From Prevotella sp. (GTDB lineage: Bacteria; Bacteroidota; Bacteroidia; Bacteroidales; Dysgonomonadaceae), in contig JAITVV010000095.1 of the NCBI GenBank assembly GCA_031285625.1, positions 248,001 through 312,000 of the forward strand: a DNA stretch of 64,000 nt, written 5' to 3'. Shown in pieces: positions 1 through 64,000 of this stretch (position 1 is the stretch's first letter; the number at the start of each line of letters is the position of its first letter). The translations under genes were made by a program, and so were the position numbers. Under the pieces are notes generated by a model. The model saw only the letters and a program-made list of their open reading frames with translations. It was not told the DNA's origin and ran no database searches.

Positions 1-1672
1 TTTGCACACGGGGAAGGGTTGACTGGTCGCGTTCTGTCTCTATTTTCTTCAGATAAGTATCGAATAACCCGGCTGTGAAAGTTGGGTCTATTTCTACAGT
101 TGGCAAAACAGGTTCGCTTAGCTTAACAACTTCTTCTTCCTCAACAGGAACATATTCTGTTTTCAGTATCTTCAGGCTTTTTCCTGCTATCAGGGTATTC
201 TTCTTCATATTGTTCCATTGCTTGATCTGAGCAACGGTAACCCCGTTCTTTTTGGCTATACCCGGCCATGTATCACCCCTGCGTATTTTATAGTAAGTGG
301 TAACTGTTTTTGCTTCTGTTTTTGTAGTAGTACCCGATGCCGGACTTGAATTACCGGTATAAGATGCCAGCTGTGCATTGGCTGATTGTTCTTCCGTATT
401 TTGTTGGGTCTCACGGTATATCTTCAGGCGACGACCAACAGTCAGTCGGTTAGATGACAGTCCGTTCCAGCTTTTTATCTGATTGGATGTAACACCATAT
501 CTGTTTGCTAACTTAGCCAGCGTATCTCCTTTTCTCACCCTGTGAGTAACCGATTTCCCATTGGAACTGCCTCCGCCTACAACATCCAGTCCTGCTACCT
601 TGCGATGCGGCATCAGCTCTTCATACTTGTGTGTATAGATTGCTTCGCTATTATCGATAAATGCTGAAAGTTTCTGAATCGGCAGGTTTAGCGCATATCC
701 TTTATATTCACCGGGGATTATATCGCTCTTAAATTGCGGATTATATTGGCGCAGATCTTCTACCGAGACATTGATAATATCGGCTATCTGCTGAAAGTGC
801 ACATTCTTATTGATTACCAAGGAATCCATCGATGCCGGATTTGAACATTCTACAGGACATATATTATGATCATTATAGTAGTTCATAATATATGTTGCAG
901 CAATAAATGCAGGAACATATCCTCTCGTTTCGCGGGGCAGGTATGGATAAATAGCCCAATAGTCGGTTTGCCCGCCACTGCGGCGTATTGCTTTATTTAC
1001 ATTACCCGGTCCGCAGTTGTATGCAGCAATTACCAGATTCCAATCGCCATATATACCATACAGGTCTTTCAGGTATTTGGCTGCTGCATCTGTTGATTTA
1101 GCAGGGTCGCGGCGTTCATCCACAAGGCTGTTGATCTCCAGATCATACATTTTTCCGGTGCTTGCCATAAACTGCCAGAGTCCTGTTGCACCTACCCTTG
1201 AACGGGCTATAGGATTCAGTGCGGATTCTATAACGGGCAGATATTTAAGCTCTAAAGGAATTCCTTCACGGTCAAGCGCTTCTTCGAACAGCGGAAAATA
1301 GTATTTCCCTTCTCCCAGCATATAGCTTACCTGATTGCGCCGGCGTCCGGCATACATTTCTATATAATTACGTACAACCGGATTGAAAACCAGTTCCATT
1401 TTTGTAGGTAATGTATATAAGCGGCGTATATACACCGAGTCTTCGAATGTTACTGCCATATCGTTGGTAGAACGGCAATCGTCACCATATTTCACATCTT
1501 TGCTCCATGTGGATAAGAGCTGGTCGTAGTTTTGTTCCATATCAGCAGGATACACAATCGAATTATCTGTGATTGTATCCCGTACCGATACTTCTCTCTG
1601 ATTATTGGTTTGCCCTGCAATTAGGAGCGAGCAACCAACAAAAAGTCCTGTAAATATTATTTTTTTCAGCAT
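1..1672 (-). CDS. mltD: Lytic murein transglycosylase with LysM repeats (MltD type), C-terminus outside window
   Basis: Cleaves the glycan strands of peptidoglycan at the outer membrane or in the periplasm. The reading frame is open from ATG at 1672 to the left edge (about 557 residues visible). A hydrophobic signal segment covers about residues 5-20. An SLT domain follows, with the catalytic glutamate in the motif IESALNP (Glu149), then GATGLWQFM and AAYNCGPGNV, all typical of family 23 transglycosylases. Two LysM peptidoglycan-binding modules follow, each starting with a V/I-R-K/R-GDT motif, separated by a Ser/Thr-rich linker. The position next to DUF5683 and parBA matches the usual Bacteroidales arrangement. 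The true C-terminus is not visible. Confidence 0.93.
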   Translation of the reverse strand, partial: MLKKIIFTGLFVGCSLLIAGQTNNQREVSVRDTITDNSIVYPADMEQNYDQLLSTWSKDVKYGDDCRSTNDMAVTFEDSVYIRRLYTLPTKMELVFNPVVRNYIEMYAGRRRNQVSYMLGEGKYYFPLFEEALDREGIPLELKYLPVIESALNPIARSRVGATGLWQFMASTGKMYDLEINSLVDERRDPAKSTDAAAKYLKDLYGIYGDWNLVIAAYNCGPGNVNKAIRRSGGQTDYWAIYPYLPRETRGYVPAFIAATYIMNYYNDHNICPVECSNPASMDSLVINKNVHFQQIADIINVSVEDLRQYNPQFKSDIIPGEYKGYALNLPIQKLSAFIDNSEAIYTHKYEELMPHRKVAGLDVVGGGSSNGKSVTHRVRKGDTLAKLANRYGVTSNQIKSWNGLSSNRLTVGRRLKIYRETQQNTEEQSANAQLASYTGNSSPASGTTTKTEAKTVTTYYKIRRGDTWPGIAKKNGVTVAQIKQWNNMKKNTLIAGKSLKILKTEYVPVEEEEVVKLSEPVLPTVEIDPTFTAGLFDTYLKKIETERDQSTLPRVQ

Positions 1673-1723
1673 ACGTGTCCCCCTTACGGTATTTTACAGA
1701 CTACAAGCGATGAAAGTCTGTAT

Positions 1724-2413
1724 TCAAAAATTTATACTACATTGAAGCCCAAAAGCGGCTTTAGAATAAGAAGTCGGCATCCAGACCATAGGTTGAATTC
1801 TCATAGAGAGGTCCTGCGACATATCAAAATCATATAACTGCGCATCGACATACGCGTCGATCATACATAGGGCATATACTCCCACGCTGGCAATAATTGC
1901 TAAATCGCGATTCCGGCGAAAAAAGTCTTTTTTCTTTTTGAAAGCATCTATCCAGCGTTGCCTGTTAGCACTTACTTCAGCTTCAGTTACCCAGTTGGTA
2001 TAACTATTTCCTGTCCCCAGTACAAGGTCTTTGTATGCCTGGGAATATTCGTTATAGCGTGCTCCATTCCAGGTTATGGCATAAGTCAGCCCCAGCGCAC
2101 CACCAAAAACGATTGGCAGTTTCCAGTATTTACGGTTGTATAACTGACCTAAACCCGGAAATATGGCTGAGTATATTACTGCTTTTTTCGAATCAGGTTT
2201 GAATTCAGACTTTCTAAGCAGAATCGTTGAATCGACAAGAACGATTGGTTCTTCCTGAATCGATGGGTAGATTGTATCACTCTTGATATCCATCTCCACA
2301 GCAGCGTGTCTATCAAGGATTGTAGAATCATTTGGAAGCGGCTCCTGAGCGTTCATACCCAGAAATATATTCCCGAAAACGCAACTCAAACAAATAATCA
2401 ATCCCTTTCTCAT
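1724..2413 (-). CDS. DUF5683 family membrane protein
   Basis: 229-residue envelope protein of unknown function. It has an N-terminal signal segment (residues 1-22), a polar linker, then a hydrophobic core with the motif FPGLGQLYNRKYWK near residue 90 and a second hydrophobic stretch near residue 180. The PGLGQ-YN-KYWK signature and the position between parB and the LysM transglycosylase identify the Bacteroidetes DUF5683 family. It probably shares a transcript with the parAB genes upstream (112-bp gap). The family is often linked to cell-envelope genes, but no activity is established, so I give only the family. Confidence 0.85.
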   Translation of the reverse strand: MRKGLIICLSCVFGNIFLGMNAQEPLPNDSTILDRHAAVEMDIKSDTIYPSIQEEPIVLVDSTILLRKSEFKPDSKKAVIYSAIFPGLGQLYNRKYWKLPIVFGGALGLTYAITWNGARYNEYSQAYKDLVLGTGNSYTNWVTEAEVSANRQRWIDAFKKKKDFFRRNRDLAIIASVGVYALCMIDAYVDAQLYDFDMSQDLSMRIQPMVWMPTSYSKAAFGLQCSINF

Positions 2414-2525
2414 ATAATGAGGTCGCAGACCTATTTATTACTTTTAGTATAGCAACAACAGTTTATCAAAAATAAATATTGTTGCATTAAATCCATTCTG
2501 TTAGTTATACGGAGAATATTCCGTT

Positions 2526-3434
2526 TTATTTTTTCAATTGGTCAAAAATAGCAATAATTCTCTCCAATTCTTCTTCCGACTTGAAAGGAATACTTATTTT
2601 TCCTTTTCCTTGTTCGTTGCAGGTCAATTGTACTTTTGTAGAAAAGAACTTAGACAAATGGGTTTTTAACAGTTCAAATTCTTCCGGAGTGGCTTTCTTT
2701 ACACCGGATTTTTTCACTGTTTCCACTGCTTTTTCTTCTCTCAGCAGGTCTTCCAGCTTCTCACCTTTGGTGATGGCTCTTACATATTCTTCTACTTTAC
2801 GAACCGATAGTCCTTCTTCGAGGATAAGTTCATATACTTCAAGTTGGGCAGTAGGATCGTCCAGAGTTACAATTGTACGTGCATGCGCCATGTCTATCTT
2901 CTTATCCCTGATACCCATCTGTATTTCGGCAGGCAATTTGAGCAGGCGCAGATAATTGGCTATTGTTGTTCTTTTTTTACCGATACGCTCACTAAGACGC
3001 TCTTGGGTAAGGTTGTATGTCTCAATGAGGTTCTGATATGCTAAGGCTATTTCTATAGAGTTGAGGTCTTCGCGTTGAATATTTTCAACCAAGGCCATTT
3101 CCATAACATTCTCGTCCTCTGCTGTTTTAATATAGGCAGGGATTGCTTTCAGATTAGCTAATTGCGAAGCCCTGTAGCGACGTTCACCGGCTATGATCTG
3201 ATATGAATCTTCATTAATCTTACGTAATGTTATTGGCTGGATAACACCAATCTGACGAATAGATGCTGCAAGCTCCTGCAAGGCTTCTTCGTCAAAGAGA
3301 CGTCTCGGCTGATCAGGGTTTGCCTGTATCTTGGACAGTTCTATTTCGTTGATCGAAGACGATCCTTCAGTTTTTACTTCATCAATGGTAATTAAGGCGT
3401 CAAGCCCTCTTCCTAAAACCATTTTTTTAGCCAT
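2526..3434 (-). CDS. parB: Chromosome partitioning protein ParB (Spo0J)
   Basis: 302-residue centromere-binding protein that loads on parS and acts with ParA in chromosome segregation. The N-terminal ParB/sulfiredoxin-like domain carries the CTP-binding box GERRYRAS at residues 83-90. A helix-turn-helix region follows, with the motifs NIQREDLN and TIANYLRLLKLP, then a C-terminal dimerisation region rich in Lys and Glu. The length is normal for chromosomal ParB. It is 35 bp downstream of parA on the same strand, so the two are probably cotranscribed. No obvious parS palindrome was seen nearby by eye. Confidence 0.96.
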   Translation of the reverse strand: MAKKMVLGRGLDALITIDEVKTEGSSSINEIELSKIQANPDQPRRLFDEEALQELAASIRQIGVIQPITLRKINEDSYQIIAGERRYRASQLANLKAIPAYIKTAEDENVMEMALVENIQREDLNSIEIALAYQNLIETYNLTQERLSERIGKKRTTIANYLRLLKLPAEIQMGIRDKKIDMAHARTIVTLDDPTAQLEVYELILEEGLSVRKVEEYVRAITKGEKLEDLLREEKAVETVKKSGVKKATPEEFELLKTHLSKFFSTKVQLTCNEQGKGKISIPFKSEEELERIIAIFDQLKK

Positions 3435-3469
3435 ATTCGTTTATTATTGTTTATACAGAGACTGCAAAG

Positions 3470-4234
3470 TTAAGAATTTTTCTCAATAAGTTCTTGTGCC
3501 AGTTGCATATGATTGATAGCACCCCTCGATGCAGCATCATAAACAAGTACCGGCTGGGCAAAACTTTGCGACTCACTCAGTTTGATATTACGCTGAATAA
3601 CGGTTGTGAAAACCAATTCCTGAAAATGGCTTTTTACTTCTTCATATATCTGGTTTGCCAGACGCAAGCGTGCATCGTACATGGTGAGCAGGAATCCTTC
3701 AATTTCGAGAGCAGGATTCAGTTTACTCTTTATTATCTTTATCGTATTCAATAATTTGCTGATACCTTCCAATGCAAAGTATTCGCATTGTACAGGTATT
3801 ATTATAGAGTCGGCGGCAGTCAATGCATTTACTGTTATCAGCCCTAACGAGGGGGAGCAGTCGATAAGGATATAATCATATTCTTCTTTCAACGGTGTCA
3901 AAACTCCTCTGAGTTGCTTTTCCCTGTTTTCGATATTCAACATTTCCAGCTCTGCACCTACCAGGTTGATATGGGATGGTATAACGTCAAGTCTTTCTAT
4001 TTCAGTCTTTACAATGGCCTCTTTAGGCAAAGCTGATCCTATAAGACATTCATATATTGTTTTATTTACCTTCTTAATATCAACACCCAGCCCCGAAGAT
4101 GCATTTGCCTGAGGGTCGGCATCTACGACCAATACGGTTTTTTCGAGAGCAGCAAGCGATGCCGCTAAATTTATTGTAGTTGTTGTTTTTCCTACGCCGC
4201 CTTTTTGATTGGCCAATGCTATTATTTTACCCAT
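3470..4234 (-). CDS. parA: Chromosome partitioning ATPase ParA (Soj)
   Basis: 254-residue ParA/MinD-type ATPase that drives ParB-parS complexes during segregation. The deviant Walker A motif KGGVGKTT lies at residues 11-18, with the signature lysine at 11. The Walker A' region reads VVDADPQAN and Walker B reads YILIDCSPSLG. No N-terminal DNA-binding extension is present, which fits chromosomal Soj and not type Ia plasmid ParA. It is the first gene of the parA-parB-DUF5683-mltD run. The divergent space to the next gene (about 185 bp) is AT-rich and probably holds its promoter. Confidence 0.96.
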   Translation of the reverse strand: MGKIIALANQKGGVGKTTTTINLAASLAALEKTVLVVDADPQANASSGLGVDIKKVNKTIYECLIGSALPKEAIVKTEIERLDVIPSHINLVGAELEMLNIENREKQLRGVLTPLKEEYDYILIDCSPSLGLITVNALTAADSIIIPVQCEYFALEGISKLLNTIKIIKSKLNPALEIEGFLLTMYDARLRLANQIYEEVKSHFQELVFTTVIQRNIKLSESQSFAQPVLVYDAASRGAINHMQLAQELIEKNS

Positions 4235-4420
4235 AGAAAGTTCAGTGATAATTTTTCCGACGACAAATTAAGTAAATAAAAACAGGAATCTCGTGTTAAA
4301 TTTGTGTAACAAGATATATAATGTTGAAAAGTCGGCGAGATTGTTAATAAATTTTTTATCAATCTGTAGTTGAAAACATTCCTTTGGATGCAACATAAAT
4401 GTTTTAACGACCGATTTGCA

Positions 4421-5056
4421 TTACTTATAATAATACCACCAGTTTCCTTGAAAATCTTTGTCAAAAATCTCTTTGCTATCAAGATAGAAAATAAAATTCT
4501 CACGGGTGAAGTAATTAAACTCATCATACTTTTTCACCAGAGTAAACAGTTCTTCCTTTAGCAATTCTTTCGTTCCATCGGCTAAGGCTCTTTTTCTTTG
4601 TTCTTCTGTATATACAAAGGCTGAAATGTAAAGATATTTTGCAACTTTCCAAATATTCTTATCCTGGTATCTTTCTACAAATAAGTCGATCTCATCAGCA
4701 GGAATACTGTCCAGCACGTCATGCTTTGCCTCTGGTTCAAAAGCGCTGAACACGACCCGGATATCTTTTTCGGAATATTCTCCCGATCGGACTTCATCCA
4801 GAAAGAAAGAAGCAATGGCCTGTTGCTTCCGGCTATCGAAAGACCCGCCTTTGAGTTCAAACATTTTGGCCTCTTTCTCGAACTCAAAAATAATTTTGAG
4901 GGTTGTATCCTGATAAACGATGTTCAGCGGTTTCACATTATACGTTTGGTGGATCCGTTTGGCAAGGGGGATAAACTCTTGCTTTATGCTTGATCTTCCT
5001 TGTCTGATTTTCTTTGTAAGTTGGTGTATTTTATCATCAAAAAAAGCCATACTCAA
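4421..5056 (-). CDS. Hypothetical protein, last gene of a coupled trio
   Basis: 211-residue soluble protein with no signal peptide and no motif I recognise. It is predicted mostly helical, charged, and ends in an aromatic cluster (WWYYYK). Its start overlaps the stop of the preceding 108-residue gene in an ATGA arrangement (5053-5056), so translation is probably coupled. A second Met two codons in is an alternative start. The three-gene cassette with a leucine-rich repeat protein at the front suggests an accessory, perhaps contact-toxin or immunity-like unit, but this is inference only. Confidence 0.75.
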   Translation of the reverse strand: MSMAFFDDKIHQLTKKIRQGRSSIKQEFIPLAKRIHQTYNVKPLNIVYQDTTLKIIFEFEKEAKMFELKGGSFDSRKQQAIASFFLDEVRSGEYSEKDIRVVFSAFEPEAKHDVLDSIPADEIDLFVERYQDKNIWKVAKYLYISAFVYTEEQRKRALADGTKELLKEELFTLVKKYDEFNYFTRENFIFYLDSKEIFDKDFQGNWWYYYK

Positions 5057-5379
5057 TCCTTTTTTGTCATTTCGTCGAGTACGTGTTGCCAGTTATATTC
5101 CTTCAGGTGTTCACCAAAAGCTTCTTTCGCAATATCAAGTATACATTTATCCAGTTTTATATCTGTCTCATACAGATTGCTTACAGTATTTTCGAGGGCA
5201 ATCAGCCATTCGTTATAGTCCAGATAATACCGGGCATCCTTTACCAGAAGGTTAAGATAATCTTTCATCGATACAACCTTGTTTACAAGCTGATAAGACA
5301 GAACTTTATCCTGTGCTTCTTCACTTTGTGCTACCTGTTCGAGCCGGTCAATAAATTGTGTGGTAAGCTTTGTATTCAT
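5053..5379 (-). CDS. Small hypothetical protein, middle gene of coupled trio
   Basis: 108-residue acidic, helical, soluble protein with no recognised domain. It has ATGA-type four-base overlaps on both sides, with the leucine-rich repeat gene upstream (5376-5379) and the 211-residue gene downstream (5053-5056). Tight double coupling argues for a fixed stoichiometry or a complex with its neighbours. No membrane segment or metal-binding motif is visible. Confidence 0.75.
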   Translation of the reverse strand: MNTKLTTQFIDRLEQVAQSEEAQDKVLSYQLVNKVVSMKDYLNLLVKDARYYLDYNEWLIALENTVSNLYETDIKLDKCILDIAKEAFGEHLKEYNWQHVLDEMTKKD

Positions 5380-6338
5380 ATCTCAATATCTTTAGGGTAC
5401 TTACTCAAAACTGTATGTAGTCTCTCTTCTGCGTCTCTGTTCATCTTACCGATTTTGATCTCCACATTCTTTAATGTTTTCAGAGTTAACAAAGGAGAAA
5501 AGTCGATTTTGTTTTTGTGCAGGTGCTCTCCACAATGCGAATAAGTCTCTAGGGCTGTGAGGTTTTCAATTCCGATGACAGACTCCAGACTGTTTAATGA
5601 CCACAGGTAGAGACTTTTCAGATGGGATTTATTTTTTATAAAGGTAAAATCTGTTATCCCCTTGGTATAAGATATCGACAAGGCATTCAACTGCGGAAGA
5701 AGAAAAATAGGCGACAGTATATCCTGATTTTCTATTTTTATATTATTTATCAGTATTTTTTTAAGGGAGGTTATAGTTTCTATACCCTGCAGGCTGCTTA
5801 TCTTATGGTCATATAATTTTAGAAATTCCAGGTTTTCCAATACTGCAAGTGAAGCTAGGTCTTCAAAGCCGGAATATGGGCAAAATACTTTTAGTTTATC
5901 AAAGTTTAGCTGTAACGATTTTTTCGTGAATTTTCCTGTCAGGTATAGCTGTTCAAGATTGGTCAGCCCATTGAGATATGTCAGGTCGGCTGTTTTCTTT
6001 GTATTTTGCAGATCGAGATTTAAAACCTTTAACGACGATAACCGGCTTATAGGGCTAATATCAAATGAGCCCCTGATCTCATCTATTTCCAATTCTTCCA
6101 GATCAGGAAAATAAGATAGGAAATCGAGATCCTGCAGAGTTGAATAATTAATATGTAATTTCTTAATATTCTTCAGCCCTTTCAGAAAGGTAAAATCATT
6201 ATTATCTTCTTCGAACCAATAAAGACGGAATGGCTTTTCAGGATTTTCCTCAAAGTATTTATTTAATTCCTTCACCTCCTCTTTTGTCAGAGGGGTTCCG
6301 CCTAACTGAACTTTATCTGTAAAGTAATGTATTGCCAT
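5376..6338 (-). CDS. Leucine-rich repeat protein
   Basis: 320-residue protein with no signal peptide, so probably cytoplasmic. From about residue 50 it is built of leucine-rich repeats of roughly 22-25 residues (for example SSLKVLNLDLQNTKK, TNLEQLYLTGKFTKK, SHLKSLYLWSLNSLE), similar to bacterial internalin-type or SDS22-like repeats. Such repeats usually mediate protein-protein binding. It is the first gene of a translationally coupled trio (overlap 5376-5379) and follows the 123-residue gene by 26 bp. A role as a binding or immunity protein is possible but unproven. Confidence 0.8.
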   Translation of the reverse strand: MAIHYFTDKVQLGGTPLTKEEVKELNKYFEENPEKPFRLYWFEEDNNDFTFLKGLKNIKKLHINYSTLQDLDFLSYFPDLEELEIDEIRGSFDISPISRLSSLKVLNLDLQNTKKTADLTYLNGLTNLEQLYLTGKFTKKSLQLNFDKLKVFCPYSGFEDLASLAVLENLEFLKLYDHKISSLQGIETITSLKKILINNIKIENQDILSPIFLLPQLNALSISYTKGITDFTFIKNKSHLKSLYLWSLNSLESVIGIENLTALETYSHCGEHLHKNKIDFSPLLTLKTLKNVEIKIGKMNRDAEERLHTVLSKYPKDIEI

Positions 6339-6364
6339 AAAATTTGCACGTTAAGACTTATAGG

Positions 6365-6736
6365 TTAAATATTTCGTCCCCACAGTATAAATCGCTGATT
6401 GTCTGCGCAAGCCATTGATTTTATAACATTCTCGAAATTGAATCCGTTATACTTTGATACAATATCATATACTTCATCAAAACCGTTTGCCCCCTGAGGT
6501 ATCAGGCAACCTCCTTTTTCCCCTACCAGGGCAAGAAAGACATCAGGCAATAGCGGGCCATCATCGGTATTGATAAGCCAGATCTCATTAATCTCTTCCC
6601 AACAAATCGATTCTGTGGCACGCCTGGGATGTTCTACTTTCACATATTCGTCTGTGATGGTGACCAGATATGCATCTTCCGGATTTTTAGGACTTTTATT
6701 TTCTTTCGAAAAGATCTTTTTCAACCAGCTAAACAT
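6365..6736 (-). CDS. Hypothetical protein, 123 aa
   Basis: Small soluble protein with a basic N-terminus (FSWLKKIFSKENK) followed by a compact beta-rich domain with the motifs SICWEEINEIWLIN and PLLPDVFLALVGEKGGCLIP. The pattern of beta strands with a conserved Trp-Glu-Glu-Ile segment recalls small PH-like proteins found beside immunity genes, but the assignment is weak. It lies between the ABC-F gene (20-bp gap) and the leucine-rich repeat trio, all on the minus strand, so it is likely part of one transcript. Confidence 0.7.
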   Translation of the reverse strand: MFSWLKKIFSKENKSPKNPEDAYLVTITDEYVKVEHPRRATESICWEEINEIWLINTDDGPLLPDVFLALVGEKGGCLIPQGANGFDEVYDIVSKYNGFNFENVIKSMACADNQRFILWGRNI

Positions 6737-6756
6737 AATAAATCCAGTTTATCGTT

Positions 6757-8634
6757 TTACATATATTCACTTAGTTCCATCCAGCGCATTGTTTTTTCAT
6801 CTATTTCATCCATCAGTTCACTTATGCGGTTCGACTTTGCCAACAGGTCATCTGAAGATAATATGCCGCTGGATAATTCATTTTCAAGTATCGATTTTTC
6901 TTCTTCCAGTTTTGGTATCAGAGCATCCAGTTCTTCAAACTCACGTTTCTCTTTGAATGAAAGCTTTTTCTTTTCCTCCGGTTTTGATTGTACAACTTGT
7001 GGTTTTTCTTCTTTGGGTCTGGCTACCTGTATTTTCTCTTTTTCCAGAGAGTCCTGCACCTCTTTCCACTCCCTGTATTCAGTATAGTTGCCCGGGAAAT
7101 CTTTTATCTGGGCATTTCCCTGAAAAGCAAGCAGATGGTCCACTACCTTATCCATAAAGTAGCGGTCATGCGATACCACAATCACACAACCTTTGAATTG
7201 CTGCAGATACTCTTCGAGTATATTTAGTGTTACAATATCGAGATCGTTGGTAGGCTCGTCCAGTACAAGAAAGTTAGGATTGGTGATCAGCACCGTACAG
7301 AGGTAGAGTCGGCGTTTCTCACCACCCGATAGCTTGTACACAAAGTTATGCTGTTTCTCTGGCGGAAAGAGGAAATGTTGCAGAAACTGCGATGCTGTAA
7401 GACGGCTTCCATTCCCCAGGTCTATAACTTCTGCAATATTCTGTATCACATCGAGCACCTTCATCTGTTCGTCAAACTTCAGCCCATCCTGGCTGTAATA
7501 CCCGAATTTTACGGTTTCGCCAATATCAAAGTCTCCTTTGTCGGGGGCTACTTCACCCATCAGCATTTTTATGAAGGTCGATTTTCCGGTACCGTTATTA
7601 CCTACTATACCCAGTTTTTCGTAGCGGGCAAATACATAATTAAAATCTTCGAGTATCTTAATATCGCCAAAGGCTTTATATACATGTTCGGCTTCGAAAA
7701 TCTTGTTACCGATGTATGCCCCTTTCATTTGTAGCTGTACATTGCCTGCATCGCGCACCTGTTTGGCTTTTTTCTCCAGATCATAAAATGCATCAATTCG
7801 CGATTTGACTTTTGTTGCCCGTGCCTGAGGCTGGCGGCGCATCCATTCCAATTCTTTGCGCAACAGGTTGTTTGCCCTGTCCAGTTCTGCATTTTGTGCG
7901 CTGATACGTTCATCCCTTTTCTCAAGATAGTAAGAATAGTTACCTTTATATTGATAGAGTTGCTGCTGATCTATTTCGATAATTTCATTGCACACCCTGT
8001 CGAGGAAATAACGGTCGTGCGTTACCATCAGCAAGCTGAGGCGCGAACGTTGCAGATAGCCTTCGAGCCACTCCACCATATCCAGATCGAGGTGATTGGT
8101 AGGCTCGTCGAGAATAATCAGGTCGGGCTCGGTTATCAGTACGTTTGCCAAGGCTACACGTTTGAGCTGACCTCCCGAAAGTTCAGCTATTTTCTGGTCA
8201 AAATCCGTAATCTTAAGTTGAGCCAGAATCTGTTTTGCACGATGCTCGTAGTCCCATGCCTGTAATACATCCATCTTTTGCAGAATGGCGTCCAGATTGG
8301 AATGATCTTTCGAGTTAATTACTTTTTCATATTCGGCAATAAGGTCGGTTACTTCATTCCCTGAATGGAAGCATGCTTCCAATACACTCAGTTCTTCGGG
8401 ATAGGAAGGGTCCTGCTCCAGATATGCCACACGCAGGTCGCGACGGAAAACAACAGCGCCACCATCATACGACTCTTTTCCTACCAGGATATTTAATAAT
8501 GTTGTTTTACCCGAACCGTTTTTAGCTATTAATCCAATCCGTTCGCCTTCGGCAATACCGAACGATATATCACGAAACAGGACTAAGTCGCCAAAACTTT
8601 TTGTTAATCCTTCTACTTGCAGGAAAGATGCCAT
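6757..8634 (-). CDS. ABC-F family ATPase (Uup-like)
   Basis: 625-residue soluble twin-ATPase of the ABC-F group, which binds the ribosome and does not transport. The first nucleotide-binding domain has Walker A KNGSGKTT (residues 38-45), signature LSGGQLKRVALA and Walker B LIILDEPTNHLD. The second has GNNGTGKST, LSGGEKRRLYL and FLVLDEPTNDLD. A linker rich in Arg and Gln joins them. The C-terminal 100 residues are a Lys/Glu-rich coiled coil, as in Uup, which in E. coli also binds branched DNA. Full length for the family. Function as a translation factor is inferred from the family. Confidence 0.94.
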   Translation of the reverse strand: MASFLQVEGLTKSFGDLVLFRDISFGIAEGERIGLIAKNGSGKTTLLNILVGKESYDGGAVVFRRDLRVAYLEQDPSYPEELSVLEACFHSGNEVTDLIAEYEKVINSKDHSNLDAILQKMDVLQAWDYEHRAKQILAQLKITDFDQKIAELSGGQLKRVALANVLITEPDLIILDEPTNHLDLDMVEWLEGYLQRSRLSLLMVTHDRYFLDRVCNEIIEIDQQQLYQYKGNYSYYLEKRDERISAQNAELDRANNLLRKELEWMRRQPQARATKVKSRIDAFYDLEKKAKQVRDAGNVQLQMKGAYIGNKIFEAEHVYKAFGDIKILEDFNYVFARYEKLGIVGNNGTGKSTFIKMLMGEVAPDKGDFDIGETVKFGYYSQDGLKFDEQMKVLDVIQNIAEVIDLGNGSRLTASQFLQHFLFPPEKQHNFVYKLSGGEKRRLYLCTVLITNPNFLVLDEPTNDLDIVTLNILEEYLQQFKGCVIVVSHDRYFMDKVVDHLLAFQGNAQIKDFPGNYTEYREWKEVQDSLEKEKIQVARPKEEKPQVVQSKPEEKKKLSFKEKREFEELDALIPKLEEEKSILENELSSGILSSDDLLAKSNRISELMDEIDEKTMRWMELSEYM

Positions 8635-8642
8635 ATAATTAA

Positions 8643-9140
8643 TTATGAATTTGTTGTAAGTAAAAATTTATTAAAGAAAGAAGGCAGATTATCAGCTATA
8701 AGTTCCGGAATTTCATATTCGGGCTCATATCCGTGATAGATCTTACCATAATTTTCATTATTTACACATATAGCAATATAGGTATATTCTCCTTTTACCG
8801 ACATAAAGAAAGGGATATAATTATTCCAGAATTCTTCAATCTCGGCTTTCATATCCTTATCTGCATAGGTCAGGCTGTCCATTTCGAATGTATTCCATAC
8901 AAAGGCATCGTCTACTTTGCCATATTCCTGTTTATAATCCTTATACGACAAAAACCATTCTGTTTCGTCCTGCGATAAAGCTTCAGAAAAAGATGAGATA
9001 AACTCAATAAACTCCTTTGGCGCTTTTGCCAATCTCTTTGTAGCCAAAGAGGGTAGTGATATTGCAGGCCTGTTTACCGTTGTAAAATCCACAGTCCATT
9101 TCAGGTCGGTCAATCTATTTAAGAATGTGTTTGTATCCAT
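8643..9140 (-). CDS. SMI1/KNR4 (SUKH)-like protein
   Basis: 165-residue cytoplasmic acidic protein. The pattern of a short N-terminal helix, APKEFIEFI, then WNTFEMDSL, and the C-terminal YEPEYEIPELIADNLPSFFNKFL resembles the SUKH (SMI1/KNR4) superfamily, many of whose bacterial members are immunity proteins against polymorphic toxins. No toxin gene is adjacent. It lies directly upstream of the ABC-F gene (8-bp gap). The fold assignment rests on motif likeness only. Confidence 0.65.
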   Translation of the reverse strand: MDTNTFLNRLTDLKWTVDFTTVNRPAISLPSLATKRLAKAPKEFIEFISSFSEALSQDETEWFLSYKDYKQEYGKVDDAFVWNTFEMDSLTYADKDMKAEIEEFWNNYIPFFMSVKGEYTYIAICVNNENYGKIYHGYEPEYEIPELIADNLPSFFNKFLLTTNS

Positions 9141-9296
9141 AACCTTAATGCATAATGATGTTTACAAAGGTAACTAAAAAGAAATAGTTTAGTATTTACA
9201 GTGCCTTTTCTCTTTATTTTTTATTGAATAAGATATGGAAAAGGGATGAAAACCTTAGCCATTTTAATTATTTTTGCCTCCCTACAATATTCTATT

Positions 9297-10103
9297 ATGA
9301 TAATAAAGGATAAAAAGCCGGACTTATTCGAAAAAACCGAGTGCAATATATGGACTGACCCATATATTCAGAAACAAATGCTTAAAGAGCATCTGAACTT
9401 CTCGTCTGACGCGGCAAGCAGGAAAAAGGAATCTATACAGAAAATTACAGATTTTATTCTGAAAAATACCTGTGCCGGAGGTAATCTGCTTGATCTTGGA
9501 TGCGGGCCTGGCCTGTATACTTCAATTTTTCACGACAAAGGTTATACCGTTACCGGAATAGATTTTAACAAGGCATCTATAGAGTATGCCAAGCAGGAAA
9601 ACCAAGATATCAATTACATATTAGGCGACTATATAGAAAGCTATCCGGAAGATAAATTCGATACGGCCATCATGATTTATTGTGATTTCGGAACTTTCTC
9701 CGATGCGGATCGTGACAAGCTGCTAAGAGATATTTTTCATTCCCTCAGCAAAGGCGGAAAGTTCATTTTTGATATCTTTACAGAAGAACTTACCCAAAGT
9801 AAGCAAGTTCCTAAAGATTGGGATTATGCCCCGACAGGAGGTTTCTGGAGCGAAAACGAATATTTGTTACTAGTCCAAACATTCCATTACCCCGAAAATA
9901 AAGCATTTGCCGAGCAATATAATTTACTGAGCGATGATAAGGTAAAACACTTTGTCGTTTGGAACAGATATTATAACGAACAGGAAATAACAGAGGTATT
10001 AAAAACTGTTGGTTTCGGGAATGTAACCATTCATAAAAATATAACAAACACTAATAATTTTACATCTGGAAACGAAATATTCGTTGTTGCCGAAAAAGAC
10101 TAG
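9297..10103 (+). CDS. Class I SAM-dependent methyltransferase
   Basis: About 268 residues from the ATG at 9297. An earlier in-frame ATG at 9246 would add 17 hydrophobic residues that do not fit the family, so the later start is preferred. The SAM-binding motif I is LLDLGCGPGLYTSIF, followed by the acidic motif II GIDFNKASIEYA and motif post-II NYILGDY. The substrate cannot be read from sequence; likeness is to the small-molecule Methyltransf_11/25 type. Single gene, divergent from the SUKH-like gene. It resembles the second methyltransferase in this window (22621-23334) only in the Rossmann core. Confidence 0.87.
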   Translation: MIIKDKKPDLFEKTECNIWTDPYIQKQMLKEHLNFSSDAASRKKESIQKITDFILKNTCAGGNLLDLGCGPGLYTSIFHDKGYTVTGIDFNKASIEYAKQENQDINYILGDYIESYPEDKFDTAIMIYCDFGTFSDADRDKLLRDIFHSLSKGGKFIFDIFTEELTQSKQVPKDWDYAPTGGFWSENEYLLLVQTFHYPENKAFAEQYNLLSDDKVKHFVVWNRYYNEQEITEVLKTVGFGNVTIHKNITNTNNFTSGNEIFVVAEKD

Positions 10104-10186
10104 GAAAATTTTAATAACTTTGAACTATCCTGACATTAAACAGCTTTTTTAAGCAGAAAACAAGAAACTAATTACATATTTATACT

Positions 10187-11062
10187 ATGGACACAAACTT
10201 TTCTATTACTGATTTATTCAAATATTGGGACACACTCACACAATATATAAATCCTGTCACCATCATACTTTGGGGAATCATAGGTGGAATAGTAGGCTTT
10301 GCTCTATTTGTAATTGTGGAAGCCATCCTGCGAAAAAGGATTCTTATTCGCCGACGCCACTGGAGCCTCAAATATCTGGCATATGCCTATATGGTATTTT
10401 TTCCGTTGCTGGGTGGATTCTGCTTCAGTCAATGGTTTGCCCTGCACCGTTGTAAGCAGGAACTTGTAAAAAATATTCCGACCTATCTGGGTGATGCTAA
10501 TTCGGCATTCAATACCTACCTGAAAGATGAAGTTATAAAGGTCATTGATGCAAGGCATCTTCAACTCTCCGGACATGAAATCATAGACAAAGCGGCAACT
10601 GTTGCCGGCAGCACGGTAAGTACACAACTCAAAGAAATATCCGCGACCAATGATACTACACTGACAGCCAAAGCATCTTCCTATCTTCTTAGTAAAGCCG
10701 CAGAAACCGAAGTGGTGAGAAACATGGCGGTATCGTATGTAGAAAAAAAGCTGGGAGAAACAGTGATGATGGACGAAAATATGACCAATGATGTATTAAA
10801 TGTCAAAGTAGAGAATATTCTTGAAGATGGAGTATTGAATACACTGCTCGAAAAATACATCAAAAATATATTTGGTGGTCTAAAGATGAACGTTGTACTT
10901 ATACTCCTCATCGGTCTGGTTATACCTGCAGCTGAAATCATTCTGGCACATTTTCTGGAAAAGAAACGTCTAAAAGCAGAAGCTGCTATTATACCTACTC
11001 CGGTAATGCCTCCGGCACCTTCTGTGCAAGCTATGGAAGAAGATAACCAACAGCCTGAGTGA
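10187..11062 (+). CDS. Hypothetical multi-pass membrane protein
   Basis: 291-residue protein with three likely transmembrane helices: about residues 25-47, 65-83 and 233-255. The middle 150 residues are a helical, non-membrane domain, and the tail is Pro-rich (PTPVMPPAPS). No family recognised. A -7-like box TAACTTTG lies at 10115-10122, 65 bp before the start. Followed by about 190 bp without a gene, then the terminator shared with the lrg genes. Confidence 0.75.
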   Translation: MDTNFSITDLFKYWDTLTQYINPVTIILWGIIGGIVGFALFVIVEAILRKRILIRRRHWSLKYLAYAYMVFFPLLGGFCFSQWFALHRCKQELVKNIPTYLGDANSAFNTYLKDEVIKVIDARHLQLSGHEIIDKAATVAGSTVSTQLKEISATNDTTLTAKASSYLLSKAAETEVVRNMAVSYVEKKLGETVMMDENMTNDVLNVKVENILEDGVLNTLLEKYIKNIFGGLKMNVVLILLIGLVIPAAEIILAHFLEKKRLKAEAAIIPTPVMPPAPSVQAMEEDNQQPE

Positions 11063-11252
11063 TATTTTTTTTAAATAGCTGATATTTTTCATAGGGTTTT
11101 TGTTTTCTGACCGATCTTAATAGATATAGGTCATTATTATCTATTGAGAACAAATCTTGGACGGAAAAGTACAATTCCGCTACGTTATAGATATGTCTTC
11201 TTTAAAATAAAGGTTTGGTTAATTAATAGGTTCGGAGGGTTGGTCACCCTAA

Positions 11253-11285
11253 AAAAAGGATGCTTAGGCTACAGGCATCCTTTTT
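11253..11285. terminator. Rho-independent terminator, bidirectional
   Basis: Perfect 11-bp stem (11253-11263 with 11275-11285) with A-runs on the left arm and T-runs on the right, so it can act in both directions. It lies 16 bp past the stop of the lrgB-like gene on the minus strand. Confidence 0.8.
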
Positions 11286-11300
11286 CATGTTATAATAATA

Positions 11301-11999
11301 CTACAATGCAGCAAACAACTGATGTACAATAGGGATAAGCAAAGCCGTCATAACTCCCATAAGCCCGATTGCCAGGCCACTGAGAGCACCTTCTATTACA
11401 CCCATCTCCATAGCTTTGGCTGTGCCCACACCGTGTGCTGAAGCTCCCATAGCCAAACCTTTGGCTACACTGCTTTTAATACCAAGCAGGCGTAGTATCG
11501 GAGGTCCTACAATACTACCGAATATACCACAAAACAAAACAATAACAGCAGTAAGTGATACATTTCCGCCCGATTGTTCGGCAATACTCATAGCAATAGG
11601 AGTAGTGACGGATTTTGGTTCGAGGCTGTGGATCAGCATTTCATCTGCACCTGTTATTTTAGCCAGCAGGATAACACTCATTATACCCACTATGCTTCCC
11701 ATAAAGATGGATGTAAGAATGGATACGACATTCCCCTTGAGGTATGACAGCTGCTCATACAAAACATATCCTAATGCCACTACGGATGGTCCCAGCATAA
11801 AACTTACAAACTGGCTGCCTTGCTCGAATGTTTTATAATCAATACCCGTAACTTTCAGGAAAATGATAATAATAGCAATGGCAATAATAAGAGGGTGCAG
11901 CAACCCCAGTTTTGTCTTTTTGAAAACCCATTGCCCAAACAGATAACTACCGAATATAAGCAACAGGATAAACTCGGTGGATTCAAATAATGTCCTCAT
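11301..11999 (-). CDS. lrgB: LrgB/CidB family membrane protein
   Basis: 232-residue membrane protein with about seven hydrophobic segments, partner of the CidA/LrgA holin-like protein. Family hallmarks are the segments LGPSVVALGYVLYEQ, SVTTPIAMSIAEQSGG and GASAHGVGTAKAMEMG. In other bacteria LrgAB/CidAB act on murein hydrolase control, and related proteins carry glycolate or pyruvate. It overlaps the upstream cidA/lrgA-like gene by four bases (11996-11999), so the two are translationally coupled. Confidence 0.93.
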   Translation of the reverse strand: MRTLFESTEFILLLIFGSYLFGQWVFKKTKLGLLHPLIIAIAIIIIFLKVTGIDYKTFEQGSQFVSFMLGPSVVALGYVLYEQLSYLKGNVVSILTSIFMGSIVGIMSVILLAKITGADEMLIHSLEPKSVTTPIAMSIAEQSGGNVSLTAVIVLFCGIFGSIVGPPILRLLGIKSSVAKGLAMGASAHGVGTAKAMEMGVIEGALSGLAIGLMGVMTALLIPIVHQLFAAL

Positions 12000-12343
12000 C
12001 TTTTCTTTCCCTCCATCCGTTGTTGAACAATAGCAACCACCACAATCACCAGAATAGTACTCACCGAACAGATAATAAGGATAGACATCCAGAATTTACT
12101 GATCAGCCCGTAAGAGCCCAACAGTCCGGCTCCAGCAGGAATAAAGAAAATAGCCATATTGCGGGTAAAGGCATTGGCCACATCTTGCACATAATCTGGT
12201 TTGATAGCTTTGAAGTAGAGACTGAGGAATAATAAGATCATTCCGATAATACTTCCGGGCACAAAACCGCTCATCAGGTAGCTGATTCCCTGTCCCAGAA
12301 AATAAAACAGAAGAATGATAAAGATACCTTTTACCATTTTCAT
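11996..12343 (-). CDS. lrgA: CidA/LrgA family holin-like membrane protein
   Basis: 115-residue protein with four predicted membrane helices and the family motif FVPGSIIGMILLFLSL near residue 30, followed by FFIPAGAGLL. Works with the coupled LrgB-like protein in control of cell-wall hydrolysis or small organic acid transport (family knowledge). First gene of the pair, with the promoter probably in the following 336-bp gap. Confidence 0.92.
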   Translation of the reverse strand: MKMVKGIFIILLFYFLGQGISYLMSGFVPGSIIGMILLFLSLYFKAIKPDYVQDVANAFTRNMAIFFIPAGAGLLGSYGLISKFWMSILIICSVSTILVIVVVAIVQQRMEGKKR

Positions 12344-12679
12344 ATTCGCAAATTTTTAATAGTGAAGCTCACATATCACTATAGTCACTTCACACGATAA
12401 CCTTCTTCTAATTAACCTGAGTGCAAAGGTAGATGTTTTTTTTGTTACTGATGAGGTTTAGTGTTTTTTTATTATGAATGTTTATACTGCTTTGTCATCT
12501 TGTATGCACAACTGTCGATAAATTAAACTTTTGCTTCATTTTATAGAATGTTTTTCAACTACAGATTCGTATTATTCTTTATTTTCACCCTATATTTGGG
12601 CTTTGTCCTAAAGTATACTCGTTAATGAGTGTTTATATGGATGTTGACGGAGAGCAAGGAGATTGATTTTATAACTGAT
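12344..12679. other. Intergenic region between lrgA and radC (336 bp)
   Basis: AT-rich divergent promoter region with no open frame that looks coding. A -7-like box TATATTTG is at 12591-12598 in the direction of radC, 82 bp before its start. No clear -33 partner, no hairpin and no repeat of the families found elsewhere in the window. Confidence 0.5.
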
Positions 12680-13378
12680 ATGGAAAACAAGCAAAAACTA
12701 AATATAAAAGACTGGGCCGAAGAAGACCGCCCCCGCGAGAAAATGTTGCTGAAAGGTGTAGCTGCGCTATCCGATGCCGAGTTGCTGGGTATCCTCATCG
12801 GATCGGGAAACAAAAACGAAACAGCTGTAGAATTAGCACAACGGATACTTCACAGTGCGGGTAATAACCTCAACGTCTTGGGAAAGCTTGAGATAAAAGA
12901 CCTTATCAAAAACTTTAACGGGATAGGAGAAGCCAAAGCAATAACTATTGTGGCTGCTCTGGAACTTGGCAAACGACGAAAACTGTCCGAAGCAGTTACA
13001 CAGCCTCAGATCACTTCCAGCGAGAGTGTTTATCAGATATTTCATCCCATACTGGCAGACCTCAAACACGAAGAAGTCTGGGTATTGCTACTCAACAGAG
13101 CCAATAAAGTGCTAAAAAAGATACAAGTAAGTAAAGGTGGCGTAGCCGGAACTGTAGTCGATATCCGCATGATTATGAAAGAGGCGATAGACTCCCTGGC
13201 ATCAGCCATGATTCTTTGCCACAATCATCCGTCCGGCAACTCACAACCCAGCGGAGATGACGATCAGATTACAAAACGGCTCAAAGAGGCCGGTTACCTG
13301 ATGGATATCCGCCTGCTAGATCATGTTATCGTTTGCGATCACTCCTATTATAGCTATATGGACAAAGGAAAATTATAA
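12680..13378 (+). CDS. radC: RadC family JAB-domain protein
   Basis: 232 residues from the ATG at 12680. An earlier in-frame start at 12629 would add residues that do not match the family. The N-terminal helix-hairpin-helix region (LGKLEIKDLIKNFNGIGEAKA) precedes a JAMM/MPN+ metal site with HNHPSGNSQPSGDD near the C-terminus, which gives both His and the Asp ligand. The role in DNA repair is doubtful in the literature; many copies sit on mobile elements, but this one looks chromosomal. It ends 2 bp before the next gene starts, so they may share a transcript. Confidence 0.93.
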   Translation: MENKQKLNIKDWAEEDRPREKMLLKGVAALSDAELLGILIGSGNKNETAVELAQRILHSAGNNLNVLGKLEIKDLIKNFNGIGEAKAITIVAALELGKRRKLSEAVTQPQITSSESVYQIFHPILADLKHEEVWVLLLNRANKVLKKIQVSKGGVAGTVVDIRMIMKEAIDSLASAMILCHNHPSGNSQPSGDDDQITKRLKEAGYLMDIRLLDHVIVCDHSYYSYMDKGKL

Positions 13379-13379
13379 G

Positions 13380-13943
13380 ATGAGACTAACAGCCATTATA
13401 TTATTATTCACTATTTCAATGTCCTTTTACGGACAAGCCGTGTTTCTGGACGATGAAGAATCGGAATGCATCTTTATCGGCAGTGTTTCAGATACCTCAG
13501 TAAAAGTATGGAACAAAAACAAAGAAGCTATTGAGTGGAAAACCATAGCACAGATCGGGCTATGGGATCATTTACAATCCACAGCCTTTACTTCAACAGT
13601 ATTTGATGCAGGGCTTTCTTTCCATGCCGAAGGAGATGAACCGTTCTGGGGAGCAGAGATCAAAAGAGATTCCTTAATATTTGTAGATCCCGATACGGGC
13701 AACAAAGTTTCCTATAAACTTAAAATAGATGTTAACGACTTTATAGATAACAGTTTCTCATTTATGTTCAGCTGCAATGATGAAAACATCTATGGCTTGG
13801 TAAGGGGATACTCCTATTATCCAAAAGAATTGAGAGTATGCGAACTCTGTATTTGTGAAGAAACATCTCTATACGAAGTATTCATCATTTACAAAGGACA
13901 TCTGTATAAAGGGTGTGCCAAAATAGAAACAACCAATAGGTAA
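13380..13943 (+). CDS. Secreted protein with G-D-EPFW motif (META/COG3650-like)
   Basis: 187 residues from the ATG at 13380; an upstream start at 13323 lies inside radC. A signal peptide covers about residues 1-18, cut after FYGQA. The segment FHAEGDEPFWGAEI matches the G-N/D-EPFW motif seen in META-domain and COG3650 periplasmic proteins. The domain is about 110 residues and carries several cysteines near the end (CELCICEE). Function unknown. It starts only 2 bp after the radC stop codon. Confidence 0.7.
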   Translation: MRLTAIILLFTISMSFYGQAVFLDDEESECIFIGSVSDTSVKVWNKNKEAIEWKTIAQIGLWDHLQSTAFTSTVFDAGLSFHAEGDEPFWGAEIKRDSLIFVDPDTGNKVSYKLKIDVNDFIDNSFSFMFSCNDENIYGLVRGYSYYPKELRVCELCICEETSLYEVFIIYKGHLYKGCAKIETTNR

Positions 13944-14112
13944 CCGGATGTGTTAAAACATTCTCTTTTTGACAAGTATATCAATCTTTAAATATAAACC
14001 GTCAAATAAGCATACCATTACCAAATAAAAATTCTATATTTGTAACTGATCTTAACAGAGATGCTCCGTGCCGGAGATAAACTTAACAAATGCCTGAAAA
14101 AATTAACTTATT

Positions 14113-14925
14113 ATGAAAAAATTATTTTATTTATTCTTCACAGTTCTTCTGTTGGCCGGTTTCGTATCATGTAGTGACGACGATGATAATAGCATAAAAT
14201 TTTATGTTGCCGAATCTTACAATGCAGAGGGCACTCCTAATCTGGTACTGGCAGAATCTTTGTCTGCAAATATAGGTTCGGGTCGCGATATTTATATCAA
14301 AGGAGGAAACGGAACTTATACTGTTACCTCAGACAATGATAATATAGCTGTTGTAGAACCGTATGCTGAGGTATCGAATACATTTTTCATTTCTACAAAA
14401 AAGGAATTAGGATCTACTACAATCCGGGTTAAAGATGGTAACAATATTCAGGCCTCGATTACTATATCTGTAAACCGCTATAAAATACAATATTCGGTAG
14501 CAGAAGCTTATACATATATTGAACTGAAAGAAGGAATTACTCTGGATGAGAATATAAAGAAAGAAATAGAAGATGAAATAGCAGAGCGTGTAATCCCTGT
14601 TGGTAATGCATTAACTTTAACATACGACAAACCGGGGTCGGGAGACCTGAGTATTACTAAAAGCGGTACTTCGGTGTATACAGGAACTTTTATCGAAACA
14701 AAAAATGAAGAGAAAAGTTGGTTTAATATTGATGCAAAATATAACAATAACGAATTCCACTATCTTGTTACAAGACTTGAAAATCTGATTAAAAAGTCTA
14801 CAGGTCCTGTTTATTTAGATCTGGTAGAAGATATGACAGATGTGTATAAGGAAAAATATCCGGATGCAAATCTGACAAAAGTATATGCAGTAATGAATGT
14901 TCTGTATACTTATAATCCTCAGTAA
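14113..14925 (+). CDS. Lipoprotein with Ig-like domain
   Basis: 270-residue SPII lipoprotein: lipobox GFVSC followed by an Asp-rich tether (SDDDDN), the usual Bacteroidetes surface-export type signal. The first 100 mature residues form a beta-rich domain with the pattern of a bacterial Ig-like (BIG2-type) fold (GNGTYTVTSDNDNIAVV, then TTIRVKDGNNIQASITISV). The rest is mixed helix and strand with no family recognised. A TATATTTG -7-like box is at 14035-14042. Single gene. Confidence 0.75.
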   Translation: MKKLFYLFFTVLLLAGFVSCSDDDDNSIKFYVAESYNAEGTPNLVLAESLSANIGSGRDIYIKGGNGTYTVTSDNDNIAVVEPYAEVSNTFFISTKKELGSTTIRVKDGNNIQASITISVNRYKIQYSVAEAYTYIELKEGITLDENIKKEIEDEIAERVIPVGNALTLTYDKPGSGDLSITKSGTSVYTGTFIETKNEEKSWFNIDAKYNNNEFHYLVTRLENLIKKSTGPVYLDLVEDMTDVYKEKYPDANLTKVYAVMNVLYTYNPQ

Positions 14926-15070
14926 TTTAAGTTTAGTTACTATATATTGTTAGGAACACAACTTTACGGCTTGTGTCGGAAAATGTAGCTTGTTTGACTA
15001 TATATCGAAAATTTAGTACGTAAACAATCAACCTTCCGGCACAAGTTTGCTATACAAAGAGATAACAGAA

Positions 15071-15523
15071 ATGGAAAAAACAGCCTCCCAAATACAGAAA
15101 GAACGAATAGAAGAAATAGAGCATAGAGCTTCACAATTATTAGATAAATGCAATACGGTAACACTTGCCTCGATCAACGAAAATGGCTACCCGCGCATAT
15201 GTGCCATATCGAAGATAAGATCGAATGGTTTTAAGGAGATTTACTTTATCACCTCTAAACGATCGAAATATAATGGCAAAATGACACACTTTGAGAATAA
15301 TCCCAAAGCCAGTGTTTGTTACTTCTTCGAAGGAGATAGTGTAAGCCTTATCGGCAATATTGAGATAATAAAAGATACAGAATTGCAAAGCCAGCTCTGG
15401 CGCGAATCCGACAGGCGTTTCTTTAGTAAAGGTATAGAAGATCCTAAGTTCAGGCTATTACGCTTCCGCACTATAGAGGCTACCTTTTGGATAGAAGGAA
15501 AGTTCAGAACATGTAAGTATTAA
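15071..15523 (+). CDS. Pyridoxamine 5'-phosphate oxidase-like flavin-binding protein
   Basis: 150 residues from the ATG at 15071. Split-barrel FMN-binding fold with the typical strands TVTLASINENGYPRICAI, then EIYFITSKRSKYNGKM and KASVCYFFEGDSVSLIG. Matches general stress protein 26/PPOX-like proteins, which bind FMN, F420 or haem; the true substrate is unknown. Single gene. It ends 19 bp before the convergent aspartyl protease gene. Confidence 0.87.
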   Translation: MEKTASQIQKERIEEIEHRASQLLDKCNTVTLASINENGYPRICAISKIRSNGFKEIYFITSKRSKYNGKMTHFENNPKASVCYFFEGDSVSLIGNIEIIKDTELQSQLWRESDRRFFSKGIEDPKFRLLRFRTIEATFWIEGKFRTCKY

Positions 15524-15542
15524 CATGTAATTGAACTCGCAA

Positions 15543-16832
15543 CTACTTCTCTATCTTAAAAAACATTTTTCTGAAATTGAAGATCACTTTATCAAACTTA
15601 TTGATAAAGTCTGTGCCAAGTGTACCATCACGTTCTCCTATCATCAGCGGTTCGGTAAGTACTGTAACATTAGGTAATATACAATGGGTATTGGCTATCG
15701 ACAGGGTAAACTCTGGTATCTTATACGATGGTATGCGCTTAGCACCGCCAAATCCACCGATACCTATCGAATCTTTTTTACCGGTAGATTCTACCTGTTG
15801 TTTGTTTTCGTTGTAATATTTTGCTGACAGGATGATACCACCACCAGTATCGAAGTGAAACTGTAGCTTTTTATTATCCGCTGTAGCTTCAATATATGGT
15901 TGCCCGTTGAGGAGCACAAGATTCCTCCCAGTGGGCGGAACATCCGATTCTTTAGCCGGAAATACAATTTTCCGTTCTTTTGGGTAAATCTGGAATTCCC
16001 CTATCTGGTCCATAAAATATCGTCCCAGCACAGCACTAACACGCCCGATAACGCTATCCTTATAGGTGATCTCGGCTTTGTCTGCAACCAGAAACGATAT
16101 ATTCTTATACACAATATCCCCGATTTTAAGACTGTCTACGAAGCCTATCTTGGTATACGCCGAATGAGTTACTCCTCCTGTAAGTATAGAATCTCCAATA
16201 ATACGTATACCGTTCTCTTTTGCGAAATCCATGGATACAAACCCCTGGCTGTCTGCTCCGGTATCGAAGATAAAAGGTGATTGTTTACCATTTATTTCAA
16301 CATCTATCCTAATCTGGTTTATCGTATCTTTTAAGATTGGAATCGTACAATCTTTATCGGGCCTGATAATTTCACTTTTGGGATAGTTTTTGAGTATTTG
16401 CGCTTTTTTGTTTAGTTCTCTGAGTGCTGATATGGTCTGTGGCTGGGCATAGGTAATTACATCGGGCTGCCCCAATAAGCCGCTCAAGGTGTTTGCGGCT
16501 TCTGTGTACCTTCCCAGCTTCAGCAGGTTGTTGCTCTGCAGGGCTATCATGCCCAGTATATTCTCAAATCCGAGCTCTGCCTGTAGGTTCTGGACTATGT
16601 AACCAACTGTTTCTACTGCATCTGCCGGATCACTAAATGCATCTTCGAGTAATGCCTTTCCCAGATATTTGAGAGCCGGGTGAAGGCTGTCTTTTACTAA
16701 CGGATATTGCCTGTCCAATTCAAAGTAATCGGTATTATTTATCAGTGTACCTATTCTTTCATCAGGGCTTTGACCAAGAATATTCACTGATATGAATATG
16801 AAAAACATGAATATAGCAACAGGCTTTCTCAT
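15543..16832 (-). CDS. Retropepsin-like aspartyl protease with two catalytic motifs
   Basis: 429-residue exported protein with a signal peptide (about residues 1-20). A helical TPR-like region covers residues 25-150. Two tandem retropepsin-like domains follow, each with an active-site triplet: FIFDTGADSQG near residue 190 and FHFDTGGGIILS near residue 325. Both halves keep the DTG signature, so one chain can make the complete two-lobe active site. Probably periplasmic. It is divergent from the acyltransferase gene. Substrate unknown. Confidence 0.88.
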   Translation of the reverse strand: MRKPVAIFMFFIFISVNILGQSPDERIGTLINNTDYFELDRQYPLVKDSLHPALKYLGKALLEDAFSDPADAVETVGYIVQNLQAELGFENILGMIALQSNNLLKLGRYTEAANTLSGLLGQPDVITYAQPQTISALRELNKKAQILKNYPKSEIIRPDKDCTIPILKDTINQIRIDVEINGKQSPFIFDTGADSQGFVSMDFAKENGIRIIGDSILTGGVTHSAYTKIGFVDSLKIGDIVYKNISFLVADKAEITYKDSVIGRVSAVLGRYFMDQIGEFQIYPKERKIVFPAKESDVPPTGRNLVLLNGQPYIEATADNKKLQFHFDTGGGIILSAKYYNENKQQVESTGKKDSIGIGGFGGAKRIPSYKIPEFTLSIANTHCILPNVTVLTEPLMIGERDGTLGTDFINKFDKVIFNFRKMFFKIEK

Positions 16833-16933
16833 GATATTTACTTTTATTACTCTAAATTTAGTAAATATTTTAATTCAGAATAATAATTTTGTTCTTTTGC
16901 CTTAACTTTATACCACTAATATATGATGCTCCG

Positions 16934-18025
16934 ATGACCGACAACAACATACTGCAGTCTAAAACTATAAGCTATCTTCGTTTTCCGCTGATAGTAGTTG
17001 TTGTACTTGCACACTCTTCTCTGGCATCCTTTACCATACAGGGCGAAGATGTAGGTACACAGGCAGTATATCCTGTGTATGAAGGCATTGGGTATTATAT
17101 CACCTGGGTATTCGGACAGATTATTATTCCCACCTTCTTTTTTATATCGGGCTTTTTGTTTTTCCTGAAGGTTAAGGAATGGAATGCAGACGTTTATAAA
17201 ACCAAAATGAAACGACGCTTCCGCTCGTTGGTTATCCCCTATCTGTTCTGGAATCTTCTGGCACTCACATTATTCTTCATTGCCGAAAACCTGCCCTATA
17301 TCTCCGGTCTTTTTTCGGGCAACTATATGCAGATTAAAGATTATGGCATCAAAGAATTTATGATGGCATTCTGGGTAAAAGAAGGCGGGGTAGCACAGTC
17401 TCCTTTCCTGTACCCGTTTTGGTTTATCCGCGACCTTATCGTTATATCGGCATTGTCTCCTTTGGTATATCTGGTAGTACGTTATCTCAAATTAGTTGGC
17501 CTGGCAGTATTGTTTACTTTATGGTATTTCGACGCGTTTAATATCACCGGGTTGGGTACGGCAGGTATTTTCTTTTTTTCAGCAGGAGCATATCTGGGAC
17601 TCAATAAGATAAACCTCATCACCTTATTCAATAAGCTGTATTATCCTTCTATGTTTTATCCGACACTATCTGTTATTGTTTTGATTACCAGAGATTATTG
17701 GTTCAATCAGTATATCCACTATATTGGTATCCTGCTTGGTATTATATTCATATTCAATATCGCTTCGTCTGGTATCCGCCACAACAAGCTACGTATGCCT
17801 GTATTCTTTGCCAATGCCAGCTTCTTTGTATATGCCACCCACGAGCCCTGGTTGCTGCTGATAAAGAAGTTTTCTTTCTATATATTTCAGCCTTCTGCAG
17901 AAGTCTCTTACATTCTGCTGTTTATCGTTCCTGCCCTGCTTATAATAGGGCTGTCACTGGCTGCTTATTATATCATGAGTAAGTATATGCCCCGTTTTTT
18001 GAATATAGTAACGGGAGGTCGCTAA
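16934..18025 (+). CDS. Acyltransferase family 3 membrane protein
   Basis: 363 residues from the ATG at 16934. The upstream start at 16889 is less likely because it leaves little room for a promoter; a TAATTTTG box at 16884-16891 fits the later start. About ten membrane helices. The N-terminal motif SYLRFPLIVVVVLAHSS carries the His typical of the family, and FWFIRDLIVISALSPL is the second signature. The group O-acylates sugars, glycans or lipids at the inner membrane. The acceptor is not visible from sequence. Confidence 0.88.
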   Translation: MTDNNILQSKTISYLRFPLIVVVVLAHSSLASFTIQGEDVGTQAVYPVYEGIGYYITWVFGQIIIPTFFFISGFLFFLKVKEWNADVYKTKMKRRFRSLVIPYLFWNLLALTLFFIAENLPYISGLFSGNYMQIKDYGIKEFMMAFWVKEGGVAQSPFLYPFWFIRDLIVISALSPLVYLVVRYLKLVGLAVLFTLWYFDAFNITGLGTAGIFFFSAGAYLGLNKINLITLFNKLYYPSMFYPTLSVIVLITRDYWFNQYIHYIGILLGIIFIFNIASSGIRHNKLRMPVFFANASFFVYATHEPWLLLIKKFSFYIFQPSAEVSYILLFIVPALLIIGLSLAAYYIMSKYMPRFLNIVTGGR

Positions 18026-18593
18026 TCGGTATTAAAAACGATAAATAAAAACTTCTATTTCTTTTAACTGCGCGCAATCACAGATTGCTTACCTTCCTTT
18101 TGGCCTAAGCCCCAAAAGGAAGCAAAAATGCTTTTGTGCCACACTTCGTCAGCCGACCCGTTAACGTGTCCAACAGCTAAACGGAAGAAATACTTATGCT
18201 CTGATAACCTTCCGTTTTTTTAGCTGTTGAACCCGACAGGTGCCCGTCTGAGAAGTAAACGGCACTAGCTACCGCACAACAAGGATTTCACTCTTTCACT
18301 TATTGTCGCTTTGCGTTTTCGGCCTCTGTTCCACAGGCGGGATACCCAATCCGCGAGTGGAGGCGTAGAGCAAAATACGAACGTTGTTATGCGGTACTGA
18401 TGATAGATCGAAAGATGGCTCCGTATTTATTTTGCTCAGCCGTAACTGCGGTTTTGGGTCGCCGAGGAATAAAGCCTTGATTTTTGTAACTTTTTATCAA
18501 GAAAAAGTTAATAAAATAGAACGTTTTTATATTCAACTGCTAGTATTATTTATCTAAAACTGTCAAGTGAAAAATACAAAATTATCTTATTGT
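18026..18593. other. Non-coding stretch with a large hairpin, likely dispersed element
   Basis: About 540 bp without a credible gene. It holds a long imperfect inverted repeat: about 18168-18184 pairs with 18209-18229, differing by a T insertion, around a 24-base loop. There is a second small palindrome (CTTCCTTTTGG / CCAAAAGGAAG) near 18091-18120. Base composition is more GC-rich than the flanks. On the minus strand it holds an open stretch of about 65 codons ending near 18300, without a clear start. I recall similar blocks between genes in other Bacteroidales, so it may be a repeated element, but this was not checked. Confidence 0.45.
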
Positions 18594-18872
18594 ATGAATA
18601 CATTAATGATAATAATAATCCTGCTTGCATCTGTAGTTGCATCCCTGTATTGGGGAATAGTACTGTCTGTAAAACTCCCTTTGTGGGACAGGCGGTTCAA
18701 TCGCAAACCATTCAATTGCAGGCCTTGCCTGACATTTCATCTGGTTGCGACATCCGGCAGCTTGTTTGCTCTATTGTTACTATCGGTAGAACTATTTCTG
18801 GCAGGTATTGCAACAGCTTTCACCGTATTTTTCATTGTAAGATATATTGATAATAAAAAAGTAATAAAATGA
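18594..18872 (+). CDS. Small hypothetical membrane protein, first gene of terminase operon
   Basis: 92 residues from ATG 18594; a GTG start at 18567 would add nine residues. Three hydrophobic segments: residues 1-22, about 45-65 and 66-85. No family recognised. Its stop overlaps the ATG of the next gene (ATGA at 18869-18872). The coupling with a phage-type terminase gene suggests phage or mobile-element origin. Confidence 0.65.
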   Translation: MNTLMIIIILLASVVASLYWGIVLSVKLPLWDRRFNRKPFNCRPCLTFHLVATSGSLFALLLLSVELFLAGIATAFTVFFIVRYIDNKKVIK

Positions 18873-19153
18873 GCAACGCATTAGTAACAGAAGTAAAAAA
18901 ACTCATTCGGGAGGTAGACAAAACACATCGTTATTCAATGAGCCGTATTTATGGGCTGTACAACGAAGTATTTGATAAGGATGAAGAACCACAGTCGTGT
19001 GCCAGCTGCCTGATACGCAAGGTAAAAGAGCTCAGGCTGTGGCTGGAAAACAACAGCGGACAGGAAACTGCCGAAGATATTGAAACTTCAGCCCAACCGA
19101 AAGAAAAGAAAGCACAGAAAACAAAAAAGAGTCGTACCGGAAAAGAACAATAA
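18869..19153 (+). CDS. Small hypothetical protein with Lys-rich tail
   Basis: 94-residue soluble protein. The first 70 residues are helical and contain CASCLIRKVKELRLWL. The last 25 are Lys-rich and disordered (KEKKAQKTKKSR), which suggests nucleic-acid contact. Its stop codon shares one base with the start of the terminase small subunit gene (TAATG at 19151-19155), so translation is coupled. No known family. Position directly before a terminase subunit fits a phage head or packaging accessory. Confidence 0.65.
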   Translation: MSNALVTEVKKLIREVDKTHRYSMSRIYGLYNEVFDKDEEPQSCASCLIRKVKELRLWLENNSGQETAEDIETSAQPKEKKAQKTKKSRTGKEQ

Positions 19154-19638
19154 TGGCACGTGGACAAAAAAAATGTTATACCAACAGGGGCTGTGACGGC
19201 GAGGAACTGATATATCAGCAGCCTAAAGACTTGCTGTCACAGGCTTACAAATATTTTGACTGGTGCAACGACAATCCCTGGCATAAGCAGGAACTGATAA
19301 AGTCGGGTACCAGAGCCGGGGAACTTATTGGGATACCGATTGTCCGGCCATATACACTGGAGGGACTGTGTGTATTCTGCGGGATAAGTACCGGTACCTT
19401 CTGCCATTATGAAGAAAGAGAAGATTTTGTTGCAGTGACAACACATCTGCAGGAGATCATCCGTCAAAACCAGATTGAGGGAGAATGTATAGGAGCATAC
19501 AATACTGCAGTTATAAACAAAATACAGGGATTAGCTGACAAACAGGAAGTAAATATGCCTACAGGACTGACCATAAATGTGATTTCGCCTGAGGCCAAAG
19601 ACAATCTGGAAGCACTTAAAGAATCCCTGTCCAAGTAA
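19153..19638 (+). CDS. Phage terminase small subunit-like protein (gp3 type)
   Basis: 161-residue protein resembling DNA-packaging protein gp3/terminase small subunits of Bacteroidetes phages. Marks are the N-terminal PKDLLSQAYKYFDWCNDNPW, a helix-turn-helix-like region (YTLEGLCVFCGISTGTFCHYE), and the tail with VNMPTGLTINVISPEAKD. The small subunit normally recognises packaging sites and recruits the large ATPase/nuclease. Here no large subunit follows: the next 450 bp are non-phage. It is about 9 kb from the nearest other phage-like genes and 30 kb from the capsid block. Confidence 0.75.
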   Translation: MARGQKKCYTNRGCDGEELIYQQPKDLLSQAYKYFDWCNDNPWHKQELIKSGTRAGELIGIPIVRPYTLEGLCVFCGISTGTFCHYEEREDFVAVTTHLQEIIRQNQIEGECIGAYNTAVINKIQGLADKQEVNMPTGLTINVISPEAKDNLEALKESLSK

Positions 19639-19724
19639 TAATAAAGTTTGCCGATGCGATGATGATACTTAACAAATACAAAAGCCGGTTCTTTTTCATA
19701 TTGGGATATAAGATTTACAAAGAT

Positions 19725-19880
19725 TTATAACTTACTGCTCTTTTTCCATGAAGGCTCTCCATATTTTTTGATCTTATTAGCAGCTCTCTTTTTTAATATT
19801 AAAGCTCTTTGAACCAGAGCACAAACAAACCTGAGGGCAACAAGTACTCCCGGTATCCATGCAGATTTATTTCCTTTCAT
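19725..19880 (-). CDS. Small basic membrane-like protein (51 aa)
   Basis: Short frame from ATG 19880 to TAA at 19725. One hydrophobic helix (IPGVLVALRFVCALVQRALI) is followed by a strongly basic tail (KKRAANKIKKYGEPSWKKSSK). A single amphipathic-hydrophobic segment plus Lys/Arg tail is compatible with a small membrane peptide. It could also be chance: no homologue is known to me. It faces the promoter at 19990-20020, which points the other way. Confidence 0.4.
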   Translation of the reverse strand: MKGNKSAWIPGVLVALRFVCALVQRALILKKRAANKIKKYGEPSWKKSSKL

Positions 19881-19989
19881 AATAAATAGATTTAACTGTT
19901 AATCATGCATCACGAACAATGATTAACATATATTTCTGCGGGCAGACAGAAATATATAACAAGTCTTCAACTCAAAGATATGGAAAATA

Positions 19990-20020
19990 TTTGTTAAATG
20001 GGAATAATATTTTAACTTTG
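19990..20020 (+). promoter_or_regulatory. Bacteroidetes-type housekeeping promoter
   Basis: TTTG at 19990-19993 and TAACTTTG at 20013-20020 with a 19-bp spacer, which is the exact Bacteroidetes sigma-ABfr consensus layout. It lies 66 bp before the start of the gene at 20087. Confidence 0.6.
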
Positions 20021-20086
20021 AGCTGTTAAGATTGTGATACTATGAGAGTGTACTCTCTGCGTGAGCAGCTATATTAATACGGCGAT

Positions 20087-21037
20087 ATGCAAAAGCTTGA
20101 TTTTGTGCAGCATCTGAGAGTTGTAGTAGATAGATTGGATTCGGAAAGAATTGTTAGCCATTTCGATAATAGTATGGTTCCCGGTATAGAAGACTACAGT
20201 TTTACGGAAGTTACTCCTTTGCTATTTTCATCTAAAGTAAACTACGAAAGTTTATTGTTACAGGATGATTATGCTCTGTTCCTAAAAGAAATAGGAGCGG
20301 ATAAGGTGTACAATGAAGATAACCTGGCAAAGGTATCCAGAGCTTTGATTAGAGGCAGCTACTCCGACATATTTAAATCGCCCCAAACCTTGGAACTGTA
20401 TATGTTCCATCAACACCTGATCGGGATGCTTGACACTACCTCAAGTTTATTGTTAAACGATCTGGTGAATAAGGGTTTTGAAACATCTATCAAAGAAGGA
20501 GTTCTTCTGTTTCAGGTAGTTATAGATGAAGATTATATAAGCTTCGAAGAATATATACAGATACTGTCCACCCTGCAAGAGCTGGTAAATGTAACTGGTA
20601 AAATACTGATAAACAAAGGAGATGACTATCAGACCGATATCGTACTGCTCGACTCGGGCAGCGATACCAATATAGGTATACAGACTTTTGCTGAAATAGC
20701 CAAAGCTATATTTTCTATCTTTAAGGAAATATGGGATTATATCACCAATCACGGAATCTATCAGAACGAAAAGAAAAATAAAGCGTTACTCGAGTCCCTG
20801 TCAATAAGAAAAGAAATACAAAAAAATATAAAAGAAGGCATTCTCACCGAAGAGGAAGGCAAAGAATATATGCATTTGGTAAAAACGCGCACCGATAAGC
20901 TTATAGGAATGAAAGTATTGCCGAAACAAATCGTGATGGGAACGCAGACGCAGACACAAACAAACCGTAACCTACTGGAAGAGTTAAAGATAAAAGGATT
21001 CTTAAGTGGTCCGCAAGAAGAGAACAAAGAAGATTGA
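20087..21037 (+). CDS. Hypothetical protein, 316 aa
   Basis: Soluble, acidic, helix-rich protein with no signal peptide. Residues 1-130 are one helical unit. Residues 140-200 look beta-rich (LLFQVVIDEDYISFEEYIQIL, ILINKGDDYQTDIVLLDSGSDT), and the C-terminal 90 residues are Lys/Glu helices ending in a short Thr/Gln run (GTQTQTQTNRN). No family recognised. A consensus promoter is directly upstream, and a secreted protein gene follows after 15 bp. Confidence 0.75.
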   Translation: MQKLDFVQHLRVVVDRLDSERIVSHFDNSMVPGIEDYSFTEVTPLLFSSKVNYESLLLQDDYALFLKEIGADKVYNEDNLAKVSRALIRGSYSDIFKSPQTLELYMFHQHLIGMLDTTSSLLLNDLVNKGFETSIKEGVLLFQVVIDEDYISFEEYIQILSTLQELVNVTGKILINKGDDYQTDIVLLDSGSDTNIGIQTFAEIAKAIFSIFKEIWDYITNHGIYQNEKKNKALLESLSIRKEIQKNIKEGILTEEEGKEYMHLVKTRTDKLIGMKVLPKQIVMGTQTQTQTNRNLLEELKIKGFLSGPQEENKED

Positions 21038-21052
21038 TATTAATTATTTTAG

Positions 21053-21580
21053 ATGAAGCACGAACTTACATTTTTCTTCTTACTTTTTTTATTTTATCTA
21101 AGCCCGGCCAGAGCTCAGGATAATAAAACTATGGATGAGCTGCCAAAAGAACTGATATCTGTATGGGATCCTATTACCCGAGTTCCAGGTATTGCTACTC
21201 TGTTTCATTATGGAAGTGAAATATTACTATATCCTAATCCGGTTGTATACGAAACAGGATACACAAATTGTGTATATGCAGAAACTAAAAACGGTGAATC
21301 ACACCTTACAAGAAGCAAACATTTCACATACTATATATTGGAAGCTATAGTCAATGCAAGACAAACAAATGAAACAAATAAAGCAACTATAGCACAGGAT
21401 TTTACAGAGAAGCTAAGTGGAGCGGAAAGTTCGCTTTCTGCTTATGACGCAAAATTAATTAACAGGCTTATAAACAAGATTGCCTATGCCAAACAAAAAA
21501 GAGCAGACGCAACAATGGACTATGATATCATAGACGCCATTGTAGATAAATGGTATAACGGAATCAGTTCAGAACTGTAA
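21053..21580 (+). CDS. Hypothetical exported protein, 175 aa
   Basis: A signal peptide covers residues 1-21 (cut near SPARAQ). The mature part is helical, with about 150 residues, several Tyr and Lys, and no recognisable domain. It starts 15 bp after the preceding gene, so the two are probably one transcript. Its end overlaps a convergent small membrane gene by 17 bp. Confidence 0.7.
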   Translation: MKHELTFFFLLFLFYLSPARAQDNKTMDELPKELISVWDPITRVPGIATLFHYGSEILLYPNPVVYETGYTNCVYAETKNGESHLTRSKHFTYYILEAIVNARQTNETNKATIAQDFTEKLSGAESSLSAYDAKLINRLINKIAYAKQKRADATMDYDIIDAIVDKWYNGISSEL

Positions 21581-21764
21581 ACCAGAGTACGAGCGCAAGA
21601 ATTGCAACAGCCAGAGATGACATGAACAGATATCCACCAAGTCTGTCCAGTGATTTCGTTTTTTGGGGATGACTGTGTTCTATAAAGCCCGAGGCAAACC
21701 ATACCGCAAGGCTTGAGAACAACAGTAGTGAAGTGATAATTATAACTATAAATACGATGTACAT
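21564..21764 (-). CDS. Small two-helix membrane protein
   Basis: 66 residues with two strong membrane helices (about 3-25 and 45-63) joined by a short polar loop (EHSHPQKTKSLDR). The composition is clearly membrane-protein-like and not that of an antisense shadow. It overlaps the convergent exported-protein gene at 21564-21580. Function unknown. Confidence 0.6.
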   Translation of the reverse strand: MYIVFIVIIITSLLLFSSLAVWFASGFIEHSHPQKTKSLDRLGGYLFMSSLAVAILALVLWFTVLN

Positions 21765-21895
21765 AATTATTGCAATTGTAACAATATTATAACACAGCTG
21801 TTTATTAATTGTTTTTTTATATAACTATTTTTAATTAAAAACGAGAAAATCAAATAAATAGATAATATCCACAAACTAATTTACAAACTAATTAG

Positions 21896-22582
21896 ATGAA
21901 GACAAGTAACCTTTTCAGGCACTTATTTTACCTGCCGTTTGGTATAGTGCTGTTAAGTTGTAGCTCAACACAAAACATGCAACCGGGCCGTTTGATAGAA
22001 GGCTATGTAACAGATGTTAATGGCTTTCCAGTACGGAATATATGTATTGAATCACCTCAGGTAATTCAACACATAGGACACACTGACTATAATGGAAAAT
22101 ATAGCCTGTGGGTGCAAGATAAGGATGAGGTACAACTCACCTTTCACAGCAGGTACAACAAGTTGCCGGACTATGACGGTGCCCTCGAGATCGACGATTA
22201 TGAGGCACAGGAAATACTGGTAAGACGCAGCGATACGCTGGTGAATATAATGATAAAGAAAACTGCCGATCGCGAACGTTGGGATTGGCTGATAGATGAT
22301 GAACTAAGCCGTGCCCGCTATATAGAAGGGCATGTAAATTGTGAAAGCGGGGAAGCGCTCAGACCATTGATATGGGTAGAGGGCTTGCCATTTGTACCAA
22401 GGGAAACGCCTTTTTTCACATACGGAGACGAAGAAGGGTATTACCGGATAGCCATTCCTAGCAGGGACGAAGTCAGAGTAGTTTTCAGACAGGCAGGTTA
22501 TGCACATGAAAACCTGATACTGAAAGAGAACTTTTCAGATAAAATAGATATTCAATTGAAGGTAAAAGCATCAGATATTTAA
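21896..22582 (+). CDS. Lipoprotein with two carboxypeptidase-regulatory-like domains
   Basis: 228 residues, lipobox LLSC at about residue 22. Two beta-sandwich units of the CarboxypepD_reg type follow. The first reads LIEGYVTDVNGFPVRNICIE..., with HTDYNGKYSL at its end. The second reads YIEGHVNCESGEALRPLIW..., with GDEEGYYRIAIPS. Both keep the G-xV pattern and the Y-x-I/L turn of the fold. Such domains are common in Bacteroidetes surface proteins. Exported lipoprotein, function unknown. Confidence 0.75.
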   Translation: MKTSNLFRHLFYLPFGIVLLSCSSTQNMQPGRLIEGYVTDVNGFPVRNICIESPQVIQHIGHTDYNGKYSLWVQDKDEVQLTFHSRYNKLPDYDGALEIDDYEAQEILVRRSDTLVNIMIKKTADRERWDWLIDDELSRARYIEGHVNCESGEALRPLIWVEGLPFVPRETPFFTYGDEEGYYRIAIPSRDEVRVVFRQAGYAHENLILKENFSDKIDIQLKVKASDI

Positions 22583-22620
22583 CAAAGGATAAGATTAGCA
22601 GATAAGAGGGGGGAAAAGAA

Positions 22621-23334
22621 ATGACAAAATTATACTCAACATTAGCAGGCATATATCACGAGATGTATAAGCAGCTTTTTAATTACGACGAAGAGCACCG
22701 TTTTTATGATTCGATATTGAAAAAGTATAACCATCACTCTATTTTGGAAATAGGTTGTGGTTCGGGAATGCTTGCCCGCCGTTTTTTGGCAGGTGGATAT
22801 GACTATACTGGCTTGGATTTGTCCAGCGAGATGTTAGACATAGCCCGCTCGGAAGTAGAGACAGGAAAATTTGTTCAGGGGGATATGAGAAACATTTCAC
22901 TCGATCAGCAATTTGATTCGGTATTGATCACAGGACGATCCATAGCATACAATATTGAAAATGAAGAAGTCGCAGATACATTTGCAGGAATCCACAAAGT
23001 ATTGAATGATCATGGATTACTTATTTTCGATTTCTTTGATGCAGACGGCGTAATGCATAACCTGAATAATTTTGAACATGAAATTCAGATTGGTAGCAAG
23101 CGGATATGCCGGACGAGCCAGTTGAAGAAAAATTTAAAAACCGGATGGACCTGGGATTGGATAGCTCAATATACAATAGAAGAAAACGGAAAAAAAGAGG
23201 AGCACGAGGACTTTGCTACTTTACGCGCGTTTACAAAAGATGAGCTCCGGTTGTTTCTAAAGTTAGCAGGTTTCAAAGTAAAAAGAATACTGGATGACAG
23301 AGAGGTGATTCGTTTGATCGCCGAAAAAGCGTAA
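22621..23334 (+). CDS. Class I SAM-dependent methyltransferase
   Basis: 237-residue soluble enzyme. SAM-binding motif I is ILEIGCGSGMLARRF, motif II GLDLSSEMLDIA, and motif III KFVQGDMRNI. The C-terminal part is the variable substrate region. Similar in architecture to small-molecule methyltransferases of the Methyltransf_25 type. The substrate is not readable. Single gene 38 bp after the lipoprotein gene. Confidence 0.88.
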   Translation: MTKLYSTLAGIYHEMYKQLFNYDEEHRFYDSILKKYNHHSILEIGCGSGMLARRFLAGGYDYTGLDLSSEMLDIARSEVETGKFVQGDMRNISLDQQFDSVLITGRSIAYNIENEEVADTFAGIHKVLNDHGLLIFDFFDADGVMHNLNNFEHEIQIGSKRICRTSQLKKNLKTGWTWDWIAQYTIEENGKKEEHEDFATLRAFTKDELRLFLKLAGFKVKRILDDREVIRLIAEKA

Positions 23335-23692
23335 TTTACCTCATCCGATATACTCAAAAATGCTTTGTTATGACACAAAGCAGCCAGAAACAAAGTGCTG
23401 GTATTTTGTTTCCGGCAACTGATAATAAACCAATATTAGTTAAAAAACAAACCTATTTTTCTATCACAAGAGAAAAAATAGTAACCCCATTGTGAATATA
23501 TGTAAACTTTATACTATGTTTGTGCGTTTAATGTTAAATGGGGGTAATAATAATTAATCAATTAACGTTGAGAATATAAAAAAATAGACTTTACAGATTG
23601 CCTGAACTATCCAGAAATAAAATATAACAACTTGTTAATAAGGATACTATTATAAATTAATTTATTTTGTATACTAATTTTTTTTAAAGTAA
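23335..23692. other. Intergenic region before the tandem barrel genes (358 bp)
   Basis: No coding frame. A stem (GAAACAAA 23387-23394 with TTTGTTTC 23405-23412) after the methyltransferase gene may be a weak terminator. A TATGTTTG -7-like box at 23515-23522 with ATTG 22 bp before it could drive the barrel genes, leaving a long leader of about 170 bases. Confidence 0.4.
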
Positions 23693-24190
23693 ATGAATAT
23701 GAAAAAAGTTTTATTAGGTATTGTTTTAGCAGTAGCCTTTTCTTTAGGTGTACAAGCTCAAACAGGTGAAAAATCTGCTGTTTTTCAAGCTGGTTATCAA
23801 TCAGATCCAGGTCGTTTAATGATTGGCGTGGAAGGGCGTTATAATATCACTAATAATATTCGTATCGCTCCGGATGTATTGTTTTTATTTCCTAAGAATA
23901 AAGTCACCGGACTTGATATAGATATCAATGCACATTATGTATTTCCGTTGGAGAGTAATGTTAGTGTATTCCCATTAGCTGGTCTGGCTATGTTAAACGG
24001 CCGTTATTCTGGCGAAACAATTGCCGGACAAAAATTTGATAGTAAAGGGTTTACAAACTGGGGATTCAACCTCGGGGGAGGGGTAGAATATAACCTGAGT
24101 AGCAATACATTCCTAAACCTTGAAATGAAGTATACATTTAGCGATGCGGACTGTTTCACGGTAGGATTCGGTTACGGAATCAAATTTTAA
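23693..24190 (+). CDS. Outer-membrane beta-barrel protein (paralogue 1)
   Basis: 165 residues with a signal peptide (about 1-23, cut after VQAQ). The mature part is alternating polar-hydrophobic strands with terminal aromatics, typical of the 8-stranded outer-membrane barrel (OMP_b-brl) group, with the final strand ending in F. A second Met three residues in is an alternative start. A close paralogue follows directly, and each has its own terminator of the same sequence type. Confidence 0.85.
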   Translation: MNMKKVLLGIVLAVAFSLGVQAQTGEKSAVFQAGYQSDPGRLMIGVEGRYNITNNIRIAPDVLFLFPKNKVTGLDIDINAHYVFPLESNVSVFPLAGLAMLNGRYSGETIAGQKFDSKGFTNWGFNLGGGVEYNLSSNTFLNLEMKYTFSDADCFTVGFGYGIKF

Positions 24191-24210
24191 AGATTCTACA
24201 TACTATACTG

Positions 24211-24238
24211 AAAAATGGCTCAAGATTGGGCCATTTTT
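24211..24238 (+). terminator. Hairpin terminator after barrel paralogue 1
   Basis: AAAAATGGC (24211-24219) pairs with GCCATTTTT (24230-24238), followed by a T-rich tail. Confidence 0.75.
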
Positions 24239-24272
24239 CGTATTTTAGCGGCTCAATGAAATTATAAAGGAT

Positions 24273-24749
24273 ATGAAAAAGATATTATCAAGTATTATTT
24301 TATTAGTAGCATTCTCGCTGGGGATGCACGCTCAGACAGGAACAAAGGCTTTGATGCCAAAACTGGGTTATCAAACAGAATTCAAAAGATTTGCACTGGG
24401 AGTTGAAGGCCGCTATTTTGTGACAGAAAATGTCCGTATAGCACCGGGAGTAACATTTTTATTTCCGAAGAACAGCATGACAGGCTTTGACGCAGATATT
24501 AATGTGCATTATGTGTTCCCTATACAAGAGGGTTTGTCTGTGTATCCGTTTCTGGGAGGAGCCATGTTGAATAACCATTGGTCTCTCGACGGGGGTTCAA
24601 GAAACACAACAGACTTTGGGATGAATGTGGGTGCGGGAGCACAATATGATGTAATGGAGAACGGTTATGTAAACATTGAGTTTAAGTATACCTTTGTTGA
24701 CGGACCAGACCCCGCATACTTTATGCTTGGATACGGAATCAGATTCTAA
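24273..24749 (+). CDS. Outer-membrane beta-barrel protein (paralogue 2)
   Basis: 158 residues, signal peptide 1-20 (cut after MHAQ). Closely parallel to paralogue 1 along its length (shared motifs GVEGRY, IAPxVxFLFPKNxxTG, INxHYVFP, FxYTF, GYGI). The two genes and their terminators look like a local duplication. The loop between strands differs in sequence, so the surface loops have diverged. Function unknown. Confidence 0.85.
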   Translation: MKKILSSIILLVAFSLGMHAQTGTKALMPKLGYQTEFKRFALGVEGRYFVTENVRIAPGVTFLFPKNSMTGFDADINVHYVFPIQEGLSVYPFLGGAMLNNHWSLDGGSRNTTDFGMNVGAGAQYDVMENGYVNIEFKYTFVDGPDPAYFMLGYGIRF

Positions 24750-24770
24750 AGAATTTCAACATAGTTAATA

Positions 24771-24802
24771 AAAAATGGCTCAATTTTAGTTGGGCCATTT
24801 TT
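24771..24802 (+). terminator. Hairpin terminator after barrel paralogue 2
   Basis: AAAAATGGCTCAA pairs with TTGGGCCATTTTT and is nearly identical to the terminator after paralogue 1, which shows that the duplication included the 3' end. Confidence 0.75.
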
Positions 24803-24999
24803 ATTTTTACACCTTGTCACAAGATTTTACAAAGAAAAATAACAATATAATAAGCTGATTAATAAATATTTACATTTTTAATCCAAAAATAATTATAAAA
24901 AGTTGTAACTATTTCAGGCTACATGACGTCATATTAATAGAAGCGCCTCTTAAAACAAAAAGAATAAAAAATAAAGAAAACAATTAAAAGAACACAGTC

Positions 25000-25407
25000 A
25001 TGAAAGCAAGAATATTATCATTAGTAGCAGTCGTTTTATTATCAGTTGCAGGCGCATATGCATCAAGTCCAAAAACTAAAGTTTACAGCAACATTGATAA
25101 CCAAACAAAAGAATATACATTCGTTGATAGCGAAACAAACAAAGCTGTAAAGAAAGTGATTTATAATTATGATACTAACGGAATCCTACAGGAAAGAGCT
25201 TATTACAATTGGGATGAAGTTCAGGGTTGGGTAAATACACAAAAATACAGCTATGAATATAGCAATGACAAACTGGATACAGTTGTTTATACTGAATGGA
25301 ATAAAGATATGACCGCAACACAGCATATAATATATACTTACAATACAGATGGAGAATTCCTGTCAGCTAAACAAGTAAAAGCAGATAATCTGATGGCAGC
25401 AAAATAA
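25000..25407 (+). CDS. DUF3836-type exported protein
   Basis: 135 residues with a signal peptide of about 21 residues (cut after AYAS). The mature part has the YNYDTNGILQERAYYNWDE and YTYNTDGEF segments, repeated short Tyr-rich beta hairpins typical of DUF3836 proteins of Bacteroides. Envelope localisation is likely; function unknown. Followed by a strong bidirectional terminator. Confidence 0.75.
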   Translation: MKARILSLVAVVLLSVAGAYASSPKTKVYSNIDNQTKEYTFVDSETNKAVKKVIYNYDTNGILQERAYYNWDEVQGWVNTQKYSYEYSNDKLDTVVYTEWNKDMTATQHIIYTYNTDGEFLSAKQVKADNLMAAK

Positions 25408-25443
25408 ACGCCTGATTAATATATTTAAGTCCGTGAATTCAAA

Positions 25444-25478
25444 AAAAATAGAGCTATCGTAAAGGTAGCTCTATTTTT
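25444..25478. terminator. Bidirectional terminator between convergent genes
   Basis: Perfect 13-bp stem (25444-25456 with 25466-25478), with A-run and T-run on the two sides, located between the convergent genes DUF3836 and lpxH. Confidence 0.85.
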
Positions 25479-25498
25479 ATATCCTATTTTGTAATAGC

Positions 25499-26308
25499 TT
25501 ACTCTCCTTCAAATATCTCCAGTGCAAAATTCTCTCCATCGAAAACGCCATACGAAAAGAATTTTATCCAATCTCCCAGGATAACAGTTCTGCACGTTGT
25601 GGAGATCATCAGATCCAGCATTATATGACGATGCCCGAATATAAAGAAGTTAATATTAGGGGCTATCTTTAAATGATTCTTTGCATATAATACCAGATGT
25701 TCTTTATCTTCACCGAAATAATCAGGCATTTCATCATTCTCACGATTGTGGTTCGACCACCATTGGGCAAAACCCATCGTCCATCGCGGGTGAATGGCTG
25801 CGTAGGCAATCCGGCATATCTTACTGTGGAAGATGGCACGCAATATCTTAAACGACCGGGAGTCATCTCCTAAGCCATCACCATGTGCCAGAAAGAATTT
25901 CTTACCATAGATTTCTTTTACCAAAGGCTGGGTGTGCACCACCATACCACATTCCTTCTGCAGGTAGTCGGTAACCCAGATATCATGATTGCCAATGAAG
26001 AAGTGTATTTCTATTCCCATATCTGTGAGCTCCGCCACCTTTCCCAGAAAACGGACAAATCCACGGGGAACAACATTCCTGTATTCGAACCAATAGTCGA
26101 AAATATCCCCTAACAGATAGATCGTTTGCGCATCCTCCTTCACCATATCCAACCACCGGCAGAGTTTACGCTCTACTTCGTGCAAAGGAAAATAACTGTC
26201 ATTGATCTTCACCGATGGCAATGTCATCAGTTGCTGCTTAGTCACATTCTTTTTGTGATAGGCAGACCCCAGATGTACATCGGATAAAAAATATACCTTC
26301 TTCCCCAC
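25499..26308 (-). CDS. lpxH: UDP-2,3-diacylglucosamine diphosphatase (LpxH-like)
   Basis: 269-residue metallophosphoesterase that releases UMP to give lipid X in lipid A synthesis. Metal-binding motifs are all present in order: DVHLGS, GDIFDYWFEY, GNHDIW, HGDGLGDDS, and the final GHRHIM. Cytoplasmic face of the inner membrane. The gene follows the DUF59 gene by 11 bp on the same strand. Slightly longer than E. coli LpxH, as is usual in Bacteroidetes. Confidence 0.92.
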   Translation of the reverse strand: MGKKVYFLSDVHLGSAYHKKNVTKQQLMTLPSVKINDSYFPLHEVERKLCRWLDMVKEDAQTIYLLGDIFDYWFEYRNVVPRGFVRFLGKVAELTDMGIEIHFFIGNHDIWVTDYLQKECGMVVHTQPLVKEIYGKKFFLAHGDGLGDDSRSFKILRAIFHSKICRIAYAAIHPRWTMGFAQWWSNHNRENDEMPDYFGEDKEHLVLYAKNHLKIAPNINFFIFGHRHIMLDLMISTTCRTVILGDWIKFFSYGVFDGENFALEIFEGE

Positions 26309-26319
26309 TCTTCCGTAAT

Positions 26320-26634
26320 TTATAGAAAACCCAGTTCCAGTTTAGCCTCTTCGCTCAGCATATCCTTAGTCCATTGCGGCTCAAATGTAAGGTCCACAAT
26401 TACGTTATTTACACCCGGCACCGATTCTACTTTATATCTCACATCTTCGAGTATAAAGTCGGCAGCCGGACAGTTGGGTGCTGTCAGGGTCATGGTTATA
26501 GTTACATTCTTGTCGTCATCTACCAAAACTTCATAGATAAGTCCGAGATCGTAAATATTGACTGGTATTTCGGGGTCGTAAACTGTTTTCAACATGTTTA
26601 CTATTTTTCCTTCTAATGCTAATAGATCGCTCAT
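26320..26634 (-). CDS. MIP18/DUF59 family Fe-S assembly protein (SufT-like)
   Basis: 104-residue protein of the MIP18 family, which helps in maturation of iron-sulfur proteins. Hallmarks are YDPEIPVNIYDLGLIYEV, then TAPNCPAADFI with the conserved Cys, and VDLTFEPQW near the end. No other suf gene is adjacent here. Shares a minus-strand transcript with lpxH (11-bp gap). Confidence 0.9.
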   Translation of the reverse strand: MSDLLALEGKIVNMLKTVYDPEIPVNIYDLGLIYEVLVDDDKNVTITMTLTAPNCPAADFILEDVRYKVESVPGVNNVIVDLTFEPQWTKDMLSEEAKLELGFL

Positions 26635-26903
26635 ATCAAATTTTTTTTGTCTGTTATAAACAATTTTACATACCTTATAGTTTATAACTGTTCAGTTACA
26701 TTAGTCGTTTTGCGAGACTCGGCATAATTCAAAACAAGTTTTGATTCTGCCCTCACTACTTAAAACGTTCTATATATACAGAGATGCAAAAGTAATGAAA
26801 AAAGATGACTATTTGAATAATCCCGCTATACCTGCTAAGATATGTATTTATACTTTATCTCGGGAGGGCTAATCTATTTTTTTCAGTAAATGATCAAAAG
26901 ACT

Positions 26904-27344
26904 TTACTTGGGTATCAGATGAAACATTTTTGTCTTACTGTTGTAAGTAATATCATAAACCTGCAGGCGGAAACTTCCGGCTTCGGTATTTAATGGCGCA
27001 CCATCCGTAAGGCTATACATAGCATGGCACTGAGGACAAAAATATCCATCAGAATTTGGAATCAACCGTATGTAATCGCCCGCCATATGCGGATATTTTT
27101 CGTTAGGACACACTGCATTGCAGGCATGTGATATGGTTTTGTCCATATCTGTATAAGGTACATAAATGGCATAACGGATCTGTTCTGTAGCGGGATCGGT
27201 AGAGATAAAATATTTACCCAACTCTACTCCTTCTATCTCTTTGAGCTCATCTGCCAAAAAGCTGATTGTAAATATATCATCATCGTCGCTGCTGCAACCG
27301 GAAAGTAGCATAATAGCAAAAAGGAAAAACAGAACTTTTCTCAT
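26904..27344 (-). CDS. Lipoprotein with degenerate Rieske-like C-terminal domain
   Basis: 146 residues, lipobox LLSGC and Asp-rich tether (SSDDDD). The C-terminal half has SHACNAVCPNE, then FCPQCHAMYSLTDGAPLN and SFRLQVYDI. The order and spacing of the Cys/His clusters and the final hydrophobic strand resemble a Rieske [2Fe-2S] domain, but the first cluster lacks the CxH pair and the second is CxxCH instead of CxxH, so a normal Rieske centre is doubtful. Could be another zinc or Fe-S site. Exported lipoprotein; redox role unproven. Confidence 0.65.
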   Translation of the reverse strand: MRKVLFFLFAIMLLSGCSSDDDDIFTISFLADELKEIEGVELGKYFISTDPATEQIRYAIYVPYTDMDKTISHACNAVCPNEKYPHMAGDYIRLIPNSDGYFCPQCHAMYSLTDGAPLNTEAGSFRLQVYDITYNSKTKMFHLIPK

Positions 27345-27390
27345 AATGGTTATAATTTAGTGTGCCAAAGGTAGAAAAAAGAATTAAAGA

Positions 27391-27414
27391 AAGCCTCCTT
27401 TTGAGGGGAGGCTT
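27391..27414 (-). terminator. Hairpin after PKD-like protein gene
   Basis: AAGCCTCC (27391-27398) pairs with GGAGGCTT (27407-27414). On the minus strand it lies 30 bp past the stop of the gene ending at 27444 and is followed by a T-rich stretch. Confidence 0.6.
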
Positions 27415-27443
27415 TTGGTTGAGGGTAATATTTGGTTAGGTTG

Positions 27444-28688
27444 TTAATCCAAACCAATGCCTTCGCCAGGTATACCTGTACCCGAAGTCGGATTGTTTCT
27501 GCCTGTGTATGTAATAGAGTTTGTAGTACCACATACATTGCTTGTAGTACAGGTGATATTGAAAACACCTTCTTTTTTACCTGTATATCCTGTCATAATC
27601 TTGCCATATTGGTTTATTGGTTTTGCATCACCTGTTACTTTCCATACTGTGTTAGATGTATTAGCGCCATCTATTTTAGCGGAGAAAATATAAGAGGAGT
27701 TTTGCTCATACCAGCCACTACTTGATGGTGGGAGAATCTGAACTGACGGCTTACCTACCCAAACAGATGAATTTTCCACAGTGTAACTTTTACCATCATA
27801 AGTAACTATTGCTTTAATTTTTCCATATCCGTTACCTGATGCTTTAAATGTAGCTGTTGCTGTACCTTGCCCGGAGGCTAAAGTCATATTGGAAATAGGT
27901 TGCCAGTTGATGTTTGAGGCAGAAGGCTCTAATTTATATGAACCATTCTGGTTTGCACAAAGAATAGTGGCAGTTGTCGAAACAGTATGTTTAGGATGTA
28001 TTTTTACTATTTTTTGACCCTCATAATAGTAATCTTTATTAAGATAGCCATTAGATTTGTATGCTGTAGCTTTTATTATATAACTTGTATATATATTCTG
28101 TTTTGCTCTTATCGTTACAATTTGGTTATGAATGGGGATGTAATGCTTGGGATCACTCGTGTTCTTAATAGATATTATATCAAATAAATTCTTATCTATC
28201 TCGACATTTGGAGCTGCATATCCTGATACAGAAGCAATACATTCAACAGTCTCTCCAAATAGTATATAGTCAGGACACATAATAGTAACTTTTCCATATA
28301 TCGATTCTGGTTTTTCCGTTTGACTTGCTGTAATCTTTACCTTGTATGTTTTCATATTTGCAGGTAAATCCCCTTGCTTATAAGCCACAATCTTTGCATC
28401 ATTAGTAGCTGTATTACCCCAAGTTACAAAGAAATCATGCTTAAGACTACCTTTTTTCACCTGTTCAACTCTAGCAGTATCTTTACTGTTGTTAAAAGTT
28501 CCATATTTTCCAGTTCTAATAATAAAATTTGTTTCTTGTGCTAACCCAGAACTGAAGTTTAGTGAATACATCCATGTTTCTCCAGTAACAACATTTTGAT
28601 TTCCCATAATATCTCTGATTTGCCCCCATGCAAATCCAATAGAAATTGATGTTAATAATAATACCATTAAAATTTTCTTCATAAGCAT
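27444..28688 (-). CDS. Secreted protein with PKD-like beta-sandwich repeats
   Basis: 414 residues; a second Met at residue 3 (ATG at 28682) is the likelier start. Signal peptide through about residue 23 (cut near AWGQ). The mature chain is a series of beta-sandwich domains, with segments such as ATATFKASGNGYGKIKAIVTY typical of PKD-like repeats of Bacteroidetes surface proteins. No C-terminal sorting domain was recognised. Ends with Gly-Ile-Pro-rich residues. Probably an extracellular or surface binding protein. Confidence 0.7.
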   Translation of the reverse strand: MLMKKILMVLLLTSISIGFAWGQIRDIMGNQNVVTGETWMYSLNFSSGLAQETNFIIRTGKYGTFNNSKDTARVEQVKKGSLKHDFFVTWGNTATNDAKIVAYKQGDLPANMKTYKVKITASQTEKPESIYGKVTIMCPDYILFGETVECIASVSGYAAPNVEIDKNLFDIISIKNTSDPKHYIPIHNQIVTIRAKQNIYTSYIIKATAYKSNGYLNKDYYYEGQKIVKIHPKHTVSTTATILCANQNGSYKLEPSASNINWQPISNMTLASGQGTATATFKASGNGYGKIKAIVTYDGKSYTVENSSVWVGKPSVQILPPSSSGWYEQNSSYIFSAKIDGANTSNTVWKVTGDAKPINQYGKIMTGYTGKKEGVFNITCTTSNVCGTTNSITYTGRNNPTSGTGIPGEGIGLD

Positions 28689-28792
28689 AATCTTTTTAAA
28701 TTAATAATTAAATATTCACCGTCCCATATCCGGATTAGGGACTTATACTATAAGACAATTTTGTTAAAGAATCTTTACTGATTTTGTGGTCA

Positions 28793-29398
28793 TCAGACTA
28801 ATTCTTCCCTACGTTTCTTAAACTCTTTGTTGGCGCGTACACCTTTCTTTATCTTGGAGATAGCACGTTGGATATTATGTTCCCTTATTCCGGTAATGTC
28901 GGCCAGAGATGCATAGTTTATAGCAGGTTTCAGGTTGATATACATCTTGAAGAGCTCGAAGTCGCGAATACTGTAATTCTTGTACACATAATCGAAGATA
29001 TCCTTCTCCAACTTTTGCTGTTTGTCTTGCAGCTCGGCAAAATACTGGGTATCGGTATCTGCTTTATCATAGTGGGGTAGCAGCTCGCAGTAACGGTTTT
29101 GCTTAATACCGTTTGCCATCAGGTTAGTAAAATAGGAACGTACAAAATAATACCTGTAATTCTCCACATTGGTTCCCGTATAAAGGATATTTTCGTACAT
29201 TTTGAGATAACTCTCGCTGAAAACATCGCAATCGAAATAATTGCGCACTGTCAGATACTGTATCACTTCCTTGTTGTTTTCTACAAACCAAACGTTAAAT
29301 GCTTCCGCCTTTTCGGCATAAACAACGTCCTGTACTCCCTCTTTTTTCTTAAAGTATTTCTTACCCTTGTTACTTCTGTTAGTATTGAATAGCAGCAT
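28793..29398 (-). CDS. Sigma-70-like phage regulator
   Basis: 201-residue protein. The N-terminal half is helical (FNVWFVENNKEVIQYL), like sigma region 2. The C-terminal half has a helix-turn-helix pattern like region 4 (YASLADITGIREHNIQRAISKIKKGVRANKEF). The family is common on Bacteroidetes mobile elements. It is the last gene of a five-gene minus operon, and its start overlaps the preceding 58-residue gene by 20 bases. A role in switching on late phage genes is possible but inferred only from domain likeness and position. Confidence 0.65.
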   Translation of the reverse strand: MLLFNTNRSNKGKKYFKKKEGVQDVVYAEKAEAFNVWFVENNKEVIQYLTVRNYFDCDVFSESYLKMYENILYTGTNVENYRYYFVRSYFTNLMANGIKQNRYCELLPHYDKADTDTQYFAELQDKQQKLEKDIFDYVYKNYSIRDFELFKMYINLKPAINYASLADITGIREHNIQRAISKIKKGVRANKEFKKRREELV

Positions 29399-29555
29399 GA
29401 TCTAAGTTTTTATATTCTACACATTCCGGACAATAATCACATTCATTTACACATATATAGCCGACATTGAACAATGTCTGGGGATCCTGTACAGTCACTT
29501 CTGCCGAACAATTGTCGCAGACGACTTTTATGTACTCCTGGTCTTTAATTTTCAT
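29379..29555 (-). CDS. Small Cys-rich protein (58 aa), likely zinc-binding
   Basis: Frame from ATG 29555 to TAA at 29379. Six cysteines in the pattern Cys13-x2-Cys16 ... Cys35-x3-Cys39-x2-Cys42-x2-Cys45, the layout of a small zinc ribbon. It overlaps the sigma-like gene by 20 bases and sits in the same transcript, 108 bp after the DnaC-like gene. Too short for most ORF callers but the clustered Cys pairs and coupling make it credible. Confidence 0.65.
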   Translation of the reverse strand: MKIKDQEYIKVVCDNCSAEVTVQDPQTLFNVGYICVNECDYCPECVEYKNLDHAAIQY

Positions 29556-29663
29556 TGGTTATACTTTTAGATTAGTTAGTTAATCCATTCTTTCAGAGAC
29601 AATAAGGGCTCCCGGCTATGTTTACAGCCGCTCTTATTTTTCATTTTTAATTATTAATTCTTA

Positions 29664-30251
29664 TTACTTTCTCAGGCTTTGCCCTCTGAATTTGATACGT
29701 CTTGTAGTAGATACTATACGTTCCATTACCCGCTGCCCGTATCGTCCGGCTATCTCATCTCCCCGCAGGTTGGTAGAAATAATGATGAGTTTTCCGTACT
29801 TCTCGGCTGCGTCCATTACTTCGGCAAAGGCTTGCCGCTTGTTGCCATAATTGACAGAAATATCTTCCGTGCCAATATCATCGAGGCTGATCACGTGTTT
29901 TTTAAGTACATCGTCTATGTATTTATTCATCTCCTGCACATCGTACACCGACACCACTTTGCGCGTATATTTCAGTATGATGGCAGGCAATATATAACGG
30001 GTGAGCAGGCTTTTGCCACGTCCGCAGTCACCATACAGAAACAGCCCCCGCCCCTCGTTGTCGGCCAGCCATTCGGCCACCTGATTGTATTCGGGCTGCC
30101 ACAGCAAATCGACCCCCTCATAGGCAAGAAAATATTTGAAACAACTTTCGAGTACAGCCATCGGATTTTGCAGCTGTATGGCTACGCGCCGTGTTGGCAA
30201 TTGCATACCATGCACACGCATCTGTTCGTATATTTGTTCAAAATCGTTCAT
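29664..30251 (-). CDS. DnaC-like AAA+ ATPase (phage helicase loader type)
   Basis: 195-residue protein. Walker A is GDCGRGKS at residues 74-81; Walker B is VISLDDIG near 118; sensor I is LIIISTNL followed by RYGQRVMERI. The fold matches DnaC/IstB-type ATPases which load replicative helicase. In the same operon as a DNA-binding-like gene (overlap of 14 bases, 30238-30251), the common arrangement of phage or plasmid replication modules. No helicase gene is seen here. Confidence 0.82.
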   Translation of the reverse strand: MNDFEQIYEQMRVHGMQLPTRRVAIQLQNPMAVLESCFKYFLAYEGVDLLWQPEYNQVAEWLADNEGRGLFLYGDCGRGKSLLTRYILPAIILKYTRKVVSVYDVQEMNKYIDDVLKKHVISLDDIGTEDISVNYGNKRQAFAEVMDAAEKYGKLIIISTNLRGDEIAGRYGQRVMERIVSTTRRIKFRGQSLRK

Positions 30252-30789
30252 CTGTCGTTGGTTTTATATGTACTTGCGTATCCCTGTTCTCCCATGTGCG
30301 GACTGCTGCCCGCCAGTCTTTCATCTTGTTTTTCCCTATCATCCAGTCTTTTGCTGTATAGAAGTTTATAAACTGATGCGGATCAACTCCATTATTCCTT
30401 TTCCGGCAATAGCTTTCCACTTCCTGAGGCTGAGGAGGCAAGAAGATTATTTTCTCTTTACGGCTCGTTTTTTTAGTTTTGCTTTCGCTCTCTGTTATAC
30501 TTACCTTATCACAGAATAAAAGTGTGTATACCGGCGATTTCTTTTTACGCTGCCCTGCCTCAAAAGAGATTAAATTTTTTTGCTGCAACTTGCTTCTTGC
30601 CTCTATCAGTGTTTTTTCTGAAATACTGATAGAAGAAGTGATCAGTCCGTTAGAACATTCGAAAGGATTTTCCCAGTTGCGGATATTCGACTCCTGCATC
30701 AAAAAGTAGTACAAGTCCGCCTCACTGGACGTAAACCTCATCCTGCGCCGTGCTTGCCAAAACTGATTTATAAGCTCTATGTAATTCAT
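30238..30789 (-). CDS. Winged-helix DNA-binding protein, replication-initiator-like
   Basis: 183-residue protein. N-terminal winged-helix pattern (FTSSEADLYYFLMQESN, then LITSSISISEKTLIEARSKLQQKNLI) as in phage replication or O-like proteins. The C-terminal part has a Lys-rich linker and ends in HQFINFYTAKDWMIGKNKMKDWRAAVRTWENR, a tail common in replication proteins coupled to DnaC-like loaders. Overlaps the next gene by 14 bases and the previous one by 4 (30786-30789). Role in replication initiation is inferred. Confidence 0.7.
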   Translation of the reverse strand: MNYIELINQFWQARRRMRFTSSEADLYYFLMQESNIRNWENPFECSNGLITSSISISEKTLIEARSKLQQKNLISFEAGQRKKKSPVYTLLFCDKVSITESESKTKKTSRKEKIIFLPPQPQEVESYCRKRNNGVDPHQFINFYTAKDWMIGKNKMKDWRAAVRTWENRDTQVHIKPTTDERF

Positions 30790-31124
30790 ATATATGTGAA
30801 TCTGTCTTCCAGTATATCATAAGCCTGTTCGCCCGCCTCTTTTCCGTTACGGTTGTATTCTTCTATAATCGGCTTCAGGCGCGAGGTCAACACGGCAGTA
30901 TCTTCATACAGCAAGTCCCATTCATCATCCAGTACTTCAGACGCTTTCACGTTTACGGTATCCATATAGGCATCGAATGATACACAAACTCGTATATCGC
31001 CTATAACATCGTCAAAATCTGTCACATCCATCTCATCAGAATTGTATAAATGACTCGTAATGGATTTTATTATGCTACTCATTTGTGTTTCATTGCAATA
31101 GCAATCAATTTTTAACGCTCCCAT
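30786..31124 (-). CDS. Small hypothetical protein, first gene of early operon
   Basis: 112-residue acidic protein, no recognised domain. Pattern of mixed strands (VTDFDDVIGDIRVCVSF) and helices. First gene of the operon that continues through the winged-helix, DnaC-like, Cys-rich and sigma-like genes; coupled to the next by an ATGA overlap. A promoter with TATATTTG on the minus strand (31194-31201) lies 70 bp upstream. Confidence 0.65.
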   Translation of the reverse strand: MGALKIDCYCNETQMSSIIKSITSHLYNSDEMDVTDFDDVIGDIRVCVSFDAYMDTVNVKASEVLDDEWDLLYEDTAVLTSRLKPIIEEYNRNGKEAGEQAYDILEDRFTYI

Positions 31125-31193
31125 TTTTCTGCCATTTTAGTTGCGAGTTTCTATTTATTTTCTTTTATTTGATTGGTAATTACCTTTACAATA

Positions 31194-31201
31194 CAAATAT
31201 A
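31194..31201 (-). promoter_or_regulatory. -7 box for the early operon (minus strand)
   Basis: TATATTTG on the minus strand fits the Bacteroidetes -7 consensus TAnnTTTG. The matching -33 element is weak. It faces the repressor promoter at 31265-31295 across an AT-rich divergent region. Confidence 0.4.
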
Positions 31202-31213
31202 CACAATTATGTG

Positions 31214-31271
31214 AATACAACATACACATATCAGTGAATATTTATGTTAATAAATGTTAGTTTGTTGTATT
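31214..31271. promoter_or_regulatory. Candidate operator: 9-bp inverted repeat between divergent promoters
   Basis: AATACAACA at 31214-31222 and its exact complement TGTTGTATT at 31263-31271 lie 40 bp apart, one half near each of the two facing promoters. Such paired sites between an early operon and a C1-type repressor gene are typical of lysis/lysogeny control. Binding is not shown. Confidence 0.4.
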
Positions 31272-31295
31272 TGAATAAGTAAGCGTTTATCTTTG
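31265..31295 (+). promoter_or_regulatory. Promoter for S24 repressor gene
   Basis: TTG at 31265-31267 and TATCTTTG at 31288-31295 with about 20 bp between fit the Bacteroidetes promoter layout; the gene starts 91 bp downstream. Confidence 0.45.
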
Positions 31296-31385
31296 GTAAT
31301 TCATTATGTGTAAAAGAAGTAAATAAAAATATAAGGATATAATCCTTTTTTGAAAAGCAAAGTAGAATACACAAAAGAGTGAATC

Positions 31386-32123
31386 ATGGAAGCATATGAG
31401 AGAATCAGGAAAATCAGGGAGGATCTGTTTAAAGGATCAAATATTGAGTTTGCAAAGGCAATAGATGAAAAACCCAACACTACCAGCAACTGGATGAGTG
31501 GAAATCGCAAGATAGGGCTCGAAGTACTTGAAAAAATACTGGCGCGCCTGCCCCAGATAAGTTCAAGTTGGCTGGTGTCGGGAGAAGGGCCGATGATAAA
31601 AACAGATTCGGGCAAGGAAGAGCCTTACCTGATCACCAAATCGGGGGTAAAATATTTTCAGTTGCCTAACGGTAAGTTTCTGATGCGTGTACCTTTTGTT
31701 CCAGTGAAGGCATACGCCAAGTATGTAGACGAACACAGGGATGCTGAGGCCGCCGAACCGCTGGATGAATACAATTTTATAGTAGACCAGATAGGGCACG
31801 GATGCTATATGGCCTTTGAGATAAAGGGCGACAGCATGGATGATGATACACGTAAAAGTCTCGGCAATGGCGATATCGTTTTGGGGCGTGAACTGGGGCC
31901 GGAGCACTGGAAGGATAAACTGCACACCAATGAGTATCCTAACTGGGTGATTGTATTAGACAACACAATCTTGTGTAAGCAGATTGTAGATCAGGATGTG
32001 GAGAGGGGGGTTATTACCTGCCATTCGTTGAATCCTTCACCTGAATATTCAGATTTTGAGCTAAGCTTTAATGATATTCGACAGATGTTCAATATTATAC
32101 AGAGAGTGTCGAATATGATATAA
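31386..32123 (+). CDS. S24 family repressor (C1/LexA-like)
   Basis: 245-residue regulator. N-terminal helix-turn-helix (FAKAIDEKPNTTSNWMSGNRKIG, residues 22-44). C-terminal peptidase S24 fold with the serine in EIKGDSMDDDT (Ser150) and the lysine in NTILCKQI (Lys198), the catalytic pair of LexA-type self-cleavage. No clear Ala-Gly or Cys-Gly cleavage site was seen in the linker (residues 75-100), so autocleavage is uncertain. Divergent from the early operon, as in lambdoid control regions. Such S24 regulators also occur as host genes in Bacteroidetes. Confidence 0.85.
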   Translation: MEAYERIRKIREDLFKGSNIEFAKAIDEKPNTTSNWMSGNRKIGLEVLEKILARLPQISSSWLVSGEGPMIKTDSGKEEPYLITKSGVKYFQLPNGKFLMRVPFVPVKAYAKYVDEHRDAEAAEPLDEYNFIVDQIGHGCYMAFEIKGDSMDDDTRKSLGNGDIVLGRELGPEHWKDKLHTNEYPNWVIVLDNTILCKQIVDQDVERGVITCHSLNPSPEYSDFELSFNDIRQMFNIIQRVSNMI

Positions 32124-32124
32124 C

Positions 32125-32469
32125 ATGGCAAAATATAAGAAAACCAGTTTCATTGGGTTGCTCATACTGATATCTATTTACATGCTTATTTCCGTATCTT
32201 TAAACAAATGTGTAGAAAACAGACAAAAGGGAGCAGAGTATAGAGGAGTATTGAATGAAGTTTTTAGGGATGAAAATAACAGATATACACATACCTACAA
32301 AATTCAAACTGATAATGGAATCATTAATCAAGTAGTTATTTCTTATAGTAAGAGTTTAGATTATGTAGAAATTGGAGATTCTATTATTACAGAAAAAGGA
32401 AAGCTGGAAATAATCATTAGGAAGAAAAGTTCCAATTATAATACTTATGCAGTTTTTCCTTATGAATAA
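32125..32469 (+). CDS. Small membrane-anchored hypothetical protein
   Basis: 114 residues with one N-terminal membrane helix (about residues 8-26) followed by a beta-rich, probably extracytoplasmic domain. No family recognised. Starts 1 base after the repressor stop codon, so probably cotranscribed. May be a superinfection-exclusion or conversion-type gene by position, which is speculation. Confidence 0.6.
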   Translation: MAKYKKTSFIGLLILISIYMLISVSLNKCVENRQKGAEYRGVLNEVFRDENNRYTHTYKIQTDNGIINQVVISYSKSLDYVEIGDSIITEKGKLEIIIRKKSSNYNTYAVFPYE

Positions 32470-32478
32470 TGCGCTGGT

Positions 32479-33648
32479 TTACACTGTCTCTTTATAAATA
32501 CCCAGCACTTCTTCTACATTCTTCAGCCATCCCTGAAAATCGAAGCGGGCTACAGCTTTATCCAGATCGGTGCTATATTTTACCGACAGGGTAGGATCGT
32601 CAAGTACCATCTTCATTCCTTGATAGACACCTTCGGCACTATTGTCGACAAGGATGCCGTATTTGCCGCCATCGACGATATCGCGTGGGCCTCCACAGTC
32701 GGTAGTGATAACAGGGGTACGCAGCGCCATAGATTCGAGCAATGCCAGAGAAAAACTTTCCCTCTCGGAAACGCACAACGACCATTTACACTGCAATATA
32801 TACGGGAAAGGGTTCTCGATACGGCCATACAGTGTAATATTATCTGTAAGGTTGAGCCCGGTTAATGAATCATGCATCGACTGGCTGTTCATACCTTCAC
32901 CTATAATATAAATATGAAAAGTATAACCTTCTTCTTTCAACCGGCCGGCAGCATTCAGCAACCTGTCGGTACGCTTTTCGGGTGATATACGTGTTATCAG
33001 TATAAAGTTGGTATGCCCCTGAGGAAGGTCTTCGATCGGTTGTTTTGCCTTTTCGGCTGCAGTGGACAGATCGATGGCATTGTACAATACTACAATATCC
33101 TTGGGCATGCTGCCATCATGCAAAACATTCAGATAGGCATTCCGGGCAGCATCGGAAACACAGATTACCTTATCAAATTTGTCATAAGACTTTTGCACCC
33201 TTTTTATTTGCTTCTTATTTAGCCAGACCGACAACTTTTCGCGCGTGGTATTTGCTTCATATTTTCGTTTGTAGAGTATATTATGTATCCACAACACTTT
33301 AGGCACTTCCATCTTACTGAATATGCGGGCAAAGAATGTTTCTTTGAAGCAGACTATTTCGTCATAATCGGCAGCTTTTATACCTTTCCTTTTAGCAAAG
33401 ATGCGGGGAAAGAATATCATCAGGTTTTCGCCGATCTTCTTTTTCAGATGCGATGTATCTTTTTCATAGATATACTTTACATGTACCCGCCACGACAGGT
33501 CGCGGAGTAATATATTCCGGTCGGATGGTTCGGGCAAAAGCAGTGTGATGGCACATTCTTTGGTTACCAGGTGATTAAGCAGGCTGACAAGGAGCTTTTC
33601 CGTTCCTCCCATTTCCATGCTGTCATTGAAAAATAGAATGCGTTTCAT
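32479..33648 (-). CDS. Glycosyltransferase family 4
   Basis: 389-residue GT-B enzyme. N-terminal NDSMEMGGTEKLLVSLL is the usual acceptor-domain start. The nucleotide-sugar site in the C-terminal half has ILITRISPEKRTDRLL and the E-x7-E region SERESFSLALLESMAL, followed by PVITTDCGGPRDIV. Transfers a sugar from a nucleotide donor, in this phylum often for surface glycans. Ten bp upstream is the hemH gene on the same strand. Acceptor unknown. Confidence 0.9.
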   Translation of the reverse strand: MKRILFFNDSMEMGGTEKLLVSLLNHLVTKECAITLLLPEPSDRNILLRDLSWRVHVKYIYEKDTSHLKKKIGENLMIFFPRIFAKRKGIKAADYDEIVCFKETFFARIFSKMEVPKVLWIHNILYKRKYEANTTREKLSVWLNKKQIKRVQKSYDKFDKVICVSDAARNAYLNVLHDGSMPKDIVVLYNAIDLSTAAEKAKQPIEDLPQGHTNFILITRISPEKRTDRLLNAAGRLKEEGYTFHIYIIGEGMNSQSMHDSLTGLNLTDNITLYGRIENPFPYILQCKWSLCVSERESFSLALLESMALRTPVITTDCGGPRDIVDGGKYGILVDNSAEGVYQGMKMVLDDPTLSVKYSTDLDKAVARFDFQGWLKNVEEVLGIYKETV

Positions 33649-33658
33649 ACCGATTTGT

Positions 33659-34618
33659 TCAGGAGATTATTTTTACTACCGATTCTACCCAGTAGTCTTC
33701 ACTATTGAGGCAGGGAATGTATGTGAGTTCCGCACCTCCGTGCTTTATAAACAATTGTTTGGTCTTTAAGTTTATGTCATACAGCGTTTCCAGGTTGTCG
33801 GCCGCAAATCCCGGTGCTACTACAAGGATCTTTTTGTGCCCTTCTTCTGCTAGTTCCTTTACAATCTCGTCCAGATCAGGATTTAGCCAGTTGCTGCCCA
33901 TAGCCGAGTGATAAGTCAGTCTGGTCTTTCTGTAATCTATGTTCAGTTCTTTAGTCAGCAATAATACTGTTTCTTTGGTCTGATATACATAGTCAAACTC
34001 TTTACCTTTCCTCCACCCCTTTTCTACATGGCTGATAGGCAGGCTGTGAAAACTGAAAACAATCTTATCAAAACCATCTTTTATATGAGGCTCTATACTT
34101 TTGGCAAGGGAAGAGATATAAGCCGGATGATTGAAGTAAGGTTCAATAAATTTAAGCCGGAAAGGATAAGGGCGTTTGAAAAACTGTTTACCGACTTCGT
34201 CTATTACAGTTTTATATGATGATTCCGCATATTGCGGAAACAAGGGCAATACGATCACCTCATGCAATCTGTTATTCTTAGCAATAAGGCGCTCCAGAGC
34301 AAGCGTTGTATCAGGCTGCCCATACCTCATAGCTACCTCTACAGGCATTTCCGTAAGGGTTTCCAGTTTCCGGGCAAGGTCTTTTGCATGATATAGCAGA
34401 GGGGAATCCTTATACTTATGGTTCCATATAAGCCTGTAATGGGCTGTAGAACTAAACTGACGCAGGGGTATAATAATACCGTTTACCAGAATAGGGCGAA
34501 ACCAGTCGGGCACAGTCATCACATACGGATCTGAAAGCATAGAGCGAATAAAGAATTTCACATCTTTCCGTCCACAAGTTTTGGGACTGCCGGTATTTAC
34601 TAATAGAACTCCTTTCAT
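33659..34618 (-). CDS. hemH: Ferrochelatase
   Basis: 319-residue enzyme inserting iron into protoporphyrin (or coproporphyrin) for haem synthesis. Starts with KGVLLVNTGSP; conserved catalytic His in FSFHSLP near residue 193; conserved Glu in FAADNLETLYDI near 270. The full length is normal. In an operon with the GT4 gene and upstream of the manA gene, but separated from manA by a repeat. No other haem gene is adjacent. Confidence 0.92.
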   Translation of the reverse strand: MKGVLLVNTGSPKTCGRKDVKFFIRSMLSDPYVMTVPDWFRPILVNGIIIPLRQFSSTAHYRLIWNHKYKDSPLLYHAKDLARKLETLTEMPVEVAMRYGQPDTTLALERLIAKNNRLHEVIVLPLFPQYAESSYKTVIDEVGKQFFKRPYPFRLKFIEPYFNHPAYISSLAKSIEPHIKDGFDKIVFSFHSLPISHVEKGWRKGKEFDYVYQTKETVLLLTKELNIDYRKTRLTYHSAMGSNWLNPDLDEIVKELAEEGHKKILVVAPGFAADNLETLYDINLKTKQLFIKHGGAELTYIPCLNSEDYWVESVVKIIS

Positions 34619-34624
34619 GTGGTC

Positions 34625-34714
34625 AATTCGAAAATGAGCAGATTAGCGGATTAGCAAATTCGGGAATGAGAAATATTTTTTACTAATTTGCTAATTCTCG
34701 AATCTGCTAATTTA
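34625..34714. repeat. Interspersed repeat, TTAGCAAAT family, copy R1
   Basis: Palindromic repeat made of variants of AATTAGCAAAT/ATTTGCTAATT, with arms at about 34625-34670 and 34680-34714, between hemH and manA. Same family as copies at 53963, 54687 and 63544. Confidence 0.7.
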
Positions 34715-34719
34715 TATAT

Positions 34720-35694
34720 TTACACGTACGTCTCCAAAAGTAATACACTTCCCTGAGGGCTTATACTTACACTCTTGGTATCTGCCGGGATAAGGATTGT
34801 CTCACCTTGTTTTACACTGAGGTCATTCCCTTTGTTATCCCTGATATCACAAGCTCCACCCATACAAATATAGGCAATAAAAGAGTCATTGCCGGTATAA
34901 TCACGGGTAATATCTTTTGTAAGTTCAAGCAGGTTTGTAGTAAAGTACTTGCACGACTCCAGCTCTACCGGCTGGTTTTCTTTGCGGGTATAAGACGATT
35001 TGTAATTGTCATACAATTTGTAGTCTATGGCATCTTTAGCAAGCTCGGTATGCAATTCGCGTCCGTTTCCGTTTGCATCCTTCCGGTTGTAATCATATAT
35101 ACGGTATGTGATATCTGAGGTTTGCTGTATCTCGGCAATGAATGTTCCGGCACCGATAGCGTGTACACGTCCGGCAGGAAGGAAGAATACATCCCCTTTC
35201 TTTATATCATGCTTAGCCAGAGAATCTACAAATGTATTGTCTTCGATGCTTTTCACATACGATTCGGGAGTCATTTGTTTTTCAAATCCTGAGTACAGGA
35301 AAGCTCCCGGAGCGGCATTGATTACGTACCACATTTCTGTTTTGCCAAAAGAATTGTGTCTTTTCTTAGCCAGTTCATCGTCAGGGTGTACCTGTATAGA
35401 AAGATTATCGCGGGCATCAATAAATTTGATAAGCAACGGGAATGTTGTTCCAAAAGTGTCAAAATTCTTTTTACCTACCAGTTGCTCCTTATATGTTGCT
35501 ATAACCTCGTCCAGGCTTTTGTTTTCCAGTTCACCGTTAGCTATAACCGACACATTGCCTTTTACACTGGATATTTCCCAACTCTCGCCGATGCCTTCCT
35601 GCAACGGGGTTACATTCTTAAACTTGCATATTTCGTCACCTCCCCAAATAATGGATTTGAGAATAGGTTTAAATTTTAAGGGGTATAAATTCAT
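34720..35694 (-). CDS. manA: Mannose-6-phosphate isomerase, class I
   Basis: 324-residue cupin zinc enzyme that interconverts mannose-6-P and fructose-6-P, feeding GDP-mannose or fucose glycan synthesis. Zinc ligands are visible in IQVHPDDELAK (Gln and His), KTEMWYVI (Glu) and LPAGRVHAIG (His). N-terminal YPLKFKPILKSIIWGG is typical. The length is that of the short Bacteroidetes form. TACTTTTG at 35724-35731 is a possible -7 box upstream. Confidence 0.94.
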   Translation of the reverse strand: MNLYPLKFKPILKSIIWGGDEICKFKNVTPLQEGIGESWEISSVKGNVSVIANGELENKSLDEVIATYKEQLVGKKNFDTFGTTFPLLIKFIDARDNLSIQVHPDDELAKKRHNSFGKTEMWYVINAAPGAFLYSGFEKQMTPESYVKSIEDNTFVDSLAKHDIKKGDVFFLPAGRVHAIGAGTFIAEIQQTSDITYRIYDYNRKDANGNGRELHTELAKDAIDYKLYDNYKSSYTRKENQPVELESCKYFTTNLLELTKDITRDYTGNDSFIAYICMGGACDIRDNKGNDLSVKQGETILIPADTKSVSISPQGSVLLLETYV

Positions 35695-35902
35695 CTTATC
35701 TTTTTGTTTTACAAATTTCTATGCAAAAGTAGTTAAACTTTTATCAATTCTTTTGCCTATTTGTTAATTTTCATATCAAAATATAGTTATGATTATCTAA
35801 AAAAATCATATATTCGCGAAAAATATATACACACAAACGAAACGCTCAGGCGGAATTTTGTACTAGCACAAACGAACACATACACAATAATAGATTAATG
35901 CT

Positions 35903-36508
35903 ATGATTTTTATTTTTGGTACGAGGACTACTACTGGTAATCCTATACAAACAGGACAAACCTGTCCCGCCTGCGGTGAAGAACATTCCATCATGATGGT
36001 GCCCGAACAACGGTATTTTCATCTCTTCTGGATTCCATTATTTCCTACAAGCAAACAATTTACACCGGTTTGTAATTTGTGTGGGGCAATGTTTACTACA
36101 CAGAAAGTTCCTGTAACGGATGAGGTACGTAAGCAGTATAAAACCCCAAAATGGACGTTGCTGGGACCCATAGTTCTGGGATTACTGATACTTGCCGTCA
36201 TTATATCTGTTTCCGTAACATCTGTAAGCGAGAATTCAGACCTGAAGGCAAAGGTTGAGAACCCTCAGGAAGGGGATATCTATCATGTAAAATATGATGT
36301 ACATCAGTACAGCCTGATGAGAGTAGCATCCTTTTCACCCGACTCTGTCTACTTCCACTTGTCACCCGGCCGGATAGAGAGAAAATCCGATCTGGATAAG
36401 ATGGCTGAGATGGACGCTTTTAACACACTAGAACTTAAAGGATTTTCAAAAGATGAATTAAAGAAAAATTCGATACCCGAAATAGAAATACTTAGAATAA
36501 GAAGATAA
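35903..36508 (+). CDS. Zinc-ribbon membrane protein
   Basis: 201 residues. N-terminal zinc ribbon with paired CPAC and CNLC sites, then a single membrane helix at about residues 90-110 (LGPIVLGLLILAVIISVSV). The C-terminal 90 residues are an exported, beta-rich domain. Ribbon followed by a helix and an outside domain is a frequent layout of small sensor-like proteins, but no function is known. Confidence 0.7.
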   Translation: MIFIFGTRTTTGNPIQTGQTCPACGEEHSIMMVPEQRYFHLFWIPLFPTSKQFTPVCNLCGAMFTTQKVPVTDEVRKQYKTPKWTLLGPIVLGLLILAVIISVSVTSVSENSDLKAKVENPQEGDIYHVKYDVHQYSLMRVASFSPDSVYFHLSPGRIERKSDLDKMAEMDAFNTLELKGFSKDELKKNSIPEIEILRIRR

Positions 36509-36525
36509 AAAGAAGACAAGACAAG

Positions 36526-36549
36526 AAAAGCCGGATTTCTCCGGCTTTT
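36526..36549. terminator. Bidirectional terminator
   Basis: AAAAGCCGG (36526-36534) pairs with CCGGCTTTT (36541-36549), with A and T runs, between convergent genes at 36508 and 36554. Confidence 0.8.
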
Positions 36550-36553
36550 TGTA

Positions 36554-37402
36554 TTAGTTGCCAATCGTTTTTAATATTTCATTCGTTATCAAGTCAGGTT
36601 CATCCAAATAGATAAAATGAGAACTCTTATCAGTTATGATATGACGGAGATTCTTGTGATCATTCTCCAGTTGCTTGTTTAACCTTAAATGAACAGCAAA
36701 GGCTCTTTTATTAAATTCGACAAACCTTTCTTCTATCTCTACTTCCTTTATCGAGGTAAATAAGTACACCGGAATATCCGGAGGAATAGCGTATCTTTCA
36801 CCGGATTCCATCAATCCCAGATTGAAACTTATCTCATCAGCAGCTCCGGGAGGTACTTGAGCTATAATATTTTGCCAATTGCCGATATAGTCGTTCCACA
36901 TTTCTTCTGTTACAGCGGCTTTTAGTTCCTTATAAAACAATTCATGATAAGCATCGATTAAAAAAAGCGCCTTCACTTTCTGTGGATATAATTCCGCATA
37001 TTTTCTGACTATATAGCCACCTATGGAGTGACCTACTAGAATAACGGGCGTATTTACATCAAGTGTATTAATTATCATCTCAAGTTCTGCTGTCATTGAC
37101 CCGATATTCTTGCTGTCTGGTATATAATCGGAATTACCCAGACCGCTTCTGTCATAGGAAATAACCCGGGCGTATTCCGATAATTGCTCCTGAAAACTCC
37201 CCCATGTTTCCAGACCCATCGTTGCTCCGGAAACTAAAACAAGGGTAGCGCTACCGGAACCGGTATCACGATAACAGGTTTTACTGCCATTGTTTTGAAG
37301 ACAGCTAACATGTTTATTTTCCGAATTTTGAGCCATAATAGGTTGATTAAGTGATAAAAATACAGTAAACAAAATACAGAATCTTGAGATATACTTTTTC
37401 AT
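36554..37402 (-). CDS. Exported alpha/beta hydrolase
   Basis: 282 residues with a signal peptide (about 1-24, cut near IMAQ). Nucleophile elbow GHSIGG near residue 126; the DRSG loop before it (ISYDRSGLGNSDY); the His is likely in HFIYLDEPD near the C-terminus, preceded by a disordered Asn/Lys part. The AB_hydrolase_1 fold covers esterases, thioesterases and haloalkane-type enzymes. Periplasmic; substrate unknown. Confidence 0.85.
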   Translation of the reverse strand: MKKYISRFCILFTVFLSLNQPIMAQNSENKHVSCLQNNGSKTCYRDTGSGSATLVLVSGATMGLETWGSFQEQLSEYARVISYDRSGLGNSDYIPDSKNIGSMTAELEMIINTLDVNTPVILVGHSIGGYIVRKYAELYPQKVKALFLIDAYHELFYKELKAAVTEEMWNDYIGNWQNIIAQVPPGAADEISFNLGLMESGERYAIPPDIPVYLFTSIKEVEIEERFVEFNKRAFAVHLRLNKQLENDHKNLRHIITDKSSHFIYLDEPDLITNEILKTIGN

Positions 37403-37415
37403 ATCTTGCTGAGTT

Positions 37416-38522
37416 TTATGTTTGCTGATGTGCCATACCTATTATTTGGCAATCTGTACATACCTCAAAGTATATGGTACCATCGCCGGAACCTAGTATA
37501 TAATCCTGAATTTGAGCAAAATATTTCATTTTCTTACTGCAACAAGGGCAATCCAGATATTCGGTATCCTGTACCCAGTTGGCCATTCCTCCTATCATGT
37601 GCGTGATATCATCTTTACAGCCATACAAAGGATTTACAGGTTCCCGAGCCAAGACAAAGTTATTATTTTCAAATTCGGTAAGATCCTCGTCAGTCATATA
37701 GTTTTCGTCCAGATATGCATCGTCGCTCACTTCCAACACTTCCGATTCTCCATTTACTGTATATCTGCAATATGTAGGCCCATAAACAGAACTACAATTA
37801 GGGCAGGTGAGCGCTTTAATAACACCATCGATGCCAAGAAAGCTTAACCGTTCGTCCCGGCCATCGATTGTGAGCATATCTACCATCTGACAGGAACAAT
37901 GGCTGCACTTAGTATCTTTGCGGACACACATTATTGCCGCTTTATCTTTTTCCCTGTCTCCTTTTACGAATGGATAAGCCTGAGGATAGACAAGCTGTAC
38001 GCGGGTTCCGTCTTTTTCAAAAGTCCATCCTCCAATATCTGCATACCTGGAGGGGTCTACATATAATTTCTTGCGCCACTCGCGCGGATTATTCTCCAAT
38101 TCGAGAAAAGCATTCAATATCTTATTACCGGGGTCTTCTTTTACCAGCGAAAGGCAGCATAACATTGAGCTTCCTTCGGTTTTATCGGGTGTAGTAAGTA
38201 ACAGGTTTATCATTTTATCCACCGTTTCGGGAAAAGCATCGCGGTATAATTCGTGCGGATAATATACTTCTTTTGCGAATGCAGCTTTTGCAATATCAGC
38301 CGTATTTATTGCACGGTAATGAAACAATGGCCTGAAATACTGATATATAATATCCTTATCCTCAATATTGTCTATTACGTATTGTTTCTTTTTCTCAATC
38401 TCCTCGTCCGGCATAACCAGCCATTCGTCGCGTTCTTTTTCTATACGGCACCAGTAGCATAGCCCTTCAAAATATTTTTCTCTGCCGCAGTTTGTACAGG
38501 GGATAGGTATTCTTTCTGCCAT
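37416..38522 (-). CDS. Cys-rich hypothetical protein with YwqG/DUF1963-like C-terminus
   Basis: 368-residue cytoplasmic protein. N-terminal zinc-ribbon-like motif PCTNCGREKYFEGLCYWC; further Cys pairs at CSHCSC and CPNCSS. The C-terminal 70 residues with IGGMANWVQDTEY, CPCCSKKMKYFAQ, GSGDGTIYF and CTDCQ resemble the end of DUF1963/YwqG proteins. Probably binds several zinc ions. Lies upstream of the hydrolase gene in the same direction. No clear role. Confidence 0.65.
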   Translation of the reverse strand: MAERIPIPCTNCGREKYFEGLCYWCRIEKERDEWLVMPDEEIEKKKQYVIDNIEDKDIIYQYFRPLFHYRAINTADIAKAAFAKEVYYPHELYRDAFPETVDKMINLLLTTPDKTEGSSMLCCLSLVKEDPGNKILNAFLELENNPREWRKKLYVDPSRYADIGGWTFEKDGTRVQLVYPQAYPFVKGDREKDKAAIMCVRKDTKCSHCSCQMVDMLTIDGRDERLSFLGIDGVIKALTCPNCSSVYGPTYCRYTVNGESEVLEVSDDAYLDENYMTDEDLTEFENNNFVLAREPVNPLYGCKDDITHMIGGMANWVQDTEYLDCPCCSKKMKYFAQIQDYILGSGDGTIYFEVCTDCQIIGMAHQQT

Positions 38523-38608
38523 AATTTTATAAGTTATAGGTAATTCTTATTTAATACGATTCAGCTGACCTTAATGATTTTATCAAAAAAACTGACAAAA
38601 TAATCTGA

Positions 38609-40360
38609 TTACGGCGGCATAAACCATGTAACCGGAAATATACTCTGATATTTTGCCGGAGTTAGTGTCTCTCCTGTTTTATAATCAATAATTCCCTGTT
38701 TGCCATTCTTAGAGACTATTGCCGTATTACCGGAAATGACTTCAATCTGGTCATATATATAAGGGAAGACGTTTTGCCTTTTCTCAACATCAAATATAGT
38801 ACTTTTATCTCCGTCGAAAATAAAAAAATAATGACTTGATATATGGCTGATATCACCATCTATACGCGACAAGAGCACTTCCTTACTTCTGTAATTGATA
38901 ATCTCGGTAAGGGCATCAGGTCCGTTTACATGACCATAAGTATGCGCATAGAGTAAAGAATCATCAAGAATTCTCATTTCGTTCTTTCTACTCACTATTT
39001 CTTCTCCATTGAGCCCATCAACAAGACTGTATGTATAAGTACCCAATTCCGATTCCATGATTACCGGACGATCGGTTTGTAAATAAATTTGTCCATTGTA
39101 TGTAAAAGATTTTTCGTTCTGCCCCGTCTCCAGATTGTAAATAACAGAGTAGTCTCCCTTACTCAGCCGTACAATGCTATCTGCAACGACCTCATCGGCA
39201 TAACCTACATTATAATCTATCTGGTCATATTCGATAGGTATTATCAACTTTCCTTTCCTGTCATAGAGCCCTTGTTTACCATCTTTGCCGACAATGAAAT
39301 ATTTATAGCTTGTGAAAGCCGAAACATAGTCATATTCGCAAGGTACAGCAAGTTCTCCGTCACCGGTCAGTAATCCATATTTATTGCCACAAATAGTAGT
39401 GTAAATATCAACCTGATAGACATTATGCCCAATGTAATTGTATATATGCGGTTGCTTAGTTTCACCTGTATAGGCATTCACCAAGCCGTATTTGCCTGCA
39501 TCTTGTGCAAACACAAAATCGCCATAGAACGAGTCAGCTCCGGGTATTTGAATCATTCCATATTTCAGTGGAACCGTATATTGCCGGGTATCGGCATCAA
39601 ATATACCATACTTCCCGTCTTTCAGGATACGGAAAAGAGAGGATTTACCACCGAACTTTTTCAGCCATTTTACACCAGCAGTCTGTTTTGGGGAGAGAAC
39701 GATATTCCCAAGCGTATCCATTATACCATAATTGGCCCATGCATTACCTTTGGTAAGACTGTCGCAAACTACAAAATAGTCGCCTGCCTGAGAAATATAA
39801 TACTTGTAGGGAATAACAAGTTCCCCGGTAACGGTATTCTCCACTCCATTGAATTTATCATTGCCTACTACCTTGAAACGTGGTGGACGGTTGTATCTTA
39901 TTTCCCTGAACATGGTGTCGCATCCGGCTACTACACGATTGACCAGATCATACTTCATACAATCATCCGTGGATGTGGACATGAACTCCAATGCTTCTTC
40001 GGCATATAAATTATTCATTATATCATAGTAGGCAGATATTTCTTTTCCTTGTTCATCGATAAGTACATACCTTTCTTTTTTCTTACCCACAAACAAATTG
40101 TAATACTCCAATCCATACAGGCTGTCGTAGATAAAGGAGGTAAGGCGTTTTCCCGTCCGGGAGTCAATCAGGCTCCACTTTCTATTTTTCTTAGCATATA
40201 TATAGCCTTCGGGCGATACATCTATCGAGTCATATTTAAGAGGCAAAATAGTCTTCCCTGTTAGCAGGCTGATGATACCATACCTGCTTCCGTCGTGTGC
40301 AATCGCCAGTTCGTCCTGCTGTGCAAAACACATATGCGGAAGAGATAAGCCAAATGACAT
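38609..40360 (-). CDS. WG-repeat protein, start uncertain
   Basis: About 583 residues from the first ATG of the frame at 40360; the frame extends to 40387 and begins directly after a TGA. It consists of WG repeats (for example DGSRYGIISLLTGKTILPLKYD, KQGLYDRKGKLIIPIEYDQI), the beta-propeller-like units of WG_beta_rep proteins. The N-terminal 20 residues look like the C-terminal end of a signal or membrane segment (ends CFAQQDE). It probably continues the 163-residue frame upstream after a one-base frameshift (see findings). Confidence 0.75.
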   Translation of the reverse strand: MSFGLSLPHMCFAQQDELAIAHDGSRYGIISLLTGKTILPLKYDSIDVSPEGYIYAKKNRKWSLIDSRTGKRLTSFIYDSLYGLEYYNLFVGKKKERYVLIDEQGKEISAYYDIMNNLYAEEALEFMSTSTDDCMKYDLVNRVVAGCDTMFREIRYNRPPRFKVVGNDKFNGVENTVTGELVIPYKYYISQAGDYFVVCDSLTKGNAWANYGIMDTLGNIVLSPKQTAGVKWLKKFGGKSSLFRILKDGKYGIFDADTRQYTVPLKYGMIQIPGADSFYGDFVFAQDAGKYGLVNAYTGETKQPHIYNYIGHNVYQVDIYTTICGNKYGLLTGDGELAVPCEYDYVSAFTSYKYFIVGKDGKQGLYDRKGKLIIPIEYDQIDYNVGYADEVVADSIVRLSKGDYSVIYNLETGQNEKSFTYNGQIYLQTDRPVIMESELGTYTYSLVDGLNGEEIVSRKNEMRILDDSLLYAHTYGHVNGPDALTEIINYRSKEVLLSRIDGDISHISSHYFFIFDGDKSTIFDVEKRQNVFPYIYDQIEVISGNTAIVSKNGKQGIIDYKTGETLTPAKYQSIFPVTWFMPP

Positions 40361-40727
40361 TGAGGTTGAGTGTGCACACAGCCCCAATCAACAAAGTATA
40401 TATAGCCAAGAAGATATAACTGTTCCCCGGATCGGGTTCTGAAACTGAAAAACCTGCTTCTTCGAAAGCCTTCAGTACAAATTCTACTTTTCCGTTAGCA
40501 TTTGCCAAAGAGATGATTCCCTTATTGTTTGTAGAATTATGTATAAATAAAGTTTTTCCATTTACTTTTATCTTCACCGAATTTGCATCTTCCCCATAGA
40601 AAACGTTTTTAATCCCTGATTTCCATATGATTTCCATATCGGAAAACTCTGCCGATAACAGATCATAAAATTTATAAATTGCAACAGGGTCGAAGTTGTC
40701 TTCGATCGAAATTCTTGAAAATAGCAT
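40236..40727 (-). CDS. N-terminal domain plus membrane helix, probably frameshifted part of the WG-repeat gene
   Basis: 163-residue frame. Residues 1-95 form a small mixed domain (FDPVAIYKFYDLLSAEF, VNGKTLFIHNST), followed by a hydrophobic helix SYIFLAIYTLLIG. The last 40 residues (after about 118) look unnatural and overlap the WG frame by over 100 bases. A one-base deletion in the GGGG run at 40382-40385 would join it to the WG frame. Likely one gene, broken by an indel or read error. Confidence 0.5.
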   Translation of the reverse strand: MLFSRISIEDNFDPVAIYKFYDLLSAEFSDMEIIWKSGIKNVFYGEDANSVKIKVNGKTLFIHNSTNNKGIISLANANGKVEFVLKAFEEAGFSVSEPDPGNSYIFLAIYTLLIGAVCTLNLNVIWLISSAYVFCTAGRTGDCTRRKQVWYHQPANREDYFAS

Positions 40728-40761
40728 TGTAGTTTGTGTGTTTAAGGTTTAGAGTAGGTAA

Positions 40762-40805
40762 ATAATTCGGGCTATTTATTGTAAATAGTAAATAGCCCGA
40801 ATTAT
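40762..40805 (-). terminator. Long hairpin after efp
   Basis: 17-bp perfect stem (40762-40778 with 40789-40805) between efp, which ends at 40833, and the next minus gene upstream; a T-rich tail exists in both directions. Confidence 0.75.
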
Positions 40806-40832
40806 ATTTTTTAAAGATGTGATGCAGGAGCT

Positions 40833-41399
40833 TTAGCTTTTCACTCTTTCTACATACGAGCCATCTTTTGTATTGATCTTGATCTTATCGCCCTCGTTGA
40901 TGAATAGCGGAACACGTACTTCTGCTCCTGTTTCTACAGTTGCAGGTTTCAATGTGTTAGTTGCTGTATCACCTTTCATGCCCGGCTCTGTGTAGGTGAT
41001 CTCAAGGACTACATTCTGAGGCATTTCTGCTGTCAGTACAGTCTCCGTTTCGGCATGTACCTGAACTTCTACCATATCGCCTTCTTTGAGGAAAGCTACC
41101 CCTTCTATCATATCTCCGGCAAGGGAAATTTGCTCGAAAGTTTCGGTATTCATAAAGTTATATCCCATATCATCCTGATAAAGGTATTGATAAGGACGTC
41201 TTTCGATACGTACTTCATCCAGTTTCACACCGGCATTGAAAGTTCTTTCAAGTACACGGCCTGTAGTTACACTTCTCATTTTTGTACGTACAAAAGCCGC
41301 ACCTTTACCCGGTTTTACATGTAGGAATTCGATAATAACATAGTATTGCCCGTCTATATCGATGCACATACCATTTCTTATATCTGCTGTAGTTGCCAT
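40833..41399 (-). CDS. efp: Elongation factor P
   Basis: 188-residue translation factor that relieves ribosome stalling at poly-proline. N-terminal KOW-like domain ([21 protein letters not shown]), the loop [10 protein letters not shown] that carries the modified lysine, then two OB domains, ending in [15 protein letters not shown]. Length is standard. Single gene, terminator downstream. The modification enzyme is not in this window. Confidence 0.96.
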
Positions 41400-41552
41400 T
41401 AATTATATTTTATCGTTATTAAATTTTTTCGAGTTGCAAAGATAACGAAAAAGATTTTCTAATAAAATCTATATTCCTTGAACCTCAATATTTTTACTTG
41501 AATCTGATTTATCTTTTTAATTTGTTATGCTGACTTTAGGAATTTTTCTTCT

Positions 41553-41632
41553 CTCTTTGTCATTCTGAATGTAATGAAGAATCTCAACCCTCCGGACACG
41601 AGATGTTTCACTCCGTTCAACATGACAAAAAG
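41553..41632. repeat. Interspersed repeat, TGTCAT family, copy A
   Basis: 80-bp unit between efp and the following lipoprotein gene; starts with CTCTTTGTCATTCTG and ends with CATGACAAAAAG, forming imperfect terminal inverted repeats. Nearly identical to copy B at 43301. Confidence 0.75.
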
Positions 41633-41646
41633 ATATGAAAAATTAC

Positions 41647-43230
41647 TTATAAAGGGAATGCCATAATACTTAATTGCTCGGGATAACGCCATTCGTTTTT
41701 GTAAAAATAGGAGTTGGAGGTCATAAAAGTCATTATTAATTTATCTTTTGTTCCGGAAAGATAAAGGTCGGTTACAGTTCCTGTGTATAAAGGTGTTTCG
41801 TATTGATGTGACAAATTTCCCTCCTTATTGAACCTGAACAGTAAAACCTTCGACTGGTAAGCATCTTTTCTGTAATCCTCTTCCGAGCTTACTTTGTGGC
41901 GCCAGCTGAACGCCATAACAAAGCCTCCGTCGGGTGTTTCGCACACCATCTTCGGAGAATAGTCTTTTCCAAGCAAGAACGTTCTTTTCAGTATAAGAGT
42001 GCTGTCTGCCTGGTTCATTTTCTTTAAAGTTACATCCAATACAGAATTATTTTCTGTCCCGTCCGACTCGTATGACTTATCTTCAATGTAACTCAGTGAG
42101 TAATATGTTTTTCGGGAGTAATCTCCTGAATGAAAGAACTTTTCAGTTTTTTCATCTGTACTTCTGATTAGTGTAGTTTCCTCAGCAACTTCTACCTGCT
42201 CCTCATCTTCATCATTTTCCTCTATCTCTACGTCGCCGGCCTCTTCATCCTCGCCATCATCTGTATAGTCTGGTGCTGAAGGACCTCTGTAATAGGAGTA
42301 ATAAGGTTCTTCATCCGATTGATCTTTCAGGAAATTCAGATTTTTATCTACCACAAACTGCATACGGGTATGATAATAATATCCATCTGCGGCATCATGC
42401 TTTTCCCCTTTCAATGTAATATTATTGTCCTTATCTATTTCTATACTTTCAATATAGGTGTCTTTATATCTATCCTGACTATATACTTTACTATCCTGCA
42501 CTTTGAGGTCGTCGCTCAGGGTAACAACAAATGGAATTCCCCACCACTCACCATTAATAATACCAACATCGCCATACAGGAATATCCGGCCATCATACCT
42601 GCGAAGCTTTATTCCTACAAATCTGGAGATCTGATCTTTGATTACAAAATCTTTCAGCAGATGTTTTAATGAAATACTGCGGGTCTGATAATTTCCTATA
42701 TCGTTCCCAAAAACCAATTTGTCTATCGAATAACGGTCTAGTGACGATACTGCTATTTCGGGATCTTTATTCCTTTCGGGAGCATAAACTCCTTTCTTGC
42801 TGTTTATCCCCAGGATGTAATATACAGGAAAACCGGACTTTTGCGGGATAAGGAATGAATCATAAAACTGGTATTTTACATCGTTAGGTTCCTTTATCCG
42901 GGCTTCTCCCAATGTTATCCCCTGTATATCGAGCCCTAATACATAAAAATACTGAAAGTGATACTTCTCTTTCACTTCAGCCATTACAAAGGGATTACCT
43001 TCTTCTGTACAGAGGGCATGCATAATTGTAGTCTCTGTCATAGAGCGGTTATCTTCCCACAGGGCTGACAGGGAAACACCATCTGTGTATTGTATCACTG
43101 CTGCCTGGTGGAAGGCCGTATCGTATGCAATAGTATCTTTGGGAGTATTCGTTTGCGAACTTGCATTCTTTTTGCAAGATGTGCTAAAGGCAATTGAAAG
43201 ACACAGGATTATTGTGCCAAGTGGTTTCAT
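41647..43230 (-). CDS. Large exported lipoprotein with acidic linker
   Basis: 527 residues. Signal peptide with lipobox FSTSC, followed by KKNASS. The chain is beta-rich with several Tyr and Lys and contains a strongly acidic low-complexity linker near residue 330-350 (DYTDDGEDEEAGDVEIEENDEDEEQ). No family recognised. Flanked on both sides by copies of the same interspersed repeat. Probably an outer-membrane lipoprotein. Confidence 0.7.
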   Translation of the reverse strand: MKPLGTIILCLSIAFSTSCKKNASSQTNTPKDTIAYDTAFHQAAVIQYTDGVSLSALWEDNRSMTETTIMHALCTEEGNPFVMAEVKEKYHFQYFYVLGLDIQGITLGEARIKEPNDVKYQFYDSFLIPQKSGFPVYYILGINSKKGVYAPERNKDPEIAVSSLDRYSIDKLVFGNDIGNYQTRSISLKHLLKDFVIKDQISRFVGIKLRRYDGRIFLYGDVGIINGEWWGIPFVVTLSDDLKVQDSKVYSQDRYKDTYIESIEIDKDNNITLKGEKHDAADGYYYHTRMQFVVDKNLNFLKDQSDEEPYYSYYRGPSAPDYTDDGEDEEAGDVEIEENDEDEEQVEVAEETTLIRSTDEKTEKFFHSGDYSRKTYYSLSYIEDKSYESDGTENNSVLDVTLKKMNQADSTLILKRTFLLGKDYSPKMVCETPDGGFVMAFSWRHKVSSEEDYRKDAYQSKVLLFRFNKEGNLSHQYETPLYTGTVTDLYLSGTKDKLIMTFMTSNSYFYKNEWRYPEQLSIMAFPL

Positions 43231-43257
43231 ATGTAGTTTGGTTTGAGGTAAAAAGAA

Positions 43258-43409
43258 GAGGCTGTCTTAAAAGTAAACTCTCACTTAGTAAAGTGTTACT
43301 CTCTTTGTCATTCTGAATGTAATGAAGAATCTCGACTCTATAGGTACGAGATGTTTCACTCCGTTCAACATGACAAAGAGGGTAGAGAAAATACTTTTCA
43401 GACAGCCTC
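43258..43409. mobile_element. MITE-like element enclosing repeat copy B
   Basis: 18-bp inverted repeat GAGGCTGTCTTAAAAGTA at 43258-43275 and TACTTTTCAGACAGCCTC at 43392-43409, one mismatch, enclosing the 80-bp TGTCAT repeat. No coding region. I recall similar GAGGCTGTCT ends in Bacteroidetes insertion sequences, which was not checked, so this may be a non-autonomous derivative. Confidence 0.5.
43301..43380. repeat. Interspersed repeat, TGTCAT family, copy B
   Basis: 80-bp unit with CTCTTTGTCATTCTG at the left end and CATGACAAAGAG at the right end; about 90 percent alike to copy A by eye. Confidence 0.75.
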
Positions 43410-43425
43410 TCTATATTTCAGTTAT

Positions 43426-45579
43426 TTACTTCACAAAACCTCTGTTCTTCAACAGATAGATAGGATTAGGTTCTGCTCCTCTAAAGTTTTTATATAGCGT
43501 CATCGGTTCGTCCGATCCTCCTTTAGACAATACATTTTCGCGGAAAGACTTAGCTGTCGCCTGATCGAAAATATTGCCTTTTTCTACAAAAGCCTGGAAT
43601 GCGTCAGAATCAAGTACTTCCGACCACAGGTAGCTGTAATATCCCGACGAGTATCCACCGCTGAATACATGTTGGAAATATGTACTTCTGTATCTAGGGA
43701 TGATTTCGGAGATCAAGCCGATTTCTTTCATTGCATCCGCTTCAAATTTGTCTACATCCAGTTTTTCAAGTCCTTCGCCTTGTTTAGGATCAAAGTTTGG
43801 AGAAGCATTTGTTAATGTATACCATTTCATATCCAGAATAGCAGCAGCTACCAGTTCGGTAGTTCTGAATCCCTGATTGAAGTATCCTGCATTTTGTATT
43901 TTCTGGATCAGTTCGTTAGGGATAACCGCGCCAGTCTCATAATGTTTTGCATACATTTTCAGCACTTCCGGTTCGAAAGCCCAGTGCTCCATTACCTGAG
44001 ACGGAAGTTCTACAAAGTCGCGGACAACAGCCGTACCCGATACTCCGTTGTAAGTACATTTAGATAGTAAGCCATGCAATCCGTGTCCGAATTCGTGAAA
44101 CATTGTTTCTACCTGATCAAGTGTAAGAAGCGCAGGTTTGCCATCTGTAGGAGGATTGTAGTTTCCTACGTTATAGATCAGCGGGTGAACAAAGTCGCCT
44201 TTGAATACTTCCTGTTTGCGGAAGCTGCTCATCCATGCTCCCGGGCGTTTACCCTGACGTGCAAAGTCGTCAAAGTAGATGATACCGATCAGCGAACCGT
44301 CTGCATCACTTACCTCGTATGCTTTTACATCTTCCTGATATACAGGAACGTCAGTTTTTTGCTTAAATGTAATGCCATATAGCTTGTTGGCCACTGCAAA
44401 TACACCTTCGCGTACATTGTCTGCTTTGAAGTATGGTTTCAACGCGTCTTCATCCAACGCATATTTTTCTTTGCGGAGTTTTTCTGCATAGTATGCCCAG
44501 TCCCATGATTCGATCTTGATATCATGTCCTTCTTTCTTAGCAATAGCCTGTAGCTCTGCAGATTCTTTTTTAGCCTGAGGCAAAGCATATTTCCATATAT
44601 TGTTGAGCAGTCCCATCACATTATCAGGGGTCTTAGCCATTGTTTCTTCAAGCACATAGTCGGCGTGGCTGTTGTAGCCAAGTATATTTGCTTTTTCGAG
44701 TCTCAGTCCAACTATTTTCTTAATGTTCTCTTTGTTGTCAAACTCATTGCCATTATCACCGCGCATATACATGGCTTTGTATAGCTTTTCGCGCAGGTCG
44801 CGATTGTCGGCATATTGAAGGAATGGCTCCCAGCTTGGCTTGCTCAACCCAAACATCCATTTACCTTCCTGTCCTTTGTCCTTAGCCATTTTAGCAGCTG
44901 CAGCAATTACATCATCAGGCAGACCGGAAAGGTCTTCTTTCTTGTCTATTACCAGTTGGTAATTGTCTGTTTCTTTCAGCAGATTCTGATTGAAATTAAG
45001 GGAAGCACTACTTAGCTCCTTGTTTATTTCGCGAAGGCGTGTTTGTTTTGAACCATCCAGTAAAATACCCGAGCGTACAAATCCTTTGTAGGTTTTTTTC
45101 AACAACATTTTTTGCTCGGTAGTCAGGCTGTTTGTTTTTACAGTATCGTCATGAACAGCCTTGATGCGGGCAAAAAGCGCTTCATTAAAGTTAATATTGT
45201 CATAATGTTCGGTACGCTTAGGAGTAATCTCTTTTTCGATACTCTGAAAAACTGAATCGGACATTGTACCTGTCATTACTGAAAATACTGCGCTTACCCT
45301 GTCGAGCATGCGTCCCGATTCGTCCAGTGCTACCACTGTGTTTTCGAATGTAGCCGGTTCTGCGTTGTTCACAATAGAGTCTATCTCTGCATTGTGACGT
45401 TTCATACCTTCCTCAAAAGCGGGCAGGAAATGCTCTGCTTTTATCTTGTCGAATGGAGGCACCCCTTCCGGTGTGTTAAATTCAGAAAAGAAAGGGTTGT
45501 CTTTCGTCTCCTTATTGCTTGTAGTATTACAAGAATAAACCATAATTAATAAACTAAGAATAAATAAGATCTTCTTCAT
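43426..45579 (-). CDS. M3 family metallopeptidase (Dcp/OpdA-like), lipoprotein
   Basis: 717-residue zinc peptidase that trims peptides. Zinc site HEFGH at residues 495-499 in VETMFHEFGHGLHGLL; the third ligand glutamate lies in the segment around residue 525. The N-terminus is a lipobox (MVYSC), so it is anchored in the envelope as in other Bacteroidetes. The M3 fold spans residues about 30-715. Length matches the family (about 700). Divergent from the small lipoprotein gene at 45838. Confidence 0.93.
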   Translation of the reverse strand: MKKILFILSLLIMVYSCNTTSNKETKDNPFFSEFNTPEGVPPFDKIKAEHFLPAFEEGMKRHNAEIDSIVNNAEPATFENTVVALDESGRMLDRVSAVFSVMTGTMSDSVFQSIEKEITPKRTEHYDNINFNEALFARIKAVHDDTVKTNSLTTEQKMLLKKTYKGFVRSGILLDGSKQTRLREINKELSSASLNFNQNLLKETDNYQLVIDKKEDLSGLPDDVIAAAAKMAKDKGQEGKWMFGLSKPSWEPFLQYADNRDLREKLYKAMYMRGDNGNEFDNKENIKKIVGLRLEKANILGYNSHADYVLEETMAKTPDNVMGLLNNIWKYALPQAKKESAELQAIAKKEGHDIKIESWDWAYYAEKLRKEKYALDEDALKPYFKADNVREGVFAVANKLYGITFKQKTDVPVYQEDVKAYEVSDADGSLIGIIYFDDFARQGKRPGAWMSSFRKQEVFKGDFVHPLIYNVGNYNPPTDGKPALLTLDQVETMFHEFGHGLHGLLSKCTYNGVSGTAVVRDFVELPSQVMEHWAFEPEVLKMYAKHYETGAVIPNELIQKIQNAGYFNQGFRTTELVAAAILDMKWYTLTNASPNFDPKQGEGLEKLDVDKFEADAMKEIGLISEIIPRYRSTYFQHVFSGGYSSGYYSYLWSEVLDSDAFQAFVEKGNIFDQATAKSFRENVLSKGGSDEPMTLYKNFRGAEPNPIYLLKNRGFVK

Positions 45580-45837
45580 ACAATGATAATTGTTTTTGAT
45601 TGTGTGAATGTTTGATTTTGAGACAAAAGTAAATAAAAATTAATTCAGGCTGAAACTATTTGGTTGAATGAGTGATAAAAAACCTCAGAATTAACTAAAA
45701 ATCCGATTAAAATTCTTAAACTTGTAATCATTAAGGTCACAGACCTACTTATTGCTTTGGCAGGTATAAATGCAACCGACAGTTGCACCTGAAAATATTG
45801 CAATACCTTTATTTTTACTTAATTTTTCGTCAGAACA

Positions 45838-46242
45838 ATGAATATAATTCTAAAAAAACAGAACATCATATATCTCCTTATACTTATCGTTATAGTTTCA
45901 TTTACACAATGCTCGGGAAGCGTCGAAAGCCAGTTGCAATCTGTAGCTAAAGAGACCAACAGGGATTGTCCGATTATGAGAGACCAGTGGACACGGCTGG
46001 ATAGCTGCTCTGTACAGGGAGAAAATACATTCAGGTATTATTTTACTATTGTGCAGATAGTGGTTACTGATACAACCAATCTGAAATCGCAGATAAAACC
46101 GCAAATAATAGAAACAGTAAAAAACCATCCCAGTACAAGGATATTCAGAGACAACGACGTAACCCTGGTATACAAATATAACGATGAACAAGGGAAATAC
46201 CTGTTTACAATAATGGCAGCACCACAGGATTACAAAAAATAA
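45838..46242 (+). CDS. Hypothetical lipoprotein
   Basis: 134 residues. Membrane-signal segment about residues 8-25 followed by lipobox-like TQC. The mature part is 110 residues, helix-strand mixed, ending YKK. No family recognised. Same strand as the YhcH-like gene 70 bp later. Confidence 0.65.
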   Translation: MNIILKKQNIIYLLILIVIVSFTQCSGSVESQLQSVAKETNRDCPIMRDQWTRLDSCSVQGENTFRYYFTIVQIVVTDTTNLKSQIKPQIIETVKNHPSTRIFRDNDVTLVYKYNDEQGKYLFTIMAAPQDYKK

Positions 46243-46312
46243 GACCTCAGACCTTATTTATTTTATATCCGGAAAGTTATTACATTGATTATTAACGTTT
46301 ACTCATTATACC

Positions 46313-46759
46313 ATGATAATTGACAAATTAGATAATTCGAAAAAATACGAAGATTTGCACCCCCTGTTTAAACAAGCATTCGACTACCTGAAATCTGTTG
46401 ATTTCTCGAAAGCCGAAACAGGTAAAACAGAACTGAAAGAGAAAGACCTCTTCCTGATGGTTAGCGACAGTGATCTGAAAACAGCTGATAATGCCAAACT
46501 GGAAGTGCATAACAAATATATAGATATTCAGCTTCCGGTAAGCAAACCCGAAACATTTGGATGGACATCGCGCGCAGATTTGCAGCAGGAAACCGAACCT
46601 TTCAATGAAGAAAGGGATATCCAGTTTTTTAACGATAAGGCGGAAACATTTATTACGGTGCATCCCGGAAACTTTCTTATTTTCTTCCCCGAAGATGGTC
46701 ATGCACCATGCATCGGCGAAGGACAGGTAAGAAAAGTAGTGGTAAAAATAAGAATGTAA
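46313..46759 (+). CDS. YhcH/YjgK/YiaL (DUF386) family protein
   Basis: 148-residue cupin-like protein. Hallmarks are LKEKDLFLMV..., DIQLPVSKPETFGW, DIQFFNDKAETFITVHPGNFLIFFPEDGHAPC with metal-ligand His residues. Family members are linked to sialic acid, biofilm (TabA) and sugar metabolism, but substrates remain uncertain. Single gene. Confidence 0.92.
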   Translation: MIIDKLDNSKKYEDLHPLFKQAFDYLKSVDFSKAETGKTELKEKDLFLMVSDSDLKTADNAKLEVHNKYIDIQLPVSKPETFGWTSRADLQQETEPFNEERDIQFFNDKAETFITVHPGNFLIFFPEDGHAPCIGEGQVRKVVVKIRM

Positions 46760-46760
46760 A

Positions 46761-46952
46761 TTAATTATGAGTTATAAATTATAAGTTATGATAAACATTT
46801 GTTGACGTATTTTTGTCATGCTGACAATAGGAAGCATCCCATTTATCAAGGACAAAACAGAAGAGATCCTTCGTCCCTCAGGTTGACAAGAATAGAATGT
46901 AATAATGTGAAATCTCTGCTTATAGCTTATAACTCATAGCTCATAACTGAAC
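46761..46952. repeat. Repeat composite between DUF386 and glgB
   Basis: Two AATTATGAGTTATAAATTATAAGTTATGA-like arms (46761-46797 and 46918-46952, the second on the opposite strand) enclose a TGTCAT-family copy C (46811-46890). Inverted arms are imperfect. Composite of two repeat families, no coding potential. Confidence 0.6.
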
Positions 46953-46957
46953 AAGAT

Positions 46958-48964
46958 ATGCTTAAATTGATTAAAAACGATCCGTGGCTAAAGCCTTATG
47001 CAGAAGCAATAGAAGGCCGTTACAACTATGTTCTCAAGAGAGAAGCTAGTTTAACAAATAACGGAAAGACATCCCTTTCCGAGTTTGCGTCGGGCCATCT
47101 TTATTATGGCTTGCACAGAACTGCCCGCACATGGGTTTTCCGCGAATGGGCCCCAAATGCCACAGCCATTTATATGGTGGGAGATTTTAACAACTGGCAA
47201 AAACAGGACGAGTACAAACTCAACCCTAAGGAAAACGGGGAGTGGGAACTGAAACTGCCTCTAAGCAAGATAAAGCACGGAGACCTCTTTAAGCTTATTG
47301 TTTGCTGGAACGAAGGAGAAGCAGAACGGGTACCGGCATGGTGCACTCGTGTGGTTCAGGACGAGCAGACTAAAATATTCAGTGCCCAGGTGTGGCATCC
47401 CGAAACACCTTATCAATTTAAGAAAAAGAATTTTAAGCCAAAAACCGACCCGCTTCTGATATACGAGTGCCATATAGGTATGGCTGCCGAAACGGAAAAA
47501 GTTGGCACATATGAAGAATTCAGAACAAATATACTTCCCCGCATAAAAGAGGACGGCTACAATGCCATACAGATAATGGCCATACAGGAGCACCCTTACT
47601 ATGGCTCTTTCGGATATCATGTATCGAGCTTCTTTGCCGCATCTTCGCGGTTTGGCACACCGGACGAACTGAAACACCTGATAGACGATGCACATGCTTT
47701 AGGCCTGGCGGTTATCATGGATATCGTACATTCCCATGCGGTGAAGAATGAAGTGGAAGGCCTTGGACGTTTCGATGGCTCGTACACACTCTATTTTCAT
47801 GGGGGCAGCAGGCGTGAACACCCTGCATGGGATTCGTTGAACTTCAACTATGGAAAAGATGAAGTGGTGCATTTCCTTTTGTCCAACTGTAAATTCTGGC
47901 TTGAAGAATATAAATTTGACGGCTTCCGTTTCGATGGTGTAACCTCCATGCTTTATTACAGCCATGGACTGGGAGATAACTTTTCGGGCTATCCCGATTA
48001 TTACAATGGCAATGAAGATGAAGATGCTATCTGTTACCTTACATTAGCAAATAAGCTGATACATGAAGTGAACCCGCATGCCATTACAATTGCCGAAGAG
48101 GTGAGCGGTATGCCCGGGCTGGCTGCTAAAATAAACGATGGCGGATACGGATTCGATTACCGTATGGCGATGAATATACCCGACTACTGGATCAAGATAA
48201 TCAAGGAACGCAAAGATGAGGACTGGCATCCTACAGGTATATTCTGGGAACTGACCAACAGAAGAAGCGACGAGAAAACAATATCGTATGCCGAGAGCCA
48301 TGATCAGGCTCTGGTAGGCGATAAAACAATCATTTTCCGGCTGATAGATGCCGATATGTACTGGTACATGTCGAAACATTACGGCAGTTCGTATGCTACC
48401 GACAGAGGTATTGCCTTGCACAAGATGATACGTCTGATTACTGCCACTACTATAAACGGTGGTTACCTCAACTTTATGGGAAATGAATTCGGGCATCCCG
48501 AATGGATCGACTTTCCGCGCGAGGGTAACGGATGGTCATACAAATATGCACGAAGGCAATGGTGGCTGGCTGATAACAAAGACCTGAAATATCATTATCT
48601 GGGCGACTTTGACAAGGCCATGTTAAACCTGATTTCTTCGGTAAAGAAATTTGAGAAATTACCGATTGTAAAATTATGGGACAAAGACGAAGACCAGGTG
48701 CTGGCATATATGCGCGGAGACCTTATTTTTGTATTCAACTTTAATCCTCACCAGTCATTTACCGACTATGGCTTCCTTGCCCCTGAGGGTAAATACCAGG
48801 TAGTGCTGGATACAGATACCCAGGCATACGGTGGCAATGGGTTAACGGATGATACGGTGGAACATTTTACTATCTATGATGAACTATACCATAAAGACGG
48901 TAAAGGCTGGCTGAGGCTATATATTCCTGCTCGCACTGCTTTTGTGTTGAAAAATATGGATTAA
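46958..48964 (+). CDS. glgB: 1,4-alpha-glucan branching enzyme
   Basis: 668-residue GH13 enzyme making alpha-1,6 branches in glycogen. N-terminal CBM48-like domain (YGLHRTARTWVFREWAPNA...). Catalytic residues in the TIM barrel: GFRFDGVTSML (Asp nucleophile), IAEEVSGMPG (Glu acid) and YAESHDQALVGD. Beta-sandwich at the C-terminus. Closer in look to the eukaryote-like GH13_8 subgroup than to E. coli GlgB. No other glg gene is adjacent. Confidence 0.95.
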   Translation: MLKLIKNDPWLKPYAEAIEGRYNYVLKREASLTNNGKTSLSEFASGHLYYGLHRTARTWVFREWAPNATAIYMVGDFNNWQKQDEYKLNPKENGEWELKLPLSKIKHGDLFKLIVCWNEGEAERVPAWCTRVVQDEQTKIFSAQVWHPETPYQFKKKNFKPKTDPLLIYECHIGMAAETEKVGTYEEFRTNILPRIKEDGYNAIQIMAIQEHPYYGSFGYHVSSFFAASSRFGTPDELKHLIDDAHALGLAVIMDIVHSHAVKNEVEGLGRFDGSYTLYFHGGSRREHPAWDSLNFNYGKDEVVHFLLSNCKFWLEEYKFDGFRFDGVTSMLYYSHGLGDNFSGYPDYYNGNEDEDAICYLTLANKLIHEVNPHAITIAEEVSGMPGLAAKINDGGYGFDYRMAMNIPDYWIKIIKERKDEDWHPTGIFWELTNRRSDEKTISYAESHDQALVGDKTIIFRLIDADMYWYMSKHYGSSYATDRGIALHKMIRLITATTINGGYLNFMGNEFGHPEWIDFPREGNGWSYKYARRQWWLADNKDLKYHYLGDFDKAMLNLISSVKKFEKLPIVKLWDKDEDQVLAYMRGDLIFVFNFNPHQSFTDYGFLAPEGKYQVVLDTDTQAYGGNGLTDDTVEHFTIYDELYHKDGKGWLRLYIPARTAFVLKNMD

Positions 48965-48980
48965 CAGATTTAACTAATAT

Positions 48981-49015
48981 AAAAAACGCCTTACTATTTA
49001 AGCAAGGCGTTTTTT
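48981..49015. terminator. Bidirectional terminator between glgB and the phage lysis genes
   Basis: AAAAAACGCCTT (48981-48992) pairs with AAGGCGTTTTTT (49004-49015). It separates the host gene glgB from the convergent spanin-like gene. Confidence 0.85.
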
Positions 49016-49023
49016 TATGATCT

Positions 49024-49449
49024 CTATTTTCTTATCCACTTAAAGCACAGATAACCAATAATAAAAAGCAACAATATCCGTCCACACCATATCTGAAACG
49101 ACTGAAATGACGAAAGCCTGTTTACTTCCTGATACTCAACCACCGGATAAGGTACGGATATACTATCTACTTTGAATATAGAATCCCTTACCAGCTTGTC
49201 GCGATACAAATACCTGAATTTTTCGAGCCATACGGTATCACCTTTCATCTTTATCAATACAGAATCGTACAGATGAACAGAATCGCGCAATACTTTGTCA
49301 CGGTATTCTACTTTTACGGTTTCTACAGGAACATATACAGTATTAGTTTTGCAACTGCCAAACAGACATAGCAGAAGTATGGGGATGAAGATGTTGCGGA
49401 GTGAAATTATAAAAGAAATGCTTTTATCGTTTGTAATTATCTCTAACAT
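49024..49449 (-). CDS. Candidate unimolecular spanin (outer-membrane lipoprotein with C-terminal membrane helix)
   Basis: 141 residues. N-terminal hydrophobic segment with lipobox FGSC (Cys33), then about 80 residues of polar, beta-rich sequence with repeated RDSV/RDSI motifs, and a C-terminal membrane helix (ILLLFIIGYLCFKWIRK) ending positive. A lipoprotein tether at one end and an inner-membrane helix at the other is the u-spanin layout of phage T1 gp11, which fuses the membranes in the last lysis step. It follows holin and endolysin on the same strand. Not confirmed by homology. Confidence 0.55.
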   Translation of the reverse strand: MLEIITNDKSISFIISLRNIFIPILLLCLFGSCKTNTVYVPVETVKVEYRDKVLRDSVHLYDSVLIKMKGDTVWLEKFRYLYRDKLVRDSIFKVDSISVPYPVVEYQEVNRLSSFQSFQIWCGRILLLFIIGYLCFKWIRK

Positions 49450-49485
49450 AATCTTTTGTTTTTAATTTTATTATTGTATTTATAC

Positions 49486-49572
49486 TGTCATTCTTCGTTT
49501 CACTCACAATCTCTTTCCTCTTTCCATGACAAAATGAGCCGGGATGCTTCTTCCTACGTCAGCATGACAAAA
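49486..49572. repeat. Interspersed repeat, TGTCAT family, copy D
   Basis: 87-bp unit between the endolysin and spanin-like genes, with terminal TGTCATTCTTCG and AGCATGACAAAA. Confidence 0.65.
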
Positions 49573-49593
49573 TTTCTCAAAAATGAGTAAAAC

Positions 49594-50115
49594 TCATTCT
49601 GTGAACTTAAAATCGTTAATACGGTTTATCCATCCCTTACGGAATTTCCTGTTAGCTGGTCGCGAGTGAACGATTCTCTCTATAAAGTCGAACCTTTCCT
49701 GCTTTATCTTACGGAATAGTTCTTTCTGATCGGGATAAGTGTTCACCGCCGCAAGTGTTCTGGATCCTACCACTCCGTCTGTTGCTACCTTCAGTATCTT
49801 TTGTGGCAGCTTAATTCCATAACCTCCCGATGCCCATACCCAGTCGACCAGGATATTAGCAACCGGCTGACTGTTTATATTATCTGCCAGCCACTTATCC
49901 CAATACAGTGTTTTGAGTACATCGAGCCATTCGGCATCTGAGATATTCTTCAGGTCGCTGATGGTAGTCACCCGATACCCGTTCCGGCGGCGATAAAGGC
50001 TATAGGTACCTATGGTAATCCCTTTGTTGGTAGCTCCGCCCAGATCGGAAGGATCATTAACATAACCTCCTTCCCACTTCAGTATGATCGGAACAAGTTT
50101 ATTTATATCAGCCAT
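49594..50115 (-). CDS. Phage endolysin, glycosyl hydrolase 108 type
   Basis: 173-residue muramidase-like lysin. N-terminal catalytic segment ILKWEGGYVNDPSDLGGATNKGIT holds the Glu of the EGGY motif of GH108 (ZliS/SAR-like lysozyme group). The C-terminal part with ILKVATDGVVGSRTLAAVN matches the PG_binding_3 helix bundle. No signal peptide, so export depends on the holin. Overlaps the holin end by 8 bases (50108-50115). Confidence 0.9.
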   Translation of the reverse strand: MADINKLVPIILKWEGGYVNDPSDLGGATNKGITIGTYSLYRRRNGYRVTTISDLKNISDAEWLDVLKTLYWDKWLADNINSQPVANILVDWVWASGGYGIKLPQKILKVATDGVVGSRTLAAVNTYPDQKELFRKIKQERFDFIERIVHSRPANRKFRKGWINRINDFKFTE

Positions 50116-50602
50116 TGTCTTTATCCTTTCTGAAATAATCTCCCAAATGTTTTATCTTTTCTACAAACTTGACCGATAATACCCAATACAGAAATGATAC
50201 GACTTCGTTTTTAGGTTGTATTACTTTCCAGTTGCGAAGGATATTGGTCCCGTAGAAATAGATAACCACCCATGTGATCCAGGAGGTAAAATCTACTACC
50301 GAGCTGTCTTCCAGATGCATCTTTTTTCCTATAGCAAACGAAAGAAACAGCAAGAGCATAAATCCCACTACATACCACACCGACTGGAAAGCTTTTTTGA
50401 GACTGAAATCGACCCCTCTGGATATATCGGAAAGCAGACCATATAAAAAATTGAGAATGAACAGGATAAAAACAACAAGCAGAAAATCGTGTATCGGCTG
50501 AAAAAAATTTGTCAGCAGGGTTACAAGAAATACCCATACCCCTTTGAGCAGACTGATACAGAGATCCTGCAGTCTTTCGAAAATATTTATAATGCGTTGC
50601 AT
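50108..50602 (-). CDS. Phage holin-like membrane protein
   Basis: 164 residues from the ATG at 50602; the longer frame (to 50689) starts inside a non-coding part. Three hydrophobic segments: about residues 20-50, 67-90 and 105-130. Charged C-terminal tail (YFRKDKDNG). Position right before the endolysin, with an overlap of 8 bases, is the normal holin-lysin order. Assigned by membrane pattern and position, as the sequence is divergent. Confidence 0.75.
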   Translation of the reverse strand: MQRIINIFERLQDLCISLLKGVWVFLVTLLTNFFQPIHDFLLVVFILFILNFLYGLLSDISRGVDFSLKKAFQSVWYVVGFMLLLFLSFAIGKKMHLEDSSVVDFTSWITWVVIYFYGTNILRNWKVIQPKNEVVSFLYWVLSVKFVEKIKHLGDYFRKDKDNG

Positions 50603-50660
50603 AGTGATATAGTTATATATGATTGTATTATCTTTACATTTTAAAAAATTATTAAAATCC

Positions 50661-51374
50661 ATGAAGAGGACTTTGCTTTTGCTTATCATTGCTATCTGTC
50701 TTTACAGTTGTAACAAGAATGAATCACCCAACCTGATAGTTAAGAAATGGGTTGCAGTGGGAAACTCTATAACTTGGCATCCAATCAATAATAATTGGGC
50801 TGGAGAGTGGGGAATGGCTGCAACCTCTATAGAAAATGACTATGTTCATATCCTCAATCAAAATTTTAAAAACAATTTTGATAGTGTGAGTTTCAAAATA
50901 GATTGGGCTGTAGATTGGGAAACCAATCATCCAAACTACGATTTGTCTTATTTTGACAAGTTCTTTGATGGAGATGAGGACTTAGTCGTAATTAGGCTCG
51001 GGGAAAATGTGAAAGACACAACTAACTTTGAGGCTGATTTTAGACACCTTATCCAACATTTAAAACATCTATCTCCTAATGCTAAATTCGTTATTACAGG
51101 AATATTTATGTCTGACAGTAACGATTTAAAATACAAGGAAACTATACAGAAAAAGATTGCTAAATCAGAAAACTGTATATGGGTTCCAATTAATCAACTA
51201 GACACTAAGGAAAATAGGAACTTTATAGGTAATACCGTCAATGGACGTACCATAGAAAACCAAGCAGTTGCTGATCATCCGGGAGACAAGGGTATGGAAG
51301 CCATTGCAGAAGTTATATTTGAATCGCTACAAAAAAAAGGTAAATCAATTCTTACTCTGTCTGCCATTCGTTGA
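50661..51374 (+). CDS. SGNH/GDSL hydrolase lipoprotein
   Basis: 237 residues from ATG 50661; the earlier start at 50619 would add a polar stretch. Lipobox LYSC. Block I is VAVGNSITWHP; block V is ADHPGDKGMEAIAE with the catalytic Asp and His; RLGENVKD stands for block III. Members deacetylate or de-esterify glycans. It lies on the plus strand, inverted between the holin and tail-fibre genes of the phage block; the tail fibre also ends in an SGNH domain, but the two proteins are not close. Confidence 0.8.
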   Translation: MKRTLLLLIIAICLYSCNKNESPNLIVKKWVAVGNSITWHPINNNWAGEWGMAATSIENDYVHILNQNFKNNFDSVSFKIDWAVDWETNHPNYDLSYFDKFFDGDEDLVVIRLGENVKDTTNFEADFRHLIQHLKHLSPNAKFVITGIFMSDSNDLKYKETIQKKIAKSENCIWVPINQLDTKENRNFIGNTVNGRTIENQAVADHPGDKGMEAIAEVIFESLQKKGKSILTLSAIR

Positions 51375-51461
51375 AAACCGATGTGATATATTTAGATGCA
51401 TATTTACATGTATTTTGAAAATTATTTATATCTTCACCAAGCAATTCTTATTCAATATTTA

Positions 51462-51656
51462 ATGAAATATTTTGTCGATGTTCAAGATGAAGATGCACTT
51501 ATATCCAACGGGGTGTATAATGTTGTAATCTGTAAGAAATTCCTATTTTTAAACATCCGGATTCGCCATATTGGTTCTTTTAATGAAAGTAACCTTTCAG
51601 AGAAAAATGATCTAATCAACAAAGCTAACCGGTATTGTTCTATTTACAACTTATAA
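51462..51656 (+). CDS. Small hypothetical protein (64 aa)
   Basis: Frame from ATG 51462. A short mixed strand-helix sequence (KYFVDVQDEDALISNGVYNVVICK, then an Asn-rich end). The composition looks coding, but no homologue is known to me, and the strand is opposite to the surrounding phage genes. It could be a remnant. Confidence 0.35.
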   Translation: MKYFVDVQDEDALISNGVYNVVICKKFLFLNIRIRHIGSFNESNLSEKNDLINKANRYCSIYNL

Positions 51657-53396
51657 TAAAGCCTTTACCCTATTGCCAAATACTCGCGCAATTTTTATGT
51701 GTGCAGATTCTGTTATATGCACACCATCGACTGGAGCATAAACATTTAGGTTCCCTGAGAAAATGCCTATTTCATTATATACGTCATAAATAGGAATTGA
51801 AAGCCATTTACAGATTATTCGTTCTACTTCCCTGTATTGTTCTATATTTGCGAGGTTTGTAGGCGCAGGAGTCATACACACAATTCTGGCTTCGGGTACT
51901 TTCCTTACCAAAGTCTCCATACATTTACGGTATGCATCGGAGAAATTATCTGTCAATGTAAGAGAGTCAAAAGCTTTACTTAAAGTTGTATTCGCATCAC
52001 CTACGGTTCTGCGCTGCCAACAGTCATTTGTACCGATCATTATAGTAACAAGCCCTTTGAAATCGGTAGGAATCTGATTTATTTGAAGTATTAAACCATC
52101 ATCCCCCATTGCCATTTTACCACCTATTGCAAGGTTTGTAAAAGGCATGCCGAACTTTGCAGCCATTTTCACAGCCCAACTATTCGCGCCCTCGGTTAAA
52201 CTGTCACCACATGCGTAATAATCCAATTTTTCGACTGGATTAGCATCATCGATCACGTTCGAAACGGGTATGTATAAGTTTGGAATAACTATATTTTTGC
52301 CTGCATTTTTTTTCTTGATATAAAAACCGTCAAAAATTGATGTCCTACCATTAAATCGAATATAAGCACAATTTATCGGTGTGGTAAAATCACCGAAAGG
52401 ACTACTATTTGAGGCGACTCCATTATTTGTGATAAACCTCTTTTCCGAATCGTAAAATAAAAACATCGGATTAAGGTTAACAAGGTTTGTAGTGTATTCT
52501 ATTCCCGGCTCAATAGGTAAATAGTCAATTGTATATTTATAGTCACCACTAGAAACAGCATTCCAATTGTTAAGAAATCCATTACCCATGTTTAAAGTAG
52601 CAGGCAAAATATTTCCTGAGTTACTTTCTACCTCTACCTCGAACGCGCCCCGCATATCTTCTACGCCCAGATCGACAGCCAATTTCTTTATTACGTTTGA
52701 TTCAGGGGAAGGATATATATAAATCTGTGAATTTTTACCAATATTGGGCATATAATTATATCTGACAAAAGCACAGTTAGCAGGCGTTGTAAATATTCCT
52801 CCCCAAACAGTTGTGCGAGTACCGAATGATGAACCGATAAAGGTTTTATTTGCATCATAAAAAATAAAACGTTGATCATCTTGCGCCTTTACAGAGTTAC
52901 ACATATATGTTACGTTTGGCTGTACTGGCACATATATTTGGTTATATGATATTTGATCTGTGAAACGCGCTTTTTGTTCAACGCCATTGGCATCCAGAAA
53001 ATAGTCTACAATATTTGAGTAGCTTGGTACAAGATTATTATACTCAAATACTTCAAGATTTGAAGTATAATTGATTCCCTTAATATTAAGAACCATCTGC
53101 TGATTTTTCCCTATTTCATCAGTAAACAACTTCAAGCTCGGGGCTTTTACTGTATCCTGCCCTGTTTCTTGCGAAACGGCAATGACGCTGGGCACACCCG
53201 TATCCGCCGTGCCAACCCACCAGTTGTTGTTAGTACCCACAAAGGGCGCATCCCCCTTGTCTCCCTTGTTACCTTTGAGCAGATTGATCGGGACTTTCAC
53301 CGAATTATCGTTCTTGTCGGTACCCAGCGTATACAAGTTTTCGATCGTTGTAGCCTCAGGTAACTCCGATATTATTTTTTTCTTTATTTCTTCCAT
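51651..53396 (-). CDS. Phage tail fibre with C-terminal SGNH esterase domain
   Basis: 581 residues from the ATG at 53396; the longer frame to 53417 overlaps the preceding gene more. N-terminal 30 residues then a short collagen-like segment GNKGDKGD. Middle beta-rich repeats (residues 60-370). The C-terminal 180 residues form an SGNH hydrolase: ACGDSLTEG, GGKMAMGD, GTNDCW and DGVHIT blocks are all present. Binds and probably deacetylates host surface glycans. It starts inside the end of the 191-residue gene (overlap 53384-53396). Confidence 0.8.
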   Translation of the reverse strand: MEEIKKKIISELPEATTIENLYTLGTDKNDNSVKVPINLLKGNKGDKGDAPFVGTNNNWWVGTADTGVPSVIAVSQETGQDTVKAPSLKLFTDEIGKNQQMVLNIKGINYTSNLEVFEYNNLVPSYSNIVDYFLDANGVEQKARFTDQISYNQIYVPVQPNVTYMCNSVKAQDDQRFIFYDANKTFIGSSFGTRTTVWGGIFTTPANCAFVRYNYMPNIGKNSQIYIYPSPESNVIKKLAVDLGVEDMRGAFEVEVESNSGNILPATLNMGNGFLNNWNAVSSGDYKYTIDYLPIEPGIEYTTNLVNLNPMFLFYDSEKRFITNNGVASNSSPFGDFTTPINCAYIRFNGRTSIFDGFYIKKKNAGKNIVIPNLYIPVSNVIDDANPVEKLDYYACGDSLTEGANSWAVKMAAKFGMPFTNLAIGGKMAMGDDGLILQINQIPTDFKGLVTIMIGTNDCWQRRTVGDANTTLSKAFDSLTLTDNFSDAYRKCMETLVRKVPEARIVCMTPAPTNLANIEQYREVERIICKWLSIPIYDVYNEIGIFSGNLNVYAPVDGVHITESAHIKIARVFGNRVKALL

Positions 53397-53959
53397 AATT
53401 CTAAAATTGGTATACAATAACCATCTTCTGTTGTTACCAGATTTACTTTATCTTCAGTACTCAATAATGACTCTATAACTGTTTTGTCCGGTGCTGCCTC
53501 GAATAAGGGGTAGATTGACTTTTTAGTAATAGTGATACTATATCCTGCCGTTTCGCCTCGCTGCCCCGTTTGTTGAGTATAACTAAGGGTAGCGCCGCCA
53601 TCAGAGCCAAATGAGAACATCTTGCCTTGCGAAGAGAATACTATCAGGTACTTATTCACTTTGGTTAGCAACAGGCTGGCTGTTTTCTGATAATCCAGTG
53701 ACCTTACGAATGTTGTTATTGCTTGTGTATATATTCCGTTGTCCTGATTTTCGGTAAAATTCGATTCATCCACAACATCAAGCCTGATATAATCCTGTGC
53801 GGATATCTTGATGCTGTCAATAAAACATTGATCATACAGCTTATCATCTCTAAACCGATAACTTACAAAGTCCCGGATATCCAAAAGATAAATTTCTGAT
53901 ATACCCCCCGGATTATACTCACACGAGTGCTTTATATTTTGGATTAATCTACAATTCAT
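53384..53959 (-). CDS. Tail-tube-like structural protein, paralogue 2
   Basis: 191 residues. Starts with the pattern M-N-C-R-L-x2-N-I-x3-C-x-Y-x4-GI-x-x-IYLLDIRDF, which is the same as in the gene at 54123, so the two are paralogues. Beta-strand-rich, with no signal peptide. Such small, Cys-started, beta-rich proteins after the capsid are typical of tail tube or neck proteins of siphophages in Bacteroidetes. Assigned by order and shared pattern, not by a known homologue. Confidence 0.5.
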   Translation of the reverse strand: MNCRLIQNIKHSCEYNPGGISEIYLLDIRDFVSYRFRDDKLYDQCFIDSIKISAQDYIRLDVVDESNFTENQDNGIYTQAITTFVRSLDYQKTASLLLTKVNKYLIVFSSQGKMFSFGSDGGATLSYTQQTGQRGETAGYSITITKKSIYPLFEAAPDKTVIESLLSTEDKVNLVTTEDGYCIPILELWKK

Positions 53960-53962
53960 AAT

Positions 53963-54118
53963 TAATTCGAAAATTAGCAGATTTGAAAATTAGCAAATAA
54001 CTTGTCTCTGATTTGTCATAGGAAGCATCCCGACCCGTTTTTCAAGGAGAAAAGAAAAGAGATGCTTCGTTGCCTCAGCACAGAAGCCATCATTGCTAAT
54101 TTTCAAATTTGCCGATTG
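53963..54118. repeat. Interspersed repeat R2 with nested TGTCAT copy E
   Basis: Left arm AATTCGAAAATTAGCAGATT at 53963 onward and right arm ATTGCTAATTTTCAAATTTG ending at 54118 are the TTAGCAAAT family. A partly deleted copy of the TGTCAT family lies between (54011-54080). The whole sits between the two tail-tube-like genes. Confidence 0.65.
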
Positions 54119-54122
54119 ATAC

Positions 54123-54659
54123 TTACGGAGTTATCACTGTTTTGTCCACTATTGCTGTGATCACGCTTTCGTCTTTCAGCAGGCGTCCTATCTCCAGTTC
54201 TGTGCCGGCAAGTGTAACCGTCCACCCGTTGGCATCGGCATCGGCTGCACCCGAAGCATAATTAAAGGCTGTGGCACTCAGTCCGTTGTTACGGCCAAGC
54301 ATAATAGAACGGTTGTTCTTATCTACCACTACCGCTGTGAACTTACCCAAGCTAAGCTTATCGCCCTGATTAATAATAGTATAATTATATTCACTCAATG
54401 TAAAGTTTACAGTATGCGTGCGATACTTGCCACCATTGCCATTCTGAGCCAGTTCGTCAGAAAATGAAGCTGTACTGTCAATGAAATCAATACTATATGC
54501 TTTTGCCGAATCAGCCAGCATTATAGTTTCTATTTCCTCATCTGTACCCATTGTATAAGTATTAGCCGGATCGTAGTTGAACAAGTACACGGCTTTGATA
54601 CCTGCTACTGTATAAGCACAGGTTTCTTTTGTGATATTTGATGTTAATTTACAAGACAT
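54123..54659 (-). CDS. Tail-tube-like structural protein, paralogue 1
   Basis: 178 residues from the ATG at 54659; the longer frame to 54731 starts in the repeat zone. Pattern M-S-C-K-L-x2-N-I-x4-C-x-Y-x3-GI-x-x-VYLFNYD matches the next gene, so these are paralogues. Beta-rich with DGWT-like strands near the end. Likely tail tube or neck protein, from its position next to the capsid gene. Not assigned by direct homology. Confidence 0.55.
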   Translation of the reverse strand: MSCKLTSNITKETCAYTVAGIKAVYLFNYDPANTYTMGTDEEIETIMLADSAKAYSIDFIDSTASFSDELAQNGNGGKYRTHTVNFTLSEYNYTIINQGDKLSLGKFTAVVVDKNNRSIMLGRNNGLSATAFNYASGAADADANGWTVTLAGTELEIGRLLKDESVITAIVDKTVITP

Positions 54660-54686
54660 AGTTTTTATTATTAATTTGTTAATAGA

Positions 54687-54793
54687 GTAATTAGCATATT
54701 TGAGAATTAGCATATTAGCAAATGGACGCAAAGCAAAAAAACATTGACAATGTCACCATTTGCTAATTTTCGAATTTGCTAATCTGCTAATTG
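54687..54793. repeat. Interspersed repeat R3, TTAGCAAAT family
   Basis: Left arm ATTAGCATATTTGAGAATTAG at 54687 onward, right arm ATTTGCTAATTTTCGAATTTG ending at 54793. It fills the gap between the tail-tube-like gene and the capsid gene and abuts the capsid stop codon. Confidence 0.65.
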
Positions 54794-54794
54794 A

Positions 54795-55742
54795 TTAGTT
54801 ATTCGGGCTATAAAATACAACCTCATCCTCAAACGGAATTACAAAGCCCAGACGCAAACGGCCATCAATAAAGATCTTGCTATCCTGCGGCGCTGCAAAT
54901 TGCCCCATGCGGATCTCCTCCAGGTCGCGAACAAGGTCGGTACCGATAAGGAAGTTTTTAGCATCGGCAGCTACCATGTCATTATCGTTAAGGCCTTTTA
55001 CCGGAACGATTTCCACACCCATGTAGCGAACCACATCGCCCTCTACCGTAAAGTTAGGGCTAACCACTACATTGTCGCCCCAGATACCACCCAGTGCCAT
55101 TTTCACTTTCAGGAATGTAGGATACGAAACGTAGATATTCAGTGTACCGTTTTGCAAGCCCAGTGCAACCACATTTTCGGGGATAGCGGTAAACATTTTT
55201 TCAATCTCCTCCAACACATTTGCTTTGGTAAGCGCTACACCCGAAACCTTTACGGCTTGTGTGCTGTCGGTAAGTACTTTGACCACACCGTCGAAGTCGT
55301 TGGCGTCTACCGAACTGTCGCCTTTGAAGATCTTGGTTTCGATCTCGCTGCTCAATTCTGCCGCCAATATTGCCATAGTAGCATCCTCCAGGGTGTCGGG
55401 CAATTCCATATTCTTTGCACCGGGGCTAAGCATCCATACCGTGCGTTTGCGTTCAAGATCGTCGATACATTGTTCCAGATTGATCTTGTAGGTCTTGATC
55501 TTTAATTCCTTCTCACTCAACTTGGCTATCTGCTGAGGTGTCCACGAGCAGTCGCGTGCATCTGCCTGAAGGATATTACCTTCGAGGTCGATCAGGTTAA
55601 GTTGTGTCGATTCTTTTACTCCGATCACAGGAGTGATTTTACCTTTTTCGATAAGTTTTCCACCAAAGATTGCTTTTGTGAACCAATCCATGTTAGAGGA
55701 TGGCTGATAGGTCAGTGATGAAATGTCATACATGTTTGCCAT
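54795..55742 (-). CDS. Phage major capsid protein
   Basis: 315 residues. The N-terminal ISSLTYQPSSNMDWFTKAIFGGKL segment, the long central helix (LEDATMAILAAELSSEIE), the SPNFTVEGDVVRYMGVEIVPVKG strands and the C-terminal DGRLRLGFVIPFEDEVVFYSPN fit an HK97-fold capsid of the Bacteroidetes type. Located after the protease/scaffold gene on the minus strand. Intact length. Confidence 0.75.
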   Translation of the reverse strand: MANMYDISSLTYQPSSNMDWFTKAIFGGKLIEKGKITPVIGVKESTQLNLIDLEGNILQADARDCSWTPQQIAKLSEKELKIKTYKINLEQCIDDLERKRTVWMLSPGAKNMELPDTLEDATMAILAAELSSEIETKIFKGDSSVDANDFDGVVKVLTDSTQAVKVSGVALTKANVLEEIEKMFTAIPENVVALGLQNGTLNIYVSYPTFLKVKMALGGIWGDNVVVSPNFTVEGDVVRYMGVEIVPVKGLNDNDMVAADAKNFLIGTDLVRDLEEIRMGQFAAPQDSKIFIDGRLRLGFVIPFEDEVVFYSPNN

Positions 55743-55780
55743 AATTTTGTTTTGATTTGAGAATATGCTGTTTCTAATAC

Positions 55781-55866
55781 TTTGTCATGCTAACAACAGG
55801 AAGCATCTCTTGTCTTTTTTCCATGAATAAATGAATCGAGATCCTTCGTTACCTCAGGATGACAAA
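55781..55866. repeat. Interspersed repeat, TGTCAT family, copy F
   Basis: TTTGTCATGCTAAC at the left end and AGGATGACAAA at the right end, between capsid and protease genes. Confidence 0.7.
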
Positions 55867-55886
55867 AGCCATCAGCATATTGATTA

Positions 55887-57050
55887 TTATTTTCTTCTGT
55901 TAATAGTTTGGTTAAGAGCCACAGCCATACGTTCGGCAGTAGTCATTTCGCTCAGGTTTTTAGAGCCTGAAAGCTGGATGGCCGGGTAAGCCGAAGGAGT
56001 TTTCTTGCGCATTTCTTCTACCTGGCTTTTAGTGTCTTCGAGCATGCCCTGTGCTTCGTTCAGCGATTTGGTAAGCTGATCGATCACCGATTGCATTTCG
56101 GCAATTTTTGCTTTCAATGCTTCAGCCGTTTTCGGGTCAAAATCTGCTAATCTGTGCTTAGCCTTGTGATGCTTCAACGTTTGCGGCGCTTTGGTTTCTT
56201 CAGGGTTGGTCTTGTTTCCGGATGCTTCTTTTGTTTCCACAAATTGCCCCTGATCGTCGATTACAAGCAGATTACCATCTGCCAGTTTGTGTTCTCCGGC
56301 AGGCATTTGCTCCTCATCCATAGTTGCAAATCCGTCCTGATCTACATACACTTCTTTACCGTCTGCCAGTACAAACAGCACATAGGCTTCGCCACTGGTG
56401 GTAACGTCCGATTTTTCTACTGCCTCTATATCGAGTAACATATTTGCAATGCGCCCCAGCAGTGTCTGTTTTGCTTTTTTCTTTTTATCGTTCATAGATT
56501 TATAATTTGTTTTAGACAATGAGATTTCCTGATTGAAAAAGCCTTCGAGTGAAAACCCTTTTACATTTCCGTTCATCACCTCATTTGTCCAATAGTTTTT
56601 ATCTTCTATCTTGTAGCTGCACATCAGGGTTCCTTTGGGTAAATCTGTAAAACCGAGCGCATTGGATTTGTCGTTTGCAGGGTTTTCTACAATCCACAGT
56701 TCGATAAGGTAGTTTCCGCTGAGTGGCGACTGGTGCTGATGTGTGGTATTGTGCAAGGCAATACCCGTTTTCATCATTTTGTGAGCGATTTTTTCGATCT
56801 GCCCTGCCGAAAACTTGATGTAGTAGTCGCCCAGCTCAGGAGAGTTGCGGTAGATCAGCTGTTCGGGTTTGAGAACAACACCGGTAAGTATCTGCTTTTG
56901 TTCATCCTTACTGAGGTGTAATTCTTTTTGTCCCCTAAGGGCTACAAAATCGATCTCATTGGCGGGCATATCTACAAACGAAATGGCATAAACTCCTGTC
57001 AGGTCGTCTACATTTTCGTCAATCACACAGTTGTATACTGGTATCTTCAT
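55887..57050 (-). CDS. XkdF-like prohead protease fused to scaffold
   Basis: 387 residues. The N-terminal 170 form an XkdF/Peptidase_S78_2-like domain: DLTGVYAISFVDMPANE, the catalytic-type His in TTHQHQSPLSG, and VKGFSLEGFF with the likely Ser. The middle is a low-complexity linker rich in Lys and Glu. The C-terminal 80 are a coiled coil (AEALKAKIAEMQSVIDQLTKSLNEAQ), as expected for a scaffold that is cut during head maturation. Directly before the capsid gene in the transcript order, as usual. Confidence 0.78.
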   Translation of the reverse strand: MKIPVYNCVIDENVDDLTGVYAISFVDMPANEIDFVALRGQKELHLSKDEQKQILTGVVLKPEQLIYRNSPELGDYYIKFSAGQIEKIAHKMMKTGIALHNTTHQHQSPLSGNYLIELWIVENPANDKSNALGFTDLPKGTLMCSYKIEDKNYWTNEVMNGNVKGFSLEGFFNQEISLSKTNYKSMNDKKKKAKQTLLGRIANMLLDIEAVEKSDVTTSGEAYVLFVLADGKEVYVDQDGFATMDEEQMPAGEHKLADGNLLVIDDQGQFVETKEASGNKTNPEETKAPQTLKHHKAKHRLADFDPKTAEALKAKIAEMQSVIDQLTKSLNEAQGMLEDTKSQVEEMRKKTPSAYPAIQLSGSKNLSEMTTAERMAVALNQTINRRK

Positions 57051-57583
57051 ACATATAAGGGATTTAGTAAAGGATTATGAAATAGTGGAATTCCGTTGCT
57101 TATAATAAGATAATTTCGATTTTGGAAAATGCATTTGCCGGATTATCTTTTTTGTCATGCTGAGGCACGAAGCATCCCGACCCATTTGTCCATGAAAGCT
57201 AACATTACAGGAGCATAGCAGATGGAAAAGAGAAAAGAGGTCCTTCTCTGCGTTCAGGATGACAAGGAAGGGTATGAAGAATAAAAATTACCCGAAAATT
57301 AATTCCTCTTATTTCTAAAAAAAATCAAAATAAAAAAGAGAAGAAAAGTTTTCTTTTATACTTTTCTTTTAGTTTATGTTTATGTTTTAGTTTATATATA
57401 TAAGGCTTACTGTTATGCTTTACTTTATACTTTCTTTTATACAGTTTTTTCAACTACTTCTTTTTCAGCATAAAAAACTTGTTAACTTCAATTCCAATTT
57501 ATATTTTTAACAAAAAGTATTTCATTTGCCCAAAACAATGTGTTAGATTTACACACAAACAAATACAACCTAAAACCGATATC
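57051..57583. other. Intergenic region with repeat G and AT-rich low-complexity tract
   Basis: About 530 bp between the divergent protease and lipoprotein genes. TGTCAT-family copy G lies at 57151-57265 and is interrupted by about 30 extra bases. At 57340-57450 there is a T-rich, weakly periodic tract of TTTTCTTTTATAC and TTTATGTTTATG units. No coding frame is credible. The promoter for the lipoprotein gene is not obvious. Confidence 0.55.
57151..57265. repeat. Interspersed repeat, TGTCAT family, copy G
   Basis: TTTGTCATGCTGAGGCACGAAGC at the left end, AGGATGACAAGG at the right end; longer than the others by a central insertion. Confidence 0.65.
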
Positions 57584-58393
57584 ATGAAAAAGACAAGTAT
57601 AGGATTAACGATTATTCTATCGCTTATCTTGATGATAAGTTGTAGCGATGATGACGACGGATTTACACCCATTACCGAGGAAGACACAATGCTGGCTGTG
57701 TCGGATACTGTATGCATGATGTTCAGGTCGATGAATGGCAGCAGCGACGGTGGAATAGATGGTATGGAAAGAGGAAAATACAGGGAGCTGCACCATCGGT
57801 CGATGAATAGTGCAATTTTTGAGTTTGATGATTTTGTAGAAAATTCGTCTATTACATTTATCGCCGGAACGGATAGTGTAAAAATAAGGGGGTATGTAGA
57901 TTGCGGCTATGTAAAAAGCGGATCTCAAATGCTGGTTAGTGCATGGAACGCTCACGATGCCATTGTTAAATACAAGTTTGAAAACAATGCTTTAAAGGTG
58001 CTCATAAAACCAGAAAATAATGAATGGGCGACCCTGGGATACGGCAACAAAGAGAAAATAGAAGTATATATAGAAACAAAAGCTTTCCATGTGGGCGCTA
58101 TGATTACCGATCCAAACCACACCGATCCGAATATGGACGACAAATATGTGTGGGAAATAAACGGCACTACCCGTTTTGAAGCGAATATCAGCGTTACTCC
58201 CGAGCAGGCGAACAAAACAGTAGAGACACAATACTGGCAGGATTTCTTTGATGAAGTGCAAACCAACTGGATATACATCCCTGTAGGCAAGTATTATGGA
58301 GAAACGTTTAAAAGTCAGCAGGATATGAAACGTAAATATCAGGGTGCAACCTGGTCGGTATATAAGATGACATATACGCCCAAAGAATTATAA
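57584..58393 (+). CDS. Asp-tethered lipoprotein, unknown
   Basis: 269 residues from the ATG at 57584; the earlier start at 57479 adds a polar stretch before the signal peptide. Lipobox MISC with an Asp-rich tether (SDDDDG). Mature part mixed helix-strand, with no family recognised. Located on the plus strand inside the minus-strand phage block, first of three lipoproteins in a row. It ends before a hairpin terminator (58435-58467). Confidence 0.7.
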   Translation: MKKTSIGLTIILSLILMISCSDDDDGFTPITEEDTMLAVSDTVCMMFRSMNGSSDGGIDGMERGKYRELHHRSMNSAIFEFDDFVENSSITFIAGTDSVKIRGYVDCGYVKSGSQMLVSAWNAHDAIVKYKFENNALKVLIKPENNEWATLGYGNKEKIEVYIETKAFHVGAMITDPNHTDPNMDDKYVWEINGTTRFEANISVTPEQANKTVETQYWQDFFDEVQTNWIYIPVGKYYGETFKSQQDMKRKYQGATWSVYKMTYTPKEL

Positions 58394-58434
58394 GACTGAC
58401 TCACAACACAAAATACTTATATAAAAGATACTTT

Positions 58435-58467
58435 TACCGGGGATATTTTCGTCTCCGGTATTTTTTT
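58435..58467 (+). terminator. Terminator after lipoprotein
   Basis: TACCGGGGA (58435-58443) pairs with TCTCCGGTA (58452-58460), with one G-T pair, followed by T-run to 58467. Confidence 0.7.
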
Positions 58468-58530
58468 GTTATTAAATCTTACAGCTTTTTATCTATATTT
58501 GATCTTCAAACACAAACAGTAATTTACAAA

Positions 58531-59346
58531 ATGAAAACAGTAAGCTGCATACTACTTATCCTTATCCTTTGCGCATGTGTAAAAAAACAAAAAAATACAG
58601 ATGAATACTATTTGTCGGTAGACAATATAGAAGACTACAAAAACGAATATGATGATAAAGGCCGGCTGGTAAAGGTAACCGATTATCGTATCAGAGGGTA
58701 TTATGATGTAAGGGATACCGTGTCGGGAGATGCAAAATTCTATTACTATGACGAGAGGGACAGCCTGAAATCGATCAGGGGCTATTCGATATATCCTGAC
58801 AGGGATGCGAAACAGATTTCGCTGGAAACCTTCTTTACCGATAGTAGCGAGACTACGGTAAGATACAGGAAATACCCGACCGATACGGCAGGAATCTCAA
58901 AAAGGATGTGGGGTATTAAACACCCACCTGTAAACAAAGATATGGCAAAAGCAGGTACAGCAACATATACAACAAAGGCAAGCCCAACCAGCAAAAAGGA
59001 GTACACCAGTAAGGATACCATAATCACCGACACATACGACGAACAAGAGATTCTGAAATACAGGACAAAAAAGTATCACACAAAAGAATATTTTGTAGAA
59101 ACCAGTTATAGGTTTGAAGATCATGCTATGGACTCAATTTACTACAAGGATAGTAAAGAGGTGAAGGCGATATATGTCACTCCGGATGAGATAAATCTGA
59201 TTGTTAGCGAATATGACCACTACAATAATATTACAAAAAGGGTAAGAAGCATTTTCAGAACGCGGGAAGCAGAAAAAAAGGTGCAGGAGAATCGCGACCA
59301 GTTGGCAAAAATGATTAAGGAATATCAGAACTCTGCGGATCAATAG
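58531..59346 (+). CDS. Lipoprotein, unknown
   Basis: 271 residues. Signal with lipobox ILCAC, followed by VKKQKNT. The chain has a Tyr-rich, beta-hairpin pattern (YYYDERDSLKSIRGYSIYPD) and Lys/Glu-rich C-terminus that is helical. No family recognised; possibly related to RHS-like or YD-like beta hairpins. Plus strand, second lipoprotein in the insert. A TATATTTG box lies at 58494-58501. Confidence 0.65.
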   Translation: MKTVSCILLILILCACVKKQKNTDEYYLSVDNIEDYKNEYDDKGRLVKVTDYRIRGYYDVRDTVSGDAKFYYYDERDSLKSIRGYSIYPDRDAKQISLETFFTDSSETTVRYRKYPTDTAGISKRMWGIKHPPVNKDMAKAGTATYTTKASPTSKKEYTSKDTIITDTYDEQEILKYRTKKYHTKEYFVETSYRFEDHAMDSIYYKDSKEVKAIYVTPDEINLIVSEYDHYNNITKRVRSIFRTREAEKKVQENRDQLAKMIKEYQNSADQ

Positions 59347-59486
59347 CCGATAGAAAGACCTCCTTTATAAGCAAATATCTTATCTGTAATCAGGATAGAA
59401 TCATTTTATCTTATGATTATTCATATCTTCACTAAACCTTTATAGAAAAGGATAGTCTATCTTTATATACGAATAACCGACGCGAT

Positions 59487-60104
59487 ATGAAAATCCTGAA
59501 TTATATATTTATCCTGTTGCTGTGTATAGGCTTTGCGGCCTGCGAAAAGGATGATCCTTATGTAACACCACCACCCACAGAACCCGAAAATCCGGTAGAT
59601 CCACCCACCGAGAAAGAAAATATCGTTTTCAATCTGGATGGAAACCTTATCCGTGCGGGAAAGGAAAAATCGGACGATGCGGTTTTTAATCTCGATGGAG
59701 ACTATATCCGAGCCGGAGAGAAGAACACAGGCGACATCGTCTTTAATATCGACGATAAGCTAATACGTGCCGGAAAAGATAAGTCGGGCGATGTGGTTTT
59801 TAACATCGACAACAATTATATCCGTGCAGGTGCTTCTGCTGATGGGGATATTGTATTTAATATGGATGGGGAATATGTGAGAGGGGGAGAGGGGAAGGTG
59901 AGTAGCCTTATATTTACGATTGAACCTAGCTTATTGACTGATAATAAATTCTATGTCTATGCCAGAGAAAGTATCATATATACAATTGAGCCTAGCTTAT
60001 TGACTGATAATAAATTTCATATCTATGCCGGAGAGAGTATCATATATACGATTGAGCCTAACTTATTGACTGATAATAAATTTTATGTCTATGTCGGAGA
60101 TTAA
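59487..60104 (+). CDS. Lipoprotein with two tandem repeat arrays
   Basis: 205 residues. Lipobox GFAAC (Cys19), then a Pro/Glu-rich tether (residues 24-44). Residues 47-141 are five 19-residue repeats with consensus VFNxDxxxIRAG. Residues 143-205 are three 22-residue repeats TIEPSLLTDNKFYVYAGES. The second array is nearly identical at DNA level (66-bp units), so it expanded recently. Repeats look like beta hairpins of a fibre or adhesin. Not recognised in any family. Located on the plus strand inside the phage block. Confidence 0.7.
   Translation: MKILNYIFILLLCIGFAACEKDDPYVTPPPTEPENPVDPPTEKENIVFNLDGNLIRAGKEKSDDAVFNLDGDYIRAGEKNTGDIVFNIDDKLIRAGKDKSGDVVFNIDNNYIRAGASADGDIVFNMDGEYVRGGEGKVSSLIFTIEPSLLTDNKFYVYARESIIYTIEPSLLTDNKFHIYAGESIIYTIEPNLLTDNKFYVYVGD
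59625..59909 (+). repeat. Tandem array of five 57-bp units in coding DNA
   Basis: Five in-frame units of 57 bp (19 codons) in the lipoprotein gene; divergent at DNA level but constant in protein pattern. Confidence 0.75.
59913..60104 (+). repeat. Tandem array of three 66-bp units in coding DNA
   Basis: Units at 59913-59978, 59979-60044 and 60045-60104, nearly identical, the last cut by the stop codon. Signs of recent slippage or duplication. Confidence 0.8.
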
Positions 60105-60106
60105 TC

Positions 60107-60129
60107 TACTGGGGATTTTCACCCCAGTA
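60107..60129. terminator. Bidirectional hairpin between lipoprotein and tape-measure gene
   Basis: TACTGGGG (60107-60114) pairs with CCCCAGTA (60122-60129), between convergent genes. Confidence 0.6.
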
Positions 60130-60140
60130 AATAAATATTC

Positions 60141-62261
60141 TTACACCCCTACCCAGCCATCTACGCTGACCATACTTTCCTGTACTTTGGCGATATCCGT
60201 TACTGCTACTTTTGGCTCGATACGGATAGACTGAATAGCTTTTATCAAGTTCTCATTATCAATATTAGCCACTGGTTCTACAGCTGGCAATTGTCCTCCA
60301 TCGGCAAACATACGCTTAAAGGAGGGTTCTGTACTTTGCAACGAACGTGAAAAATAGGTATTGAGATCACTTGGAGACAGTTCGCGCCGTTGCTCATTGA
60401 TATACTTCACCAATCCCAGATTCTTATTTGTAGACACACGGTTGACCACATATTCACCGCCTTCTACTTCCATATTGGTACCTTCTATACGCATACCTCC
60501 TTGTGCATGGCGTTTGCCTCGGAGTAGTCCTCCGTCTTCAAATTTGGCTAGTTGTGCCGTCATTATCTTTAACTGCATAGCACCGTTTAAAGCTACTAAT
60601 GCAGCCAATGGAGGACCAAGTATCGGGCCTTTTCCCCATGCTGTAGCAACACCTTTGGCAATCTCCTTTGTCGCTGTAGCAATATCAAGTACAAGTTGAG
60701 CTTTTGCCTTTATTTTTTCCAGTTTTTCGAGTTTTTCTTTTCTTTTTTGTGCTTTTTCTGCTATTTCCGCATCTTTTTTAGCTTTTTCTTCTTCAAGTTT
60801 CTTCTTGTCGTCCTCTATGCGCATCTGTTCTAATAAAACACTGCGATTGCTCTCTGTTATTCTATTGTTAGCATTTTCTATTGTTGATTGTTTATTTTCT
60901 ACAATTTCCTCTTCTGCTTTAGCAAGTTTGTCTAACTCTTCTATCCTTTCATATGCCGCCTTAATTTCTTCTTCCGATGCATCAGCTACCGGCACAACAT
61001 CACTTTTTTCAGAGCTATCTTTACTTTCAGAATCAGTATCTGTTGGAATTTCGGCAGTTAAACTTTGCAGAGTATTCGTAGATTCTTCAGGTTTATTAAC
61101 ATCCTCTTTTTTCTCATCAGCATTTGGATTCTTTACCTTGAAAGAATCTTCTATTTTTTTTATATCGTTTTTATATTTTTCTGCCTTTATTTTTGCTTCT
61201 GCCTGTTCTTTTTCTGCTTTTTCTTTTTCTTTTTCATATTTTGAGGCTTCAGCTCTTACTTCTTCCAGTTCCTTATCCAGCTTTTCTAATTTCTTTTTAT
61301 ACTTTTCGTCATTGGCAGCTTTTTCTTTTGTTTCTAAATCTGTGATGCCTTTTTCCAGTAGCGTTACACTTTCTGTTATGCCTTTTGCAAAATCATGGAA
61401 TCCATAAGTACTATCTTTTAGAAACTTATCAAAACCACCCTCATTATCCTTGACAAAGTTTTCAAGTTTTGTTTTTATTTCACCATGTTGTGTATTCCAA
61501 ATATCCAGATAAGATTTGTTTGATTCTTTAATAGTTTTATCGGTTTCTAGTATTTTTTTTTGCAATTCTTCCAGTGCTTTTTCTTTGTCCTTCTGTTTCT
61601 GCTTAAATTGTTCACTATCTTCGGCATACTGAGAGATTACACTGCTATAATATAACTTGGTTTGTACACCTGCCACCTCCAGTTCCTCTTTATATTTTTT
61701 AAGCACGGCTACACGTTCTTCCGCCCTTTCTTTGTATGCTTTGAGGTTAAGGATACCAATCTTCTTTTCTTTTTCAGCTTCGTCTTCTGTTTTTTCAGTC
61801 GATTCTTTAAGTGATTTTGCAACTAATTCTTTATTTTTCGCTAATTGCTGTTCCAGCCTTGTTGTTTGTACTTCACTTTTTGCCGTTATTTTGTCTATGT
61901 AGGCTTCCATCACCGTAGATGCTTCTATTGCTTTTATTTTAATGGAAGATAAGCCGGAATCGGCAGATTTTCCCATACTCTCAGCCAGTTTTTCTCCGGC
62001 TTCTATATTTTTTTCTATAGCCTGCCCCGCGTGTGTGCTCAGTTCGGTGATTATTGCTTCTATCTTCGCCATTTGCAAAGCGATGTATTCTATTACATCT
62101 TTTAGCTCATTTTTGTAAGTGTCTGCTACATCTTTTGCTGTAACGGACATACCTTTTGCTTTTACATCTACCTTCTCTAAACTGTTACTTAACTTTTCTA
62201 CATTTTCAGTACTTTTTTCTACTCCATTAACGAGTAGTGTAAATTCTTTTTTATCTGCCAT
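60141..62261 (-). CDS. Phage tape-measure-like protein
   Basis: 706 residues. N-terminal 280 and middle parts are long Lys/Glu/Ala coiled coils, including a Lys/Glu linker near residue 400. The C-terminal 180 show hydrophobic helices (AKGVATAWGKGPILGPPLAALVALNGAMQL) and then a Gly-rich segment (FEDGGLLRGKRHAQGGMRIEGTNMEVEGGEYVVNR) which is typical of Bacteroidetes tape-measure tails. It would set tail length. The gene lies before the protease and capsid in transcript order, which is unusual. Confidence 0.7.
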   Translation of the reverse strand: MADKKEFTLLVNGVEKSTENVEKLSNSLEKVDVKAKGMSVTAKDVADTYKNELKDVIEYIALQMAKIEAIITELSTHAGQAIEKNIEAGEKLAESMGKSADSGLSSIKIKAIEASTVMEAYIDKITAKSEVQTTRLEQQLAKNKELVAKSLKESTEKTEDEAEKEKKIGILNLKAYKERAEERVAVLKKYKEELEVAGVQTKLYYSSVISQYAEDSEQFKQKQKDKEKALEELQKKILETDKTIKESNKSYLDIWNTQHGEIKTKLENFVKDNEGGFDKFLKDSTYGFHDFAKGITESVTLLEKGITDLETKEKAANDEKYKKKLEKLDKELEEVRAEASKYEKEKEKAEKEQAEAKIKAEKYKNDIKKIEDSFKVKNPNADEKKEDVNKPEESTNTLQSLTAEIPTDTDSESKDSSEKSDVVPVADASEEEIKAAYERIEELDKLAKAEEEIVENKQSTIENANNRITESNRSVLLEQMRIEDDKKKLEEEKAKKDAEIAEKAQKRKEKLEKLEKIKAKAQLVLDIATATKEIAKGVATAWGKGPILGPPLAALVALNGAMQLKIMTAQLAKFEDGGLLRGKRHAQGGMRIEGTNMEVEGGEYVVNRVSTNKNLGLVKYINEQRRELSPSDLNTYFSRSLQSTEPSFKRMFADGGQLPAVEPVANIDNENLIKAIQSIRIEPKVAVTDIAKVQESMVSVDGWVGV

Positions 62262-62384
62262 AATATTTCTTTTTTTAGTAAACTTATTACCTGCTATTAG
62301 ACAAATCTGAAAAAATTCGATAACGGCTTAAACTGTATGCTAGTTTATAAGTCTATATTTGTAGAAATTAATAATTATACACAT

Positions 62385-62825
62385 ATGAAAACAAAAACAG
62401 ACCTATACACCAAAATTGTACTGACAGTAATAGCCGTATTCTTAGGAATAATAATAGTAAAAGACATAGACATTGTATCCAAGGCTCAGGCGGGCGAAGT
62501 CATCAACCTCTCTGGTCAGGGTAATGCAATCCATCAGGAAAGGATAACGGAGGACTTTGAAGACTATTATGCAGTAAATGATACTTATGTGTTTTACAAC
62601 GGAGTAGAAATAGAGGGAGCCAGCGGGCGTCGCTTCGAACTATTAAAGGATGGCTACACAAAGGATAATAACTATGTGTACTACAAAGGGAAAAAGGTAA
62701 CAAGTGCCAACAAGCAGTTTGAAGTTCTTTCGGGAGGCTATGCCAGAAATGGGATTGCGATATTCTATAAGGGAAGAGAAATAAAAAAGACAAATATGAA
62801 AATCGTGGTATTATCGAATAATTAA
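62385..62825 (+). CDS. DKNYY-domain exported protein
   Basis: 146 residues from the ATG at 62385; an earlier start at 62337 lies before a likely promoter. One N-terminal membrane helix (about residues 8-26). Three DKNYY-type hairpins: DTYVFYNGVEIEGASGRRFELL, DNNYVYYKGKKVTSANKQFEVL and GIAIFYKGREI. Such proteins are surface or periplasmic, function unknown. On the plus strand between the tape-measure and DUF6712-like genes. Confidence 0.7.
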   Translation: MKTKTDLYTKIVLTVIAVFLGIIIVKDIDIVSKAQAGEVINLSGQGNAIHQERITEDFEDYYAVNDTYVFYNGVEIEGASGRRFELLKDGYTKDNNYVYYKGKKVTSANKQFEVLSGGYARNGIAIFYKGREIKKTNMKIVVLSNN

Positions 62826-62840
62826 AATATTAAAGTGAAA

Positions 62841-62936
62841 TATCCCGACTCTTTTTTCATGAATAAATGAGTCGAGATTCTTCGTTGCACTCAGAATGAC
62901 AAAAAGAATGATACTCCGTTCAATATAACAAAGAGA
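62841..62936. repeat. Interspersed repeat, TGTCAT family, copy H
   Basis: Degenerate left end, with ATCCCGACTC and TCAGAATGACAAAAAG in the middle, and a further CTCCGTTCAATATAACAAAGAG tail like copies A and B. Confidence 0.6.
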
Positions 62937-62946
62937 TAATAAAGCA

Positions 62947-62979
62947 AATCCCCTGCACTTCTCTCAAGTACAGGGGATT
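62947..62979 (-). terminator. Hairpin after DUF6712-like gene
   Basis: AATCCCCTG (62947-62955) pairs with CAGGGGATT (62971-62979), with an inner ACTT/AAGT pair, next to the stop at 62985. Confidence 0.65.
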
Positions 62980-62984
62980 CTTTT

Positions 62985-63530
62985 TCAGCAGCAGCCTTTC
63001 TTCTTTTTCTGGAAATAAAATCCGCTATCGAAATCTTTCTGTGCCGATCCTTCATTTATCACCTCGTTGCAACAGGCATTCTGAGGACGCCACAACGGAT
63101 AATTTGCGCGGCAATGGCACATAAAGTCTATCAACTGGCTCACCAGTATCCCGGCATCATCTTTTAACCATTGGCGAAGCTGTGCAAGGTCTTTGATATC
63201 AATGCCTTTGCTATTATCACTTTCGCGGATGGTGATACCCTTGTTTACGATGGTGGCCCAGTGGAACGGCAATGCCTGATAGACCGCGTAGAACGACAGG
63301 GCGGGAGCCGTGCGGAGTATCAGGTCGCTGTTTTCGGGGGTAAGGCTGTTAGCTGTGATCTGCTGCTTGAGTTCGGTCATCAGCGGTTCGCCCAGTATGG
63401 GTTCTATATGCAGTTCCTGTGCGATACAGATATAAGGCACAAACTCGGTGATGTCGGTGTTGGAGGTCACAGGAGAATACTGCTTAAAGAGCTTCTCTGT
63501 GATAAGTGGTATTTGTATATACTCGGTCAT
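62985..63530 (-). CDS. Phage head-tail connector-like protein (DUF6712 type)
   Basis: 181 residues from the ATG at 63530; the longer frame to 63584 starts in the repeat zone. Pattern ITEYIQIPLITEKLF at the start, then a helical middle (FVPYICIAQELHIEPILGEPLMTELK), a C-terminal part with ACCNEV and a terminal KKKKGCC. Fits the DUF6712 family that follows the portal gene in Bacteroidetes phages and is thought to be a connector or neck protein. Assigned by order and composition. Confidence 0.6.
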   Translation of the reverse strand: MTEYIQIPLITEKLFKQYSPVTSNTDITEFVPYICIAQELHIEPILGEPLMTELKQQITANSLTPENSDLILRTAPALSFYAVYQALPFHWATIVNKGITIRESDNSKGIDIKDLAQLRQWLKDDAGILVSQLIDFMCHCRANYPLWRPQNACCNEVINEGSAQKDFDSGFYFQKKKKGCC

Positions 63531-63543
63531 AATACTTAATTTG

Positions 63544-63614
63544 AAAATATGAAAATTAGCAAATATGAAAATGATTATTGTCACTTTGTGCCAATTTGCT
63601 AATATGCTAATTTA
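63544..63614. repeat. Interspersed repeat R4, TTAGCAAAT family
   Basis: GAAAATTAGCAAATATGAAAA at the left and CCAATTTGCTAATATGCTAATT at the right. It fills the gap between the connector and portal genes. Confidence 0.65.
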
Positions 63615-64000
63615 TTAATTGGCTAATTGTTCTACTATCTCCAGATCGTCTATTTCCAGCTGCTTATAGCCGTTATTGATCGTAAAAATACTGAGTGTGT
63701 CTATGATCTTGCGGCGAAGCTGATGTATCACTGTCTGGTTGTAAAGCACAAAAGAATTGATAATCTCATTGGCATTTCCCGACAGGTTGCCCGATCCCGA
63801 CAGCCCTGCCAGCGTAGGCGAAGTAAGGCGGTGTGCCGATATGATTTTCTGGAAGATGATTTCGTCCACATTATTGTACAGATCGGCATTGTTGCTAGCT
63901 GTGTACGATGTCACCACAGGCTTTATTTCCTGGCTTTCACCCCAAAGCACTACAATGCTGTTTGCGCCGTTTGTTCCGGCATAGCTTTGCTCTATATCCT
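63615..64000 (-). CDS. Phage portal protein, C-terminal part (N-terminus outside window)
   Basis: The frame is open from the stop at 63615 through the right edge; a shorter reading that starts at 63950 is only an internal codon. Visible residues (about 128) include SYAGTNGANSIVVLWG, a helical stretch NVDEIIFQKIISAHRLTSPTLAG, GSGNLSGNANEIINSF and a terminal LEIDDLEIVEQLAN. The HR-x-TSPTL-G and SGNANEI segments are typical of portal C-termini of Bacteroidetes phages. First gene of the structural block within this window. Confidence 0.7.
   Translation of the reverse strand, partial: DIEQSYAGTNGANSIVVLWGESQEIKPVVTSYTASNNADLYNNVDEIIFQKIISAHRLTSPTLAGLSGSGNLSGNANEIINSFVLYNQTVIHQLRRKIIDTLSIFTINNGYKQLEIDDLEIVEQLAN

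What the first reader, a model, noticed from the sequence alone, without database searches (positions are those of the whole stretch)
18594..64000. Phage genes dispersed in three islets among host genes: broken prophage or domesticated particle system
Seen: a small-terminase operon (18.6-19.6 kb, plus), an early/regulatory module (28.8-32.5 kb) and a head-tail-lysis block (49-64 kb, minus), with host genes (lpxH, hemH, manA, efp, glgB) between them. All phage frames appear intact. No integrase, transposase, large terminase or baseplate was seen. Known: dispersed, integrase-free phage gene sets that stay intact are the hallmark of gene transfer agents such as RcGTA. Inferred: either a domesticated particle (GTA-like or killer particle) or an old prophage split by inversions. 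Intact frames favour some retained function.
Basis: partly seen in the sequence, partly recalled or inferred. Interest (0 to 1): 0.8.

Follow-up and report, generated by a model that had tools for sequence, protein, structure and literature searches.

The report
Scattered, tamed phage particle system
Most sequenced species of the gut bacterium Dysgonomonas carry one intact, inherited set of virus particle genes, scattered among ordinary genes and sharing a promoter-like sequence, which suggests the bacteria keep it to package their own DNA, as gene transfer agents do.

Summary
The genome is a Dysgonomonas (Bacteroidota). The "missing" large terminase lies 7 kb beyond the window on the same contig. 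TerL and portal occur in 17 of 18 good genomes of the genus and in sister group g3: intact frames, essentially one orthologue each, strong purifying selection (omega 0.05-0.11), distances largely tracking host genes, host-like base composition. A cousin prophage in the same genome is contiguous, AT-rich and carries a recombinase. In a single-contig genome the dispersed genes span 510 kb, so a particle could hardly package its own gene set. A promoter-like motif (TTATCTATA core) sits just upstream of separate operons in 18 of 18 genomes examined (24-fold enriched; held-out groups 9 of 55 phage genes against 0 of 268 other frames). A phage-derived protein with a predicted sigma-factor fold may read it. 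Best explanation: a domesticated, GTA-like DNA-packaging particle with its own sigma factor. Of six published GTA criteria three are met, one is inconclusive, two need experiments. Capsid genes are missing or altered in 4 of the 18 genomes. The paper searches run showed no report of it.

The parts
18594..18872 (+). small membrane protein, first gene of the small-terminase islet
   Evidence: orthologues of 91-101 aa in 11 genomes including this one, next to p18869; no convincing family match
18869..19153 (+). conserved protein p18869
   Evidence: orthologues in 12 genomes including this one; no family match
19153..19638 (+). small terminase (GP3_package)
   Evidence: PF16677 7.2e-18; phrog_606 6.7e-28
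28793..29398 (-). sigma-factor-like regulator, candidate reader of the shared promoter
29664..30251 (-). DnaC-like helicase loader
   Evidence: phrog_3277 1.2e-26
30238..30789 (-). replication initiator or DnaD-like protein
   Evidence: phrog_19658 4e-7, phrog_15768 8e-22
30786..31124 (-). conserved first gene of the early operon
   Evidence: orthologues in 11 genomes including this one; promoter motif upstream in 4 of 11, not strongly in this genome
31386..32123 (+). phage-type repressor (HTH plus S24-like)
   Evidence: phrog_4 3.2e-15; 84% in G006 and G024
49024..49449 (-). conserved protein at the lysis end, spanin-like by position only
   Evidence: orthologues in 12 genomes including this one
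49594..50115 (-). endolysin
   Evidence: PF05838 1.1e-22; phrog_315 3e-37
50108..50689 (-). holin-like protein
   Evidence: PF05105 6.7e-4, below cut-off; phrog_15037 2e-14, unknown function
51651..53417 (-). tail-fibre-like protein with GDSL domain
   Evidence: PF13472 2.5e-14; phrog_5240 tail fibre 4e-15
53384..53959 (-). conserved protein after the capsid genes
   Evidence: orthologues in 13 genomes including this one; no family match
54123..54731 (-). conserved protein after the capsid genes
   Evidence: phrog_19091 4e-19, unknown function
54795..55742 (-). major capsid protein (by position and weak family matches)
   Evidence: phrog_11320 3.5e-63, unknown function; phrog_1623 virion structural 2e-11; phrog_212 major head protein 0.004
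55887..57050 (-). prohead protease, XkdF type
   Evidence: PF14550 1.6e-12
59487..60104 (+). repeat lipoprotein convergent with the tape-measure gene (possible accessory part)
   Evidence: Bflower_3 7.5e-24; such a lipoprotein lies 33-61 bp from a tape-measure gene in 4 genomes
60141..62261 (-). tape-measure-like protein (by layout; no family match)
   Evidence: conserved C-terminal 190 aa shared with 17 other frames longer than 500 aa in other genomes
62985..63584 (-). head-tail connector candidate (DUF6712)
   Evidence: PF20459 1.5e-31
63615..64000 (-). 3' part of the portal gene; the frame runs on to contig position 312706
   Evidence: phrog_11226 9e-41 on the rest; whole frame 363 aa open

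Best explanation
This is a domesticated phage, kept by Dysgonomonas as a host system that most likely works as a gene transfer agent. SHOWN: head, packaging, tail-like, lysis and early genes are kept as intact orthologues, essentially one set per genome, dispersed among host genes, under strong purifying selection, with host-like base composition, and linked by one promoter-like motif. INFERRED: a phage-type repressor holds the early operon off. When it yields, the phage-derived sigma factor made from that operon directs host RNA polymerase to the TTATCTATA-type promoters in front of the scattered late operons. Heads, tails and the terminase then assemble. Because the genes lie up to 510 kb apart, the terminase would fill heads with pieces of host chromosome, and the endolysin and holin release the particles, which deliver that DNA to related cells. 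The DnaC-like loader and initiator-like genes may add local DNA replication, as in the Bartonella GTA. The dispersal was tolerable because in this phage family many late genes carry their own copy of the late promoter, as the cousin prophage shows.
For: Distribution: TerL in 23 of 25 genomes of the genus and 6 of 6 of group g3, portal in 22 of 25 and 6 of 6, full-length MCP in 17 of 25 and 5 of 6. Frames: 24 of 24 MCP, 29 of 29 TerL, 29 of 29 portal and 17 of 17 DnaC frames examined are full length (six partial, second-copy or distant loci of 105 were left out; the sets include G090 or G095, which are not orthologues). Selection: omega 0.052, 0.088, 0.061 and 0.106. Descent: distances follow infB (MCP 0.75, TerL 0.81, portal 0.88, DnaC 0.61), 0 of 2000 permutations as high (G090 and G095 left out). 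TerL: 28 of 28 in one clade (SH-aLRT 100) apart from 32 other TerLs; 14 motif positions, named from recall, invariant in 28 of 28. Base composition: GC3 0.424 against 0.429 for core genes and 0.167 for the cousin prophage. Dispersal: 510 kb in single-contig genome G023, 183 kb in G034. Regulon: 85 TTATCTAT sites upstream against 3.6 expected; held-out 9 of 55 against 0 of 268, Fisher 7e-8. Sigma fold.
Against: No particle, packaged DNA or transfer was observed; nothing here separates a GTA from a killer particle. The MCP block was not found in the assemblies of G025 (isolate, 10 contigs) and G027, and MCP is fused to a fibre-like frame in G009, although TerL and portal remain; G021 (98% complete) gave no match for TerL, portal, MCP, protease, DnaC or TerS. 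Within the genus MCP distances do not follow relA (r 0.015, 11 genomes) and follow infB only moderately (r 0.47, 15 genomes; 1 of 2000 permutations as high), so that block has probably been exchanged between species. Nearest neighbours agree with infB in only 10 of 21, 13 of 25 and 9 of 24 genomes. In the 75 kb of the window's own contig only three operons have a strong motif, all just right of the window; two host genes have weaker matches of 17.0 and 14.7 bits. DnaC and TerS were found in only 13 and 12 of the 18 good genus genomes. Tape-measure length is not tightly kept: 697-735 aa in 10 of 11 genomes, but 521-866 aa over the fuller set of 18 frames. No sequence search identified the sigma family. 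Two Dysgonomonas-named genomes (sp. 520, sp. PH5-45) have only distant TerLs at 43-44%.
Confidence: 0.65

Rival explanations
1. A domesticated killer particle: the particles are made and released as above and may hold host DNA, but serve to kill relatives (as PBSX of Bacillus does, recalled), with fibre, tape-measure and lipoprotein variants setting who is killed and who is immune.
For: Fibre genes vary: a match was found in only 5 of 18 genomes. Two tape-measure variants occur in G010 and G023, and a repeat lipoprotein lies beside the tape-measure gene in 4 genomes, which could be an immunity partner.
Against: TerL, portal and capsid are kept intact, TerL with its catalytic residues, which a tailocin-type device does not need; PBSX-like devices do keep them (recalled), so this is weak.
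Confidence: 0.2
2. An old prophage broken up by rearrangement, with parts kept for unrelated uses or not yet lost.
For: Gene order in D. mossii and the window genome is collinear apart from one inverted islet; the MCP block was not found in G025 and G027 and is altered in G009.
Against: Intact frames over about 30 species, omega 0.05-0.11, host-like GC3, and one promoter motif across islets and groups.
Confidence: 0.09
3. Repeated independent infection by one family of temperate phage, whose genomes assemble or integrate in pieces.
For: The family does have a contiguous cousin prophage in this genome, and MCP shows exchange within the genus.
Against: Dispersed also in two single-contig genomes; essentially one orthologue per genome; TerL one clade whose g3 and g10 members group together; no serine recombinase at these loci in 11 genomes and one tyrosine-recombinase signature in 1.52 Mb, 37.6 kb from the nearest of these genes.
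Confidence: 0.04
4. A helper whose terminase serves other mobile elements: the cousin prophage of this genome lacks a recognisable terminase and may borrow this one.
For: No TerL match in the cousin prophage; only one TerL in the genome matched this query.
Against: Such a cousin was not sought systematically elsewhere; a divergent terminase could have been missed.
Confidence: 0.02

Closest known systems
RcGTA and its relatives (Rhodogtaviriformidae)
   Same: phage-derived genes kept in the genome at several loci, co-diversification with the host (PMC9662315, sections 3 and 10), a DNA-binding regulator with local DnaA-like and sigma-like similarity (GafA; passages of PMC9638019)
   Different: unrelated host phylum; no protein comparison with RcGTA was made here; here a protein with a two-domain sigma fold and a promoter copy at many separate operons; scattering over 510 kb in G023, with TerL and portal 447 kb apart
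BaGTA of Bartonella (Bartogtaviriformidae)
   Same: structural genes near a phage-derived replication component; 29 genes in about 79 kb, with a virus-derived origin that amplifies nearby DNA (PMC9662315 section 7)
   Different: here no origin activity is known; wider dispersal; TerL of Terminase_3 type, and no BaGTA TerL was put in the tree
VSH-1/BhGTA of Brachyspira (Brachygtaviriformidae)
   Same: genes likely dispersed across several loci (PMC9662315 section 10)
   Different: no sequence comparison was made here
PBSX-type defective phage of Bacillus (recalled)
   Same: defective phage that packages host DNA; the protease belongs to the XkdF family, named after a PBSX gene (recalled)
   Different: PBSX is one contiguous block and kills (recalled); function here unknown

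Membership tests
Gene transfer agent (six features listed in PMC9662315 introduction) | particle proteins derived from a tailed-phage ancestor, shown by similarity | tested here: met
   TerL, TerS, portal, protease, MCP family, endolysin
Gene transfer agent | mostly encapsidates random pieces of host DNA (experimental) | not testable with these tools
   no particle data
Gene transfer agent | fully endogenised in host genomes, often at several loci | tested here: met
   dispersed among host genes in the window and in single-contig genomes G023 and G034
Gene transfer agent | its genes cannot all be packaged, given the head size | tested here: inconclusive
   loci span at least 510 kb in G023 and 56 kb in the window contig, but head size is unknown
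Gene transfer agent | mostly vertical inheritance, congruent with the host | tested here: met
   r 0.75-0.88 against infB for MCP, TerL and portal, 0 of 2000 permutations; portal-relA 0.90, TerL-relA 0.87, host-host 0.92; exception: MCP within the genus, and nearest neighbours agree in about half of genomes
Gene transfer agent | packaged DNA is delivered to other cells (experimental) | not testable with these tools
   no transfer data
Ordinary prophage | contiguous genome with integrase and attachment sites | tested here: not met
   dispersed; no serine recombinase at these loci in 11 genomes; tyrosine-recombinase signature once in 1.52 Mb, 37.6 kb away, while the same scan finds integrases in two control prophage loci; the PF00589 list was cut off at its weak end
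Tailocin | tail without head and packaging genes | tested here: not met
   TerL, TerS, portal, protease and MCP present and intact in the window genome
Sigma-70 family factor (regulator 28793-29398) | sigma region 2 and region 4 folds | tested here: met
Sigma-70 family factor | drives transcription from the motif | not testable with these tools
   needs in vitro transcription

The most novel reading that the evidence does not exclude
A gene transfer agent of the phylum Bacteroidota, exapted independently from a phage family in which many late genes carry their own promoter. It is run by a retained phage sigma factor as a scattered regulon, primed by a retained replication module, with exchangeable tape-measure and lipoprotein cassettes that decide which cells may receive DNA.
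Probability: 0.3. Interest if true: 0.92.

Novelty: new variant of a known kind. Interest (0 to 1): 0.82.

Why it matters
The three gene transfer agent families with an established genetic basis in the classification I read (PMC9662315) come from alphaproteobacteria and spirochetes. A conserved candidate across a gut-associated genus of Bacteroidota would add an independent exaptation, with single-contig genomes and named species at hand for tests. The sigma-like regulator and promoter pair gives a concrete, testable answer to how a phage gene set can be scattered over a chromosome and still act together, and a motif by which such systems could be sought elsewhere.

Tried and rejected
Considered and set aside: tailocin (head and packaging genes intact); ordinary prophage (dispersed, no recombinase near).

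Led nowhere or weak: Pfam and PDB sequence profiles for the regulator; hhalign of the regulator against one protein that I read as a host ECF sigma factor gave nothing, so the sigma claim rests on the predicted fold. PDB sequence search with MCP: no match. An HK97-fold test of MCP could not be run. PF03354 search of the own genome found no TerL: wrong family, since this TerL is Terminase_3. A first tyrosine-recombinase signature scan gave 0 hits in 1.52 Mb but proved too strict: it also gave 0 in 1.34 Mb of 113 control loci, so it says nothing; a looser one gave 5 control loci (two convincing integrases, in L180 and L183) and 1 hit in the 1.52 Mb. The omega values were taken from the program's log. 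In one search seven of 29 relA sequences were cut short by my frame finder and left out, and one fetched relA locus (G094) was not used; the truncated G022 infB was also left out. A search for the rest of dprA beyond the cousin prophage found no motif match and was not pursued. An early impression that tape-measure length is constant did not hold in the fuller set.

Papers: no hit for Dysgonomonas with gene transfer agent, Dysgonomonas with phage-like particles, or gene transfer agent with Bacteroidetes and domesticated prophage. Dysgonomonas with prophage gave 12 papers, listing only. Gene transfer agent with Bacteroidetes gave 74, of which 12 were listed. Searches gave listings (25 of 1,996 and 20 of 23). 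Seen: passages of PMC7947584, of PMC12946183 (it reports lateral transduction, not GTA, for Bacteroidota) and of PMC9638019; abstract and sections 3, 7 and 10 of PMC9662315.
Full report
WHAT IS THERE. The window is contig C52:248001-312000 of a 4.84 Mb, 96-contig genome. Named records show it to be a Dysgonomonas: TerL relatives at 64-79% are found in 26 of the 47 loci returned from the named genome collection, labelled Dysgonomonas or as MAGs and one isolate named Prevotella or Bacteroidia; the other 21 are at 38-49%, two of them from Dysgonomonas-named genomes. The three islets are real: 18594-19638 (+), 28793-32123, and 49024 to the window's right edge, with core genes between them. The block goes on beyond the window: the rest of the portal, a protein at L001:1631-2392, two proteins at L001:4064-5191, a 559-aa protein, a large terminase (L001:7064-8236) and an 882-aa protein, with two host-like genes among them. 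Five of these have no clear family match and are called tail-like only because their homologues lie with the tape-measure gene in the cousin prophage.

CONSERVATION. In the 101 genomes searched for the family, TerL orthologues (62-79%) occur in 23 of 25 genomes of the genus (own included), 6 of 6 of group g3 and in G089; four further genomes, G050, G065, G090 and G095, have only more distant matches. Portal: 22 of 25, 6 of 6 and G089, with more distant matches in G090 and G095. MCP: 18 of 25 including one truncated match, 5 of 6 and G089, and a distant match in G090. Among the 18 genus genomes at least 90% complete and at most 5% contaminated (my count from those tables): TerL 17, portal 17, full-length MCP 14. 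A few genomes also hold a distant second TerL, MCP or portal (25-46%), as ordinary prophages would give. infB is in 101 of 101. In 393 genomes drawn from the order, 9 have an MCP match; the five strong ones (E below 1e-170) are all of this family, then comes the own cousin prophage (9e-107), and four other genomes match weakly (5e-23 or worse).

INTACT, SELECTED, MOSTLY VERTICAL. The loci examined gave complete frames: MCP 24 of 24, TerL 29 of 29, portal 29 of 29, DnaC 17 of 17 (99 of 105 fetched loci, the six left out being partial, second-copy or distant). One-ratio codon models give omega 0.052 (MCP, 23 sequences), 0.088 (TerL, 28), 0.061 (portal, 28) and 0.106 (DnaC, 16), against 0.019 and 0.051 for two parts of infB (25). 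Genes of active phages are also selected, so this alone does not show domestication. Distances correlate with infB: MCP 0.75, TerL 0.81, portal 0.88, DnaC 0.61, each above all 2000 permutations. With relA: portal 0.90, TerL 0.87, DnaC 0.77, MCP 0.73, against 0.92 for infB with relA. Inside the genus alone MCP follows relA not at all (0.015, 11 genomes) and infB moderately (0.47, 15 genomes), so the capsid block has probably moved between species. Nearest neighbours agree with infB in about half of the genomes (10 of 21, 13 of 25, 9 of 24). TerL forms one clade of 28 with SH-aLRT 100 on a stem of 0.47, apart from 32 other TerLs (a quick tree). Fourteen motif positions, named from recall, are invariant. 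A Walker A glycine is serine in 28 of 28 but in 1 of 62 outside sequences.

NOT A PROPHAGE. In single-contig genome G023 the genes lie at 4,539,011 (TerL), 4,985,912 (portal), 5,016,906 (MCP), 5,030,806 (DnaC) and 5,049,430 (TerS). In G034 portal, MCP and TerL span 183 kb. The same genome has a cousin prophage at C86:111.9-144.6 kb: a serine recombinase next to a truncated dprA, homologues of 12 of the dispersed genes at 23-53% on one strand in one block, GC3 0.167. The dispersed set (25 genes) has GC3 0.424 and 16 core genes 0.429. Recombinases: no serine recombinase at the dispersed loci of 11 genomes; tyrosine recombinases exist in all 11 genomes, and in the listed part of a cut-off list none lies within 80 kb of these genes; a signature scan finds one, 37.6 kb from the nearest such gene, in 1.52 Mb, and two convincing integrases in 113 control loci.

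ONE REGULON. A blind dyad search of 211 upstream regions against 757 others pointed to one sequence. TTATCTAT occurs 326 times in 1.52 Mb of held stretches of 18 genomes; 85 are within 120 nt upstream and on the strand of a phage gene start, 3.6 expected; 77 of the 85 lie 18-60 nt away. All 18 genomes contribute, with 3-9 each. The best of 199 permuted 8-mers reaches a ratio of 8.8 against 23.6, and it overlaps the motif. The full motif is roughly ATCAWTTTC-N8-WTTATCTATAC-N3-AAAA. At 17 bits or more there are 117 hits, 83 before recognised phage genes, and 5 in equal amounts of reversed or complemented sequence. Of the 29 unrecognised hits listed at 15 bits or more, about 18 by my reading precede tape-measure-like or other phage-like frames and several precede host genes. 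Trained on the genus and tested on the other groups: 9 of 55 phage genes against 0 of 268 other frames (Fisher 7e-8); in the training genomes 64 of 225 against 6 of 703. TerL has its own copy in 7 of 13 genus genomes; in the window genome TerL follows p68064 on the same strand, and strong copies precede chap65631, p68064 and portal only, all just right of the window. The cousin prophage has a related sequence, TATCAATA, about 22-41 nt before 13 of its genes, with start codons that I chose. The domesticated set thus probably inherited a phage with a promoter at many late genes, which explains how it could be scattered and stay co-ordinated (inference).

MECHANISM AND LIMITS. A terminase, portal, protease and capsid under purifying selection imply that DNA is packaged. 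Genes 510 kb apart could hardly be packaged together, so the cargo is most likely host DNA. Whether the particle transfers genes or kills is open. Absence of the MCP block from the assemblies of G025 (an isolate by its matching record) and G027 (a MAG), a fused MCP in G009 (a MAG) and no match at all in G021 show that the system, or at least its capsid, is not indispensable. Of the six GTA features in PMC9662315, three are met here, one is inconclusive and two need experiments.

Noticed in passing
window:59487-62261; stretches of G010, G023, G005, G025, G007, G017 (L065, L216, L031-L034, L220-L222, L231, L232, L277, L039-L042): Tape-measure genes vary strongly except for about 190 C-terminal residues; G010 and G023 have two full-length versions, each behind its own promoter motif. 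A repeat lipoprotein (Bflower_3 in this window) lies 33-61 bp away, convergent, in four genomes, and G017 has tandem orphan C-termini. It resembles exclusion or immunity cassettes.
   Followed up: partly
L213:3525-5971 and L214 (own contig C86): The cousin prophage sits at a truncated dprA and has no recognisable terminase. DprA is needed by GTA recipients in Rhodobacter (recalled), so such an insertion could affect DNA uptake.
   Followed up: partly
L263-L265 (G095 C7): A related genome has another phage-like set with the same kind of early module (DnaC 55%, repressor 37%), a portal at 24% and TerL at 44%; it may be a replacement or a separate element.
   Followed up: partly
TerL residue 26 in 28 genomes: A Walker A glycine is replaced by serine in all 28 dispersed TerLs, in 1 of 62 outside sequences.
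   Followed up: yes
L224:8363-10534 (G009): The first 90 capsid residues are fused in frame to a fibre-like protein, and the two genes that normally follow MCP gave no match there; a real deletion or a MAG assembly error.
   Followed up: partly
window:2526-4234: Genes that I read by eye as parA and parB lie 14 kb from the first islet, so the set may lie near the replication origin in this genome; not checked.
   Followed up: no
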